From Atopsyche davidsoni (taxonomy: Eukaryota; Arthropoda; Insecta; Trichoptera; Hydrobiosidae): a stretch of 64,000 nucleotides of DNA. Position numbers and translations under genes: made by a program. The stretch's first letter is position 1, and each line of letters opens with the position of its first letter. The notes beneath the pieces were generated by a model. The model ran no database searches. It saw only the letters and a program-made list of their open reading frames with translations, and was not told the origin of the DNA. Where the stretch lies: positions 2,604,001-2,668,000 of the forward strand of contig JAILWY010000025.1 of NCBI GenBank assembly GCA_022113835.1, written 5' to 3'. Below, one piece after another: positions 1 through 64,000 of the stretch.

Positions 1-3000
1 TTAGCAGCAAGTTTTTGCACGTTCTCGGGTCCTCTGTACTGATAAGTTTGATACGTGATCTCTTTTTGGTCAAAGGTACCGTATAAAGCTCATTCCAGTG
101 TTTATTCTGACCTCCAAATAAAAAAAAGTCTCCGTCACGTCTGTCTATTTATTCTTGTTAGTAAATTGAGTGTTGCCAGCGCAAATAACATTTTTTTTAT
201 GTTTGTTCAATAAATATATAGAAAATTTATTATGTTATATCGTCGAACTTGATTTCACGCTGAGAGAACTACGAATTCAGGCTTACTGTGTTCACTGAGT
301 CGACAATTTTTTTATATTAATTATAAATTTCAAATATTAGATTTGTTTCAGGTATACTATAATATTTTACTTGTTTTTATTATTCAACAATTAAATAAAA
401 CACCTGTTTTTTTTAGTGATTATATGCCGGTATAAAAGGCGTGTTGTTTTTTTGTGATAAATCATTCAACAAAAAAACACTGTCACGGTTTATAATTGAC
501 AACCAATCTTCGTTTTTTCAGTGGATAATTTTTAAGGATCTATGTGTACGGAATAAGTTTAAAGGCTGTAATATAATATAAGCGTTATACAGTGTTTTGA
601 GCATATCACTTCATTTATAATTATGCAAGGACGTGTTTCTTTTCGAAGAAAAATACTCAACATTTTATCGCGGTTTACAAGTGATTCCCAGTCTTAGGTT
701 TTCGCAGGGTATTTTCTGAGACACGGTGTATATGAGGCAAATTTAGAAGCTGTAATACAACATAAACGTTACACAGGTAAACACAAGTCAGGCAATCTTC
801 ATTCACGTCGGGACGGGCTCTCCAGGTAAACTTTCTCCCCGAGACGTTCCCGGCGTATTTAAAATTCCGAGAAAATGCGGAGACGTCAGAGATAAAACAT
901 ATTACACCTCCGAAAATAGAATTTAATTAATTAATACCTCGGAATTCTAATTCTTCAGATTAGACACTGGCATAGATAGCACGCTGGATAACACGTCACC
1001 TTATGAATTATTTTTTTACTCCTTTCTCACTGCATGAATTGTTCGAGTTTTGTATATGCAAACCTTTTTTAGTTGTTGTGCAAAAATACAATTCTTGTGG
1101 TGTAGATTTAATTTTTTTTATTTACAATAACAGATGTTTTTATAAGACAAAGCAAATGACGAAATGCTATTGTAAGCTACTTCAATTAAAAATGCAATAT
1201 AAATTAATAATCGAAATAAAGCAGTCTGAAAAGGTTAGACATATTGGCATTACCGGTCCTGTATAAACATACAAAATATCATTTTCTATTAATAAAGCAA
1301 ATTTCAAAGCATATTTAACCTTATGGACTTAACAAACAGCGTTGTATTCAACATATTTTATTTACACTTACAAAAAATTAATTAAATTTTTTTCAATATG
1401 TATTAAGATGAAAAAACATTGAATGTGTAAAAAACTTATAACTCACGTTAATTAACTTTTATATACAAAAAATCATAATTTTTTTAATCTAAATCGTACA
1501 CTCTTCTTGAAAAAATATTTATTTATAAGTATCATCATAATGCTGAAATAAATTTGTTTGAATAGCTTTATATTTGCTTTGGTCCAAAGTAATTCATATC
1601 TTTATATTTTAATAAATTAAATAATGTCACAAAATGTTTATCAACTTTTTATTTTTTATTTTTTATAACTTATTATGAATATTAAAACACCGTTTTGTCA
1701 TTTCAGATGTCTAATAAATCTTACTTCTATTCATTTAATGCCACAAGTCTGACATGCGAAGTAAAGAAAACATTGATTTTACGGCAGTAGCTTTTGCCTT
1801 GCAAATCCATAATTATTCAAAATCTCCGGCTTTTGAAAAAATCTTAAATAAAAATACATTTCGGGACACTGATTCATCTGAGGGTTGGTTTTCCGGCTAT
1901 TTTAATAATTAATTTGGAGGCTTTGAAATAATGTATTCAAGATAAACCCCTGGCGACACCTCCCTTACAAAAAGCCCTTTTGTACCAAAAGATAAAAGGA
2001 AACGGTTTGTTCAACATTTCTTAATTAATCATGAATATAATTTTCTTTTCAATTGGGTATTTCAGTCGTTCTCAAACTTTTATATAAATAAGATATATTT
2101 ATTTTCAATAGACTAAAACAAAATCTTATATCCCATGCTCACAATACGATCGTTATTTAACTGTTATTTTTTTAATTCACTTTTGGTGTCATTAGGTTTA
2201 ATTTTTTTAATACTCCAAATGATTTTAACAAACCTTTTTTTTACCCATACAACGATAAAATATTGCGAAAACGAAAACGAAATTTATAAATTTTGTTTTA
2301 CTATTAGTCCAAAACCAGCTTGGCGAATTAAATTAAAGCGAAACACAGTTTGAAGACCTGTGGTTTAATTAATCGAATAATTATTCAATACAAGCAGCGT
2401 TAATATGGTTAAGAGTGGATTTTGGAAGTACTGCGCAATAATCGAAAATATTAGGCTGATCAAGTTTAGATTGAAGTTAATTAAATTACGATTGTTATTA
2501 TCAAAAATCTAATTGCAGCTTCGTTTGCAATGCCAATGACCTCTAACCTGTTCAATTAGAAAGGATAGTTTTTACTTTAAGATAAATGTAAATGATTGTT
2601 GTCAATTAAAAACCAATTCATCATAGTTTTTTACTATTGTACAGTATCGATGATATTTAGTATCTACTAAATATATTTCTCATTGAATTAACTGTAGTTA
2701 TGGCGTAAAATTTTCGCTGATTGCTAAAGTTTAAATATTATTTAGTTTGCACATTATTTGCATAACAGTTTGTCTTTGTTATTATAATTCTGTGTACTTA
2801 AGAATCAGTTTGTTCAAATTATAACAACATCGGTCAAACCTAGCAAAGTTAAATTTGCTTAGGGATATTCGTGTAATTATTTCAAGCTTATTTGGATATG
2901 TAAATTTAAACTTAAAATTATCTCGATGTTTAGATTTATCATAATTTTAGGACCCCTTGTAGACTGATAGTTAGCTCATTTTCAAATATTAAATAATAAA

Positions 3001-6000
3001 TGTATGAAATATTTTATACTTGCTCAAAAAGCAGATTAAAGGTTCGGAGGTTTATGCAATTTACTTGTGAATAGAAATTCAAATATATCGGAAACGCATT
3101 TTTGCATTTTAGCTTAAAATGACTGCCTTGTACCAAAAAAAGGATATTTTATCGAATGGCGAAAAAAATAATACTCAAGGTGAAATGGTTTTTTAATTTT
3201 TTTCTGCCCTCGAGTTATTTGTAAACCCCTTGTATAATAATGTAGTTACATATTTTTCAAATCACCCGGTACTCCTGTACCTTTAACAAGCAACAAGGAA
3301 AGCGAAGCTAAATAATGGGTCCCTCGAGAGGACATACAAGATGGAGGAAGGGTGGGCCGCGTAGTAAGGGATGATAGTCGAATTTAAATATAATCGAAAA
3401 ATTCGATCAAACCGATTTTGCGGGCAAATATAAACTTGTATGCTGTAGTAGAGAGGCAATTTACCAAGGCGCAAGTTTTTTTTTATATACATACTACTTT
3501 TGATTAAAAGTACTTGGTGGGATTCCGTTTTGATATTTTTTATATAAAAAAATCGTTTGAACGTGTTAAGTTGACAAAACTGGTAATAAATAAATATAAA
3601 AACATGGATTAAACACAAAAAATAAATTATATATACATTTGTGTATCAAATACTTTGCACATACATTTTTTAATTATATATTGTTAGTATTGATTTTTTT
3701 TTTCAATTAATATCTGTGAAGGTTTTAAAGTAAAATACATTTATCGCAATAACTTAGAGTTGTAGTTTGTACAAATTAATATCTTAAGCTAGTGCAAATA
3801 GTTGTTTTCGCTTATTCGCTTCACTAATACAACAAACTTTTTACGTTTATCCGCGAAGGGCATTGTGTTTGAAATATAGTCTAAAACTCGAAGCTCTCGC
3901 TGGTAAACTAATAAAGTTCCCGCAAAAGCTCTACAAAACGATGTGGGTCTTAGTGTATAGTCTATAGCCCTAAAAAAATATTATGTTATCTTTACACGAG
4001 TCTATATGCGCGATACACGCCACAGCAAGTGTTCTTTCTTTTGTAAAAGTTCGCCTAAGAAGCTTTCATCGAATCGGCGTATAGAGCTTTCCCATACCCG
4101 GCAGAGCTTTTCAAGATGTTTGCTTTAATAACAAAACTTTCGAGTAGATTATCATAAAACAAAAACTTTGTATTTTTATTGTAGCATCACAAGATATTGA
4201 AGCTCACTAAAAATTAATTACTACAATATTCTGTGAGATTTAAGCTTTACAGACCAGAAAACAAGTAAGAAATGTACTGCTTTGTAGTTCGGTATTAAAA
4301 ACTTTTATCCAATGCTTTTAGAATTAAAAAAAAAAAAAACTTGTGGGTATCTGAAATCGATATCTGTGGTCCCAATACAACAAGGCAATTGTAATAAATT
4401 GATGTTATTTCCAGGATGTTTCTTCACTTTGCTATCTAAATACTTTCACCGTTGGGTGTAGCAACGAAAAGCGGGGGTTGGTACGCGGGCCGAGTTTGAT
4501 AACACCTGAATTAGAGTATAAAAGATTTAGTGTTTCACTGGAAACGCCCGTATGACACGCAAACGCAGCTGTATGTCAGACTTTATCTATGAAGATAGTT
4601 GTTGGAGCAGTTCGGCTGATAAAGAACCCATCTATATGCTTTGAGGAATGGCACCCTTCAAAATAAACGACCTTCTATAATCACACAGATATGGCTGTGA
4701 TGATAACAGACTTCTCGCGTTGAATCGTTGTGATTTATCAAAATATATAGATCTCTGCCTTCATAAGTCTGTTCGAAACTCATTCATGTGTCAATTTTTG
4801 GTAAAAAAAATAATCAAACAACGTCGATACGTTTTTTTATTCACAAAAAACATTACATTTACTATATTTATTATTTTAAAAATACCATTAGTTTCAGGGA
4901 ATAAGATTATGTATATAAATTAGGGCTAGTGCTATAATATCAGTTACTTAATATCAGATAAGTAAGCTTAGTTATTTAGCAATAAGTAAGGTAAGGTTTA
5001 ATAGTTTTAGATCTGTACAGTATTGTGAATTTTTTAATGATTTTCAGCACTTTTGATGTATAAATGTCACATATAATTTATATTTGAATAATCAATATAC
5101 ATTGTGTTAGTTCTGTGGTAATCCCTTTTAGTATTTGGTCTCACATTTTGGTTCCAGTTCTGGAAATCTCCATGAAAGTTTTGATAGATTAAATACCAAG
5201 GAATCTAATGATGTTAATGACAAACGATTCGCGGTGAAAAAGCTCTCACCAAATTGAAAATTCATGATACATGAGTAGTCGTGAGAAAAACCAGTCTACG
5301 AAGGGGTTAAAATTAGAAAAGGTCGTAAACCGGTTAAGCTTTCACAGTGTATACCAAGAATTCAATATATTTATTCGTGATAATAATTTGCGTTTTTTCG
5401 AATAGAAATAAAGCACTCAAATAACGGTTATATCATTCTAGTCTTAAGTACTTCCTAAAAATAAATTTCTCTTCTTGGTGAAGAGTATACGAAGTTTTAT
5501 GGGGTCATATAGAAGCTGATTGGGATTTATACGAAAGGCATTTTATTTCCACCAAGCCATGGTGTTTCTTTCAGCAAATAAAAGCCTTCTAATTATTTTA
5601 TAGCATCGTTATAATTTTTTTTGTGAAAATGTCTTTAGGGCAAGTATTTTCATGAAAATTACGTAAATATTCATATATTTAAGCACTGTGTGTTTCAACG
5701 TGAAGTTTTACTCAAAAGTATATTTTATAAGAAGTGTTAAGAAAACTTTTTTTTTTAGTCAATATTTGTTTTTTGTTACGCACGAAAGTAAAATCAATTC
5801 ATTTAAAATAATCCAAATACGTTTACTCGTTATTTCAAAGACTTAAATCTGTATGAGTTTTTTTATGAATAGGGTTTGCGTAAATAACCGCGATTATCTT
5901 TGTTTACTTATATAAAATCTATATTTTATTTTAGTATGTATATTCATGACAGAATGCTTCAATATATAACATAAGCATGTTAACAGCTTAATGGCAAAAA

Positions 6001-6225
6001 GATTGTGGCTTTTTACAATTTTTGTAAGCCCGACAATTCCTTGAAAAGCCTAAATTAGACTATACTCTTCTGCAAGTCATTTTATACTCAAAAAAATGTA
6101 TAATGGTTTCAATGAAAATCATGTTTCACATATGAAATCAAAGCATCTACAGCATATCAAAAAATATTTTATTTCCACCGTTGTCTGATGTATCGCGCAT
6201 TCGCAGATAATCGCGAGCATCGTGA
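1..6225. other. AT-rich non-coding DNA, no gene recognised
   Basis: This stretch is dominated by A/T runs and has only short open frames, none with a recognisable domain or composition unlike its surroundings. A TATA-like string (GGTATAAAAGGCG) lies near 430 with no ORF after it. A somewhat GC-richer patch at about 780-900 contains several CG dinucleotides and could be regulatory, but nothing identifies it. One dispersed-repeat fragment (about 3506-3540) is listed separately. An intron or intergenic origin cannot be told apart. Confidence 0.6.
3506..3540. repeat. Dispersed repeat: tail of the 39.5-kb foldback family
   Basis: About 34 bases starting AAAGTACTTGGTGG match the one-sided tail of the foldback element at 39502-39744 (its positions about 39525-39558), with two differences visible by eye. 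The surrounding sequence does not continue the match. It is probably a short relic of the same element family. Confidence 0.5.
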
Positions 6226-6560
6226 TCAAAATTTCGAAGCGCCCCTGCTCGGAGAGGGGGGTGTGTTTTTTTTATTATTTTTTTTTTCTTTTGCGTAAAC
6301 TATTTCTCCGTTTCTATATTTAACCGGGCCGCACCCTCCCCGCCCGGTCGCGTGATAACGGGAAATAAAGCAAATCATTGGACATACGCCCGGATCGATT
6401 TTTCTGCGAACTCCGCTCTCCATATCACTCTGCGTTCGGCTAATTTCGGAATCAGGGCACGCCAAAACAAACGCCGATGACTAATGTCGAAATGGGAACT
6501 TCATCCAGTAGCGGCGCGATGGGCGAGTCAACGCCTTGCCCCCACATCACTATATTTATA
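6226..6560. other. GC-richer patch, possible regulatory DNA
   Basis: This patch is clearly richer in G, C and CG dinucleotides than its flanks (for example the run around 6325-6355 and around 6510-6530). Open frames here are short and lack recognisable domains. It could be a conserved non-coding element or a decayed insertion; nothing in the sequence decides. Confidence 0.3.
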
Positions 6561-6600
6561 AACACTCTCCGCCACTGATGTATGCAACATTCGACACTTA

Positions 6601-7128
6601 TACAGAGTGTCCAAAGAGAGTATCGGGTATTTGTTAGTTCAGTAAAATAAAAACTACTTGTAATCAAGTGTTTTTTTAAATGTTGATTATAAGAATACAA
6701 AATGGAAAATTATTTTTAAAAGATGATGTTATCCAAATGGTGGCACTCTTCTAATCTGGAACGAAGATTGCTGATAGCACGTTGATATTGCTGCCATTTC
6801 TGACCTGATGTTTTGTTTCAATTCGGTTCGTCGGATTATTCTTATAAACTTTACTTTTAAGGTATCCCCATACGAAATGGTCAAGAGGGCTAAGGGCGGA
6901 GCTTCTGGGAGGCCAGTTGATGTTACCTCTACGTAAAATGACCTTATTAGGGAATAATTCGTCAACAGCTTCAATTGATTAATAGGATGTATGGCAAGTC
7001 TTGTTGGAAGCACGTTTTTGAGTTGAAACCTTGAAACTCCTGCAACTCTGGGCCCAAAAATTTTCGCAGCATATCGCAAAAACGGTCAATATTCACATTT
7101 ACCCGATACTATTTTTGGACACCCTGTA
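6601..7128 (-). mobile_element. Tc1/mariner-like deletion derivative, copy 1
   Basis: The copy is bounded by imperfect terminal inverted repeats of about 30 bp: the left end reads ACAGAGTGTCC and the right end, inverted, reads ACAGGGTGTCC. Both continue to a shared TATCGGGTA block, with TA at each outer edge as expected of Tc1/mariner elements. The minus strand translates in broken frames to the C-terminal part of a transposase: NINWPPRS, then SPLDHFVWGYLKSKVY, then a segment like LKQNIRSE. These match the last catalytic acid region (SPLDxFLWGYLK) of Tc1/mariner transposases. The N-terminal two thirds are missing, so it cannot move on its own. Related copies lie at about 30.7 and 55.4 kb. Confidence 0.8.
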
Positions 7129-7321
7129 TAAACATAGATTCTACAATATAGTATAAAATATATATATACATATATATTTCAAAATAATTGTGAGATATTT
7201 ACTCTATTATATTTATTTTTATTTTGTAAGTTTAAGCAGACTTGGTCAACTTACTTATCAACCTCATATATTATCGATTTTAGTAAGATAATTTTAATTT
7301 TTGTTTATTGTTTCAAAAGTA

Positions 7322-7382
<61 letters not shown>

Positions 7383-7989
7383 AGTGTGTGTTATTATTAG
7401 TTAAATAATTTTATTTCTAGTACATTGAACTTTGCCATTTCTCAAATATTACACGCAAAAGTCAAATTTAAAACAAAATCTGAGATGTCAAAACTTCTCC
7501 GTCTTATCAGGTAAGATATTAGAAGGTCTGAATTTTCCGAATATTACAATTTATTTTTAATGAAAGTCAAAAGCACCGTCATTACATTAATCTTTTTTTA
7601 TGAATAAAATATATAACAGATTAATAAAATATGTGAAATATTCAATAGGATTTTTACTGTTTGTGATAAATGAATAGTATGAATATTTCGCAAACGTAAT
7701 TTAATCATTATTTTATTACATTGAAGCTTTAGAAAATTCTCATGCATTTAAATATTATTAAACAAAGTTTTTCAAAGGTTTCATTCATTAACTTGAATTG
7801 TTGCTAGAAATGTCACAATTTTATAATAACGTGCTTAGAGCAAATACTTAACGTTTCACGTACTCGTGCAAAAACTCTAACGACGCAAAACTACTCTCCC
7901 TCATAATCTTAGTGTATGAAAGTTCAGAGCTCTCCAGAATTACAGTAAATGCTCGAGCACAATTCTTCATATCTCGAGTTTTCTGGGGG
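7129..7989. other. AT-rich DNA with a (TA)n tract
   Basis: There is no gene. A (TA)n microsatellite of about 27 repeats occupies roughly 7325-7379 and runs into a short TG-rich tail. The remainder is unique AT-rich sequence, becoming GC-richer from about 7860. Confidence 0.75.
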
Positions 7990-9310
7990 TTGCTAGCAGT
8001 TTCAGCCCGCGGCGCATTTCAGGCACATTTTCAGAAAAAACTTGAGCTATAAATTACACAGCTCGGGAACGAATCGCGTGAGTCCAGAATCCGGCATCTC
8101 TTGCAGCATAGTGGCGATGTCAGTAATATGACCAAAAGAAATGCTTACAGACATTTTAACTACGGATAAGAGATTTTGGTATTTCAGGGGGTTTTTCAGC
8201 CTGAAAAAACGTAATGAATTTTAGTTTAAAAAAATACTTTTTTGTATAAGGTTGTACGAATAAACATATGCAATAAATAGAGTTAGTTCATAATTGCGTC
8301 AAGGCGATGACAGTAAAACAGCCAAAGCAATACTTGGAGACATTTTAGCTACAAGCCTGGATACGAGATTTCTGTCTTTCAGGGGGTTTATCAGCCTGAA
8401 AAAACGTATTGAATTTTAGTTTAAAAAGGCACGTTTTTGTCTAAGGTTGTACGAATAAGCAAAGGCAATAAATAGAGTTTGTCCAGAATCGCATCAATGT
8501 GATGAAAGTAAAATAGTCGAAGCAATACTTTCAGACATTTTAACTACGGATAAGAGATTTTTGTCTTTCAGGGGGTTTTTCAACCTGAAAAAACGTAATG
8601 AATTTTAGTTAAAAAATATAAATTTTTGTCTAAGGTTGTAGGAATAAACATATGCAATAAATAGAGTTAGTCCAGAATTGCGTCAAGGCGATGACAGTAA
8701 AATAGCCAAAGCAATACTTGCAGATGTTTTAACTACAATCCTGGAAACGAGATTTCTGTCTTTCAGGAGGTTTTTCAGCCTGAAAAAACGTAATGAATTT
8801 TAGTTTAAAAATATACATTTTTGTATGTTGTAAGGTTGTACGAAAAAACTTAGGCAATAAATTACACAGCTTGAGAACAAATCGAGTGAGTCCAGAATCG
8901 TGTCGAGGCAATGTCAGTAACATGGCCAAAGCAATACTTACAGACATTTTAACTACAAATAGACTTCATAGGAGATTTTTGTCTTTCAGGGGGTTTTTCA
9001 GCCTGAAAAAACGTAATGAATTTTAGTTAAAAAATTTAAATTTTTGTCTAAGGTTGTACGAATAAACATAAGCAATAAATTACACAAATCGAGTGAGTCC
9101 AGAATCGCGTCGAGGCGATGTCAGTACAGGGCCAAGACAATAACTACAAAAAGCTTGGATAAGAGATTTTTGTCTTTCAGAGGCTACTTCAGCCTGAAAA
9201 TTTGTAATAAATTTTAATTTAAAAAGGCATATATTTTGTATAAAGTTGTTCGAATAAACTTAGGCAATAAATTACACACATCGAGTGAGTCCAGAATCTT
9301 GTCGAGGCAT
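7990..9310. repeat. Tandem array, unit about 190 bp, roughly 6-7 copies
   Basis: The block TTTCAGGGGG followed by TTTTTCAGCCTGAAAAA recurs near 8182, 8377, 8566, 8761, 8984 and 9175, giving spacings of about 190-195 bp (one 223). Each unit also holds an AATGAATTTTAGTT block, an AAGGTTGTACGAATAAAC block and a GTCCAGAATCG block. The CAGCCTGAAAAA block is a small palindrome in every unit. Units differ by point changes and small indels, so the array is not freshly amplified. No coding frame runs through it. It could be an old satellite fragment or the internal repeats of a mobile element. Confidence 0.85.
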
Positions 9311-10490
9311 GAGCAAAGCAATACTTATTGAAACTTTAACTATGAATCTCCAAATGGCTGGGATATTACAATCGTTTTTGTTTATGACTACAGAAATGTC
9401 TTGAATGTGTGTATTATATAAAGAAGCCTTCAAAAGGAAAATTTTCATATAAAGTTCTATGAACATTGCTCGGAAGAAAATCTCGTTAATCCGGAGTCTC
9501 TCTGAATGTAGCGAAGGACGCTTAATGTTAATATTTCAATAAAACAATACTTGATTTAAACATAAAATTTTAATAAGCAACTGGCTAAGAATATTTTGAT
9601 TTTTACGGCTTTCTTTAAACTAAAGTAGAGCCTTTAATTTAACCCTAAAGAACTCCTTGTATATCGACGTACTACCAAAATTTAAATTGTAATATTTTTT
9701 GTGTCCCACATATTGAACGTCGAGGCTTTTTTTCGTTTCTGTTTTAAAAATAAATTCGCAAATGCAAATAAATCCGGTACACAAAAGCGAAATACCCACA
9801 AGAAATTATAAATCTTGTAAAATAACAATACAAAGTGGTCAAAACCCATTTGATTTATGCGAGATTTCAGCACAAAGGTTGGGCTGGGTTAACTCAGCAC
9901 AAAGACGAAACAAAATACAAAAACTCCACCTTTATGTTCCCCGAGTTGCTGAAAAAAATAATAATAAAAAAAACCATTTTAGGGGAACGGCTTAATTGGA
10001 CCTTTTCTAACTGCGGCTGAATAAATGGTGCTGTGGAATTACCTGAAATGATAGCAAAACCGATTACACACGAGGATTTAATCTCGTTTTACGTTTATTT
10101 TGAAATTTATTATAATTAACATACTTATCTTAAAATATTTGTAAAAAAAATTGAGTTTAATCAAATCTTAAAATTAACTATATAAGACAACATCAACCAA
10201 ATTAACTGTCATTAGAAGTCAATTTTTAATAAAATGCTGTAATATATTTACAAAACAATATACAAATGTTTATTTCCATGTACAAATAAAATCAAGTGTC
10301 TTACAACTCGAAGTGTATTTATAGTATTATAGATAAAATAAAGTCTATTTTATTTCATGAGTTTCGCGATGTCTTTGAAAGGAACCGAAAGTGTTTTTAC
10401 TGATTATTTTTTTACAATGGAGTACTACAAAACAAAGTGTAACCTCGATGATAAGAAAGACATTCATACTTTAGGAGCGATTTGATAACA
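9311..10490. other. AT-rich non-coding DNA
   Basis: I see no gene, RNA or repeat here except a block at about 10418-10437 (starting ATGGAGTACTAC) that resembles the tail of the foldback element at 62.9 kb and the flank of the one at 39.5 kb. Confidence 0.6.
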
Positions 10491-10770
10491 CCTGTTAGAT
10501 AATGGCACGTCGTATTATAAAAACCCACGCGGCTGTTCCGTCGTTGCTTCAATAATACCCCGGCAGTTGCGGCGGGGAGTTCGCAACAGGAGAGGGGCCT
10601 ACCTTTTGTGTTCACACTCCACGGCCCCGGACTATTTGCGCTCGCTTCAGCGGCACAATGCGCCCATCTTTCTGCGGGATCATTCAGGTTCACCCGATTG
10701 GAAGCGAGGCTTTCATTAAATTCAATACATATCCGCTGCAACGGGAGGAATCGAAGCCAGGCTTTACTGT
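10491..10770. other. GC-richer patch, possible regulatory DNA
   Basis: This patch is much richer in CG and GC than the neighbouring AT-rich DNA. Frames are open on both strands for 60-130 codons, which is expected in GC-richer sequence, and none shows a recognisable domain. A TATAAAA-like string lies near 10515. It may be a conserved non-coding element. Confidence 0.3.
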
Positions 10771-11046
10771 GCATGGAGATTTTAATCCTCTTTTGTGCTT
10801 TAACGCACTCTCCCAAATATATAAATATATATATACACAGTAAGTTTTATGTAGAAAAATTTAGTCTATATAAGCACAAGCAATAAAGCAAAGTCTCAAG
10901 AGGAAAATATTCGCATAGTGAGTATTTCGTATACTTGAATATAAAAAAATACAAAACATACAATTTTATATAAAAAAAATGTACGCTTGCATGAAGATTT
11001 TAATCCTTTTTTTTTGCTTTAACGCACTCACCCAAATGTATAAATA

Positions 11047-11109
<63 letters not shown>

Positions 11110-11256
11110 TAAGCTTTATATAGAAAAATTCAGTCCATATAAGCACAAGCAATAAAGCAAAGTCTCAAGAGGAAAATATTCGCATAGTGAGTATTTCGTA
11201 TACTTGAATATAAATAAATACATAAAATACAATGCCCAAATATATAAATATATATG

Positions 11257-11330
<74 letters not shown>

Positions 11331-11460
11331 TATTTCGTATACTTGAATATAAGCAAATACAAAACATACAATTTTATATTAAAAAAATGTACACTTGCAT
11401 GAAGATTTTAAACCTCTTTTGGGCTTTAACGTACCCAAATATATAAATATATATGTAATG

Positions 11461-11542
<82 letters not shown>

Positions 11543-11640
11543 TAAGCTTTATAAAGAAAAATTCAGTCCATATAAGCACAAGCAATAAAGCAAAGTTTTA
11601 AGAAGAAAATAATCGTATACTTAAATATAAAAAAATATAA
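10771..11640. repeat. Tandem duplication carrying three (TA)n expansions
   Basis: A module containing a TTTTAATCC block, a CCAAATATATAAATATATATG block, a CAGTAAG(C/T)TTTAT block and an AAGCACAAGCAATAAAGCAAAG block is repeated about three to four times. The AGTAAG block lies near 10840, 11107 and 11539. Long (TA)n tracts sit at the same place in the module, at about 11057-11106, 11263-11328 and 11468-11539. Long Ile-Tyr frames over these tracts are microsatellite artefacts. Confidence 0.85.
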
Positions 11641-11682
11641 ACCATACAATCTGATAAAAGACAAAGCGTATAATACGCAAAG

Positions 11683-11781
11683 ACAAAGCGTATTGTCTTT
11701 TTGTCTAATACAAAAAGACAATACGCTTGTCTATTTGTATTAGACAAGCGTACATAAAATGTACGCTTGTCTAATACAAAT
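11683..11781. repeat. Two consecutive long perfect or near-perfect inverted repeats
   Basis: The first hairpin has arms at 11683-11704 and 11710-11730 with one base of length difference. The second has perfect 23-bp arms at 11733-11755 and 11759-11781 with a 3-base loop. Both share the block ACGCTTGTCTAATACAAA, so the same core was copied repeatedly in both orientations. The pair ends five bases before the 12-bp target duplication of the 400-bp array. Confidence 0.85.
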
Positions 11782-11864
11782 AACGTTAAATAGTTGTTTA
11801 TGTGATTAAGCATATTTTTTCACACATTGAAAACGATTAAAGAAAACTCTCAGAAAATATCATC

Positions 11865-13132
11865 GTGACTTGTGAGGGATTCGAACCCACATCCCCAAGC
11901 TTTCATGGCCGGTGCATTTATCCAACTATGCTAACGAGCCACTGCAATTTAGTGAGAATTTTTAATAATCATAATCTACATATGAACCAATATGCCCAGG
12001 CTAATCAATATTTAATGATTTGCAAACACTGGACTTAATTAAAGTAACAAGTGAAGCATTTTTATATCCAAATATGGTTATTATTATTTTTAAAATCTAT
12101 TGATGTTTAGCCGAGACGCGCACCATTCTATTTATATTAAATTGGATTAATGTTAATCAGGATGCGTATTTATTTACCCATGCAGGTATTAGTATGTTTA
12201 TGTGATTAAGCATATTTTTTCACACATTGAAAACGATTAAAGAAAACTCTCAGAAAATATCATCGTGACTTGTGAGGGATTCGAACCCACATCCCCAAGC
12301 TTTCATGGCCGGTGCATTTATCCAACTATGCTAACGAGCCACTGCAATTTAGTGAGAATTTTTAATAATCATAATCTACATATGAACCAATATGCCCAGG
12401 CTAATCAATATTTAATGATTTGCAAACACTGGACTTAATTAAAGTAACAAGTGAAGCATTTTTATATCCAAATATGGTTATTATTATTTTTAAAATCTAT
12501 TGATGTTTAGCCGAGACGCGCACCATTCTATTTATATTAAATTGGATTAATGTTAATCAGGATGCGTATTTATTTACCCATGCAGGTATTAGTATGTTTA
12601 TGTGATTAAGCATATTTTTTCACACATTGAAAACGATTAAAGAAAACTCTCAGAAAATATCATCGTGACTTGTGAGGGATTCGAACCCACATCCCCAAGC
12701 TTTCATGGCCGGTGCATTTATCCAACTATGCTAACGAGCCACTGCAATTTAGTGAGAATTTTTAATAATCATAATCTACATATGAACCAATATGCCCAGG
12801 CTAATCAATATTTAATGATTTGCAAACACTGGACTTAATTAAAGTAACAAGTGAAGCATTTTTATATCCAAATATGGTTATTATTATTTTTAAAATCTAT
12901 TGATGTTTAGCCGAGACGCGCACCATTCTATTTATATTAAATTGGATTAATGTTAATCAGGATGCGTATTTATTTACCCATGCAGGTATTAGTATGTTTA
13001 TGTGATTAAGCATATTTTTTCACACATTGAAAACGATTAAAGAAAACTCTCAGAAAATATCATCGTGACTTGTGAGGGATTCGAACCCACATCCCCAAGC
13101 TTTCATGGCCGGTGCATTTATCCAACTATGCT
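11865..13132 (-). ncRNA. tRNA-like sequences, minus-strand units of the array
   Basis: Copies lie at 11865-11942, 12265-12342, 12665-12742 and a truncated one at 13065-13132. Read on the minus strand, each has a perfect pol III A box (TAGCATAGTTGG), a perfect B box (GGTTCGAATCC) and a pairable acceptor-like stem (GTGGCTC with AAGTCAC, one mismatch and one G-U). The anticodon loop reads CATGAAA, so position 33 is A where tRNAs have U. The anticodon stem is poor, the T stem has a mismatch, and two extra bases separate T stem from acceptor. It is a tRNA-derived sequence rather than a working tRNA. A TTTT run just downstream could end pol III transcripts at about 90 nt. Confidence 0.75.
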
Positions 13133-13347
13133 ATTAACATTAATCCAATTTAATATAAATAGAATGGTGCGCGTCTCGGCTAAACATCAATAGATTTTAA
13201 AAATAATAATAACCATATTTGGATATAAAAATGCTTCACTTGTTACTTTAATTAAGTCCAGTGTTTGCAAATCATTAAATATTGATTAGCCTGGGCATAT
13301 TGGTTCATATGTAGATTATGATTATTAAAAATTCTCACTAAATTGCA

Positions 13348-16225
13348 GTGGCTCGTTAGCATAGTTGGATAAATGCACCGGCCATGAAAGCTTGGGGATG
13401 TGGGTTCGAATCCCTCACAAGTCACGATGATATTTTCTGAGAGTTTTCTTTAATCGTTTTCAATGTGTGAAAAAATATGCTTAATCACATAAACATACTA
13501 ATACCTGCATGGGTAAATAAATACGCATCCTGATTAACATTAATCCAATTTAATATAAATAGAATGGTGCGCGTCTCGGCTAAACATCAATAGATTTTAA
13601 AAATAATAATAACCATATTTGGATATAAAAATGCTTCACTTGTTACTTTAATTAAGTCCAGTGTTTGCAAATCATTAAATATTGATTAGCCTGGGCATAT
13701 TGGTTCATATGTAGATTATGATTATTAAAAATTCTCACTAAATTGCAGTGGCTCGTTAGCATAGTTGGATAAATGCACCGGCCATGAAAGCTTGGGGATG
13801 TGGGTTCGAATCCCTCACAAGTCACGATGATATTTTCTGAGAGTTTTCTTTAATCGTTTTCAATGTGTGAAAAAATATGCTTAATCACATAAACATACTA
13901 ATACCTGCATGGGTAAATAAATACGCATCCTGATTAACATTAATCCAATTTAATATAAATAGAATGGTGCGCGTCTCGGCTAAACATCAATAGATTTTAA
14001 AAATAATAATAACCATATTTGGATATAAAAATGCTTCACTTGTTACTTTAATTAAGTCCAGTGTTTGCAAATCATTAAATATTGATTAGCCTGGGCATAT
14101 TGGTTCATATGTAGATTATGATTATTAAAAATTCTCACTAAATTGCAGTGGCTCGTTAGCATAGTTAGATAAATGCACCGGCCATGAAAGCTTGGGGATG
14201 TGGGTTCGAATCCCTCACAAGTCACGATGATATTTTCTGAGAGTTTTCTTTAATCGTTTTCAATGTGTGAAAAAATATGCTTAATCACATATACATACTA
14301 ATACCTGCATGGGTAAATAAATACGCATCCTGATTAACATTAATCCAATTTAATATAAATAGAATGGTGCGCGTCTCGGCTAAACATCAATAGATTTTAA
14401 AAATAATAATAACCATATTTGGATATAAAAATGCTTCACTTGTTACTTTAATTAAGTCCAGTGTTTGCAAATCATTAAATATTGATTAGCCTGGGCATAT
14501 TGGTTCATATGTAGATTATGATTATTAAAAATTCTCACTAAATTGCAGTGGCTCGTTAGCATAGTTGGATAAATGCACCGGCCATGAAAGCTTGGGGATG
14601 TGGGTTCGAATCCCTCACAAGTCACGATGATATTTTCTGAGAGTTTTCTTTAATCGTTTTCAATGTGTGAAAAAATATGCTTAATCACATAAACATACTA
14701 ATACCTGCATGGGTAAATAAATACGCATCCTGATTAACATTAATCCAATTTAATATAAATAGAATGGTGCGCGTCTCGGCTAAACATCAATAGATTTTAA
14801 AAATAATAATAACCATATTTGGATATAAAAATGCTTCACTTGTTACTTTAATTAAGTCCAGTGTTTGCAAATCATTAAATATTGATTAGCCTGGGCATAT
14901 TGGTTCATATGTAGATTATGATTATTAAAAATTCTCACTAAATTGCAGTGGCTCGTTAGCATAGTTGGATAAATGCACCGGCCATGAAAGCTTGGGGATG
15001 TGGGTTCGAATCCCTCACAAGTCACGATGATATTTTCTGAGAGTTTTCTTTAATCGTTTTCAATGTGTGAAAAAATATGCTTAATCACATAAACATACTA
15101 ATACCTGCATGGGTAAATAAATACGCATCCTGATTAACATTAATCCAATTTAATATAAATAGAATGGTGCGCGTCTCGGCTAAACATCAATAGATTTTAA
15201 AAATAATAATAACCATATTTGGATATAAAAATGCTTCACTTGTTACTTTAATTAAGTCCAGTGTTTGCAAATCATTAAATATTGATTAGCCTGGGCATAT
15301 TGGTTCATATGTAGATTATGATTATTAAAAATTCTCACTAAATTGCAGTGGCTCGTTAGCATAGTTGGATAAATGCACCGGCCATGAAAGCTTGGGGATG
15401 TGGGTTCGAATCCCTCACAAGTCACGATGATATTTTCTGAGAGTTTTCTTTAATCGTTTTCAATGTGTGAAAAAATATGCTTAATCACATAAACATACTA
15501 ATACCTGCATGGGTAAATAAATACGCATCCTGATTAACATTAATCCAATTTAATATAAATAGAATGGTGCGCGTCTCGGCTAAACATCAATAGATTTTAA
15601 AAATAATAATAACCATATTTGGATATAAAAATGCTTCACTTGTTACTTTAATTAAGTCCAGTGTTTGCAAATCATTAAATATTGATTAGCCTGGGCATAT
15701 TGGTTCATATGTAGATTATGATTATTAAAAATTCTCACTAAATTGCAGTGGCTCGTTAGCATAGTTGGATAAATGCACCGGCCATGAAAGCTTGGGGATG
15801 TGGGTTCGAATCCCTCACAAGTCACGATGATATTTTCTGAGAGTTTTCTTTAATCGTTTTCAATGTGTGAAAAAATATGCTTAATCACATAAACATACTA
15901 ATACCTGCATGGGTAAATAAATACGCATCCTGATTAACATTAATCCAATTTAATATAAATAGAATGGTGCGCGTCTCGGCTAAACATCAATAGATTTTAA
16001 AAATAATAATAACCATATTTGGATATAAAAATGCTTCACTTGTTACTTTAATTAAGTCCAGTGTTTGCAAATCATTAAATATTGATTAGCCTGGGCATAT
16101 TGGTTCATATGTAGATTATGATTATTAAAAATTCTCACTAAATTGCAGTGGCTCGTTAGCATAGTTGGATAAATGCACCGGCCATGAAAGCTTGGGGATG
16201 TGGGTTCGAATCCCTCACAAGTCAC
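13348..16225 (+). ncRNA. tRNA-like sequences, plus-strand units of the array
   Basis: Eight copies of 78 bp lie at 13348-13425, 13748-13825, 14148-14225, 14548-14625, 14948-15025, 15348-15425, 15748-15825 and 16148-16225. They have the same A box, B box and acceptor pairing as the minus-strand copies. One copy (near 14167) has A for G in the A box (TTAGA for TTGGA). All carry T-stem CCCTC opposite GTGGG, whereas the compact copy at 30.2 kb has CCCAC, which pairs fully; the array therefore amplified from a copy with one damaged T-stem pair. Confidence 0.75.
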
Positions 16226-16366
16226 GATGATATTTTCTGAGAGTTTTCTTTAATCGTTTTCAATGTGTGAAAAAATATGCTTAATCACATAAACATACTA
16301 ATACCTGCATGGGTAAATAAATACGCATCCTGATTAACATTAATCCAATTTAATTTAAATAGTTGT

Positions 16367-17900
16367 ATTAACTTTTATATAATATCAGTTAAATCGATTG
16401 CAAACCGCAGCCAGCCACGAAAATACAGCTATAAAATCATCAAAAATACCTGTGTTTGTTAAAAAAAATCTGTAATTACCACTGCTCAGAGACCGGCCTG
16501 ATATCCTGAAAAAAAATGATAGAACTTTGCCTGAAAAACAAAAATCCGGTTGTGGGCCGGATAACGTAGAAAAACAAGAAAACGAATAATGGAGATTTCC
16601 CAGAGGGACGCCTGAAAAAATAACAATTAAAAGACGTGATCAATCAAAAAAGTTAGAAGCCGCTTAGTTACAGAAATACTATTTGAAGACATAAAAGTAT
16701 TAGAATAGGGATTTATTTAATTAAATCTATTATTTTTAGTACATTTAAAAGCTCTTTACATTTGTTAAAAAGCTTTGTAATATAGTTATATTCAGAAATG
16801 CTTTCCTACATTTTCGTCCAAATCTGAGGAAAGCACTGAATATATTTTTTCGGCGCTTTGAAAATAATGAATTTCTCCCAGGTACAGAGACAAGGTAAAT
16901 CCATTTAAAAAATCTCTAATTCAGATTTTCCGTGCTTCGGACTAACGTAGAGGAAGGTGATATATTTTTTTAATTGAAAACAATTTTTTTCTACCTGTAT
17001 TTAATTGAAACTGGGATCTTTTGATCGACAAGCAAGCGTGACTGCACTTAAGTATTAAGCAGTTTACAATGATTTTTGATCAGGATTTTTGTTTATCAGG
17101 CAATGTTTTATAATAAATAAAGTAATTCAATTTATTTTTAATAAGAGTATGTATTATATACAATAGTTTATTTATTTTAGCTTAAAATCAACATATATTG
17201 CAAAATGCTAGAGATTAAATTACAAATGGCTTTTTAATAAAAAAAATATTTTTTTGAATTCAATCTTACAAGAGATATTTATACAAAAACTCTTAATGAA
17301 AGAGATAAATGTTTTTTTTTAGCAAATTAAATATTTTATCATATCGTACACAATTCTCGATTGTTAAAAGTTTATTTATTTCTTGATACTAGAAAGATTT
17401 TGTGTGTTTTTATACTATAATGTTTTTTTTATTTGTTGATATTTCCGCGACTTAATAAAAAAACGTATGTTTTAAATAATATGCATCAAATATTTTACAA
17501 CCAAAAATAGACATGGAATATCTTATTATATATAATGTCTTTTACTGTACTTATAAAAAATATTTCAATACGAAAATTTAAATAATCTTAATTCTTTGAT
17601 CAAAAGAGCTGCATAAATGATATAATTCTTTATAATTTATGGATTCAACCCTTTATAACCTGAGAGATACGGCATTTCTTTATATGCAGCCTTCTCCACC
17701 ATCCCCCGTTTATCTCTCTAAGGAACTCACAGAAGAGAAAAAAGGTTTCTACAAGAGAAGTTACTCTCCCGATAGGCGGAGGGTGTACGTGCTCTATTTA
17801 TGAAACTCAGTTTGGGGATGAAAACTAGGGAAGGACCTGGGCTAACCATTTCCGGTTGAGAAACACTCAAAGTTTTTCTATCATTGAACATATATTTTTT
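16367..17900. other. AT-rich non-coding DNA
   Basis: No gene is recognised. Several CCTGAAAAA blocks recur between 16505 and 16625. A GC-richer patch lies at about 17650-17860. Nothing else is supported. Confidence 0.6.
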
Positions 17901-17904
17901 TGAT

Positions 17905-17955
17905 TTTTGCCCAACGTTTCAACGTCGGCAATACAACCATGCTCAAGAAATACAT
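17905..17955 (-). ncRNA. Hammerhead-like relic of Penelope type
   Basis: Read on the minus strand, CTTGAGCATGGTTG is followed after a variable stem by GTTGAAACGTTGG. Hammerhead ribozymes have CUGANGA, a stem, GAAA, a short stem III and UH. Here the first box is degraded (UUGAGCA) but GAAA-CG-UU is intact. Penelope-like elements are known to carry hammerheads with very short stem III. It is a single degraded motif, so activity is unlikely. Confidence 0.4.
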
Positions 17956-20832
17956 CAATACTTTGAGTTTATACTAGTGGCGTACGATTTATACAAGCTA
18001 TAAGACATTGATTTTCTTTAAATATAAAAAAATATATAAAATTAAAAAATATATATTTGCCTTAATATTGGACTCGCGGCACGCCACTGGATTAAATAGG
18101 CATGAATATTTTATTCAATAAAAATGTTTCAAAACGGTTTTATATAATTTATAAGCCGACTTAGATTTGTATTAAAAAAGTTGTTTCAAAAATTAATGTC
18201 ATTTTCAAATGTGACCTTTGAACTATGAAACCAATTTTGTTAAAACAATTTTAATTTAAAAAAATATGATTAAGTGATTTCGCAAACTAAAGTTGAAGTT
18301 ACTAAACTAAAAAATAAATATATTTCGTGTGGCATCTTTACGAGTGAATGTTTTTTTTTTTTTTGCTTCGCTGCAATCTCAAAGCACTTGAATGAAAATA
18401 AATAATTAAATATTGAGAACCGCAGAGAGCGTTGGTATTTAATTACTGACAGAAATTTCATTTTATTTTTGTGTCTGGCAACTATTCAGAAAATAAACAT
18501 TCACTAATCTCTTCGTGTTTACAACATGCAGTTTCATAAAGCATTGCATGTCGCGTTGTATTTATTTTTTGCATTTTTACTGAAAAGAGAAAAAAAATAC
18601 TTAATTAAGTTACACGTATAAACTGGAAACTCTGCTTCTGCGTTTTTTTTACTCGGCTTTCTCGGATTATTTTATATTGGATATCTCCTATTGATGAAAT
18701 GAAAATATATATGATGATTATAAATTGCAGGTTAAGACATACAAAAAATAAATAAAAATATTACAAGATAAATTTAAAAATATTTAAGTTCTAAAAAATA
18801 TTAAATTTGCCATTTTTTTTACTGTTGCATAATAATTTGTTCCGCTTATAAAGATTGTCTTAATATTTTCCGCTGATAAAATTAAAATATAGAATTTAAG
18901 AAATTACACAAAATAAATATAAATACCACAAAAAAAAAATTCTAAACTAACAAAATAGTTTGGACGTCTTACTAGAATAAAAATAATTATTATAGTCTCA
19001 TTCCATCTAACTAATAACGTAATTTTTTTTTTCTTATACATAAATAAAATAAAGGTTTTATAAATGTTTTTCAGAGAGAAGCCTCAAATTTTGCTTCAAT
19101 TAATAAAATGTACCAAAGAAACAAATTCTTTAAAAAAAAAAATGAAACCTTCCTCCGACTAGTGCTTATATTTTTTTCATTTGTATTTCATACTTCGCCT
19201 TTTTTTAAAACCAGGGCTCAGCAATTAACAGAACAAAAGTATAAAACAAAACGCTGCAATGTTGCCAGATATATATAAACATGAATATATCTTGCTGTGA
19301 GCGTTAAATGGCAACACTGAACTCGTATTTTATGAATTCATTATGACTGCTGTGCTTTTGGTCTGAAAAATATGAATACATAAATATTTTTTCTGTTCAT
19401 GTTTTATGCAAAAACTTATGCTTTAATTTACTCGAGTGAATTTTATATTTACAATATTTAATTAAATTCAGCTTCTCAACTCTAAATATCATAAATCAAT
19501 TTTTTTTTTAAATATTGATATTTTAAATAGTAGCGATGACTATACATAAATTTTTTATTCCTAAAGTCTTGAAGAAAGTAGTTGAACTACAATATTTCAC
19601 AAAATCATTTCACATCATAAATCCTGAAATATATCCTGAAAACAATAGAATGTAAACAATATCAAATTCACGTATACCTCCTAAAACCTATAAAAAAGCA
19701 ATAAATTATAGATTCATTGTATAGATAACCGATATGTCTAACCAAATAGCAAATAAATAACGATTATTAATGTTTATAAGCGCTTTTGCCATTTAAGGGT
19801 TTCTTCATCGCCTTGAAAGTCTGAAAAATATACTTTTTTGAAGAATTAATTAAATAATAACAAGAAGTATGTTTGTTGTTAAAATATAGTGAAATTTCAT
19901 AGAAAAAAAAATTAAGGAATATATTAAATTTTATCAAAGTTTTACTTAAATAGAAAGTTAACTTAACTTTCTAACAGCAATAAATTTAAGGTCAATTGTG
20001 TTACCAAGAAGCAATTTTAAGCACATATCATAAATAAATAATTTTTTTATTCCTTCCAGACATTTTTTTTTTAATTTGGCGAGTTTAAAATTAAAATAAA
20101 ACATTAAATAAACTGTACAACAGATTCACACATATCACAAAAGGTCACGATAAAAAATTCATGCCAACAGGTCGAAATAACTTGTAGGTCCCGATTTTTT
20201 TATAATTTAATAATAATAATAATAAATAACGATAATTTTTTTAAAAGGAACCTTTAACGTATATTATTACAACGGATTTTTTCTTTAAAATTCTCTTTTA
20301 TATAACTCTGTCTCAATATGCGTAAATATAAATAAACTTTTTAATTAAATACAGCGCTTTAAGAAACCCGTCTGACGTGCGAAAAGTTATGAATTTATAT
20401 ATATTTTTTCAGTGTTTGTCTGTTTTTGCTCATCAAGCCTATTCTTGTGTTTAAATCGCGGTTTCTCTTGTCGAGATAAATGGCATTTTAAATATTACAG
20501 TTAATCAAGATTAATAAAAAGTTTTCGGTTATTTTTTTACAGGCAGTTGATTAATCGCGCCCGGGCCGAGGAGTTTCAGCATATTTTTCATTTTTATCAA
20601 GCCGAAGAACAAAGTACAAATGTCCATCTCTCAAAAAAAAGATAATCAAGCAATAAATCTTGGGACTTTTAAATACTCGCATTAAAAATATTTTTTTTGC
20701 ATGTTTTAAGAGTGACAATCTTTGCTTGTTTTCACGACCACTCGAAAATAAATTCCTATCAAACGAAACCCTTTACTAAAGATAATTTACAGTATCAGTA
20801 TCTGAAAGATGATGTGAAACCTGTTTAAGTCT
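17956..20832. other. AT-rich non-coding DNA
   Basis: This is long AT-rich sequence with many poly-A and poly-T runs and no recognisable gene. One hammerhead-like motif at about 19.78 kb is listed separately. A small GC-richer spot occurs near 20550-20570. Confidence 0.65.
19772..19810 (-). ncRNA. Hammerhead-like relic, GCGC stem III type
   Basis: The minus strand reads TGAAGAAACCC, then AAATGGCAAAAGCGCTTATAAAC. This fits CUGAAGA, a stem II region, a mutated GAAA (AAAA), a palindromic GCGC stem III and UU. Closely related strings occur at 31384-31420 (AAAAGCGCTTACAAAC) and 31600-31636, so a repeat family is present. It is degraded. Confidence 0.4.
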
Positions 20833-21187
20833 TTGATACGTGATTGGTTTTATATATTGATCTGTTTGGTACATTTAACGTTACAAAACGGTGTGGGAAA
20901 ACCTAGAAAAGTTCAAGCACCCCCACTCCTCGTCAGAGACAAGGCCACCTCTACAAAAGGCCAGGGCGGTCAAAAAAAAGAATTGGCCGCCCCAACAGGC
21001 GAACAAAAGAACAAAGAAGGAGCATCCTCCATGTCGAACCACTCTATCGAATTATACATCCATGACATCCTCTTTCTGCCGGGTCTTTCTTCTTTTGCAT
21101 TATAACGCGTGGGATTTGACATTAAGGGTTTCCTTTCTATTACGTCGAGCGTTACATTTAGTTTTTATACTCTCAAGTAATTTATGA
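20833..21187 (+). other. GC-richer patch with overlapping open frames, unassigned
   Basis: Two overlapping plus-strand frames stay open for about 90-98 codons because the sequence is locally rich in G, C and A. The longer frames begin at non-ATG codons, and the translated segments are Lys/Gln/Pro-rich with no domain I recognise. This could be a decayed transposon fragment. I do not call a gene. Confidence 0.25.
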
Positions 21188-24100
21188 AAATTAATTGAAT
21201 ATTTTAAATAAAACTGTACTGTAATATTTATAAATAATTTTTTCATTGGCTTTGTATAAAAAATATTATAATTTTCTGATAATTAAGTTGTAAAATTATA
21301 GGGTCTTTAAATAAGGTTTTGAGATGTTTCAAATTATTTTTTTCCAAATTCTGAATAAATTTTAGGGTCATCCATAGATCTTTGTAATGCCAAAATTGTA
21401 TGTGGAGTTTGTTGATTGAGAGTACTACAAAACAAACCTAGAAACGTTTTTTTTAACAATGGGCACATTTCATACATATACTACAGTGACTGCTGATTCT
21501 CCAACAGGATGAGAGTCAGCATTAAAATATTTTTTTTCATTTTAAAGCAGTGGCGGAGAGTTCACAAAATAATAAATGGAAAAAGTTTTTACAGAATATA
21601 ATGTATACCCTTAAGTTTTAACATAAAAAGTACATTATACTGAGAAATGGCTGCTATTCTGACAGTTTATGTTGGGGGATAGAAAATGTCGCGGCCTCTT
21701 GGTTTTTTTCAAAATTTCCCTCCGCAACCTCTAATAAATTAAAACCTGTATATATTTTTTTACGGGCACCTTTTTTTAAACATAATCACACAAGCGCAGA
21801 TAAAAATTAGTATTTTTTCATACACGGTGAAAAACTCACCTATTCTTATTAAAGGTATAATTTTAAAGGATGTTTCATGAAAAATGGCTGTAATATATAT
21901 ATATAAATATTGAATAATTTTTAAATCTAAAAATGATTTAAATTAAATTTTACTATTAAAATTTCAAACTAAACATTTTCATGTCCTGGGCGTTAATTAA
22001 CCGAATTGTATTGTATATAAAAAAAAAACTTTAAAACAATGCAGACAGCAGCCACTTTAAGGGTAACTTTTTTAAATTATTCTCCACTCAAATTAATTAA
22101 AAGTATCTGGGAAAAAAGTAAATACAATTTCAACCTTTAGTTAAAAAACTTGTATTTTAGTACTTTGCTTTGAAAACGTCATCAAATTTTTTTTTTGATA
22201 TTGGACTCTTCAGAATGCAAATAATAGATTTTTACGATAATTAATAATTAAACGATGTTTTATTTAATAAAGTATTGAAAATTGGGGATCACATTAGCAT
22301 AAAACAGGCGCGTTCCGACTGAAAAAATAAAATGAAACTTTCTGAATTATTCAGGCAGTATGGTGCGAATTTAAACGAAAAAAAACTCCAGTTTATTCGA
22401 TCATTTGTATGCATTTATACATAACCGCAGGCAGAATTAAATTATTGCAAATAATATATGCCTTATTGTTTTTCATTTTCTTATTTAAATTTTTTCGCAT
22501 CTTGTATGTAAAATTGATTGAAAATTTTCAGAATATGTTTTAACTTAATTCAACCACGTGTTTTGTTTTACTTATAGAAATGTTGGAATACAGATATTCA
22601 ATTACTAAAAAGCTAATCAAAAGGCAACATATTTGAGAATTTGCTAAATTAATTAACTCAAATAGAAGGCATTTATGATTATTTTTATAATTATAATTAT
22701 TTAAATATTGTTATTGTACTAGAAAATATCTTTACTTAGTTGGAAGTAAAAACTTATAAAAATCAAGCATATATGCAGTTTTATTAAGATATCAATATAT
22801 TTATATCATCCATAGTGATTTACATATAAAAATAGTATTTTCTCTTTTATATGGTTTGAAAATAATGCTTACAACTAAAGTACGTCGATTTATTATCTTT
22901 TTTACATTATTAAGGTTTTGTTTCTCTTTATATTTTGCTTAGGATTTTCTTCACTACGAAGTCATAAGAAAAAAGTGATGTTAAATCCTTAAATACAAAT
23001 GTGTAGTGTTAAATTATTCTTTTCAAAATTATTTCGTAACACTCAAGAAGTCTTAAGATCACCTTAAAAGCATGTTCATAGAGATTATATATCATATAAT
23101 ATAAATATATAAAGATAGGGTTCTTTGAAGCCAAGGTAAGTTAGAGCGGATATTTGTTCTGTCTTTTTTTGTGAAATCACTGTGAAATCGAAAGAGGGTT
23201 CGTATATTTTTCTTTGATATTGATACCCTGTGAGTATTATTTTATACACTAGATTTGACTATTAGAAAACACAAACAACACTAAATCTCTAATATTCTAC
23301 AAAGGGACGTTTTTTATCCGAATATATTTTTAATATTATATCTCAAGAAGCAAAAATAGACACTATACATAATTTAACACCGACTCGAGTTCCAGTTTCT
23401 TACGATCAAGTATTATTTTTATTTGAATTCTGTTTAAAATGATTTAACAACACATATAAATATAAAAATTTCTAAAATCATTTCAGTTTTAAGAAACCCC
23501 TGAAAAGCAAATCCACTAACAAAAATAATCATAATTTTTAAGCCTTAATTTTTTTTTGTTTTAATAAGACATTTTTCTAGTTCGTGTGAATCACTTGCGG
23601 CCTGATACTATTTCAGAATAGATGTTAACATAATTCCTGAAGCTTGGATTAATGGTCTCAAAAATATCACGAGGCAACAAGTAGGTTTATAAACCCCTGA
23701 AAGTTTTTTTTTTGTGCCTGTTTATTATACATTAATATCATGTTGGCCCATAGTTATAGAGTGGGAGAGGCTGCAGCTCAGATATATTTTTTATATTAGT
23801 AATTAAACTTTTTATAAATCAAGAAATAAATTAATGAACTAAGCATATTTTAAAATGTATTTATTGTCTAATTAAAATAAATAAAGGTCAGGTTACTTAA
23901 ATGTCCAATAAAACGAAGTGATTACGCGTATTTTAAGAAAATAAAAGTTTAATTAAGTCTCGGGGTACAATTTTTTTAATTAAAATCAAAAGGCAAAAAA
24001 AGTGCCTGTAATGAAAATTAAAGATATATCATAAATTCTACTAATTTATTGATGAATTCTCAAGTCTAATAAGCAATTTGGTTCTATTTTCGAATTCGAA

Positions 24101-24885
24101 AACGAATTTCAATTAAGATGGCGGAACGCTTAAATTTTAAATAAAGAAGCCGCCATGACAGCGGACCAAAGACACCCGGAATTCCCCGGCCTTGTTGTCT
24201 ATGAGGTGGGGAATTAAATTTCTTTGAACTCATCCTACAGGGATGATTTTGAGTTCCGGTTTTATGGCAGCTCATTTTAAAATATTCTTTGAGTGGATTT
24301 CCGGTTAACTAGGACTACCACCTGCTTTATTATATTTCATGCTATATACTAATTAAAATATAGTACTTTTGTCTTATATAATATTGTTAAATTCATAATA
24401 TTTTTAAGCACTATAGAATTAAACAAATAAATAGTTCATTAAATTTTTTCGCTACTAGTACTATGAATCAAGATCAACGGTTATATTTTTTTATTTATAC
24501 GCAGAATTTTCTTTCGAAAAAAAAAACATAGGGACAACACTATTCTCCATAAGAAAACCATAAAGATATGTTCAGTGAGATAGTCTCCAAATTTATTTTA
24601 AAAAAAGGCATACGAAGAAGAGATAATTTTATAATACAAGCATAACCAATGATTTGAGTTCGCTTAAAATATTTATTAAACATTCTTCATTCAGTTTTGT
24701 AAGAATACATTAATGCAATATTTGGCGATGGATGCATTAAAATTATAGGTTTATTGTGAATGAAATATGTGAGCAAAATTACAAAAATGTTATTTGGCCG
24801 GATTGACTACAATATGAAGCAATATAATATTCAACAGCCAATCTCTGATTAAAGCTACAATTTCCGACTGCATAAAAATTAAAAA
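21188..24885. other. AT-rich non-coding DNA
   Basis: No gene, RNA or clear repeat is recognised. A GAGTACTACAAAACAAA string near 21419 resembles the element-tail motif seen at 10.4, 39.75 and 62.9 kb. Small GC-richer spots occur near 24170-24260. Confidence 0.65.
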
Positions 24886-25110
24886 TTAACAGCACCGGAG
24901 ATTAAACCAGTTAGAATCCATATAAAGTTATAAAGAAGCCGGCGGCAACATAAAAGTCCTCCTAGCGTGCGAAACACCCCGGAATCTAATCAAAACTGCA
25001 TATTTTTAATTCCGCGTGGCCGGGCATGGTCTCTGATTACCCCGTCCAGTTAATTGTCTCACATTTTTCTTTGTCTGCCCGGCGAGTGCTGCGACTGGTA
25101 CACCCAGGGA
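24886..25110. other. GC-richer patch, possible regulatory DNA
   Basis: This short patch is richer in CG and GC than its flanks and has no coding frame of note. It ends just before the CCTAA run and the Penelope-type relic. Confidence 0.25.
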
Positions 25111-25139
25111 TCGCCAACTATATATATATGTTGACACAT

Positions 25140-25156
25140 CCTAACCTAACCTAACC
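25140..25156. repeat. Short interstitial CCTAA (TTAGG-type) run
   Basis: CCTAACCTAACCTAACC gives 3.4 copies of the pentamer used by most insect telomeres. It lies about 50 bases from a hammerhead-like relic. So short a run could arise by chance or accompany an insertion. Confidence 0.6.
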
Positions 25157-25202
25157 GCGTCGTCACTCTATACTAATATTTCAAGAAGGTGGTCTTCAAG
25201 AA

Positions 25203-25330
25203 TGTTTTCCGACGTTTCAGTTCAGCCACTGGGGCCATCTTCAGGGATATACATCATATCTTTTGATATGGTTTCAGCACCGGAACTAAATCATTATTAT
25301 AACAACAACGGCTCCCATAACCTACGAACA
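25203..25330 (-). mobile_element. Penelope-like element relic with hammerhead-like core
   Basis: On the minus strand CCCTGAAGATGGCCCCAG is followed by GGCTGAACTGAAACGTCGG. CUGAAGA and GAAA-CG-UC match the hammerhead conserved boxes with a two-base stem III, and GGCC/GGCU can form stem II. Five extra bases (GAACT) precede GAAA and may break the core. The phrase around GAAACGTCGG is, to my knowledge, typical of Penelope-like elements in invertebrates. The following sequence to about 25330 aligns loosely with the stretch after the similar motif at 36.6 kb, so both are probably pieces of related pseudo-LTRs. Confidence 0.5.
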
Positions 25331-26681
25331 CATTATAAAGTATTTTTTCTCGAATCTTTGTGGACTGTATTAGGTATATTTTAAACACTTTTATTTAAAA
25401 ACTTATGTTATTACAAATGGCATAATTATGATGATTATCTTACAGTTTTAATATCGTCTGAGAACAAAGAAAAGGGTGCATTATTTTTCTAATCAACAAA
25501 AATACTATTAATTATTCCTCGACTTCATTCATAACTCAAAATAAAAATATTAGTTATCTAAATAATAGTAACACTCGAGATCGGTCCTTAAATAAAAAGT
25601 ATGTTTTTCACATGCACGGGTAAGACTTAAAATAAAATTTTAAAAATCACAACAATCCTAGCGATTAAAAGTTTTAAAATCAACAAATATAATTTATCCT
25701 TATCAAAGATTTGTTAACATGATCAAATTAACTTTTTGATAGTAAAAATTTCGTATGGCGTTAGTTTGCTCTTTTACTTGTATGAGAGCATGCCGGAAAA
25801 AAATAATATGAATTAAAATATCGATCTTTGGTTGTTTTTATAAGTAAGGGTCGCAGAGGAAGTCGCGGACCGCAGGTTGGGAGCCGCTGGAATGGCCGCT
25901 AAACAGATTATATCTCTGTTTCATGTCCGTTCGTTAATCTTACATCTCCGTCTAGAGAATCGCCTGATGAAATAAAGGACTGTATTATTGTTCTTTTTCT
26001 TTTATTTTGATAATTCCGCTGTGTGTACAGCAACTAATGGTTCTCTTTTATATCTTTCATTTCATAAAAATATTATATAATTACGAAAAAAAAAAAATGA
26101 TTTTACCCATACAGCATTTTTTCCTGGATTATAATTCTTTATACTTATGTAACATGAAAAAATATAATCCTGTTGTTATGTTTAAATTTATTTTATTCAA
26201 ATAATGATTATATTATCTGAGTTGCTATATAGAATCAGTTTAACACGATTCTGTAGGTCGAAACTTATCTGTTGGTTTCAGGTGTGCGCATAGAATTACA
26301 CAATTTTAATATTTATTTTCATACATTCATAAAAGATACAATTCTTTGCGGTTTCATCGCGACAGCTTAAGGTGGTATTCCACAATATAATGGGACATCT
26401 GTCACGTCTTCCTGCCGACGAGCATCCCATCAATCAATGCAAGACGACAGACGATCTGCTAACTGTACAAAAAATACGAAACTCTGTGCTCATTTTTGGA
26501 TGAATACATGTCGTTAGAGCGCTGATGCAAAATCCATAAATCTCTCGGATTCTCCCTTAGCAATTGTTATTCTGACGTTGAGAACCCTGTTTTCATTTTT
26601 TCGGATCATACTATATATATAAATATATATAACAAGTGTTTTTGGCTTCAAAATATAGTAGAACTCTGAGTTCATGCATGC
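25331..26681. other. Mostly AT-rich DNA, with a hAT-like terminal motif
   Basis: No gene is recognised. At about 25855-25890 the minus strand reads CAGCGGCTCCCAACC, which resembles the terminal repeat of non-autonomous hAT elements (CAGNGGTTCCCAACC); no partner end was found. A GC-richer spot occurs at 26340-26460. Confidence 0.4.
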
Positions 26682-28897
26682 ATGTTGATTAGGGTGTCCC
26701 TTAAAATTCATGTTCAATATTTTTTTACGCATACCTTCTTAAAAGTTTAGTAATAACCTTATATTGTCTAGAAAAAAATATTAGTTCGATTTATAAACGG
26801 TAACCCGTGCCGACTTGCGATTTTAACTTGTCCATACAAGTTGCGTAAGTACTGCGCTGTGACTTGTAACTGCATGTTTTATTTGTCATTTCATACGTGA
26901 TTTTTGAGATTAGTAGTGCTCCATTGTTTAGTGCGTTAACATGTCGGTGGAATTACGGAGTGATAAACAAAATAATTTCCTTATCGGTTTGCCTAGATAT
27001 CAAATAAATGGTGCAAAATTACCATCTACTCGACAAATTCCCTCGGTCCTATTTTACAATATTCGTGAGGTTAAACTGATTGTTAGTGAAAGTGCAAATC
27101 TTGTGATTAGGGAGTGCATCATATATTGGGAAAAAGCAAGAATTCCAACAAGGGCATATCCTAACTGCGTGAAGAAACTTGTTGATTTATATCATGTTTG
27201 GAGAGAGTTGCAAAAAAAATTGTAAGAAAACTCAGGTTACGTTCAAGAGCCGTGAGAACAATTTAAAAATTGATCTTGATAATTTGTTTGATATTGCACA
27301 TGCTGATGCTTTTGAGAGAATGAAAATAGAGTAAGATAAATTATTTTTAATGAAACAGAGAGAGCCAGATCGACCAGGATGCTTAGGTGGTGTTGATAAA
27401 AAATTGGCGGAAAAAGAAGATAGATCTAAACAACGACGATTGGAAGAAGAGGAAAGGGTTGTAAGACAAAGATAACCACTAGCTGCTGAAACTAGAAAAT
27501 CAAGGGCAGAAGCAATAAAATCTGACTTCTTTGGAAGTAATGTACCCGACGTAGTCACAGTCCATTGGGATGGAAAACTATTACCCGGGTTAGATGTACG
27601 AAGTTCTAAAGAAGAACGCTTGCCAGTTATTGCTTCGTTTGACGATAAGGAACAGCTTCTTGCAGTGCCAAAACTAGAACATTCTTCTGAAAAACATCAA
27701 GCTAAGGCTGTCTCAACAGCTCTCTTTGACTAGAACCTTCACGATAAAGTACAAATAATGTGCTGCGACACAACAGCTTTCAATACTGGCCGTTTCAATG
27801 GAGCTTGTGCTATTTTGGAGAAACTTTAGGAAGAGAATTGCTGCTCGTCTGTCGTCATCATGTTTATGAATTGGTCCTAAAAGCTGTCTTTGAAAGCAAA
27901 ATTAAGTAAATTACTAGTAGCCCAGATACTCCAATGTTTAAAAAGTTCAGAGAAAATTGGAAAAACATCGACGCTAGTAACATTGAACGATCTCTTAATT
28001 TCGTAAAACAACGTGTTGCCGAGACAGACATTCAAGCTTTTTTAATATTTTATAAGGCAGAATTAGACAAAGGTTATGTAAGAGATGACTACCGCAAATT
28101 AGTCGAACTGTGCGTAATATTTTTGGGAGGAGACACAGAGGAAAAATTAAAACTAAGCCCCCCAAAGCCATGCATCAGGCACGCTGGATGGCGAGAGCGA
28201 TCTATTCTTTAAAAATGTGTTTACTTCAGTCACAATGCAGAATAACTGCGAAGGACAAAAAGACTCTACAAGATGTTTGCTTATGTTTGTAAAACACTGG
28301 ATGATTTCGTATCGGAAAAGAGCAAACAATTTTTATCACGACTGCAGATCAACGACAGTTTTCTAAAGGAACATGTATCTTCTTGGAATAATAATAGTGC
28401 TTTTGTGGAAGCTAAAAGAAAAATAAGTTATTTGAGGGTTGTGAATGATACTGCTGAAAGGGCTGTTAAAATGATGCAAGATTTTAACGGACTTATCGCG
28501 GCTGAAGAAGAACAAAAACAGTTCTTGCTGCGCTGTGTCCAGGAACACAGAAAATTGTATCCGGACTGTAAAAAAACAACTCTATAAAAAAGTTACCCTG
28601 ACTGATTGTTATTACTTTATGTTTTTGATTAAAGATTAATGTTCATTTAATTGAATTTTTACTATTATTCACTTAATTTATTGCATTTATAATGATTTTA
28701 TACCAGACCGAAATATCAAGACAAAACACGTTTTTTACTAAACTTTGAAGCTCGGTCGGCACTAGTTGCAATTTTTCTAGAAAGATGAAATTTTATATTT
28801 GAGTATCTTATAGCATTAGTAAAAAATATAGAGGGTATGCATTTCGAAATTTGAAAAAAAAATTTTTTGGTCATATAAGGGACACCCTAATGTTGAT
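26682..28897 (+). mobile_element. Complete hAT-type DNA transposon, 2200 bp
   Basis: The 8-bp target duplication ATGTTGAT lies at 26682-26689 and 28890-28897. Inside it are 14-bp perfect terminal inverted repeats, TAGGGTGTCCCTTA at 26690-26703 and its complement ending at 28889. An 8-bp duplication and TAGGG-type ends are hallmarks of the hAT superfamily, and the decayed gene inside has hAT-like motifs in order. Both ends are intact, so the element could still be moved by a related transposase, but its own gene is dead. Confidence 0.85.
26941..28587 (+). pseudogene. hAT-like transposase pseudogene
   Basis: The frame opens with ATG at 26941 (MSVELRSDKQNNFLIGLPRY) and the last segment ends at 28587 (YPDCKKTTL). 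In between, recognisable blocks occur in order but in different frames. They are a charged segment with many Lys/Glu, VTVHWDGKLLPGLDVRSS, MCCDTTAFNTGRFNGAC (first catalytic Asp region), CRHHVYELVLKAVFE (the CxxH block of hAT transposases), HQARWMARAIYSLK (the RW block) and a C-terminal NDTAERAVKMMQDFNGL block. Disruptions include a frameshift near 27222, stops near 27333, 27474 and 27732, a further frameshift near 27827, and another between 28140 and 28170. I see no BED zinc finger. The family is familiar as an unnamed insect repeat protein, but I cannot give it a name. Confidence 0.8.
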
Positions 28898-29029
28898 GAA
28901 TACCAAAATTCTTGAATATGCCCCCAGTACAATGAAATAGACACCCGATTATTTTATGGTAAAAAAAAAACACACTCATTTTTTAAAAACGTGTATATAA
29001 GTCAATTTTTTGGATTATTGTATTAAAAT
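28898..29029. other. Short AT-rich spacer
   Basis: Nothing is recognised here beyond A/T runs. Confidence 0.5.
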
Positions 29030-29690
29030 TTAATACTTTAGTAATGTATCTAATACATGTATTAAATGAAAGTACAGTAGACAGTAAGAAGTATCCTGAA
29101 AGAGGGGCTGGCAGACAGAGAGGCGCCTCCCGCTGCGGCCCTGGCCACTTGCCAGGACACCACAATGTCACCGATTCAGATCCCAGGAAGGTCAATATCA
29201 CAGATCATCCCCTAGCTGAAAGAACTCTGTATATGCGACATACAAAAGTGCCAAATTTCATTAAAATAACCACGAACTACCTCGAGTTCGATATCTTTAT
29301 TTTCTTCATCAAGTGTCTCTCTTCAGAGGAGGTTGGCTAATATTTCACTGAGCATATTCTTATGATGAGCCACTGGAAAATAGTGTAGTGGATCCCCTGT
29401 TTTTTCTACATTTGTCATTTATACTAAAGACTTATGGCAGGCCAACATCACACACCATCTCCTGAACAAATAATGTCTACACAACACATTGAAATGCTTA
29501 GTTTTGTATTTAAAATTTTAAATGTGTGATTAAAGACACAATAAACCTGCACAGTTTTATAGATTCAAATCCTGGTAATATCAATAGCACAGTTCAACTT
29601 TTAGGGCCAAGGCATATATAATACATAGGCTTCACGTGGCAATACCGAATTTCATTGAAATGCTTTTGAAATGACTTATTTAATCAAAAA
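29030..29690. repeat. Three diverged modules of a transposon-derived repeat
   Basis: Three blocks share an order of short motifs: a GGTCAATATCACAGATCATC-like block (near 29190, 29440 and, more decayed, 29575), followed in the first and third by a CCGAATTTCATTGAAAT-like block (29250 and 29645). A phrase such as AAATTTCATTAAAATA is common in old arthropod transposons. The single open frame over 29044-29340 begins at ATG but has no recognisable domain. I treat the whole as a decayed repeat. Confidence 0.4.
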
Positions 29691-30075
29691 AGGCCTCTCA
29701 AGTATAGTCAAAATATATATAATAAATGCACTATGTACTAAAATGCAGCTATTCTACAAACAACATTTGATAAAAATTAAAAAGAAATATAGAAAGCATA
29801 GTTTATATTGTCAATTATAATAATTTATGTAAACAATAATATATTTTAAATCCCGTGGACAATACTAAAATAAATTACGAAATCATCAATGTTTGCTACC
29901 CTGAAAAGTACAATGCGATTTGTTGATAAACCATTTTAGAAATTTACAAAAAAAATCATGCAAAACTGAAAACATAAAAACTTTACCCATAAAACCGCTA
30001 AGTCTGAAGAATGGTTTTGCTTGAAGTTGTTTCTTCCCCCACCTGCGTTTTCTATTCACAAATACACGGATTGAC
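29691..30075. other. AT-rich spacer
   Basis: No gene or repeat is recognised. Confidence 0.5.
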
Positions 30076-30467
30076 AATAATAGGGAATATGTGATTAAGC
30101 ACATTTTTTCACACATTGAAAACGATTAAAGAAAACTCTCAGAAAATATCATCGTGACTTGTGTGGGATTCGAACCCACATCCCCAAGCTTTCATGGCCG
30201 GTGCATTTATCCAACTATGCTAACGAGCCACTGCAATTTAGTGAGAATTTTTCATAATCATAAATCATAAATGCACCGGCCATGAAAGCTTGGGGATGTG
30301 GGTTCGAATCCCACACAAGTCACGATGATATTTTCTGAGAGTTTTCTTTAATCGTTTTCAATGTGTGAAAAAATGTGCTTAATCACATAAACATACTAAT
30401 ACCTGCATGGGTAAATAAAAACGCATTCTGATTGACATTAAATCCAACTTAATATAATAATAGGGAA
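30076..30467. mobile_element. tRNA-like foldback element, compact copy, 12-bp target duplication
   Basis: AATAATAGGGAA is duplicated at 30076-30087 and 30456-30467, leaving a 368-bp insert. The insert begins TATGTGATTAAGCAC, close to the left edge of the 11.8-kb array, and ends with the same tail (ACCTGCATGGG to AACTTAATAT). Its left part is an inverted copy including a full tRNA-like sequence (30154-30231, minus). Its right part is a direct copy that starts in the middle of the tRNA-like sequence (about 30266) and runs to the tail. The two arms overlap for about 170 bp and can form a long hairpin. This copy shows the minimal insertion unit without tandem amplification. Confidence 0.85.
30154..30231 (-). 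ncRNA. tRNA-like sequence with intact pol III boxes
   Basis: Minus strand: acceptor-like GTGGCTC/AAGTCAC, A box TAGCATAGTTGG, B box GGTTCGAATCC and a fully paired T stem (GTGGG/CCCAC). The anticodon loop has A in place of U33. A partial plus-strand copy (about 30266-30323) keeps the B box but lacks the A box. It is better paired than the array copies and so probably nearer the ancestral sequence. Confidence 0.7.
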
Positions 30468-30691
30468 AGTAAGTCAGGGTGGCCAATCCAGGGTTGCGAT
30501 GTCCCAAGGGCGTCGCCCGCCCTTGCCCGCCGCCAGCCTGTCTGCCCGCCAAACCCACCCCCACAGCCTTAAATTAGGGGATGGTATATTTATAGAAATG
30601 CACTTTGCAAAATTGCTTTGAACTCCAATAACTGCTGCACGAACGTCTACTTGATAAAATCAATCACATAGAAGTATTTATTAAAATTTAT
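30468..30691. other. C-rich patch then AT-rich spacer
   Basis: A strongly C-rich stretch with repeated GCCCGCC blocks lies at about 30495-30565. No gene is recognised. Confidence 0.5.
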
Positions 30692-31191
30692 GGGTGTCCA
30701 AAGAGAGTATCGGGTATTTGTTAGTTCAGTAAAATAAAAACTGCTTGTAATCAAGTATTTTTTTTTACTGTTGATTATAAGAATACAAAATGGAAAATTA
30801 TTTCTAAAAGATGATGTTATCCAAATGACTCTTTTAATCTGGAACGAAGATTGCTGATATCACGCTGACACATAGCCCGTTTCAATTCAGTTAGGTTCGT
30901 CGGATTATTCTCAAAAACCCTACTTTTAAGGTATCCCCATACGAAATAGTCAAAAGCGCTAAGGTCAGGGCTTCTTTGAGACCAGTTGATGTTACCTCTA
31001 CGTGAAATGATCTTATTAGGGAATAATTCGTAAACAGCTTCAATTGATTGATTGGATGTATCATTGGTTGAACCACGTTATTGAGTTAAAACCTTAAAAC
31101 TCCTGCAACTCTGGACCCAAAAATTTTCGCAGCATATCGCAATAACGGTCACTATTCACATTCACCCGATACTATTTTTGCACACCCTGTA
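30692..31191 (-). mobile_element. Tc1/mariner-like deletion derivative, copy 2
   Basis: The left end GGGTGTCCAAAGAGAGTATC and the inverted right end (ACAGGGTGTGC, then TATCGGGTG) match copy 1, and the interior is colinear with it. Minus-strand translation again gives fragments around INWSQRS and the WGYLK region, with several frame breaks and small deletions relative to copy 1. It is another dead derivative of the same family. Confidence 0.8.
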
Positions 31192-31383
31192 TATTATCAT
31201 CTAGTAATATTCTGTCAAAAACATTTTTTATATTTAAAACTATTCTCTATGTAAAATATAAAACTTACAAATAATCGTTCATGAAACGATGAGTCGCTTC
31301 GTGTGTAAATCGATAGCCTTGAAAGACTGGTTTTATTTTTACTACTCAATATTCAATACACTTATTAAAAATACATGTATTTA
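31192..31383. other. AT-rich spacer
   Basis: Nothing is recognised. Confidence 0.4.
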
Positions 31384-31640
31384 TGTTTGTAAGCGCTTTT
31401 GACTTTCGAGTCAAAAATGTTCACAGAAAATAATATTCATAATATCCAAGCATTGATTTTGTATATGGATAATAAGGTCTTTGGCCGGTTACTCAACTGT
31501 GAGTAAATTGATTATAACTATAGACTAGTTTAATTAGTTATAATCCACATTTAAACCAAAATGCCTAGAAAGTAAAGCACTTACTAAAATTCAATACTTC
31601 CTAGGCACTTTTTCCGTTCAAGGGATTCTTCAAACCGGAA
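31384..31640 (-). mobile_element. Penelope-type relic with two hammerhead-like motifs
   Basis: At 31384-31420 the minus strand reads TTGACTCGAAAGTCAAAAGCGCTTACAAAC across two adjacent parts: a perfect GACT/AGTC stem, then AAAA, palindromic GCGC and UU. At 31600-31636 it reads TTTGAAGAATCCC, then TTGAACGGAAAAAGTGCC. Both resemble the degraded hammerhead motif at 19.78 kb. The shared strings indicate relics of one element family; neither core is intact. Confidence 0.35.
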
Positions 31641-33960
31641 ATTTTAAAGTACTTATAGTCAAGTCAGAACAGCCTGAAAGTACTTAATTTTCAGTCTGAA
31701 GAAGAATTAATTGATTGAAGATGCAAAAGTGCTTACAAGCAACTCAAGTGCTCACAAGTTATTCGTATTTGTTGAATCGATCACCTTGATGTTGTGTATG
31801 GACACGAAGGCCCCCAAAAGCAGAATCCTTGGCCAGTTGCCCGTTTGCCACCCCCGAGGCGATTCTGCTCTTGTTTTCTGCTTTTTGGCCGTGAATCCCC
31901 GCCGAATGAATGAAATAAAATAATTGATTGCTTGTTTATATACGCGCCTCGGCGGGGGTCTGATTCCTGCGGTTGATTTATGACACCCTGTATAGGTTTT
32001 AGCAAGGACGGAAAAACGCTTTTTTATTGCTCTGTATATAAATTATGATGTTGTTAATTTTCTTGTATTTATCTTTCGTTTCGGTATATTATTTTTGATA
32101 TTCGGCGTCGAATAAACTGATAATATCCCAAAATACGATAATTAATCACAACCCACACAAGTTAACCTTGAGACGTATGAATGAACTGTAAATAAATATT
32201 TTACGACCTGTTTGGTCACCCAAGGCTTGATTTAATATATATTATATGTTTAAGAGTATTATTATTAATTTTTTTTTATAATCACCACCCTTTGATAGCG
32301 AGCGTGCTTATTATAAAAAAGGGTTGCAGGTTCAAATTAAAATATAAACATCAGTAATATACGAACAGCTTAATAGGCTTTTTGCTATTGAAAACTAAAA
32401 TTGAAAGGTTTTTACATATAATTATACAATCACAGAATAAAAAATAAGACATATACAATTAAATCTTGACATCTTAATCTGATAGACTTCTTATTTGCCA
32501 TTCTGCTCAAAAAAGTAAATTTTTAAAAGCAAACAGTTTTTTTTTTACAAATTATTTGCTTTGCAAATATGGTGACATATTTGAAAAGCGCTTAATAAAC
32601 TTTTTTTTATATGAAAACATCGTTTTGCATCAAAATCAACTTTGTCAATTTGTCTTTGTGAAGAACCTATCAAGAAAAGAAACGTGGGATGGACAGGTCT
32701 TCAATTCACACAAAAAATACATATATTGATGAATTGTTCAAATCTTCTGAATGACATTTATGCGAAATTAATTTTCTTCGTAGTTTTTTTGTGTTGTCAA
32801 CAAAAAATATAGAAATAAAATAAACATTTCACACAAATTAAGATGAAAAAAAAACCTCGTTTTCGATTCAAATCCACATCTCTTGGGAATGTTGCAGTCT
32901 GAAACTAAAACCAAAAAAAAAATATGATTGTATACAAGTTTATAATTAAAAAATACAATTATACATAATAACATGTCCATATATGTTTTATAACGTGTTT
33001 TATGATGCTTATGATTTTTTTTAGAGCTCATATTAAAAATCTCAAGGTTTAAATATTAATATTAACATTGGTAAAAAGCTTTATAATTATGCTGTCTGAA
33101 TTTTTTAAAAATTATACAAAAACAGATTTAACATTATGTGACAATATTGTTTGGTCATTTTTAACATATATGTATTTTTATAAATTTAAATAGTCTATTG
33201 TAGGTTATACCTATTGCATAAAAAAGTTATATTTTTTTTATAAGACGGTATACTTTTATTTTCTAAAAAACCAATGATTACTCCCGAGGTTAGAAGAAAA
33301 TGTTATTTTAATTTATACGAATAAAAAATGTGTTTCAGGCTCTGAAAATTTTTTTTTTAACATTTTTCTATCGCCTTCTGTGTATTGATTACCTTAAGTA
33401 TATTACAGCCCTCTTATTTATGGATGTGTTTTGAACGCAAGGCTTACCTTGAATTTTATTCCAGAGGTTGGAAAACATACTTATATATCTAAAAACTCTT
33501 ATAAATTTCCACAAAAATTTTAGGGACATTAATTTTTACCTTCCATAATGGAAAATCTTAACTTTTACTTCTGGAAGTTTCTGCTTCTAATAGAAGACTT
33601 TTCTGATACTTAGTGAGACTCGAGACACGACAGAAATATATTTTATCCTGCTTAATACAAAAACATCTCAAACACATTGAAACATAGTAGCTTTAGTCTA
33701 CTTTTATAGCAATAATAATTTTATTTGAAAAACAACTGGAGATTTAAGAAAGTTTTAAGCTACAGTGAGTGAAAAGATTTAGTCACTCAGCTTTAACTCT
33801 ATATAGGTGCGCAACTCAGTTTTTAGGTTTAACACATAGATAGCCCTAACAACATATATAGTTGATATACATATTTAAACTAGGGTTTTTTTTATAGCTT
33901 AGACATATATCAACAATAAGCAGTCATAATACCAATAAAATGTCATAATACTTTTTATAA
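31641..33960. other. Mostly AT-rich non-coding DNA
   Basis: No gene is recognised. A GC-richer spot at about 31800-31990 keeps frames open on both strands for 70-74 codons but without recognisable domains. Confidence 0.6.
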
Positions 33961-33963
33961 CAA

Positions 33964-34396
33964 TGAAAATGTCTAGTTTTGTGCCAAAAAAACCGCATTG
34001 CGAGAAGCATTGCTTTTCTGTTTTAACTTCAAAAAATGCAGCTAAAGCACGTCATGTACTTGAGGAGGCCTCCGAATAACATGCACCATCGAAAAATACT
34101 TGTGAAAGTTGGTTTAAACGCTTCAGAAGTGGTGATTTCGATACTGAGGACAAAAAGCACTCCGGAACACCAAAATCTGCAAGCGTTATTGGATAAAAAT
34201 GATACGCAAACGCAACATCAATTTGCTGAGGCATTAAAAATAACTCAACAAGGTGCTTACATGCCATGGGAAAAACATCAAAAGGAAGGACAATGGGTGC
34301 CGCATGAGTTGACTGAGAGACAGATGGAAAATCGAAGAACCACTTCCGAAATTTTTCTTTTGCAGCATGAGAGAAAAAGTTTCCTGCATTGAGGAC
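33964..34396 (+). pseudogene. mariner transposase, N-terminal fragment
   Basis: From ATG at 33969 the translation gives MSSFVPKKPHCEKHCF, then AAKARHVLEEASE and a stop, then (same frame) KNTCESWFKRFRSGDFDTED, the paired-like helix-turn-helix region of mariner transposases. A second frame continues with ALLDKNDTQTQHQFAEALK, ITQQGAYMPW, GQWVPHELTERQ and HERKSFLH, which matches the mariner linker region ending in FLHRIVTGDEKW. The catalytic domain is absent and at least one stop and one frame change are present. In a living mariner the product cuts and pastes DNA at TA sites. Confidence 0.8.
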
Positions 34397-34640
34397 GTAG
34401 ATCTGCAATACTTTATTGGATGAAGATGATACGCAAACACAACATCAACTTGTGGAGGCATTAAACATGACTCATCAAGGTATTACCAAATGTTTGCATG
34501 CCATGGGAAAAAAAACAAAAGAAAGGACAATGGGTGCCGCATGAGTTGACTGAGAGACAGATGGAAAATCGAAGAACCACTTCCGAAATTTTTCTTTTGC
34601 AGCATGAGAGAAATAGTTTCCTGCATTGAGGACGTAGATA
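34397..34640 (+). pseudogene. Tandemly duplicated mariner fragment
   Basis: The segment from ATTGGATGAAGATGATACGC to the second CTGCATTGAGGACGTAGAT repeats about 230 bp of the preceding fragment with a few changes and an internal frame shift. The joint GAGGACGTAGATCTGC at 34391-34406 recurs in related form at 34627 and, as GAGGACGCCGATCTG, at the start of the 62.6-kb copy. The shared joint suggests these copies derive from one internally deleted mariner. Confidence 0.7.
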
Positions 34641-34799
34641 CGCAAATACAAAATCAACATTAATCTAAGTTATTCATTGTTATTTTTTTTAAATTCTTAA
34701 AAAGAAATTAAAATGCTCCCCTTAAACATCGTATTACTCCTAACGTATTTTACAAGTGTAAACAAAGCGACGGTACGAAATGGCGCACCGGGACGGCAG
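34641..34799. other. AT-rich spacer
   Basis: Nothing is recognised. Confidence 0.4.
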
Positions 34800-34930
34800 T
34801 GTCTCGACGGATGCTGATTTATGACGTAGGACCCCCTGTGCGGGAGGCCCCATGGGGGGAGGGCAGGGGGGACCATGGGGAGGGGGAAGCCAAGGGGAGG
34901 AAAGGGGAGGGGGAACCGCCCCCCAGCCTG
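34800..34930 (+). other. G-run cluster with quadruplex potential
   Basis: The plus strand between about 34854 and 34915 has at least eight runs of three or more G separated by short spacers, which meets the usual pattern for G-quadruplex folding. The flanks are GC-rich but non-coding. It is isolated in AT-rich DNA. Confidence 0.6.
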
Positions 34931-36580
34931 GCGGAAATATTGCCCTCTAAGCGTAAAGCGTACAGCCAGGGCTGCCAGAAAACAAACAAGCATGGCTCTA
35001 TTAAACCCCTTAGAGTACATTTATAACGTTTAAAAAATATTCTGTTTAATGCAATTCATACATATAAAAATCAAGTATAAAATAGCAGGGGTGGACAAAC
35101 TTTTGATCACTACAAGCGATCTGTAATTTTTTTTTATTATACGTGGCGGTCTACAAATATCGTACGTGCTAAGCGATCATTATAAAAGTATTCATTTCAA
35201 GCTGAAAAAAATATGCACTACAATATGAAGTTTAAAAATAATTGTCCCTTATCAGGTTTTGTGGCAGCCCTGAGTCTAAAAACGTCTTCCGGGTTTATGA
35301 GCCAAAGAATAGAGTCCATTAAAATATCATGAGTTTTCATAGTAATGCTTTATTTACCAATGAAAATTTATTGCTTGTCAATTGATATGCATCGCGTGTT
35401 TTAGTGGGAAAGTCATAAAAAGATACTGATAGTTTATCTTTATAATAAAGCATGTAACAACTTAAGAGAAATGTTGTTGAGACTGAGACATAATATTAAA
35501 AACTCGCTGGAGATTCACCAAATGTTAAAATATTAGTTTAGCATTCACATGGAATTGAAAAATAAATATCTTGATAAATTATCATCACTTTAAATTTTGT
35601 CTTGCAGTACACATAATTTTTTCAAAGTATACTATTCCTCTCAATTATATTTGGTATATTTTTAAGTTTAAAAGAAAATCAGTAAGTCCTAATTCAGAAA
35701 TGAACAAAGCAAACATTGAGAGAGCATCAAAGTTAAGTTTTGCGTCTCGCAAAGATCAAAAGTTGCGTTACAAATCGAAGGTCGTGTAAAGGATGAAAAC
35801 CTCCCCTTCTCCCTGTGGAACAATACGGAATATCTGCAATATCTAAAAGTTCAGAAGGTGTGAGAAAATTCAACAATACGTCTCCCTCCATCTTTGTCAC
35901 CCCCAGCACACCCCGATTCTCCGATTTCTTATTTCCCCGCAATATTTCTCTTATTTAGATATCTTTTTGCGTTGTTTTCCCCTCCAGGTTTTATTTATTG
36001 TTGCTCGCAACATCAAAAGGGTAAGCGGCGATGTTCTATGTAAGAGACTTGCCATGATTTAGGTGATTTTTTTATATTTCCACTGTGATGATTGACTCGA
36101 ATATCCTCAGCCATTTATTTTTGCAAGGTATCGATTGCAAAACAACAAATGATGCCTCAGAAAAATAGTTGATTGTTATATGTATTTATATACAATAATT
36201 TTTTACTGTTCAAATGAATGAATATTTCCCGTGGAGGAAGACGAATCCTACTTATTTCGCGATAATTTTTTTGTTTCATGCGTTAATCGATCGCATGTAT
36301 ATTCAAGCCTTTTTTTCGTTTATATTTAATATTTTTTTTAGTACTTTCTTCACTATTGTTCTCGAAAAGGCAGAAGTCAAATACCCGCCCGAGGGTGTGT
36401 CGATACACTTGGCCCGGCATAATGTAGAAATTGTAGGATAAAATATTTTTTTGCCCTTAAGTGCTTTCGTGCTATATCGGATGTTAACACTGGATTACCT
36501 GAAAAAGACCTTGTCTTTCTTGTATTTATATTTGCTGGGGAGAAATTTAAAAATCCTATGTTCTTGCAAGTTTTTTTTTT
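34931..36580. other. Mostly AT-rich DNA, with one hAT-like terminal motif
   Basis: At 35086 the sequence CAGGGGTGGACAAACTTTT resembles the end of hAT-family repeats (CAGGGGTGGGCAAACTTTT); the opposite end was not found. Otherwise no gene or RNA is recognised. Confidence 0.4.
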
Positions 36581-36660
36581 AGTTGATTTACGATCCAGTA
36601 CTGGAACCATCATCAAGGAAATATTTTTAATTCTTGAGGATAGCTTTAGTACCAAAACCG
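36581..36660 (-). mobile_element. Penelope-type relic with hammerhead-like motif
   Basis: The minus strand reads CCTTGATGATGGTTCCAG, TACTGG, then ATCGTAAATCAACTAAAA. UUGAUGA, a CCAG/CUGG stem and a mutated GAAA (UAAA) with UC recall the hammerhead core. Upstream sequence on the minus strand aligns loosely with that next to the 25.2-kb motif. Confidence 0.4.
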
Positions 36661-36721
36661 AAAACGTATAATAACATTAGCAAGCATAAATAATTTTGTT
36701 TACTATATTATTTTTTAAGGA

Positions 36722-36842
36722 GTTGATTCGGTTTCTTGGCTGTTGCGATGCTTGAGGTATATTTTTTTTAATCCCTGAAGATGATCCCAGCAATATATAC
36801 CTTGAGCAGTGCATCACCCAAAAAAAGGAATCAATTTTTTGT
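36722..36842. repeat. Imperfect long inverted repeat with CCCTGAAGATGATCCCAG loop
   Basis: Arms of about 38 bases (from GATTCGGTTTCTTGG at 36724 to GGTATAT, and TATACCTTGAGC to GGAATCA ending near 36831) pair with several mismatches. The loop includes CUGAAGA, as in the hammerhead-type relics, but no GAAA box follows. It looks like another decayed foldback of the same class. Confidence 0.4.
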
Positions 36843-39488
36843 TGATATGTATTTATTTATATTTATGTATTACTCTGAATTTTTTTTGAATAATTTAAGT
36901 ATTAATTGAAACAAAAGGATTGTATCGATCTCCACGTATTTACACCCTAAAACAAGCATAGTGACATTTACGTATAAATCTTCCCTCTTTAACATAGCCG
37001 GTCAACATGAAAGCAAACTACCCCAAAGCACCTTCTTACATTTGAATTAATGCCTCAGATAAATCACCACAGCCTAGAAAAGCTCTCCAAGGCTACAGAC
37101 ACGAATTAATCAAATAAGGCTTTCACTCCTGCTGTTTAGGACCTTCATAATTCTCCCTTCTGACCCCCACACATATAAAACACATCAAGACTACAATAAA
37201 AAGCACTCATCCTCTCTGGATCTGGACCGCTGGTCTCATGTGCTTGCAAGCAAGGCCGGATAGAAAATAACTTTAGTCTTGTTTATTTAGACGAAAAAAT
37301 AAATTATTCGTCGACTTCCAAAATCCGCCCTCGATTTTTTTTAATAAAAATTGATAGTTTCCCAAATTTTATTCATATATTTTCATAATATTTTGTTACT
37401 ACGACAAGGTTTTTATATCCTACAAAAATATTTCTTTTGGCCATCTTATGGAACAATCGTTGAGTGCCAAAACCCGCTCTGGGTTTTTAATTTATTTTAA
37501 TATATATGATTTGCTTGTTATTTGGACAAGGTTTTATCAATTTAATCTTGTATTGAAATTAAAATTGAAATTATTTTTTTTATGCATTGATACATTAAAA
37601 CATCGTCAAGTTTCAAAACCAAATATTTTGAAAAACGTAATCAATTTTGAGTTTTATTTTTATATTTGAACATTTTAATGTCACCTTGCGTATTATTATA
37701 AATACATTTTTTTTCATTATTAATTTATTACTGAAAAAGATATTAACTTTTTTTATGCTGTATATCTAAGAGAAATCGCATTTTATATAGTCTATAAATA
37801 TAATTTATTCCTTTATAAGTCGTAAGTACCAAAGCACATTCTGTATATTTTAAATTAAAACGAGCATTTGAATGCTATCTTCCGTTTAATTATTTTATTT
37901 ATTTGTTTGATACTGGAAATTCCAATCTTCTATGTAGAAATAAATATGAAGTACAGTTCATAAATATAAACTATTGAGTAACAAAACCTAGTCATGGTAT
38001 TTTCAAAAAAATCTTACGTCAAACTAAAAGGTTAACTGTAAATATTTCACACTTGATTACCAACTCTGTTAAAAATCGAACGGTTAAATTAAATATTAGA
38101 CGATAAATAAACTTAGAAGTCTGTTAAAATATACTCGTGAGGTTTTTTTAAACTCCATAAAAATAGATTTAGTTTGTTGGCTTAGAAGGTCTAGTAGAAA
38201 CTTCATTTGAGTTGATTGATCGATGACAAATGCTCAAATCTCCAATTAGCAGACAGTTAATCAACATTCGAAGATTGTTATTGTTATAAAGACAACTTGT
38301 TTTTAAATCCTCTCTATATATTTAAACACAAAACTATATATTTTGTTCTCGGCTTGATTATGAGTTTTTGGGAGAAAAAATATTATACAATACAATACCA
38401 TACGAATTTATAAACCGATAATTATTTTTTAAAATAATAATATACTATTAACTATGTGTTTTTATCTCAAATTTTGTGCATGATATTTATGGTTTTTTCA
38501 TTAAAAAATGCAATTTGTATCTGAAATCTAATTTTCTAAACCTATTTCTAAGGTTGAAGAAAATTTAATTCAATAAAATAACGTTTTTTATATTTATTAT
38601 ACATTGGGGCTATATCATCTTCCAAGTCACGTGTAAATAATATTTTAACCAAACGAGGCTTTACACCATTTGATAAGCGATTTTTCAGCAGAATATTTCA
38701 CCTCCAAAATTGTTTTCGAAAAGATATTTTAACATTTATATTAGCTTTCTGATGTTCAAGATCTCACCTCCAATAAAACTGGAAAAAGCAAATTTGAATT
38801 ATTGTAGTGTTTTTCCAAGTATTACAGTGTAAATTATTTAAAAATCTTTTTTCACACACAGTGATCTTTCAAACAAGAATAAGTTACATTTCACTTTACA
38901 TTTATATTTATACGGGCGAAATACAAATAAAAACGTTTATTGTTCAAATCTCGATAATTTGCCTTCAAGAAAAACAATTCAGCCGTTGCCATTGGTTGTG
39001 AAGGGTGTGCCGGGGTTGAATCTATGGCATTTGAAGATAAGGGTGTAAACAGACATGGGGGAGGATTGTAAACCCTCGAGATAACAGACAGATGCGAGGC
39101 TGCGCTTTGTTCTAAGGGAAGGAGTATGTATACTTGTTAGGGACGTATTCTCACACTACCCCCAACCTACTTAGCTTATGCTGACAATGTGTTTTAAAAT
39201 TATTTATGGTTTTGAATTACGGAGCAAAATATCTTAAATAGTACCCAAAAGAGCTGAATTTCAATAAATTCCTTTAAATAATATATATCAATCATAATAA
39301 AGTCACAAAATAAATTTTAACTTAGAGTAAGCAAAATATAAATCTACATCTGCTGATAAATTCAAAGAGCAAAATCAATCAAAATAACAATCTTGCTTTT
39401 GTGGACTTAAAAGTAATCTGAAGATGCCGTTAAAGGTGAAAAAACCAAATTCACAGTATTTTACTTTTGATGGTGCACGTTTGCTGAT
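36843..39488. other. AT-rich non-coding DNA
   Basis: No gene is recognised. GC-richer spots occur at 37130-37260 and 39000-39170. Confidence 0.6.
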
Positions 39489-39757
39489 CTAATATGGAGT
39501 AAGAAATTCAATATTTTTGACAGAAAGTACTTGGTGGAATTCCATTTTGATATTTTTGAATAAAATACTTGAGAGATTTTCCACATTTTTGTTTTTATTA
39601 GTGACCGGTTTCGCCAACCGGTACTCTGTTTGATAACGCCAACGGTACTCTGTTTGATAATGCCAACGTGAAAGGTTGGCGAAACCGGTCACTAATAAAA
39701 ACAAAAATGTGGAAAATCACTCAAGTATTTTATTCAAAAATATTCTAATATGGAGTA
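39489..39757. mobile_element. Hammerhead-bearing foldback insertion, 13-bp target duplication
   Basis: CTAATATGGAGTA is duplicated at 39489-39501 and 39745-39757, enclosing 243 bp. The inner part is an almost perfect inverted repeat of about 70-bp arms. The left end carries an extra tail (AAAGTACTTGGTGG) absent at the right. The centre holds two short copies of a GGTACTCTGTTTGATAA block. The plus arm reads TTTGATAATGCCAACGTG, AAAGGTTGGCGAAACCGG, TCACTAATAA: a perfect 6-bp stem II (GCCAAC/GTTGGC), GAAA, a CCGG stem III and UC. The first box is UUGAUAA rather than CUGANGA. Confidence 0.75.
39652..39700 (+). ncRNA. Hammerhead-like core in the 39.5-kb foldback
   Basis: The boxes are UUGAUAA (for CUGANGA), stem II GCCAAC/GUUGGC with loop GUGAAAG, GAAA, stem III as the self-complementary CCGG, then UC, the predicted cleavage site. 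Stem III this short usually works only in dimers, as described for Penelope-like elements. Two changes in the first box make activity doubtful. Confidence 0.45.
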
Positions 39758-40335
39758 TTACAAAATAAATAAGTCTCTCGTGTAAGTGTAAATCTTTACT
39801 TATTTTCATAAAAAAACATAAAATAGTAATAACAGAGAACGTCTGATTATCTTAAAACGATTGATTTAATTAAATATTTTTTTAACAATAGATAAATTAA
39901 TAAAAATAACAGAACGTGTTTCCAATGTTTTATATTTTTAATTTTTAACATTATTTTGCAAGTGCGGAGCCAATTTACATTTTTTTTTTAAATGCATCAG
40001 TTTAACTATTGTATTCAACGATTCAATCCTTTGCTCAGTTTTAATACTACAGTAGTTCAATTGGCTACAGCACCGAGCTTCATTTACCGTACCAGTTAAA
40101 ATCCACCTGTGTCGAAAAAAAATTTGAGAATTTTCCTTGTCACTGCACGTATGAATAAAATTCTTAGAATATATTGTATGGAAGAACTTATTTATTCTGA
40201 TATTACAAAAACAGCTTAAACGATGTAATAAACATGAAATACATTTATTTATAGGGAATATCGTAAAGTTTGAGCTTTTTAGCTTTATCTGTAGGTATTC
40301 CCCGATTGATGTTGTCCTACAACAGCTGGGATATT
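39758..40335. other. AT-rich spacer; host of the foldback is itself a repeat
   Basis: The sequence across the target (ATGGAGTATTACAAAATAAA when the insertion is removed) equals the tail of the foldback at 62.9 kb. This insertion therefore landed in an older element copy. The remainder is unrecognised AT-rich DNA. Confidence 0.45.
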
Positions 40336-40500
40336 TCGGGAATAATCAAGTTAATCCAGGCCGGCTGTAAGGAAAGCAGGTCCCCTAATACAGGTTCTAA
40401 TCCCGTAGTGGGGTTTGTTTAGAAACTCAGATTCGTTTATAAAGTTTCTGCTCACTTGGGATTCGAACCCAAAGCCACCGGATAATACCCGTCGTCCTAA
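40336..40500. repeat. Possible tRNA-related SINE relics
   Basis: GGTTCTAATCCC at about 40393 on the plus strand, and GGGTTCGAATCCC at about 40459 read on the minus strand, are B-box-like and lie within pairable T-stem sequence. No convincing A box is seen at the right distance. The composition is GC-richer than the flanks. This may be a pair of decayed tRNA-derived repeats. Confidence 0.35.
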
Positions 40501-42099
40501 AGACAGTTTAGAAAGTATTATTTGTTTGATTACGTTTACTTTCTTGGGCAGTGATTCGCTGTGCCTTTTTATGTACTATGCCCTTTCAGAAGTTTTTCGG
40601 ATTAGATTTGTTAGAAAAATTATACTGAATACTTTAGTTATTATGTTTTTGGGGAATTTTGAATGAAATTGAAATATTTATACTCGTTTTTAAAATATTT
40701 TATCTAGTTCATCTTACCATAAAACCAATATGATAATTTTAACCGCTTTATCCATTTGTATTTTTTTGTCCTTACTAAGTGATATCTACTCTACATTAGA
40801 TATATTATATAACATATATATAATGCAAATTACCGGCTTAGACATCTCCTTCATCTCAAATTCACCTGAATTTGATAGACTCTATAAATAGCCGTTATAT
40901 TTGTCGATATTCTGAATGGAATATATCTAAGGGTCGTGAGTGCAAATATCTCCCGTATTATCCCAAAGGGTCTCGAAATATTATCTTAGCATCATTACTA
41001 TAAAACACAAATACAACCGTTCAAAATGTAAAGTTAAACTTAAACTACATAAAATTATTTTATTATATTTAAAAAAAGTTATAAATGTTTAATCGTTGGT
41101 TGTTGGGTAGCTATACAAGCACGTGGTCAAATTCGGTTGTGTACTTACAACACATAAATATATTCTTTTCTAAATATATTAATATTATTTTTTTGTCTGA
41201 AAGGCTAAAGCAGCTTCTTTGTAAAGCTACATGAAACGATATTTTGAATCACATTTATGAAAATTCCTTAAAATATATATATGACACTAAAGTCGAGACA
41301 TCAACAGACATTTTTGTTTTTAAATATGTTTATAAAAATTATTACAAAAACAAGTAATTAAACCTAAGAATTTTTTTTTATAGAAACTAAATATTTTATT
41401 ACCAACCCAATAATTTAATTTTTTTTTTTTAAACCACTTGCTTAACTCATTTTTTCTGTACGTGTTATTTCTCTTAATGATGATTCTACATTCCGATTAT
41501 TTAATTTGTGATTAATTAATTATTTTTATTATTATTTTTCTCTTATTTGCTGAGAGCGCAAAGTTCGGAAATTCTAATTTTTGTTGTTTCAAACTTTTAA
41601 TTCATTGTTTATTTTTTATGAGGAAGTCTCCCCTTTTTGTAATTGCTCGGAATTGAAAGAATTTCCAAGTGATTGTTGTCTCCCTTAAACCGCCTTCCTC
41701 GCCCCCACTCGCCCCTAATTTCGCACAAAGGGAAGTTTTTTCGCACCCCTTCCGCGAGAACACTTAAATAATTGAGTGACACTCTCTCAGAGTGCGCCGC
41801 TTTTTTTGGAAATTGTTTTTCTTTATATTTTTAGATTTTACATTTTAAACCGCATTTTTTTTTGTTTGGTGCCTTTTTTTGAAGAAATTTTGCTATTCAG
41901 ATAAATAATATATCCGTTAAATCTAAGAAAGTTCTTCCTCTCATCGCCTACGTATATATTTTTTCATCATTATTTGGCCTGATGGATAAACTGAACAAAT
42001 AAAATATAATATAAATATAAATTAAATGATTCCGTTCATATTATTATTATAAAATACTAAGCAAATATTATACTGTCAAGCTTCTCATTTTCACTAAAG
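40501..42099. other. AT-rich non-coding DNA
   Basis: No gene is recognised. A GC-richer, pyrimidine-rich spot lies at about 41670-41800. Confidence 0.6.
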
Positions 42100-44040
42100 C
42101 ACTTCAACTTCTACGACATCCCATCATTTTTTAATATTATTTACGCAATTATCTACACCAAGATAATATCTGAAATTTTTTCTGCTTTAATATAAAATAA
42201 AAGGAAAATTTTTAGAGATTTCGCAATCTTTAAACTGATACGATATTTTGTCTTCTACGACATCCGTAGCACCTGGTACGCAACTATCTTCACAATGATA
42301 TTTTATTTGTGTGTTTAAATGATTCAAGTTATCATATATCCCGTTATTATTAGAAAAAATATAAAAATAATTGTCCCTCAGTATTCAGATGCTACGTTCC
42401 CGCGATATTTATGCCGCTAAGATATTTCGGCTTCTACGGAATTTGTAGCAAATGCTGCGCAATTTTTGACTAAAAAATAATTAATACTTTCGATTAGATA
42501 GTTCTAATTTGCATGTCTTGTACTTGTTTTGTAAAATATAGGAATAACGCTACCTTCAGCACTGTGTCATTACATTCCCACGGCCTCCAAGCCGCTTTGA
42601 TACATCAGCCTACGACATTCGTAGCACCTGCTACGCAGCTCTCTATACAATGATGTTATATTGGTGTGATTAAATGATTCATGTAATCATATTTCCTGTT
42701 ATTTTAAGAAAAAATATTATAAAATTGTCCTTCAGTATTTAGATGTTACGTTCCCACGATTTTTATCCCACTACGGTATTTCGACTTCTACGGAATCCGT
42801 AGCACCTGCTGCGCAATTCTTAACAACAAAATAATTATTTGAGTCGATTAGATAATTCGAGTTAACACGTTTTGTTAAATATAGGAATAATGCTACCTTC
42901 AGCACTGTGTCATTACATTCCCACGACCTCCAAGCCGCTTTGGTACTTCGGCCTCTACGACATTCGTAGCACCTGCTACGCAGCTCTCTACACAATGATA
43001 TTTTATTCGTTTGTTTAAATGCTTGATTTTTAGAGAAAATATTAGATAATTGTCTCTCCGTAACTAAAATGTTACGTTCCCACAATTTTTATCCCGTTAC
43101 GGTATTTCGGCTTCTACGGAATCCGTAGCACCTGCTACGCAATTCTTAACTACAAAATAATTATTAGAGTCGATTAGATAATCCGAGTTTGCACGTTTTG
43201 TACTTGTTTTGTAAAATATAGGAATAATGCTACCTTCAGCACTGTGTCATTACATTCCCACGACCTCCAAGCCGCTTTGATACTTCTGCCTCTACGACAT
43301 TCGTAGCACCTGCTCTCTATACAATGATGTTTTATTGGTGTGTTTAAATGATTCAAGTAATCATAATTCCTGTTATTTTTAGAAAAAATATTATATGATT
43401 GTCCTTTAGTATTTAGATGTTACGTTCCCACAATTTTTATCCCGCTACGGTATTTCGGCTTCTACGGAATCCGTAGCACCTGCTACGCAATTTTTAACTA
43501 CAAAATAATTATTAGAGTCGATTAGATAATCCGAGTTTGCACGTTTTGTACTTGTTTTGTAAAATATAGGAATAATGCTACCTTCAGCACTGTGTCATTA
43601 CATTCCCACGACCTCCAAGCCGCTTTGGTACATCGGCCTCTACGACATTCGTAGCACCTGCTACGCAGCTCTCTATACAATGATGTTTTATTGGTGTGTT
43701 TAAATGATTCAAGTAATCATAATTCCTTTTATTTTTAGAAAAAATATTATATGATTGTCCTTCAGTATTTAGATGTTACGTTCCCACAATTTTTATCCCG
43801 CTACGGTATTTTGACTTCTACGGAATCCGTAGCACCTGCTGCGCAATTCTCAACAACAAAATAATTAATAGATTCGATTAGATAATCCGAGTTTGCACGT
43901 TTTGTACTTGTTTTGTTAAATATAGAAATAATGCTACCTTCAGCACTGTGTCATTACATTCCCACGACCTCCAAGCCGCTTTGGTACTTCGGCCTCTACG
44001 ACATCCGTAGCACCTGCTACGCCATTGTCTGCGTCACGCC
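42100..44040. repeat. Satellite-like array, monomer about 175 bp, alternating dimers of about 345 bp
   Basis: Twelve palindromic cores lie near 42111, 42255, 42434, 42610, 42788, 42955, 43114, 43292, 43462, 43640, 43818 and 43995, spaced mostly 167-179 bp. Alternate monomers carry CTACGGAATCCGTAG (perfect dyad around one base) and CTACGACATTCGTAG, each followed by GTAGCACCTGCTACGC, itself a dyad (GTAGCA-CC-TGCTAC). The block CTACCTTCAGCACTGTG occurs only in every second monomer (42550, 42893, 43230, 43578, 43934), showing a dimeric higher-order unit of 337-356 bp. The first units are the most diverged, as at array edges. Open frames across it are incidental. Confidence 0.9.
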
Positions 44041-47000
44041 AAATTAGCGCTGAGTGCTGGGACCCGAGTGTTGCCATTCCTAAATATCAGGCCCCTGCAT
44101 AATGCATGTTGTTCCAACGGCGGCGGCACTCAGCTGGGAATTTATTTTAACGATTATGGCAACTTTGACATTGAAAAATTCTTTTATTTTTCGCGAATAT
44201 CAATCACTCCAGAGTAGATTTTTTTTTTCTATTGTGATTCTGTGCTTTTAACTTTAAATTTAAATATGAAAAGAAATGCTTTTCTATTTATATTTAATAA
44301 AGTGTCATCATCAAAAATGAAACGTATTGAATTGAATTATCGAAAATATTTTTAAAGTGAAATATTATTTAGTGTATTAACACGTTGTAACTTTTATAAA
44401 TATTGGAAATATTACTTATATTCTAGACACTTAAAAAACAATCCTCAACTATATGCTACAAATTTGATTGATTTCTAACGTTAAACTTTGACGTGAAGTT
44501 ATTTGTTTCACCTCTAAAGAAACTTTTTATAAGCTCTAAAAATATTTTTAAACTTTTATTTTGTTTTTATCTATACGTTGGTGTAAAAACTCGTACTATA
44601 GATTATTCTAATACTATTTTTACCTCTTTACAAAGGCATTACGATTACTACTTCAAGAAATCAAGTACGTGTGTAATTATAGTTAATTTTAAAGTTAATA
44701 TTTTTTAAGTTTTACTTGTTTAAGGCCTTTGAGTTAAATTGAATTTATTAACGGCGTCGACTCGTCTGTTAATGGGTTTTCTGTCAGAACTAAACTGGCA
44801 TCTCACAATCATTACAAGATGGATGCCAAAGCATATTTGTCTGTCTTGTTTATTCTAACCATTTGTAAAGATGATTTCAGCACACAAAGTCAAATATCTT
44901 AAAGGAATGAATAAGAATAATTTGACATCTAAAAAATGTAATTTAACAAGTTTCTCTGTCTAAAACCTGCAGAATTATATATAAATTATATTGGTTGACT
45001 AAGTTTTTTGAACATGTACTCATAATCCTGAAATTGTAATTAAACGAAAACCTTTCATTACGTGTATCAATACAAATCATTTTTCTAAATAGAAAGTAGT
45101 AAAAAACATATTACAGTTAATATTTAAAAATGACGAGGCTGTAAATCAAAAATATTTTTTTAACAAGACACCATAAAATTAAAGATCATTTTCGACTTGA
45201 TTCTATGGGTTATTGATATTTATGAATATCCATAAGTGTATTCGAATAAATTAAATATTGGTATAACCCACGCCTAAAAAACTTTAAAGAACACGAATGA
45301 AATATTCACTCAAATCTATTTATTTGCTGTAAAAATAATTTTAAAAAAAATCATATTATATTTTGTCGCTTTTAAGCTTAAATTTTTTTTTTCTTCGTAG
45401 GTTTTTAGACGAAATAGCTTTTAAAATAAAAGATGCGAAGTTTCACTCCATAGCTTATTATTATTTAAATACATTTTCATTATGTAAATTTGGCAAAAAA
45501 TCACTCTAAATATGTTCGTACATATTTTTTATGAATCTTAATGTCAAATATAACGGATTTTTGATATTAACTAAAACAAGCATTTTTAAATATTTTAATA
45601 ATAATATCAAAACGTGAGACAAGTTCAATAAGTAATATAATATTATTTCTATAAAACGACTTTTATTATATTGAATATTCTTGATAATTAATTATAATTT
45701 ACCCCATGCTTTGGGGTTGGTTTCGACCCAATTGCCTATCCAAGGGCGCAATTTCTATGCAAATAAGTTATTATTGGCAATATTAGTCCCACACACACAC
45801 ACAAGTAAAAAAAAGATAAAATTATAACTTAGTAAAGAGGTTTTTTGGTATATATGTATTTGCGTATTGTTACATAAAATTTCAAAGCGATCTTGAAACT
45901 TTTTGCCCATAAATACACCCATTTTTTCATCTGTTCAAATGAGAAAAGTAGACAACAGATAAAAAAAAAACTTTTCTTTTGCACGGAAGGAGAATTACTC
46001 GGTCCTTTTTTTAACGTAATTAAAATTTCCTACGCAAAATAAAATAAGATACAAGGAAACCCTGATTTGTAATCCTTTCACGATCGCAGAAACTTTCAAG
46101 CGAGACTCTTTTGATTATACTTCGCAAACAAACTTTATAATTATCATTCGCTGAATGGAAAAAGACTTACGATTTCGCGTTTTAAAAAGCGGCTGTTTGC
46201 GGAGAGAATACAGCCTTCGTACCTACGGCCATATTTTTTTCTTATAATTTAGACCCGCTCTCTCAAATCCCAAAGCAAACACCCTAAAAAAACAACCCCA
46301 TTTTGTTCCTTTTGTCTCCCTCGCAGTTGTACAGATTTTAAACCCTTTCCGTACAATGTAACAGTACAGTGTTTGAATTTATCATTTAACATCCCTGCCT
46401 TTTTATTTATTTTATTACGTGTGTATTTATTTTTTATAATTAGATTTAATAAAATCTAAAATTTGATTCAATACTTTCTGTATTTTTAAATGGGTATTAT
46501 TCATTTTTAACAAATACTCTGTCATACGACTACAGTGGTTAAAATAAGTGTTTTATTTATATAAAGTCTAGTGAGTTATCGTTATTGCTATTATCTTATA
46601 TTTTATCAGAACATTAAACCGAAATATTATTTTAGCTCGTGGAATAAAAGTATTTTATTTTAATCTTTTTCCACTTATAATATATTAAAGCCTTACATTA
46701 CCTTAGTCAGTAGAGTAAACCTTTTCATGACACTTTTTATCTTAAAGATTAGATACAGTTCATTTTTTTTTTTTGTACTGAGTATATATTATTGTGGAAT
46801 TATAAATCATATATATATATATAGGAAGATATCTTAGTTTTTGACTTTTTTAGTTTTAGAAGTGGACCACTTCATACAATAAAATCGATTTAACACAACG
46901 TTTCCCAGGCTATTTGCCGCTTCTCCACTCTGGCTCGAAGGTTCCAATAACCTAAGCGAAGACAGAGGACCCAATTTGGACCTTTCCAGAAAAGGTTGTG

Positions 47001-47524
47001 AGACATTACACCCCCTTCCTGTTCACACACACCCCCGACGATCAGCTGCGAGGTGTATTGGTTTAACAACACCCCCACAGTATACTTTTATCACATTATG
47101 ATAAGTCCAATTACCACCCAAGACTGAACTTGTAGCAATCCTCATTTTAGACCACAATCATGTATGTATGGTATAAACAGTTTCAATTAAATATTAGTAC
47201 CTTTGTAATGTATTCAATTCACTTACACCCTTCAGCGGTACACGGGGTGTAACAGAGTCGGAGTCAACTTGCTCAAACACTTTGTTTCTCAGGGTGTCGG
47301 TTCCGCCTGAGGTGTTCTCGGGGTTGGTTCAGGGGAGAAGAGAAGGGAGGATGTTTGAAATACTAAATTTCAGATACGAAATAATTTTCAAGTTAATACA
47401 AGCGTGGGCCAGAGGCGTGATGTATTTTAAAACAATTTTGATAATTTATCGCTTATTAAATATAGATTCAGTAGCTGTATATTTAGTTTCAAGTAATTAG
47501 GTAGCAAAAACAAAAAATAATAAA
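44041..47524. other. AT-rich non-coding DNA
   Basis: No gene is recognised. An octamer-type POU site (ATGCAAAT) lies at 45757-45764 beside several TAATTA strings, and GC-richer spots lie at 46180-46340 and 46900-47060. These could be enhancer features, but single sites carry little weight. Confidence 0.5.
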
Positions 47525-47672
47525 AAGATATAAAGCATATTATTGATTTTTGTAAAGATCGTCTCACAGGAAGTACGCTTTTGCCTATACAGGTTTGATT
47601 GATTGATAATGATTAAGTATATTTTTTCAAATATTGAAAATTGATTAAAGAAACTCTTAAAAAAATATCATC

Positions 47673-47748
47673 GTGATTTTTGTGGGATTTGAACCCACAT
47701 CCTCAAGCTTACATGGCCGGTGCATTACCAATTGTACCAACGAATCAC
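47673..47748 (-). ncRNA. tRNA-like sequence, divergent subfamily
   Basis: Minus strand: A box TGGTACAATTGG, B box GGTTCAAATCC, acceptor-like GTGATTC with AAATCAC and T stem GTGGG/CCCAC. The anticodon loop CATGTAA would place TGT at the anticodon (a threonine type) but has A at position 33. The partial plus copy starts at 47751, within the anticodon region. Confidence 0.65.
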
Positions 47749-48094
47749 TAGTAAGCTTGGGGATGTGGGTTTAAATCCCACACAAATCACGATGATATTT
47801 TTCTAAGAGTTTAATTAATCAATTTTCAATATTTAAAAACATGTACTTTATCATTATCAATCAATCAAATCTGTATAGGCAAAATCGTACTTCCTGTGAG
47901 ACTGTCTTAACAAAAATCAATTATATATTCAACAAGTGCGTGTATAGGCTTAATTAAATAGACTTTAAAAAAATATATATCCAGATCGGATTTAAACGCT
48001 TCACTCAGTACTTTGTGTTAAACGTCTAGTATTGCAAGTCACACAGTTGTTTCATTTATTGGATATGATTGTTAATTTTTTTTGCTTAGTACTA

Positions 48095-48170
48095 GTGATT
48101 TGTTGGTATAATTGGTAATGCACCGGCCATGTAAGCTTGGGGATGTGGGTTCAAATCCCGCACAAATCAC
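48095..48170 (+). ncRNA. tRNA-like sequence, best-paired copy
   Basis: The acceptor stem GTGATTT/AAATCAC pairs in all seven positions. The A box is TGGTATAATTGG, the B box GGTTCAAATCC, and the T stem GTGGG/CCCGC pairs fully with one G-U. The loop is CATGTAA (TGT flanked by A33). Two extra bases lie between T stem and acceptor, and no CCA is encoded. It supports descent from a tRNA, perhaps tRNA-Thr. Confidence 0.65.
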
Positions 48171-48289
48171 GATGTTATTTTTCTAAGGGTTTTTTTTAAT
48201 CAATATTAGAAAAAATGTACATAATCATTATCAAGATATAAAGCGTTTTTTTTTAACACTGAGGACGTACGATTTCAAAACACCGTGTA

Positions 48290-48610
48290 TACAGCGACAT
48301 GTTCCTTTATTTGTGGACATGAGATACTCCATTCGTAGCCTTCGCCCCGAGCCCACTTCAAACAGACCAAAAACAACAGACCTCCATCGACACCGCGCCG
48401 AATCGATGAACAAACAACCTTACGGAATATAAAAACACGAAGGGCCCTCCCCTTGACCTTGACACCGGGAGCCGTGACCTTGAAGAAACGACCTTGACAT
48501 GACGTCACGACCCCCCCCCCCCACCCCCCTCCCCCGGAACAATGGCCCCGCCCGGCAGCCGCGGAGGAGGAAGTGGCTGTGACTTCCGGTGGCTGGGAAG
48601 TGCTGACAAT
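48290..48610. promoter_or_regulatory. GC-rich promoter/enhancer-like block
   Basis: This 320-bp island is strongly richer in GC and CG than anything nearby. It holds three TGACCTTGA-type nuclear-receptor sites and a TGACGTCA element (listed separately), a long C run at 48511-48523, a GGCCCCGCCC box near 48543 and ETS-like strings (GAGGAAGTGG near 48568, ACTTCCGG near 48582). Short frames through it have no recognisable domain. The neighbouring gene, if any, lies outside the window. Confidence 0.45.
48454..48507. promoter_or_regulatory. Cluster of three FTZ-F1/ERR-type half sites and a CRE
   Basis: TGACCTTGA (inverse of TCAAGGTCA) lies at 48454-48462 and 48475-48483, and CGACCTTGA at 48489-48497; the palindromic CRE TGACGTCA is at 48500-48507. 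The first two sites are 21 bp apart, about two helical turns. Extended half sites of this type are bound by monomeric nuclear receptors such as FTZ-F1, HR39 and ERR. Binding here is inferred from sequence alone. Confidence 0.5.
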
Positions 48611-49544
48611 TATTGTCTATCTGTTGCTTCTGAAGCTTCAGAAAAAAAAACAAGTTTCTCGTGACCAAAGTCTCCTAATGCGTTTTTACACAATCATAGC
48701 TTTTTTTTTTTTTTTCAGCTCAAATAAAATATGCTTCCTGAATAATTGTTTAAACGTTTAAAGACTATCTTAAAACGCGTTGTTTTGAATTTATTTTCAG
48801 TATCTAAATAAAAACACGTAAAAAAAAATTATGCAATATATCAAATATCTTCTTGTAATCTTGTTTTTATTGTAAGTAAAAAGTCATTATGAATTCTCGG
48901 GTAATTAGTACAGCAAGTTATTATTATTCATCTTCATTCATAAGTCTATAAATAAAAGTTTTAATATTCATGAAATTTAATTATGTATGAGCTAAATAAT
49001 ACTACAATGTTTTTTTTTTTTTTAATAGTTACATTTTACTCGCACTTCAAATACCAGGCCTTGAAAAGTTTACATTCATCCCTTACTGATAATCCATACA
49101 AGTTATAGCTTATATCATGATATTTAAAGGGTTTTAACTCTTTACACAAAGGAAATATAATAAATTACTTTATATTGTAAATAAAAAGTTAGCAATTAGT
49201 TACGCAAAGTAAAATTTACGAGTGTAATCTTCCTATAAATTGGTGTATTCTCTCGTTTTATTTATAAATTGTTTATTTTTATGTAAAAATTTAATAACTT
49301 GGTTTAGCTTAAATATCTTTGCATTTGAAGTATTTTTTATTATATTTCATATATATTGTAATTAACAAATTTTAGAAGCTATTTCTCATAATAGTCACTG
49401 GAATAAAAAAATGTTTGTCTAATTTGAGACACAGTATAATATTTTTTTCAATTTTGTACCAAAACTGAAAAACGATATTTTACCAATTTCATTATAATTT
49501 TAAAGATCCGCCCTCATTTAAATATCAATTAAAATTAACGCTTT
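48611..49544. other. AT-rich non-coding DNA
   Basis: No gene or repeat is recognised. Confidence 0.6.
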
Positions 49545-49890
49545 TGTGTCAGGAGGTTTTATCAAAATGTCGCCTTTTCTCCGCCACGCCGAAAATAGCC
49601 TCCAAAGGTTGCTATTATTTTTTACAACATCGGAAACAATCCCGTTCGGTCGTCACCGGCAGACTTCGATCCGAGCATAACGGTTTGACAAATGCCAATT
49701 CTCTTGTGTCTCCCAAAACACCCCCGAAACTTAGCGGCCATATAGCCTCTTTATTCCTTCAGCGGCCTTCGGTGGAGCCTTGGCCCGAATGCCGCGAAGC
49801 CTCCGCTGCAGGCTTTGGGAAGTACCGGATGTGACTTTCTAGACCGAACCGAATCCGACCTCGCCGAAAGAATAATACCGAAGGGCGACC
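49545..49890 (+). other. GC-richer patch with one open frame, unassigned
   Basis: A plus-strand frame is open for about 96 codons, starting at a GTG codon, with high Ser/Lys/Pro content and no domain I recognise. Composition is distinct from the AT-rich flanks. It could be an exon remnant, a conserved non-coding element or an old insertion; I make no gene call. Confidence 0.25.
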
Positions 49891-52800
49891 TTAAAAAAGA
49901 TTGCTGTTTGTCGAGAATGAAAGGGTTATGTTTGTGCTTATTTAGATCGTGTGAAAAACTTATAACACGAATGTATATCTACTATAATAATAGCCATTGT
50001 GTGTGTGTGTGTGTGTTTCATTTTTTGGTTCTCTATAGAATATCTTAAAAGATACAACGCTGATTTTTTGCACGTAAGTTCAGTAAGTTTTTCCGCAGTT
50101 ATGTGTCGAATTTCAAGACGATAGGATAATATTTTCATTCATAAACTAATTAAATAAAACTATCAAATATGCTTTATGTACGAATTATATGATTCTGTTG
50201 TTCACAGCGAGAATTCCAAATTTAGAAATTTTACAAAAAAACAAAATATGATGCTTCTAAGAAATTTCCAGATTATGTCAGCTTGACACAAGTACCAATT
50301 TAATTTTTTAGTTGCGTTAGAAATTATTAATCACATCATTAATAACTTAAAACGCCTCCTAAAAAAATAACACCGTCTAAGCACAGCAAACGTAATTAAA
50401 AAAAAATAGCACAATTGATCGTGATAAAGACTGCATCTAATAAAGAACAGTGCAGTGAAAGTGATTCGTTGTTTGTGACACGAAATGTGATATTTCCTAG
50501 AATGACTTTGCTTTCGAAATTAATATCCGGTTATTCAAAATATATATGTACAAAATGAAATTAAATATTCATCTAATTGTCAGCCAAACATATGTTCAAA
50601 CACTATTTCATCGTTCATCGAATACGTCATTTTATGACGGGCTACATTTCTAGTATCTAATAAAAGACACGTTTCAAAAATACGTATTATAAAAAGTAAA
50701 ACGATCTTTACTGACACATTCAATGCCAATACAAATCGTCTTTTACTTAACTGTAACAGGCGTGAGGCTTCACGATTAAGAGTCAATGGTCTACTCACTA
50801 AACCAAACAAGCCAAGCTTATATATATATATATATATAAGCAAACTTTACTTAATTATGTCTACATCACAAAAACTTCAGGTAATAATTATTCATAAACA
50901 TGCAATACTTCTTTAGTACCAAATTTAATAGAGTTGTAGCCAAAGTTTTAAGACCTGAGGTCTTCGTTTCAAAACGCGAAGGTTAGAGTGAATGTAAAAT
51001 AAATGGCATTGCGTTATTAATAGACCGTTTATATTTGGAGGCGGGCACGAAAGAAATGTCAAGAGACTGTAGCAGGTAATAGAACTTTGAAAGAAACAGG
51101 CATGGTATACGCTGTGGTTATTTTTAGATCTTAGAGTATGGGGTAGATACACTTATGAGTTACGAGTTAAAAATCGTTTGATATTAATAACGTACAATCT
51201 AGGGTTTATTTTTAGACATGCTTCGCAAAACTCCCTCGTTGGTTTTAAATACTCAGCAAAGCTTCCCAAACTTCTCTAAAACCACTTTTCAATTTGACAA
51301 TTACTCGTCGACCTACATTTATTACCCCTGCTATAGATTAGTTAGTATAAAAGCTTAGCAAGCATTGAGTTTCTGATTGAATGTGAAGATGTTTAATAGA
51401 ATGTGTAAAAGAACTGAAAATATACAACCATAATATTTTATTTAATATATAAAATAAGGTAACGTTTATTCTTTCTTGGATAGTACGAAATAACCACAAA
51501 AATTTATTTCTTGAAAATAGATAAGAAAAACCCTAACGTTGCAAATATTAAATATGTTTTATTTGCTCTTCAACGTTTTTCAGGGGTAGTTGTGTAAAAT
51601 TACCATACAAAACTATTTTTCTAAAATAGGTAAGATGAACCCTAACTTTCCATCCTACACATATTTTTAAACGAGGTCCTTCGGAGAGGGTGTTTTATTT
51701 CTTATCCCTCGGATTCTCTAACCGAATCTCCCTATCTGATCAGCATCCCTTATACCTCACCTAACCCTTTGTTTCGAAGAACCCTGACCATCATCATCAT
51801 CAACTGTATTTAAGAATAAACTTTTCAAAATTTAATATATATGAACAATGAGTTGATTTGGTTTATAGAGTGTTGAGCTGGTTGATGTTTTTACTTCTCC
51901 CGTGATATGAAAAGTGTTCATATATTTTTGTTGGCTCAGTGATAAGAACGTGAACATCGGTGAATCCCAAACTGATGTTATATGTTAAATTATGTTAATA
52001 AATCATCCAGAATTTGCCATTGCCACAAATATGTTACCCATTGGGGATGCTAAATCCATTTTTTTCCAATCGCGCCGTTATTAAATGGAAACAATATTTT
52101 CTACTGGATACTGTTTATTCACAAAACAATGCACCGCGTGGTGATTGTAAAATTAAAAAAATTAACAAGGTTGAAGCATGAAAAATGAAAAAAATATTTT
52201 TCAGCACACGAATTTGAATATGTAGATTTAATTAATAGAAATAAAATATTGGAATATTTAAAAAACAGTTGTACAATATACAGTTGTGTTATTTGACTAT
52301 CCATAAACGCGTTTCCCTCAAATAATAAAGTGTTTCTAGAATTACTATTAATTTCAAGATCAAACATTTATAGTAAAAAAAATTTGAACTTTAGTAAAAA
52401 TTCAAAATTTTACAAGTAAAAAGGAGTTCGCCAATTTTTAAGGATCTATAAAGATTGAAAAAAAATTTAAACGCCTTGCAGCAAGGATCTTGAGCAGTTG
52501 GAGCCTCGAGGTCTTGGGCCTTAATGAAGGTCACGAGATGATCCCAAATGTCGTATAAAGTCGTGCACCTTAACGCACGCGCTTGTCTCAAAAGGACTGA
52601 AAGGTTTGATTAAAACCACGAAAGTAAGCATTATTCCCAAAATTTATAAGGGTGTGTCACGAGATACAGTTATTGCGCAAAACCAGGTAACGACGAGGGG
52701 TTGGCGATCTTGCCGCTGAAAATGAGACCCCTGGTTCGAATTTGAGTATTTCTGATTAAAATATAGACTTCTGAAAACAACCCTCTTTGATAAAGATTTT

Positions 52801-52919
52801 TTTTATACAAAATATGTATACAGCAAGCCAAATCATTCATATGCATAATTTTACTCTTACATTTTAAAATTAAGGGCCTTAGTCCCGTTTTGAAAAAAAT
52901 CGACTGCACCAATCAAAAA
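49891..52919. other. AT-rich DNA with a possible tRNA-Lys-like relic
   Basis: At about 50735-50815 the minus strand reads TTGGTTTAGTGAGTAGACC, then ATTGACTCTTAATCG, like the D arm and anticodon arm (CTT) of tRNA-Lys; no B box follows clearly. A short (TA)n tract follows at about 50818-50837. No other feature is supported. Confidence 0.35.
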
Positions 52920-53016
52920 AGTTTAAATGCAAAAAGTTAGATACACCTCTTCTTTCAAATAAAATATATTTTTATTTCTTGTAAATTTACTTTTAATATG
53001 ATAAATATGTGTTTTT
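52920..53016. repeat. Dispersed repeat shared with the window end
   Basis: AAAAGTTAGATACA, then a T-rich stretch and ATATGATAAATATGTGTT match the last 95 bases of the window (about 63905-64000) in the same order, with insertions in T runs. The second copy is cut by the window edge. Family unknown. Confidence 0.6.
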
Positions 53017-55247
53017 TCGATTGACGTGTAGGAATTTGGAGATTCGTCATGTCCCTGTTCTAAGAGTTCTAAACATTTAAAAGTCTTTTTTTCAATTGAA
53101 ATTAAAAGATTGAATATAAACCTTGTGCGATTTATTATTTTAAAAATTAAAAAAAAAAATCTTTAACAAACTTTGGTTTTGAAAAGTCGTGATTTTATCA
53201 AATTTTTCAACATATTCAAGATTTTATTATACCCTGAAAATAGACGTTAATTAAATAATTAAAAATAGATAAATATAATTTATAGTTTTTTTAATACTTT
53301 GTAAAAAAAATCAACTTTCGATATAGAAAAATAAAGTGACAATTAAATTATTTATATGACACGATTTCGCCAGGTAAAACGGTCTTTTTTATAACCCTTA
53401 AGTATAACAGCACAAACAATTAGAGGTGGATCATTTACAGTTTCCTGTGGTTGCCCGTTATAGACTCACGCACTTTCGTCTTAAAGCAATTTTCTCGTGG
53501 TTAACAGGTGACATGGCACAGTTTAAATATTCCTCGGTTGTTCTCGCAATGAAAAGGTAAATCAACCCCCGATCTTACTGGGAAGATTCACTTAATATCT
53601 GGATAACTACCCCGTAGAAACTTGATTAATTTCAGGGTACAAACCAACCCCCGGAGGTACAATAGCTGCGGGAATTCGACCTATTGATATTAGCGGAATA
53701 TTGTCTGAAATGATTTACTTACAATGGGAAGTGATGCCTGGTGTGTCATGTAAATCCCCATACAATAGGCAAGCTCTGATGTCGGTTTGGTTTATGTAAA
53801 TAATACTACTCGCGTGCTTGGCGTGTGGGTGTGACGTGACTAAAAAAACGATTTATTATATCCAATTACTTAACTATAAAAATAAATAAGACATCATCGT
53901 TTAAGAAAGGACTTAGTAGCCAATCTCAATTTATTGTAACATTAATGTTTTAATTATAACGTATTGCTGAAAATTTTGTAACGGTCAAAGTGGGAAAATA
54001 TGCGATTATGAGGCCAATTGACCGAAACCATATTCACCGTAACTTATTTAAATACCTTTACCCCTTACAAATGAGGCTTTAGTTTAGAATTAAGTGGATG
54101 GACCTTTTTAGCACCCGCGGTGGGTCTACAATTAATTTACAACCCCACCAACCAATCATATAATTCAGTTTTATTCTAATACCGCTATTTATAATTTACC
54201 AAAAAAGAATTGCAAGGCGAGGAATATTTTCATTTAGTATATAACGCGTATTAAAAAAAATGTGCTGTATTTCATTTTTTTTATATAATTTATATCAGTA
54301 CCACTAGATAGACATAAAAAAAGGCTTAGGTGAGGGTGAAATATTTTATATCAAAGGTCAGAAATCAGGACGTGCTATCAGGTGTTGTTGACATGTGGAC
54401 GTATTCTAGAACCTGAAAGATAGGGGTTTGGAGGGTGCAGATGAAAAACACCCCTACAGACGCGTATTGACATATTTTTTATTATGATTGCGTTGCGCTT
54501 TTACTGGTTTCTTTATGTGCGTCACGTTTACGTGACAGAAGGCACGTATACGAGTATAATAATATATTACTCTTTATTACAATCGTATATATCAAGTTCG
54601 AATCGTCCAAGACAGTAAAGTGAGTATTAAAATCTCGAAAAATGCGTATATTGCTCCTATTCTGTGATACAATTTATAACTCCAATGTAGTATTTTTATT
54701 GCTACTATTTTTGTATATTTCGTATTCCTGAAGAAAATTTTTTTTTCAGGAATAGTTGCAAACTATTAAAATGGCATAATCTCATGCAAACTGATGACAG
54801 TGGTTATACTAATCTGTAAGTTAATTCTTGTCCTAAATCTGTCTTTTCTTCATAGTTTAGTTAACTAACATAAGGTTAGGTCAGATTAATATTGTACATA
54901 TATTCTTCAAAGAATAAAAATCATTTATTGCATCACTCGTGGTTAAAACATAAACTCTGTAAAGGTTTGCGTATTTTAATTTATTGTTTATTAATATAGT
55001 TCAACATATTTATTTCAAAGTCGAATAGTTGCAAAAATTGTGTACTTCATTTTTATTTTTGACAAAATACTTGTTAATTTTTTATGAAACCGATTTCGAC
55101 AGAAAATTTATATGAAAATAAGAGGAAACTTACCTTTTAGGGAGTACAGCCAAAAAAGGAAGACTGGCCCAAGATAAATATGTGTTCAGCGAGATGATCA
55201 TCAACCTCCTCTGAGGAGAGGTACTCGATGACGATGAATGAAATATA
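53017..55247. other. Mostly AT-rich non-coding DNA
   Basis: No gene is recognised. A GC-richer segment at about 53420-53780 holds an ACAGGTG E-box-like string (53505) and could be regulatory. A segment at about 55180-55235 shares a CCTCCTCTGAGGAGAGG-like block with about 29310-29335 (inverted) and 55390-55415. Confidence 0.5.
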
Positions 55248-55905
55248 CAGAGTGTCCAAACAGAGTATCGGGTATTTGTTGACTGCAGCTGATTTTAAAG
55301 CTGAAAATTTAGCTAAAAATCAGTAGCTAGTAGCTAAAAAACGAGAGAACAACCATTTGGCTCAGAACAAATATATTTTCAGTGAAATGTTCACCAACTT
55401 CCCCTGAAGAGAGGCGCTTTGTTGATTTTTATACAGGCTGTCCAAAGAGAGTATCGGGTATTTGTTAAAACTAAAACTAGTAGTAATCAAGTATTTTTTT
55501 GATGTTGATTACAAAAATACAAAGTGGAAAATTATTTCTAAAAGATTGATGGCACTCTTCTAATCTGGAACGAAGATTGCTGATAACACGCTGACACATA
55601 GCCCTCGATATTTCTGCCAATTCTGACCTGATGTTTTGTTTCAATTCCTTTAGATTCATCGGATTATTCTCATAAACCCTACTTTTAAGATATCCCTATA
55701 CGAAATAGTCAAGAGGGCTAAGGTCGAGGCTTCTGGGAGGCCAGTTGATGTTACCTCTACGCGAAATGATCTTATTAGGGAATAATTCGTTAACAGCTTC
55801 AATTGATTGATTGGATGCATTGGAACCGCGTTCTTGAGTTAAAACCTTGAAACTCCTGCAACTCTGGGCCCAAAAATTTTCTCAGCATATCGCAATAGCG
55901 GTTCG
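55248..55905 (-). mobile_element. Tc1/mariner-like derivative, copy 3, preceded by a duplicated end
   Basis: ACAGAGTGTCCAAACAGAG at about 55248 is a lone left end. A second left end, ACAGGCTGTCC, begins at about 55432 and is followed by a body colinear with copies 1 and 2. The minus strand gives NINWPPRSLDLSPLDYFV, a stop, GYLKSRVYENNP, LKQNIRSELAEISRAMCQ and RVISNLRSRLEECH, the best-preserved C-terminus of the three copies. The right terminal repeat is lost near 55905. Confidence 0.75.
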
Positions 55906-57346
55906 CAAAAACGCAAAAAATAATAATCGTTATCTCTTAGCCATTTGGGTATTCGTTATTTGCTTCAATCAGTTTTCTCGCGCTACGATATGTCAACACG
56001 CGACAGGTGGCCCCTCGTAATTGTTGATGATAAAGTCATAACAGATCTTGCGGCGTGAATATTTTAACTTGTTAATTTTTCAGCGCCCGGTTCAAAAGCT
56101 CCTCGCCTGACACCTTCAGCCCCGAGAGCTTTATGAAGTTCGGTCCGCATTGTTTATTTGACTTCAATTTGCATACATTAGCCCCGACACCACGTGCCCC
56201 GAAGGGTTAACTAGAGGCAGAACGGTTCTACTCCTGCCATTATTCTAAAACTGTTTTTACTTACCTAACTTAACCCAACCCAGCCCCTACAACATGTGTT
56301 AGAGGGTCAACCCAACTAGATTAATTTTATAAAATTGATCTATAAAATGTAAAATTGCTGCTTTTGGTGTATGACCTAAACTAATAATAAATCATCATAT
56401 TCTTAAACATATTATTTTTTTTTGATAAATAACATAATTTCTATAGTTTTTTTTTTAACCACCAAAAATAAAATTGGGATGACTGAATAAAAACTGACAA
56501 TTTTTAATATTTTTTAATATTTTAAATAATACTTCAAATATAACTGTTTTTTTTGCTACTGTAATTTTACCGTATATTTATTTTTGTTACATTATCATTC
56601 CTTGGACTATCAATAATTTAAAAATATATAATTGAATACTGTAACCCTTATCATACATTCTATAGCTGCATTAAAAATAACGCTTTTATTTGATGGTACA
56701 CACAAATTTATAATAAAAATAATTTAAGTTTGTTCTGTACCTAAAGCCAAGGCACGCCACTGAAAGCTCGCGTAAAAAACGAGTCTTTTTTATGTAAATA
56801 ACAAAATAAAATCCTTTTAAGTACGCGGCTTCAAATTCGCTCAAAGGCTTATATTTGCTTAATAATATTGACAAATTCGTCAGTTCAATTTATTAGTCCA
56901 CTTTCCCAGGGCAAATATTTGAGGAATAGATCTTCTGGGCAAATATAACGGAGAGCTCCCGTCAGAGTGCAACGCAAAGAGTGGCGTCTCTTTCTAACTC
57001 CACTTCCGGTACAGGACTTAATGTCGAGTGCTCCCGAGGGTGGCTTTTGTCTTAGCGACCTTCGAGACAATGTTTGCAGTTGCATTCATCCCTAATTTCC
57101 CACAGTAGTTTAATGTTTTAAAAGCTTCACATACATAATAAATAACCTTTTAATATATTGAAATTAATAAATCAAAATAAGGATAGAATATTTGGTCCCC
57201 GGTTCCTTCTACACTGCTTCATATTCGAAAAAAAGGTCTGTATTATTATACTAAACCTTTTCTAAAAAAGCTCTGGAATTCAGATCTGATATATCTTTTG
57301 AAGAATCGACCACTTCTCCTCTACTTCTACAAGGTAGTTTCAGAAC
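55906..57346. other. AT-rich DNA with GC-richer spots
   Basis: No gene is recognised. GC-richer segments at about 56070-56225 (with a CACGTG E box) and 56930-57070 may be regulatory. Confidence 0.5.
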
Positions 57347-57351
57347 ACATC

Positions 57352-58146
57352 TGTTACCAACCCGAAGGCAGATGTAGATTGTTTTAAGTTTAAATTCAAT
57401 CTAGATGTTATTTGTTATTGTTAAATGGAATGGCGCCCGCCAGACCGACGCCACCTTTTATGTTAAAACTGGTGAATCCCCGTGTACAACGCGGCTTTGA
57501 AAGCTGATCGCCTGGGAATGATGCCCATGGCAAAATAATGACCTAAACCGCCATTATAACTTCGAATTTTAACGACTTACACATGCTAGTAAGCTGATAT
57601 ATTTAAACCAGAAAAATAGATCGAATATCTAGGCGTGTGAACAGGAAAACACATTCCTTTCTTTGTTCGTAAACCGTATAAAAGACCAATGAGAGCCCCC
57701 AAAGGGCTAGTGTTCAACCAGTGTTCGACAAGTGTTCGACGAGTGTTCGAAGTGTCTTCTTGGGGTAACTATGCCCGAAGACAGCACTCCGGTGAGATGC
57801 AAATTGCGATCTTATCGTTAATATCCAGCGAGGTTATGAAAAGTTCATTCCTGCTGTGATGATCATAAGGACCTTACAAACCCTTATGAGTGGAAAAGCA
57901 ACGCGCGTAGAAACCACGTCCGCGTGCGTGAAGATACGACCACGATTGGCGTATTCTGTGCTAACATCGCGTCAGGTGACGTAAATATCGTGGGAGGTTT
58001 ACATACCTCAGTGAATATACCGCCGCGAGTTCGGAAGTACAGTCCACTGATAGCTTATGAACCTTGGCGAATTTGTAAGCTAAACATCGAAAGAAAATGA
58101 ACGTCTGCCAGTGTCTTGAGAACTATACCTGGTAGCGTCGTCAACA
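57352..58146 (+). repeat. Left LTR (795 bp)
   Basis: It runs from TGTTACC to GTCAACA. It contains TATAAAAG at 57677-57684 and four copies of an 11-bp GTGTTCGACAA-type repeat just downstream (about 57711-57755). Relative to the right LTR it lacks two of the 11-bp repeats and a 156-bp segment after 58039 that in the right LTR contains AATAAA. Confidence 0.9.
57677..57684 (+). promoter_or_regulatory. LTR TATA box
   Basis: TATAAAAG lies mid-LTR, consistent with a U3/R boundary about 25-30 bases downstream. The same box lies at 61393-61400 in the right LTR. Confidence 0.6.
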
Positions 58147-58317
58147 TGGTCCATTCGAGCCGGATTTATATCGGCAACCTATGGATGCCTGAAGTCACCA
58201 ACATGGTCCATTCGAGCCGGATTTATATCGGCAACCTATGGATGCCTGAAGTCACCAACATGGTCCATTAGAAACGGATTCATAACCAGAAACATATGGA
58301 TCTTTGAAGCTGAATCT
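58147..58317 (+). repeat. Primer-binding site in three tandem 57-bp copies
   Basis: The first base after the left LTR begins TGGTCCATTCGAGCCGGAT, complementary to the 3' end of tRNA-Tyr (...CCGGCTCGAAGGACCA) with one extra A. The same 57-bp block starts again at 58204 (identical as far as I can see) and, degraded, at 58261 (TGGTCCATTAGAAACGGAT). The first copy, flush with the LTR, would be the working site. Confidence 0.7.
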
Positions 58318-58368
58318 GAAACCAGATTTTGAAGCCAGGAACTGGAGCCATAGTTGCAACATCCAAAG

Positions 58369-60015
58369 ATGGTTGTTACACGCTCAGAAGCTGACAGAAG
58401 TCAGGAAGGGGAAGCCACGACCGCCGCCGTGACCGCCGCCGTGACCGCCGTCTCGACCGCCGCCGTGACCGCCGCCGTGACCGCCGTCTCGACCGCCGCC
58501 GTGACCGCCGCCGTGACCGCCGTCTCGACCGCCGCCGTGACCGCCGCCGTGACCGCCGTCTCGACCGCCGCCGTGACCGCCGCCGTGACCGCCGTCTCGA
58601 CCGCCGCCGCGACCGCCGCCGTGAACGCCTTCCCGACCGAAAAACTCATTTGTCGATTATCAATGAGCAATTACGCACACTATGTCAGAATGGCGAAGAG
58701 GCTTCAAATCATGTTTGAATTAGAAGAAGAAATAGCGAAAATTCAGGAAGAAATCTTGAATTCCCGAATAAAAATAATAGATCTTAAAACACAAATGAAA
58801 TTAGCGCGTTTCGACATACAAACGGAAAGCGCTCTTCGAGAAAATGTAAACATAGAAACCTCGACACCCGAGGAGCTACACCCTCACGTATACGGGTTGT
58901 CGAGTGAAATTGCGGAGAGCCAGTCTCCGCCCAAGCCGCTGCTAGATAAGCAAGCGGTCCAAAGCGTCCCGGCGCAGCACAAACCAGTGCGCCGCGACGA
59001 CACAATGAATAAAATCTCGACAGCCGAGGAGACGCCGCTGATGCTGCATCCTCGAGAAAATGGCTGGTCGAGTGAAGTAGCGGAATGGATAAAAACTCCG
59101 CCCAAGCCGCTGCAAGAGGTGCAGACGGCCCGAAGCGTCCCGGCGCAGCACAAACCAGTGCGCCGCGACGACAAAATTAATAAAATCTCGTCAGCCGAGG
59201 AGACGCCGCTGATGCTGCATCCTCGAGAAATTGGCTGGTCGAGTGAAATTGCGGAAATCTTGAAGATTCCGCCCATGCCTTTGCATGCCGTGCAAACGGT
59301 CCGAAGCGTCCTGACGCCGCACGAACTCGCGGGTCGGGACGCCGCCACTGACGTCACGCCAGCCGGAGAGCCGCCGCCTGCGCCTCTTCAAGCTGTGCGG
59401 GCAACCCGAGAGGTCCTGACACCGCACAAACTAGCTGGTCAGGGCGCTCCTACTGATAACGTCGCGCCAGCCGAAGTGTCACTGCCCACGACACCGCTCA
59501 AAACAGCGCGACGCGGAATCACCATCACAGAAATCTCGATGGCTGAAGAACCGCCGCCCTCGACGTCGCCTGAGACAGCGTGTCGTGTCAATGTTTTAAA
59601 TGAAATCTTGCCCGTGAAGAAGCCATCGCGAATGCCTCACGATCAAGAAACTGACGGGTCGAACTACTCCATGAAAGGTGTAGATGTTTCGCCCGTGAAA
59701 ATGCAAAGATTGCATTCGCCCGTAAATGTTACGAGGCCGCACGAGACCGCGTACGATAAAAACGCATTCATTGGAGTCTCGTTTGGGAGAACGTTCGAAG
59801 AGTTAACAAAAAATAACTATCGAACAGCTGATGTCGGGTTCAATGCCCCCGACTGCGCTCATGTCGTATCACAGCCGAAAGGGCTCGCGCCTGAGTACAA
59901 TACAATGCCACTGCCACAAGACAAGCCACCACCCCCAGAAACGAAAGGCGCCTGCTGCACTGGAATTGGCTCTGAAAACAAAATGCGCAAAGTACGTAGA
60001 CCCGGTACAGGATAA
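58369..60015 (+). CDS. Repeat-built protein of the LTR element, function unknown (548 aa)
   Basis: I start at the first ATG in frame (58369, MVVTRSEADRSQEGE). Residues about 19-78 are five 12-residue repeats, AAVTAAVTAVST. Residues about 105-150 form a likely coiled coil (MFELEEEIAKIQEEILNSRI). About residues 160-330 hold two to three repeats of roughly 57 residues built on LHPRENGWSSEVAE, PPKPL and VPAQHKPVRRDD, decaying into proline-rich repeats with LTPHKLAG. The C-terminus is basic and low in structure. No zinc knuckle, DTG/DSG protease or polymerase motif is seen. A coiled coil after a short N-terminus recalls Gag proteins of insect LTR elements, but homology is not shown; it could also be a captured or newly formed ORF. 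Its codons are GC-rich, unlike the flanking genome. Confidence 0.65.
   Translation: MVVTRSEADRSQEGEATTAAVTAAVTAVSTAAVTAAVTAVSTAAVTAAVTAVSTAAVTAAVTAVSTAAVTAAVTAVSTAAATAAVNAFPTEKLICRLSMSNYAHYVRMAKRLQIMFELEEEIAKIQEEILNSRIKIIDLKTQMKLARFDIQTESALRENVNIETSTPEELHPHVYGLSSEIAESQSPPKPLLDKQAVQSVPAQHKPVRRDDTMNKISTAEETPLMLHPRENGWSSEVAEWIKTPPKPLQEVQTARSVPAQHKPVRRDDKINKISSAEETPLMLHPREIGWSSEIAEILKIPPMPLHAVQTVRSVLTPHELAGRDAATDVTPAGEPPPAPLQAVRATREVLTPHKLAGQGAPTDNVAPAEVSLPTTPLKTARRGITITEISMAEEPPPSTSPETACRVNVLNEILPVKKPSRMPHDQETDGSNYSMKGVDVSPVKMQRLHSPVNVTRPHETAYDKNAFIGVSFGRTFEELTKNNYRTADVGFNAPDCAHVVSQPKGLAPEYNTMPLPQDKPPPPETKGACCTGIGSENKMRKVRRPGTG
58423..58602 (+). repeat. 36-bp coding minisatellite, five copies
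   Basis: A GCCGCCGTGACC-type 36-bp unit is repeated five times almost perfectly and encodes AAVTAAVTAVST. The antisense strand is also open here, an artefact of the composition. Confidence 0.9.
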
Positions 60016-61067
60016 TTGTACCACAACAAAGCGCACTGCGCAGAAAAGGGAGATATATAAATCTCGCCACTGATATAATATAAACAGACCGAACAGCTGT
60101 GAGTTGAATAACCCTTCGAATATAAACAATTGGGCCACAGCTGATGCGAGTCGCGGATGACAAACCTGCATCTGTCATCAGCGACCCCCCGCGCACCCCG
60201 CTCCCTCGGGTCGAGTGCCCGATAGCAAATATAAACAAATGAGTCGAAGCCACTTGAGACTCAGAGACGGGACCACGGGATCTGTAAACAAATGACCAGA
60301 CCCCGCGCCCGCACCCTCAAGTCGCGTGCGCGACCGAGTTCAATAAAAAATAGGCCAGTCGAGTCAGAACCGCCTGCGAGACCACCAGATGTTCTCTTAA
60401 CTGTCAAAGTGATTGACGTTGGCACACATATTTAATGTTGTGTTGCCACCAAGCATCCCGCTGTCGCAAGCTACCTGCACTCTGCAGTGATGAGTGCACA
60501 TCACGAGCCCGGCGCCCGCTGAACGCGCCCGGGTCCTGCCACACCGAACGCGGTTCTGGGCCCCGCCCCGCCCAGACGCGCCGCCCCTTGTGCCGCCGCC
60601 GCCCCTGTGCCGCCGCCGCCCTGGTGCCGCCGCCTTGCAGCCTGAACCCAGCCGCCCTGCCGCCTAGGCCCCGCCTAGGCCCTGCAGACCCAGGCCTTAC
60701 CGCCTGGGCCTCACCACTACAGACCCGCTCATGCCTTGTCGCTTGGGCCCTGCCGCCCTGAGCCCTGCCGCCGCCGCCCTTGCGCCGCCGCCGCCCTGCT
60801 GCCTCGGGCTGTACTGCCCGAACTTGCCGCCCTAATAAAGAGGACGCCACATCCGCCAGAACGAGACAACCGAGAGCGTTCGATTGAATCGAACGCCGCT
60901 CCACAACAACGCGCCGTCCGATCGAGCTCAGAACTTCCCAGAGGAAGTTGAAGACATCTTGTGAAGTTTCGGACAATTAGATGATCGTGTTAGAACGTGT
61001 GTTACATCGCACATCGTGTTGGCGATTATTATTTGGTAAAAAAGCTATTTTTTTACGTGGTGGGGTA
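60016..61067 (+). other. Internal 3' region of the LTR element, non-coding
   Basis: After the ORF stop come two related segments with AATATAAACAA or GTAAACAAATGA plus GACCCC(G/C)CGC blocks (about 60080-60340), then a CCGCCGCC-rich stretch (60500-60835). Long open frames on both strands reflect GC content. A G-rich tract, GTGGTGGGGTA (61057-61067), abuts the right LTR and is a candidate polypurine tract. Confidence 0.6.
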
Positions 61068-62042
61068 TGTTACCAACCCGAAGGCAGATGTAGATTGTTT
61101 TAAGTTTAAATTCAATCTAGATGTTATTTGTTATTGTTAAATGGAATGGCGCCCGCCAGACCGACGCCACCTTTTATGTTAAAACTGGTGAATCCCCGTG
61201 TACAACGCGGCTTTGAAAGCTGATCGCCTGGGAATGATGCCCATGGCAAAATAATGACCTAAACCGCCATTATAACTTCGAATTTTAACGACTTACACAT
61301 GCTAGTAAGCTGATATATTTAAACCAGAAAAATAGATCGAATATCTAGGCGTGTGAACAGGAAAACACATTCCTTTCTTTGTTCGTAAACCGTATAAAAG
61401 ACCAATGAGAGCCCCCAAAGGGCTAGTGTTCAACCAGTGTTCGACAAGTGTTCAACAAGTGTTCGACGAGTGTTCGACGAGTGTTCGAAGTGTCTTCTTG
61501 GGGTAACTATGCCCGAAGACAGCACTCCGGTGAGATGTAAATTGCGATCTTATCGTTAATATCCAGCGAGGTTATGAAAAGTTCATTCCTGCTGTGATGA
61601 TCATAAGGACCTTACAAACCCTTATGAGTGGAAAAGCAACGCGCGTAGAAACCACGTCCGCGTGCGTGAAGATACGACCACGGTTTGGCGTATTCTGTGC
61701 TAACATCGCGTCAGGTGACGTAAATATCGTGGGAGGTATTATATACCTCAGTGAATATACCGCCGCGAGTTCGGAAGTATATTGTGACGGATTGTCACGC
61801 AGTTTTAAATTACCGACCCGGAAGTCGGCTTAAAAGTGTTAAATGTAACATGTCTGGAAATCATATATTATAACAAGTTTGTAACAAGTTTAAATAAAAG
61901 ATTACAAGAACGAGCTCTTTGAATTACCTAATATACAGTCCACTGATAGCTTATGAACCTTGGCGAATTTGTAAGCTAAAAATCGAAAGAAAATGAACGT
62001 CTGCCAGTGTCTTGAGAACTATACCTGGTAGCGTCGTCAACA
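61068..62042 (+). repeat. Right LTR (975 bp)
   Basis: Same ends as the left LTR. It has six 11-bp repeats (about 61427-61490) and an extra segment at 61780-61935 containing AATAAA (61893-61898), the likely poly(A) signal. The TATA box is at 61393-61400. Confidence 0.9.
61893..61898 (+). terminator. LTR polyadenylation signal
   Basis: AATAAA occurs only in the right LTR, in the segment missing from the left one, about 145 bases before the LTR end. Confidence 0.5.
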
Positions 62043-62047
62043 ACATC

Positions 62048-62572
62048 TCTTCACAATTATTCCATTACCGATCCTTTAAATATACTCAGGTCACGGAATA
62101 GGGAGAGCGAGGAGGTTCCTAAAAATAAAATTCTAGAAAGTACTAAAACCTTATCACCTATAAAACCAACTTGATTTTAATACCAACTTTGTAAGCTCCG
62201 CGCTATTCTCTACTCAGATAAAATTAAAACGTAGTTATAACTTGGATTAGTATTACAACTTTTTTATAACTCGATCGAATAACTTATAACTTAGCAGTGG
62301 AAATACAGAGTTATTGATTTTTCAAACTGTAGAGCAGAGGTTCTCAACCTTTTATTCGCAAGAAAAAAAATTCAAAACGCCCCCTTTGACATAATAGTTA
62401 TAATTATACCGATTTTGTATAATGTTGCATGTTAAGTCGTCTTTGGTCGACTAGTACTAGAGCGCGGGTCGCATATAAATATGTTTGCTCGATATGTCGC
62501 GATAAACGCCCCCCTCCCCCCCCCCACGCACAGTTCCGCGCCCGCATATGTGTTCAATTATAACTATTTCTG
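62048..62572. other. Non-coding DNA with a hAT-like terminal motif
   Basis: CAGAGGTTCTCAACCTTTT at 62335 resembles the end of non-autonomous hAT elements. A C run lies at about 62509-62525. No gene is recognised. Confidence 0.4.
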
Positions 62573-62853
62573 AGGACGCCGATCTGTAAGCGTTGTTGGA
62601 TGAAGATGATACGCAAACACAACATCAATTTGCGGAGGCATTAAACTAGCTCGCCAAGGTATTTTCAAACGTTCACATACCACGGGAAAAAATCAAACGG
62701 AAGGAAAATGTGTGCCGCATGAGTTGATTGAGAGACAGTTGGAAAATCAAAGAACCACTTCCGAAATTTTGGTTTTGCGGCACGAAAGAAAGAGTTTCCT
62801 GCATCGAATTGTCACTAGCGATGAGAAGTAGATTAATTTCGAGAATCCTAAAC

Positions 62854-63091
62854 GCAAAAATCGTTAATTAATGGAACTGGTATTTATTTTGTAATACTCC
62901 ATTTTATTACAATAAAATAAAACCAAATGGTTTTGTAGACTACGTTAATTTCACTATTAGCGAGAGCTCTTTCGCCGAACACGGCATCTTCAAGCTTGAA
63001 GATGTTTGTGTTCGGCGAAAGAGCTCTCGCTAATAGTGAAATTAACGTAGTCTCCAAAACCATTTGGTTTTATTTTATTGCAAAAATCGTT
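62854..63091. mobile_element. Hammerhead-bearing foldback inserted in mariner, 12-bp target duplication
   Basis: GCAAAAATCGTT is duplicated at 62854-62865 and 63080-63091, enclosing 214 bp. About 75-bp arms form a near-perfect inverted repeat centred at AGCTTGAAG near 62994. The left end has an extra tail of about 55 bases containing the inverse of ATGGAGTATTACAAAATAAA. The structure matches the 39.5-kb element although the sequence is different. Confidence 0.85.
62956..62996 (-). ncRNA. Hammerhead-like core in the 62.9-kb foldback
   Basis: The minus strand reads CTTGAAGA, T, stem II GCCG-TGTT-CGGC, GAAA, the self-complementary GAGCTC as stem III, then UC. Only the first base of the CUGANGA box differs (UUGAAGA). 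The plus arm repeats it (to about 63035) with stem II broken (TTTG for GCCG). It is the most complete hammerhead-like core in the window. Confidence 0.55.
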
Positions 63092-63561
63092 CACCTGGCA
63101 AAGCATCCTAATCGATGGCACAGCCAAATCGTTTCGGAAAGAAGGCTATGCTATGCGGTAGGACCAGAAAGGAATCGTGTACTATGAGCTTCTGAGACCA
63201 GGCGAAACTGTCAATCAGCAGCGCTACCGACAACTGATCAATCTGACCTACAAACGAATGATATTGCAGCACGACAAAGCTTCGTACCATAGGCCTTTCA
63301 TCGTAAAGGACACCATCAAAACGTTGAAATGGGATCTGCTACCGCACTCGACGTATTCACCAGACCTAGCCCCTTTCGATTTTTATTTGTTTCGGTCGAC
63401 GGCGCATGGATTGGCTGGGCAACACTTGGCCAATTTCGAAAAAGTGTAAAATTGGTTGGATGAATGGTTTTGGTCCGACGCGTCGTTTTATTGTCACAGT
63501 ATTCGTGTACTGACAGAGACATGGCAAAAATGTGTAGCTAGCGAGGGACGATAGTTTGAAT

Positions 63562-63831
63562 AAACCAATTTTTTTGTATTTCTTTTGAAATATTCCACTT
63601 TTCATTGATAAAAAAAAACCAGAAACTTGTGGCACACCTAGTTGGACATATTCAATAATACATGTAATGCACAAAAAACTCCTACGTTTATATTTTTATG
63701 TTAAATAAATAATAAGTAGTAGTAAATAATAGTATAAAAACTCTAGTAATTTCGTCAAATTGGGGAAAACATGCAACGAATAATTATTTTTAATAGCAAT
63801 TTTAAAATGTACATTTATAGCTAAAAATTGT
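63562..63831. other. AT-rich spacer
   Basis: No gene is recognised. It may include the end of the mariner copy, but I could not identify its terminal repeat. Confidence 0.4.
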
Positions 63832-63888
63832 AAACAACAGGTTCTACCCTGTTGTTTATTTTTCGTATTCTACCCGAATACGAAAAAT
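63832..63888. repeat. Two back-to-back perfect hairpins
   Basis: AAACAACAGG (63832-63841) pairs with CCTGTTGTTT (63848-63857). Immediately after, a 13-bp arm (63858-63870) pairs with 63876-63888. Loops are 5-6 bases. Confidence 0.8.
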
Positions 63889-63904
63889 ATACTGCAACAA
63901 TAGA

Positions 63905-64000
63905 AAAAAATTAAATCCCAAAAGTTAGATGCATTCCTTTTTCTAAAGATATTTTTTTTTTTTCTTATAATTTTTTTTTTTTATATGATAAATATGTGTT
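63905..64000. repeat. Dispersed repeat, second copy, cut by the window end
   Basis: It matches 52920-53016 in order (AAAAGTTAGATGCA, then ATATGATAAATATGTGTT). Confidence 0.6.

Follow-up and report, generated by a model that had tools for sequence, protein, structure and literature searches.

Insertions E1, E2 and E3 in the window

The window, the whole 64-kb stretch of DNA that was analysed, contains three insertions, E1, E2 and E3 (Table 1), of what is hereafter called the tRNA element. The sequence-only reading had described three insertions with these ends and with 12-bp duplications, and all of them were present, with repeats exceeding those of mismatched-pair controls. The duplication of E3 was read by eye, and the automatic repeat search did not pick it up. 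The tRNA-like sequence previously claimed for all three insertions, in antisense and in sense, was recovered by ARAGORN (14 tRNA-like genes) and Rfam (14 tRNA matches, 38.2-48.1 bits), with left arms antisense and right arms sense. From these matches, the tRNA element is predicted to have a tRNA-like Pol III promoter. E1 is an array and not a simple hairpin, and its head-to-tail units are 99.5-100% alike. Ten open reading frames of the window gave no Pfam match above the cut-off.

Table 1. Features of the three insertions in the 64-kb window (units of 400 bp; U1 = window position 13134)
Feature	Position	Strand	Basis or remark
E1 target-site duplication, left copy, TTAAATAGTTGT	11786..11797	.	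sequence read + repeat search
E1 left arm, ~3.4 antisense units, outer end U360	11798..13133	-	unit comparison
E1 antisense tRNA-like domains, n=3	11865..11940, 12265-12340, 12665-12740	-	ARAGORN, Rfam
E1 right arm, ~8.1 sense units, outer end U21 (=U421)	13134..16354	+	
E1 sense tRNA-like domains, n=8	13350..13425, then each 400 bp up to 16150-16225	+	ARAGORN, Rfam
E1 tail past the end of the other arm	~16290-16354		on right arm
E1 target-site duplication, right copy, TTAAATAGTTGT	16355..16366	.	sequence read + repeat search
E2 target-site duplication, left copy, AATAATAGGGAA	30076..30087	.	sequence read + repeat search
E2 left arm, antisense U358-U183, then 3-nt filler	30088..30263	-	
E2 left-arm tRNA-like domain	30154-30229	-	ARAGORN
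E2 right arm, sense U236-U423, tail ~30391-30455	30267..30455	+	
E2 target-site duplication, right copy, AATAATAGGGAA	30456..30467	.	sequence read + repeat search
E3 target-site duplication, left copy, AAGATATAAAGC	47525..47536	.	by eye
E3 (subfamily B) left arm, antisense	47537..47753	-	
E3 left-arm tail, 68 nt	47537-47604	-	tail limits by eye
E3 left-arm tRNA-like domain	47673-47746	-	ARAGORN
E3 right arm, ~1.3 sense units, tail absent	47753..48232	+	
E3 right-arm tRNA-like domain	48097-48170	+	ARAGORN
E3 target-site duplication, right copy, AAGATATAAAGC	48233..48244	.	by eye

Hairpin copies across the genome

The genome to which the window belongs (370.7 Mb) was surveyed with E2 as query, and head-to-head foldback form was found at 34 of the 41 loci examined; the other seven were single-armed and had no convincing duplication. 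A flanking duplication was present in 33 of the 34 hairpins and measured exactly 12 bp, the modal length, in 24. Exact repeats of at least 11 bp occurred in 32/34 hairpins versus 3/1122 mismatched end pairs (40-nt windows at both ends). L037 has no duplication, and that of L039 is only 9 bp. The single protein-less family of foldbacks or arrays with a near-fixed 12-bp duplication, unlike an ordinary SINE, that the sequence-only reading had proposed is upheld, and its expectation of many foldback copies with duplications of 11-14 bp holds genome-wide.

Mobilisation as an ordinary SINE by a LINE, with the foldback as an occasional by-product of twin priming, is decidedly unlikely. The tRNA-like promoter and the single-armed copies (7/41) fit such an origin, and LINE-1 twin priming also yields inversions with duplications. 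However, a tRNA-derived SINE is a single-orientation copy, whereas here the foldback is the rule, both among the surveyed loci and in 190 kb chosen independently of the tRNA element, where it was found at five of six places. The nearly fixed duplication length, the existence of multi-unit arrays and the tRNA, which lies at least partly in both arms of E1, E2 and E3, also speak against it, and no poly-A or simple-repeat tail was seen at the ends of the element.

In 32 of the 34 hairpins, one DNA end corresponds to one template point and the other DNA end to a second point about 65 nt away; the ends of L014 and L037 fall elsewhere. A tail was present on a single arm in 32/34, with a length of 59-82 nt (median 65.5), and in five hairpins an arm exceeded 400 nt (partial or full tandem). 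The arms of one element diverged by 0.66%, versus 2.7-3.0% among elements, and none of 5000 random pairings was equally low. Since the arms of one element mostly share variants, the hairpin is probably made afresh at each insertion. The arms were identical over the compared stretch in 25 hairpins and differed in nine, and in L009, L010, L030 and L047 the differing position is also one by which subfamilies are told apart, so that some arm pairs may stem from two units or two RNAs.

These observations bear on whether the hairpin could be a foldback (FB/Galileo-like) or MITE-type transposon, mobilised in DNA form by a transposase that acts on its terminal inverted repeats. FB traits include inverted arms, tandem repeats inside the element and duplications of almost constant length, and in all three the tRNA element is formally FB-like. 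We nevertheless regard this origin as highly improbable, as the copies do not show terminal inverted repeats that mirror each other and are passed on together: the two outer ends differ, with an extra stretch of about 65 nt on one arm in 32/34, and the inner junctions vary from copy to copy. Moreover, arm variants follow the insertion, whereas movement as a unit predicts that left arms resemble left arms, unless they are gene-converted.

A 5' boundary at U140-U166, a position outside the E2 query, was seen in 26/34 hairpins. For a constant sum of the inner junctions (a + b of about 400-430 in most hairpins), as in one-RNA collision models, no claim is made, because a search with E2 preferentially recovers copies as long as E2 itself and because L061 does not conform. 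In L052, a match of 19 bases was dismissed as chance.

The target of the tRNA element is dyad-symmetric, with the half-site (not T)TTAA on either side (+1 T, 3/64; +2 T, 41/64; +3 T, 33/64; +4 A, 42/64; +5 A, 38/64).

Arrays

The arrays consist of near-identical units of 399-401 nt, antisense first and then sense, an order found in 8/8 two-orientation arrays among those listed, E1 included. The longest run among those listed, at C8, reaches up to 22 listed units (its ends were not read). All nine arrays with both ends read, a set that leaves out the C16 left end and the C24 right end, had flanking duplications of 12-13 bp, that of the array at C3:405k being seen by eye and later measured; repeats of at least 12 bp occurred in 9/9 versus 0/72 mismatched end pairs (40-nt windows). 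Each of the two template points was used at one end in 9/9, with the tail on a single arm. Five of six predicted arrays and the right end of C16 lie in the opposite orientation, and the end prediction allowing for this held.

It is unlikely that retrotransposition makes the compact hairpin only and that arrays arise afterwards by tandem amplification or gene conversion. The near identity of units within an array is what concerted evolution predicts, but a deletion at U396 is common to both inverted arms of the C10 array and of the C11 array, as is U32T>A to both arms of the C16 array. Furthermore, the arrays have the two template end-points and the kind of duplication of the hairpins, and their inner junctions are scattered over unit positions. 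The arrays suggest an endless template, perhaps circular.

No hammerhead core was found in unit U or E3 with a core pattern, and a permissive Rfam scan (967 and 761 nt), weak alone as Rfam also misses the core of PLE-1 (see below), returned no hammerhead or other ribozyme. An extended rod-like fold capped by the tRNA was rejected as a conserved structure (z -2.9 for subfamily A but 0.14 for E3), and the complementarity of the flanks was equalled by 47/500 shuffles for subfamily A and 16/500 for E3. The tRNA element was unmatched in viral contigs, prokaryote contigs and phages, as expected of an animal element.

Penelope-like elements of the same genome

The host genome has at least three groups of Penelope-like elements (PLEs) that look intact; these have RT and GIY-YIG, and their full-length frames measure 818-858 aa. 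All nine PLE foldbacks with both ends read had head-to-head arms, duplications of 12-16 bp (longest exact match) and a tail of 41-44 nt on one arm only; the C15 duplication and the PLE-2 and PLE-3 tails were read by eye. PLE-1 carries a hammerhead core according to the core pattern, and none was found in ten fetched pieces of PLE-2 and PLE-3. A PDB search with the PLE protein returned no relative. The tRNA element has in common with these PLEs the head-to-head copy, the one-arm tail and the partial or full tandems, and its modal duplication of 12 bp falls within their 12-16 bp. The sequence-only reading knew of no named family with this architecture, which is nevertheless not without precedent: foldback arms, partial tandems, a one-arm tail and short duplications are Penelope anatomy, both as published, in the portions of the sources available (PMC3846280, PMC11167929), and in the host groups. 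What appears to be novel is a tRNA-derived element using that anatomy.

Against the fetched ends of the three host PLE groups, the tRNA element gave only short AT-rich matches (up to about 30 bases, best E 0.002), and in the absence of sequence similarity no PLE partner is named. A 3' end common to the tRNA element and PLE-1 was rejected, since 600 and 511 of 1000 shuffles scored at least as high. The tail lengths differ, about 65 nt in the tRNA element versus 41-44 nt in the PLEs, a mismatch that counts against insertion by PLE machinery. The seven single-armed loci, the missing or short duplications of L037 and L039, the deviating ends of L014 and L037, the nine hairpins with differing arms and the lack of a hammerhead core in the unit likewise weigh against it.

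Discussion

Considering the above results, the tRNA element is most likely a non-autonomous retroelement with a tRNA promoter, inserted by PLE machinery, as far as can be judged from sequence. The anatomy that it has in common with Penelope-type retrotransposons of the same genome points to a SINE-like element that is parasitic on Penelope enzymes. In the proposed mechanism, a PLE endonuclease dimer would cut both strands to leave 12-nt 3' overhangs, and each 3' end would serve as a primer for reverse transcription, which would begin at either of two internal sites, in most cases on the same RNA. In compact hairpins the polymerases would stop at the 5' boundary near U140-U166, and in arrays they would keep going on a template without an end, either a circle or a multimer. 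Head-to-head joining of the two cDNAs would involve small overlaps or fillers, and gap filling would give the target duplication. According to the available text on PAc, a purified PLE, both strands were cut and extended in vitro, which we count as a likeness, with ATT preferred and two adjacent internal start sites; the start sites were alike on both strands, which is counted against the model of one site per end (PMC11167929).

The tRNA element may be copied from RNA circles. Alternatively, the endless template would be linear, a multimer transcribed from an array already in place, without any RNA circle, an option to which we give nearly an even chance: dispersed homogeneous arrays are available for transcription, multi-copy transcripts have been proposed for PLEs in the portion of the source available (PMC11167929), and the unit has no detected ribozyme, but the first origin of homogeneous arrays with a new variant (C16) is left unexplained. 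With somewhat less confidence, we tentatively put forward a new class of SINE, the tRNA-promoter RNA of which would circularise without a known ribozyme, with Penelope reverse transcriptase going round it many times from each side of a staggered break and each of two adjacent start sites on the same RNA being used by one polymerase.

As described in the available parts of the sources, Penelope/Poseidon-type PLEs (GIY-YIG) resemble the tRNA element in the head-to-head inverted copy, the partial tandem, the optional one-arm tail, short duplications and an AT-rich target (PMC3846280, PMC11167929). In contrast to PLEs, the tRNA element has no ORF, a tRNA-like promoter, a 400-nt unit and up to 22 listed units (C8), and it differs from hammerhead-bearing PLEs in having no such core in U and E3. 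Metazoan non-LTR retrozymes, from what the excerpts state, are likewise short, low-GC, non-coding tandem repeats with duplications of >4 bp, and circular RNA is reported for them but only proposed here (PMC7229834, PMC7761336); an autonomous partner could not be inferred for them (PMC7761336, in part). The tRNA element differs in its foldback form and in having a tRNA-like domain instead of a (type I) hammerhead core. The tRNA-derived SINEs of Lepidoptera, HaSE1/HaSE2 and PxSE, are also protein-less and dispersed, with an A/B-box promoter; unlike in the tRNA element, the duplications of HaSE1 measure 5-18 bp and its tail, made of TGA repeats, is related to an RTE LINE, and inverted or tandem copies are not described in the available text (PMC3272025, PMC8010984). 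TRIMp3 Helenus/Ajax, as far as the source extract goes, also have a small-RNA promoter on a non-autonomous, LINE-independent retroelement, but with LTRs, a primer-binding site and duplications of 4-5 bp versus the modal 12 bp (PMC10886601). We found no description of a tRNA-element family of this kind in the literature searched.

SINEs are regarded as dependent on LINEs, according to the passages available (PMC8010984), and TRIMp3 elements rely on LTR elements. If true, a tRNA-derived parasite of Penelope would be a third partnership besides these two. Penelope transposition is poorly understood, according to the part of the source available (PMC11167929), and the many clean insertions of the tRNA element would record Penelope-type insertion, with a symmetric cut staggered by 12 nt, a single start site for each end of the DNA and arms mostly from a single source. 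The family makes both the mode of Penelope transposition and the partner of animal retrozymes testable. Furthermore, if the reading with circular RNA and two polymerases is true, the optional Penelope tail would be the mark of a complex of two polymerases and one RNA.

Window insertions

The sequence-only reading had described three protein-less insertions with tRNA-like content, each with given ends and a 12-bp duplication. When we reread the window sequence, the ends and duplications were recovered in all three cases, tRNA-like domains were found in E1, E2 and E3 (14 by ARAGORN, 14 by Rfam), and a frame scan detected no frame of at least 100 codons inside any of them. The span of E1 between its duplications is 4557 bp, corresponding to ~3.4 antisense and 8.1 sense copies of the 400-bp unit U, and all full units are identical except for one sense unit at 99.5%. 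Positions along the sense unit are numbered from U1 (window 13134). E1 borders a stretch prone to hairpin formation. Other repeats and frames of the window are listed in the table.

Table. Locations of the insertions, unit features and other repeats and frames
Feature	Location	Description
E1	11786-16366	tRNA-like insertion
E2	30076-30467	tRNA-like insertion
E3	47525-48244	tRNA-like insertion, subfamily B
tRNA domain of unit	U217-U291	
35-bp repeat	11671-11785	palindromic pieces; directly left of E1 duplication
Dispersed ~500-bp repeat	6607-7130, 30694-31193, 55429-55902	three copies, 81-86% alike; second begins ~227 bp right of E2
Frame in one ~500-bp repeat copy	6729-7085	no Pfam match
190-195-bp unit	8113-9308	~six tandem copies, 77% matches
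Two frames	27910-28587	first with relative in Eumeta japonica (63%), plus other matches; probably a transposon of another kind
356-bp unit	42292-44018	five tandem copies, 84% matches
Duplicated pair	57352-58146, 61068-62042	made up of two segments that match at 96 and 99%
GC-rich 553-aa frame	58354-60015	12/36-bp repeats; between the duplicated pair
Single-armed tRNA-element copy	L046:573-865	between two copies of a ~115-bp sequence
L109, Penelope-like (PLE) locus	C25:8161800-8166400	single copy; duplication AACACTAAAATA by eye

Compact copies in the genome

The proposed check with the compact copy E2 as query was run against the genome (370.7 Mb, 80 contigs) and bore out the foldback form and the duplications. 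The search gave 95 matches, with 40 of 1882 candidates scored, and our compact sample comprised 41 loci (39 fetched loci plus E1 and E2). Head-to-head foldbacks, with the antisense arm followed by the sense arm, made up 34 of the 41 and single-armed copies the other seven. A flanking duplication was found in 33/34 foldbacks, the longest match being 12 bp (n = 24), 14 bp (n = 3), 13 bp (n = 2), and 9, 11, 16 and 20 bp (n = 1 each); a repeat of at least 11 bp was present at 32/34 true end pairs vs 3/1122 mismatched end pairs. The seven single-armed copies had no convincing duplication, although one of them, L045, carried a 12-bp duplication 22 nt off the element end.

In 32/34 foldbacks the outer end of the antisense arm lay within U344-U365, with a median of 356.5, and that of the sense arm within U420-U427, with a median of 423; the resulting tail measured 59-82 nt, with a median of 65.5. 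The end-points deviated in the remaining two (L014 and L037). At the inner junctions the arms overlapped by as much as 15 nt or were separated by a filler of at most 27 nt. The longer-reaching arm halted at U140-U166 in 26/34 foldbacks, and six of the seven single-armed copies started at U136-U164; this suggests that either a barrier or the 5' end of an RNA lies around U136-U166.

Arm variants were compared over U277-U352 in the 34 foldbacks. Divergence was 0.66% between the arms of one element, vs 2.95% among left arms, 2.70% among right arms and 2.84% between left and right arms of different elements; none of 5000 random pairings was as low as the within-element value, and the arms were identical in 25/34 foldbacks. 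Both arms thus come from a single source as a rule, with exceptions, since the arms of L009, L010, L030 and L047 disagree at a position that distinguishes subfamilies. The pattern suggests that the hairpin is probably formed afresh at each insertion; copying of a ready-made hairpin would be expected to give the opposite variant pattern, barring conversion between arms.

Family members also occurred at six places in 190 kb from three contigs not picked by element, 100 kb of which adjoins the window. Alignment revealed self-complementary foldbacks at four (L049, L053, L061:4338 and L066); L054 held short segments facing opposite ways and L061:1580 was single-armed. An exact 12-bp duplication was seen at L061 and one with a mismatch at L066. 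The sample contained A-like and B-like (E3) members and a third subfamily, C. Scaled from six places per 190 kb, copy number would be about ten thousand, with wide error.

Arrays and template

The search with U as query gave 265 matches, and the 150 listed include eight two-orientation arrays, E1 among them, with antisense before sense units in 8/8 (for example 13 + 6 on contig C10, 10 + 5 on C16 and 6 + 8 on C1). Array ends were predicted from the two template end-points of the compact copies, and with fetching limited to these predicted ends, duplications of 12-13 bp were present at 9/9 arrays with both ends read (one first by eye), vs 0/72 mismatched end pairs. Wherever a variant was seen, the unit type was common to both arms: a U396 deletion in the arrays of C10 and C11, and U32T>A in that of C16, where all 15 listed units of both arms scored 718 rather than 722 bits, only some units being read. 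Subfamilies A and B agree at 88/111 positions of U21-U140, a region missing from most compact copies, and the score of U26-U139 exceeded that of 1000/1000 shuffles; this makes the complete 400-bp unit the ancestral form. The arrays fit an endless template, circular RNA or multimeric transcript alike, and a putative circular template is the bolder reading.

Target site

Duplications with a length of exactly 12 bp flanked 24 hairpins and 8 arrays, and these 32 provided 64 half-sites, read outward and compared with local composition by binomial test. T occurred in 3/64 at +1 (p = 3.6e-8), 41/64 at +2 (p = 7.8e-7) and 33/64 at +3 (p = 3.3e-3), and A in 42/64 at +4 (p = 1.8e-7) and 38/64 at +5 (p = 2.7e-5). 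An identical motif on both sides of the target points to a symmetric, dimeric endonuclease.

Penelope-like elements and placement of the tRNA element

A GIY-YIG search of the same genome gave 24 matches, and one PLE copy contained a frame of 818 aa in which RVT_1 (E 2.4e-10) and GIY-YIG (E 3.8e-5) were both recognized; a search with the protein of this copy listed 55 places. Score and frame length divided the full-length PLEs into at least three groups of ~826, 845 and 839 aa; the second and third show 42-44% identity to the first, and further groups may exist. The closest named relatives of the Penelope protein and of a window TE frame were from Lepidoptera (Eumeta, Parnassius, Euphydryas, Phthorimaea), followed by beetles, a psyllid and ants. 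Several intact-looking PLEs are large head-to-head palindromes.

Neighbouring PLE copies in two orientations run antisense, then sense, as in the tRNA element, and PLE-2 forms tandems with a period of 2775 bp on C15 and C23. Both ends were read for nine PLE foldbacks (L108, four by L110-L117 and four by L118-L127). Each of them had a duplication of 12-16 bp when scored by longest exact match, the C15 one being judged by eye and the ends showing some ambiguity, and each carried a tail of ~41-44 nt on a single arm. A hammerhead core was present in PLE-1, and the retrieved segments of PLE-2 and PLE-3 had none.

In the study of PAc, a purified PLE, both strands are cut and extended with a preference for ATT, two adjacent internal start sites leave the interval between them as the tail, and the strands showed no difference in vitro (PMC11167929). 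Inverted pLTRs whose tail is optional have been described from a rotifer (PMC3846280), and metazoan retrozymes as tandem, non-LTR elements whose partner could not be deduced (PMC7229834, PMC7761336). No description of a tRNA-derived, Penelope-dependent element was found in the literature searched, mostly open papers, with Repbase outside the scope.

The tRNA element works like Penelope elements and has a predicted tRNA promoter, as SINEs do. Because a sequence common to it and an autonomous PLE was looked for in copies of the three host groups and not found, we do not regard membership of a PLE family as proven, and class the element among the Penelope-type retroelements as a new variant derived from a tRNA.
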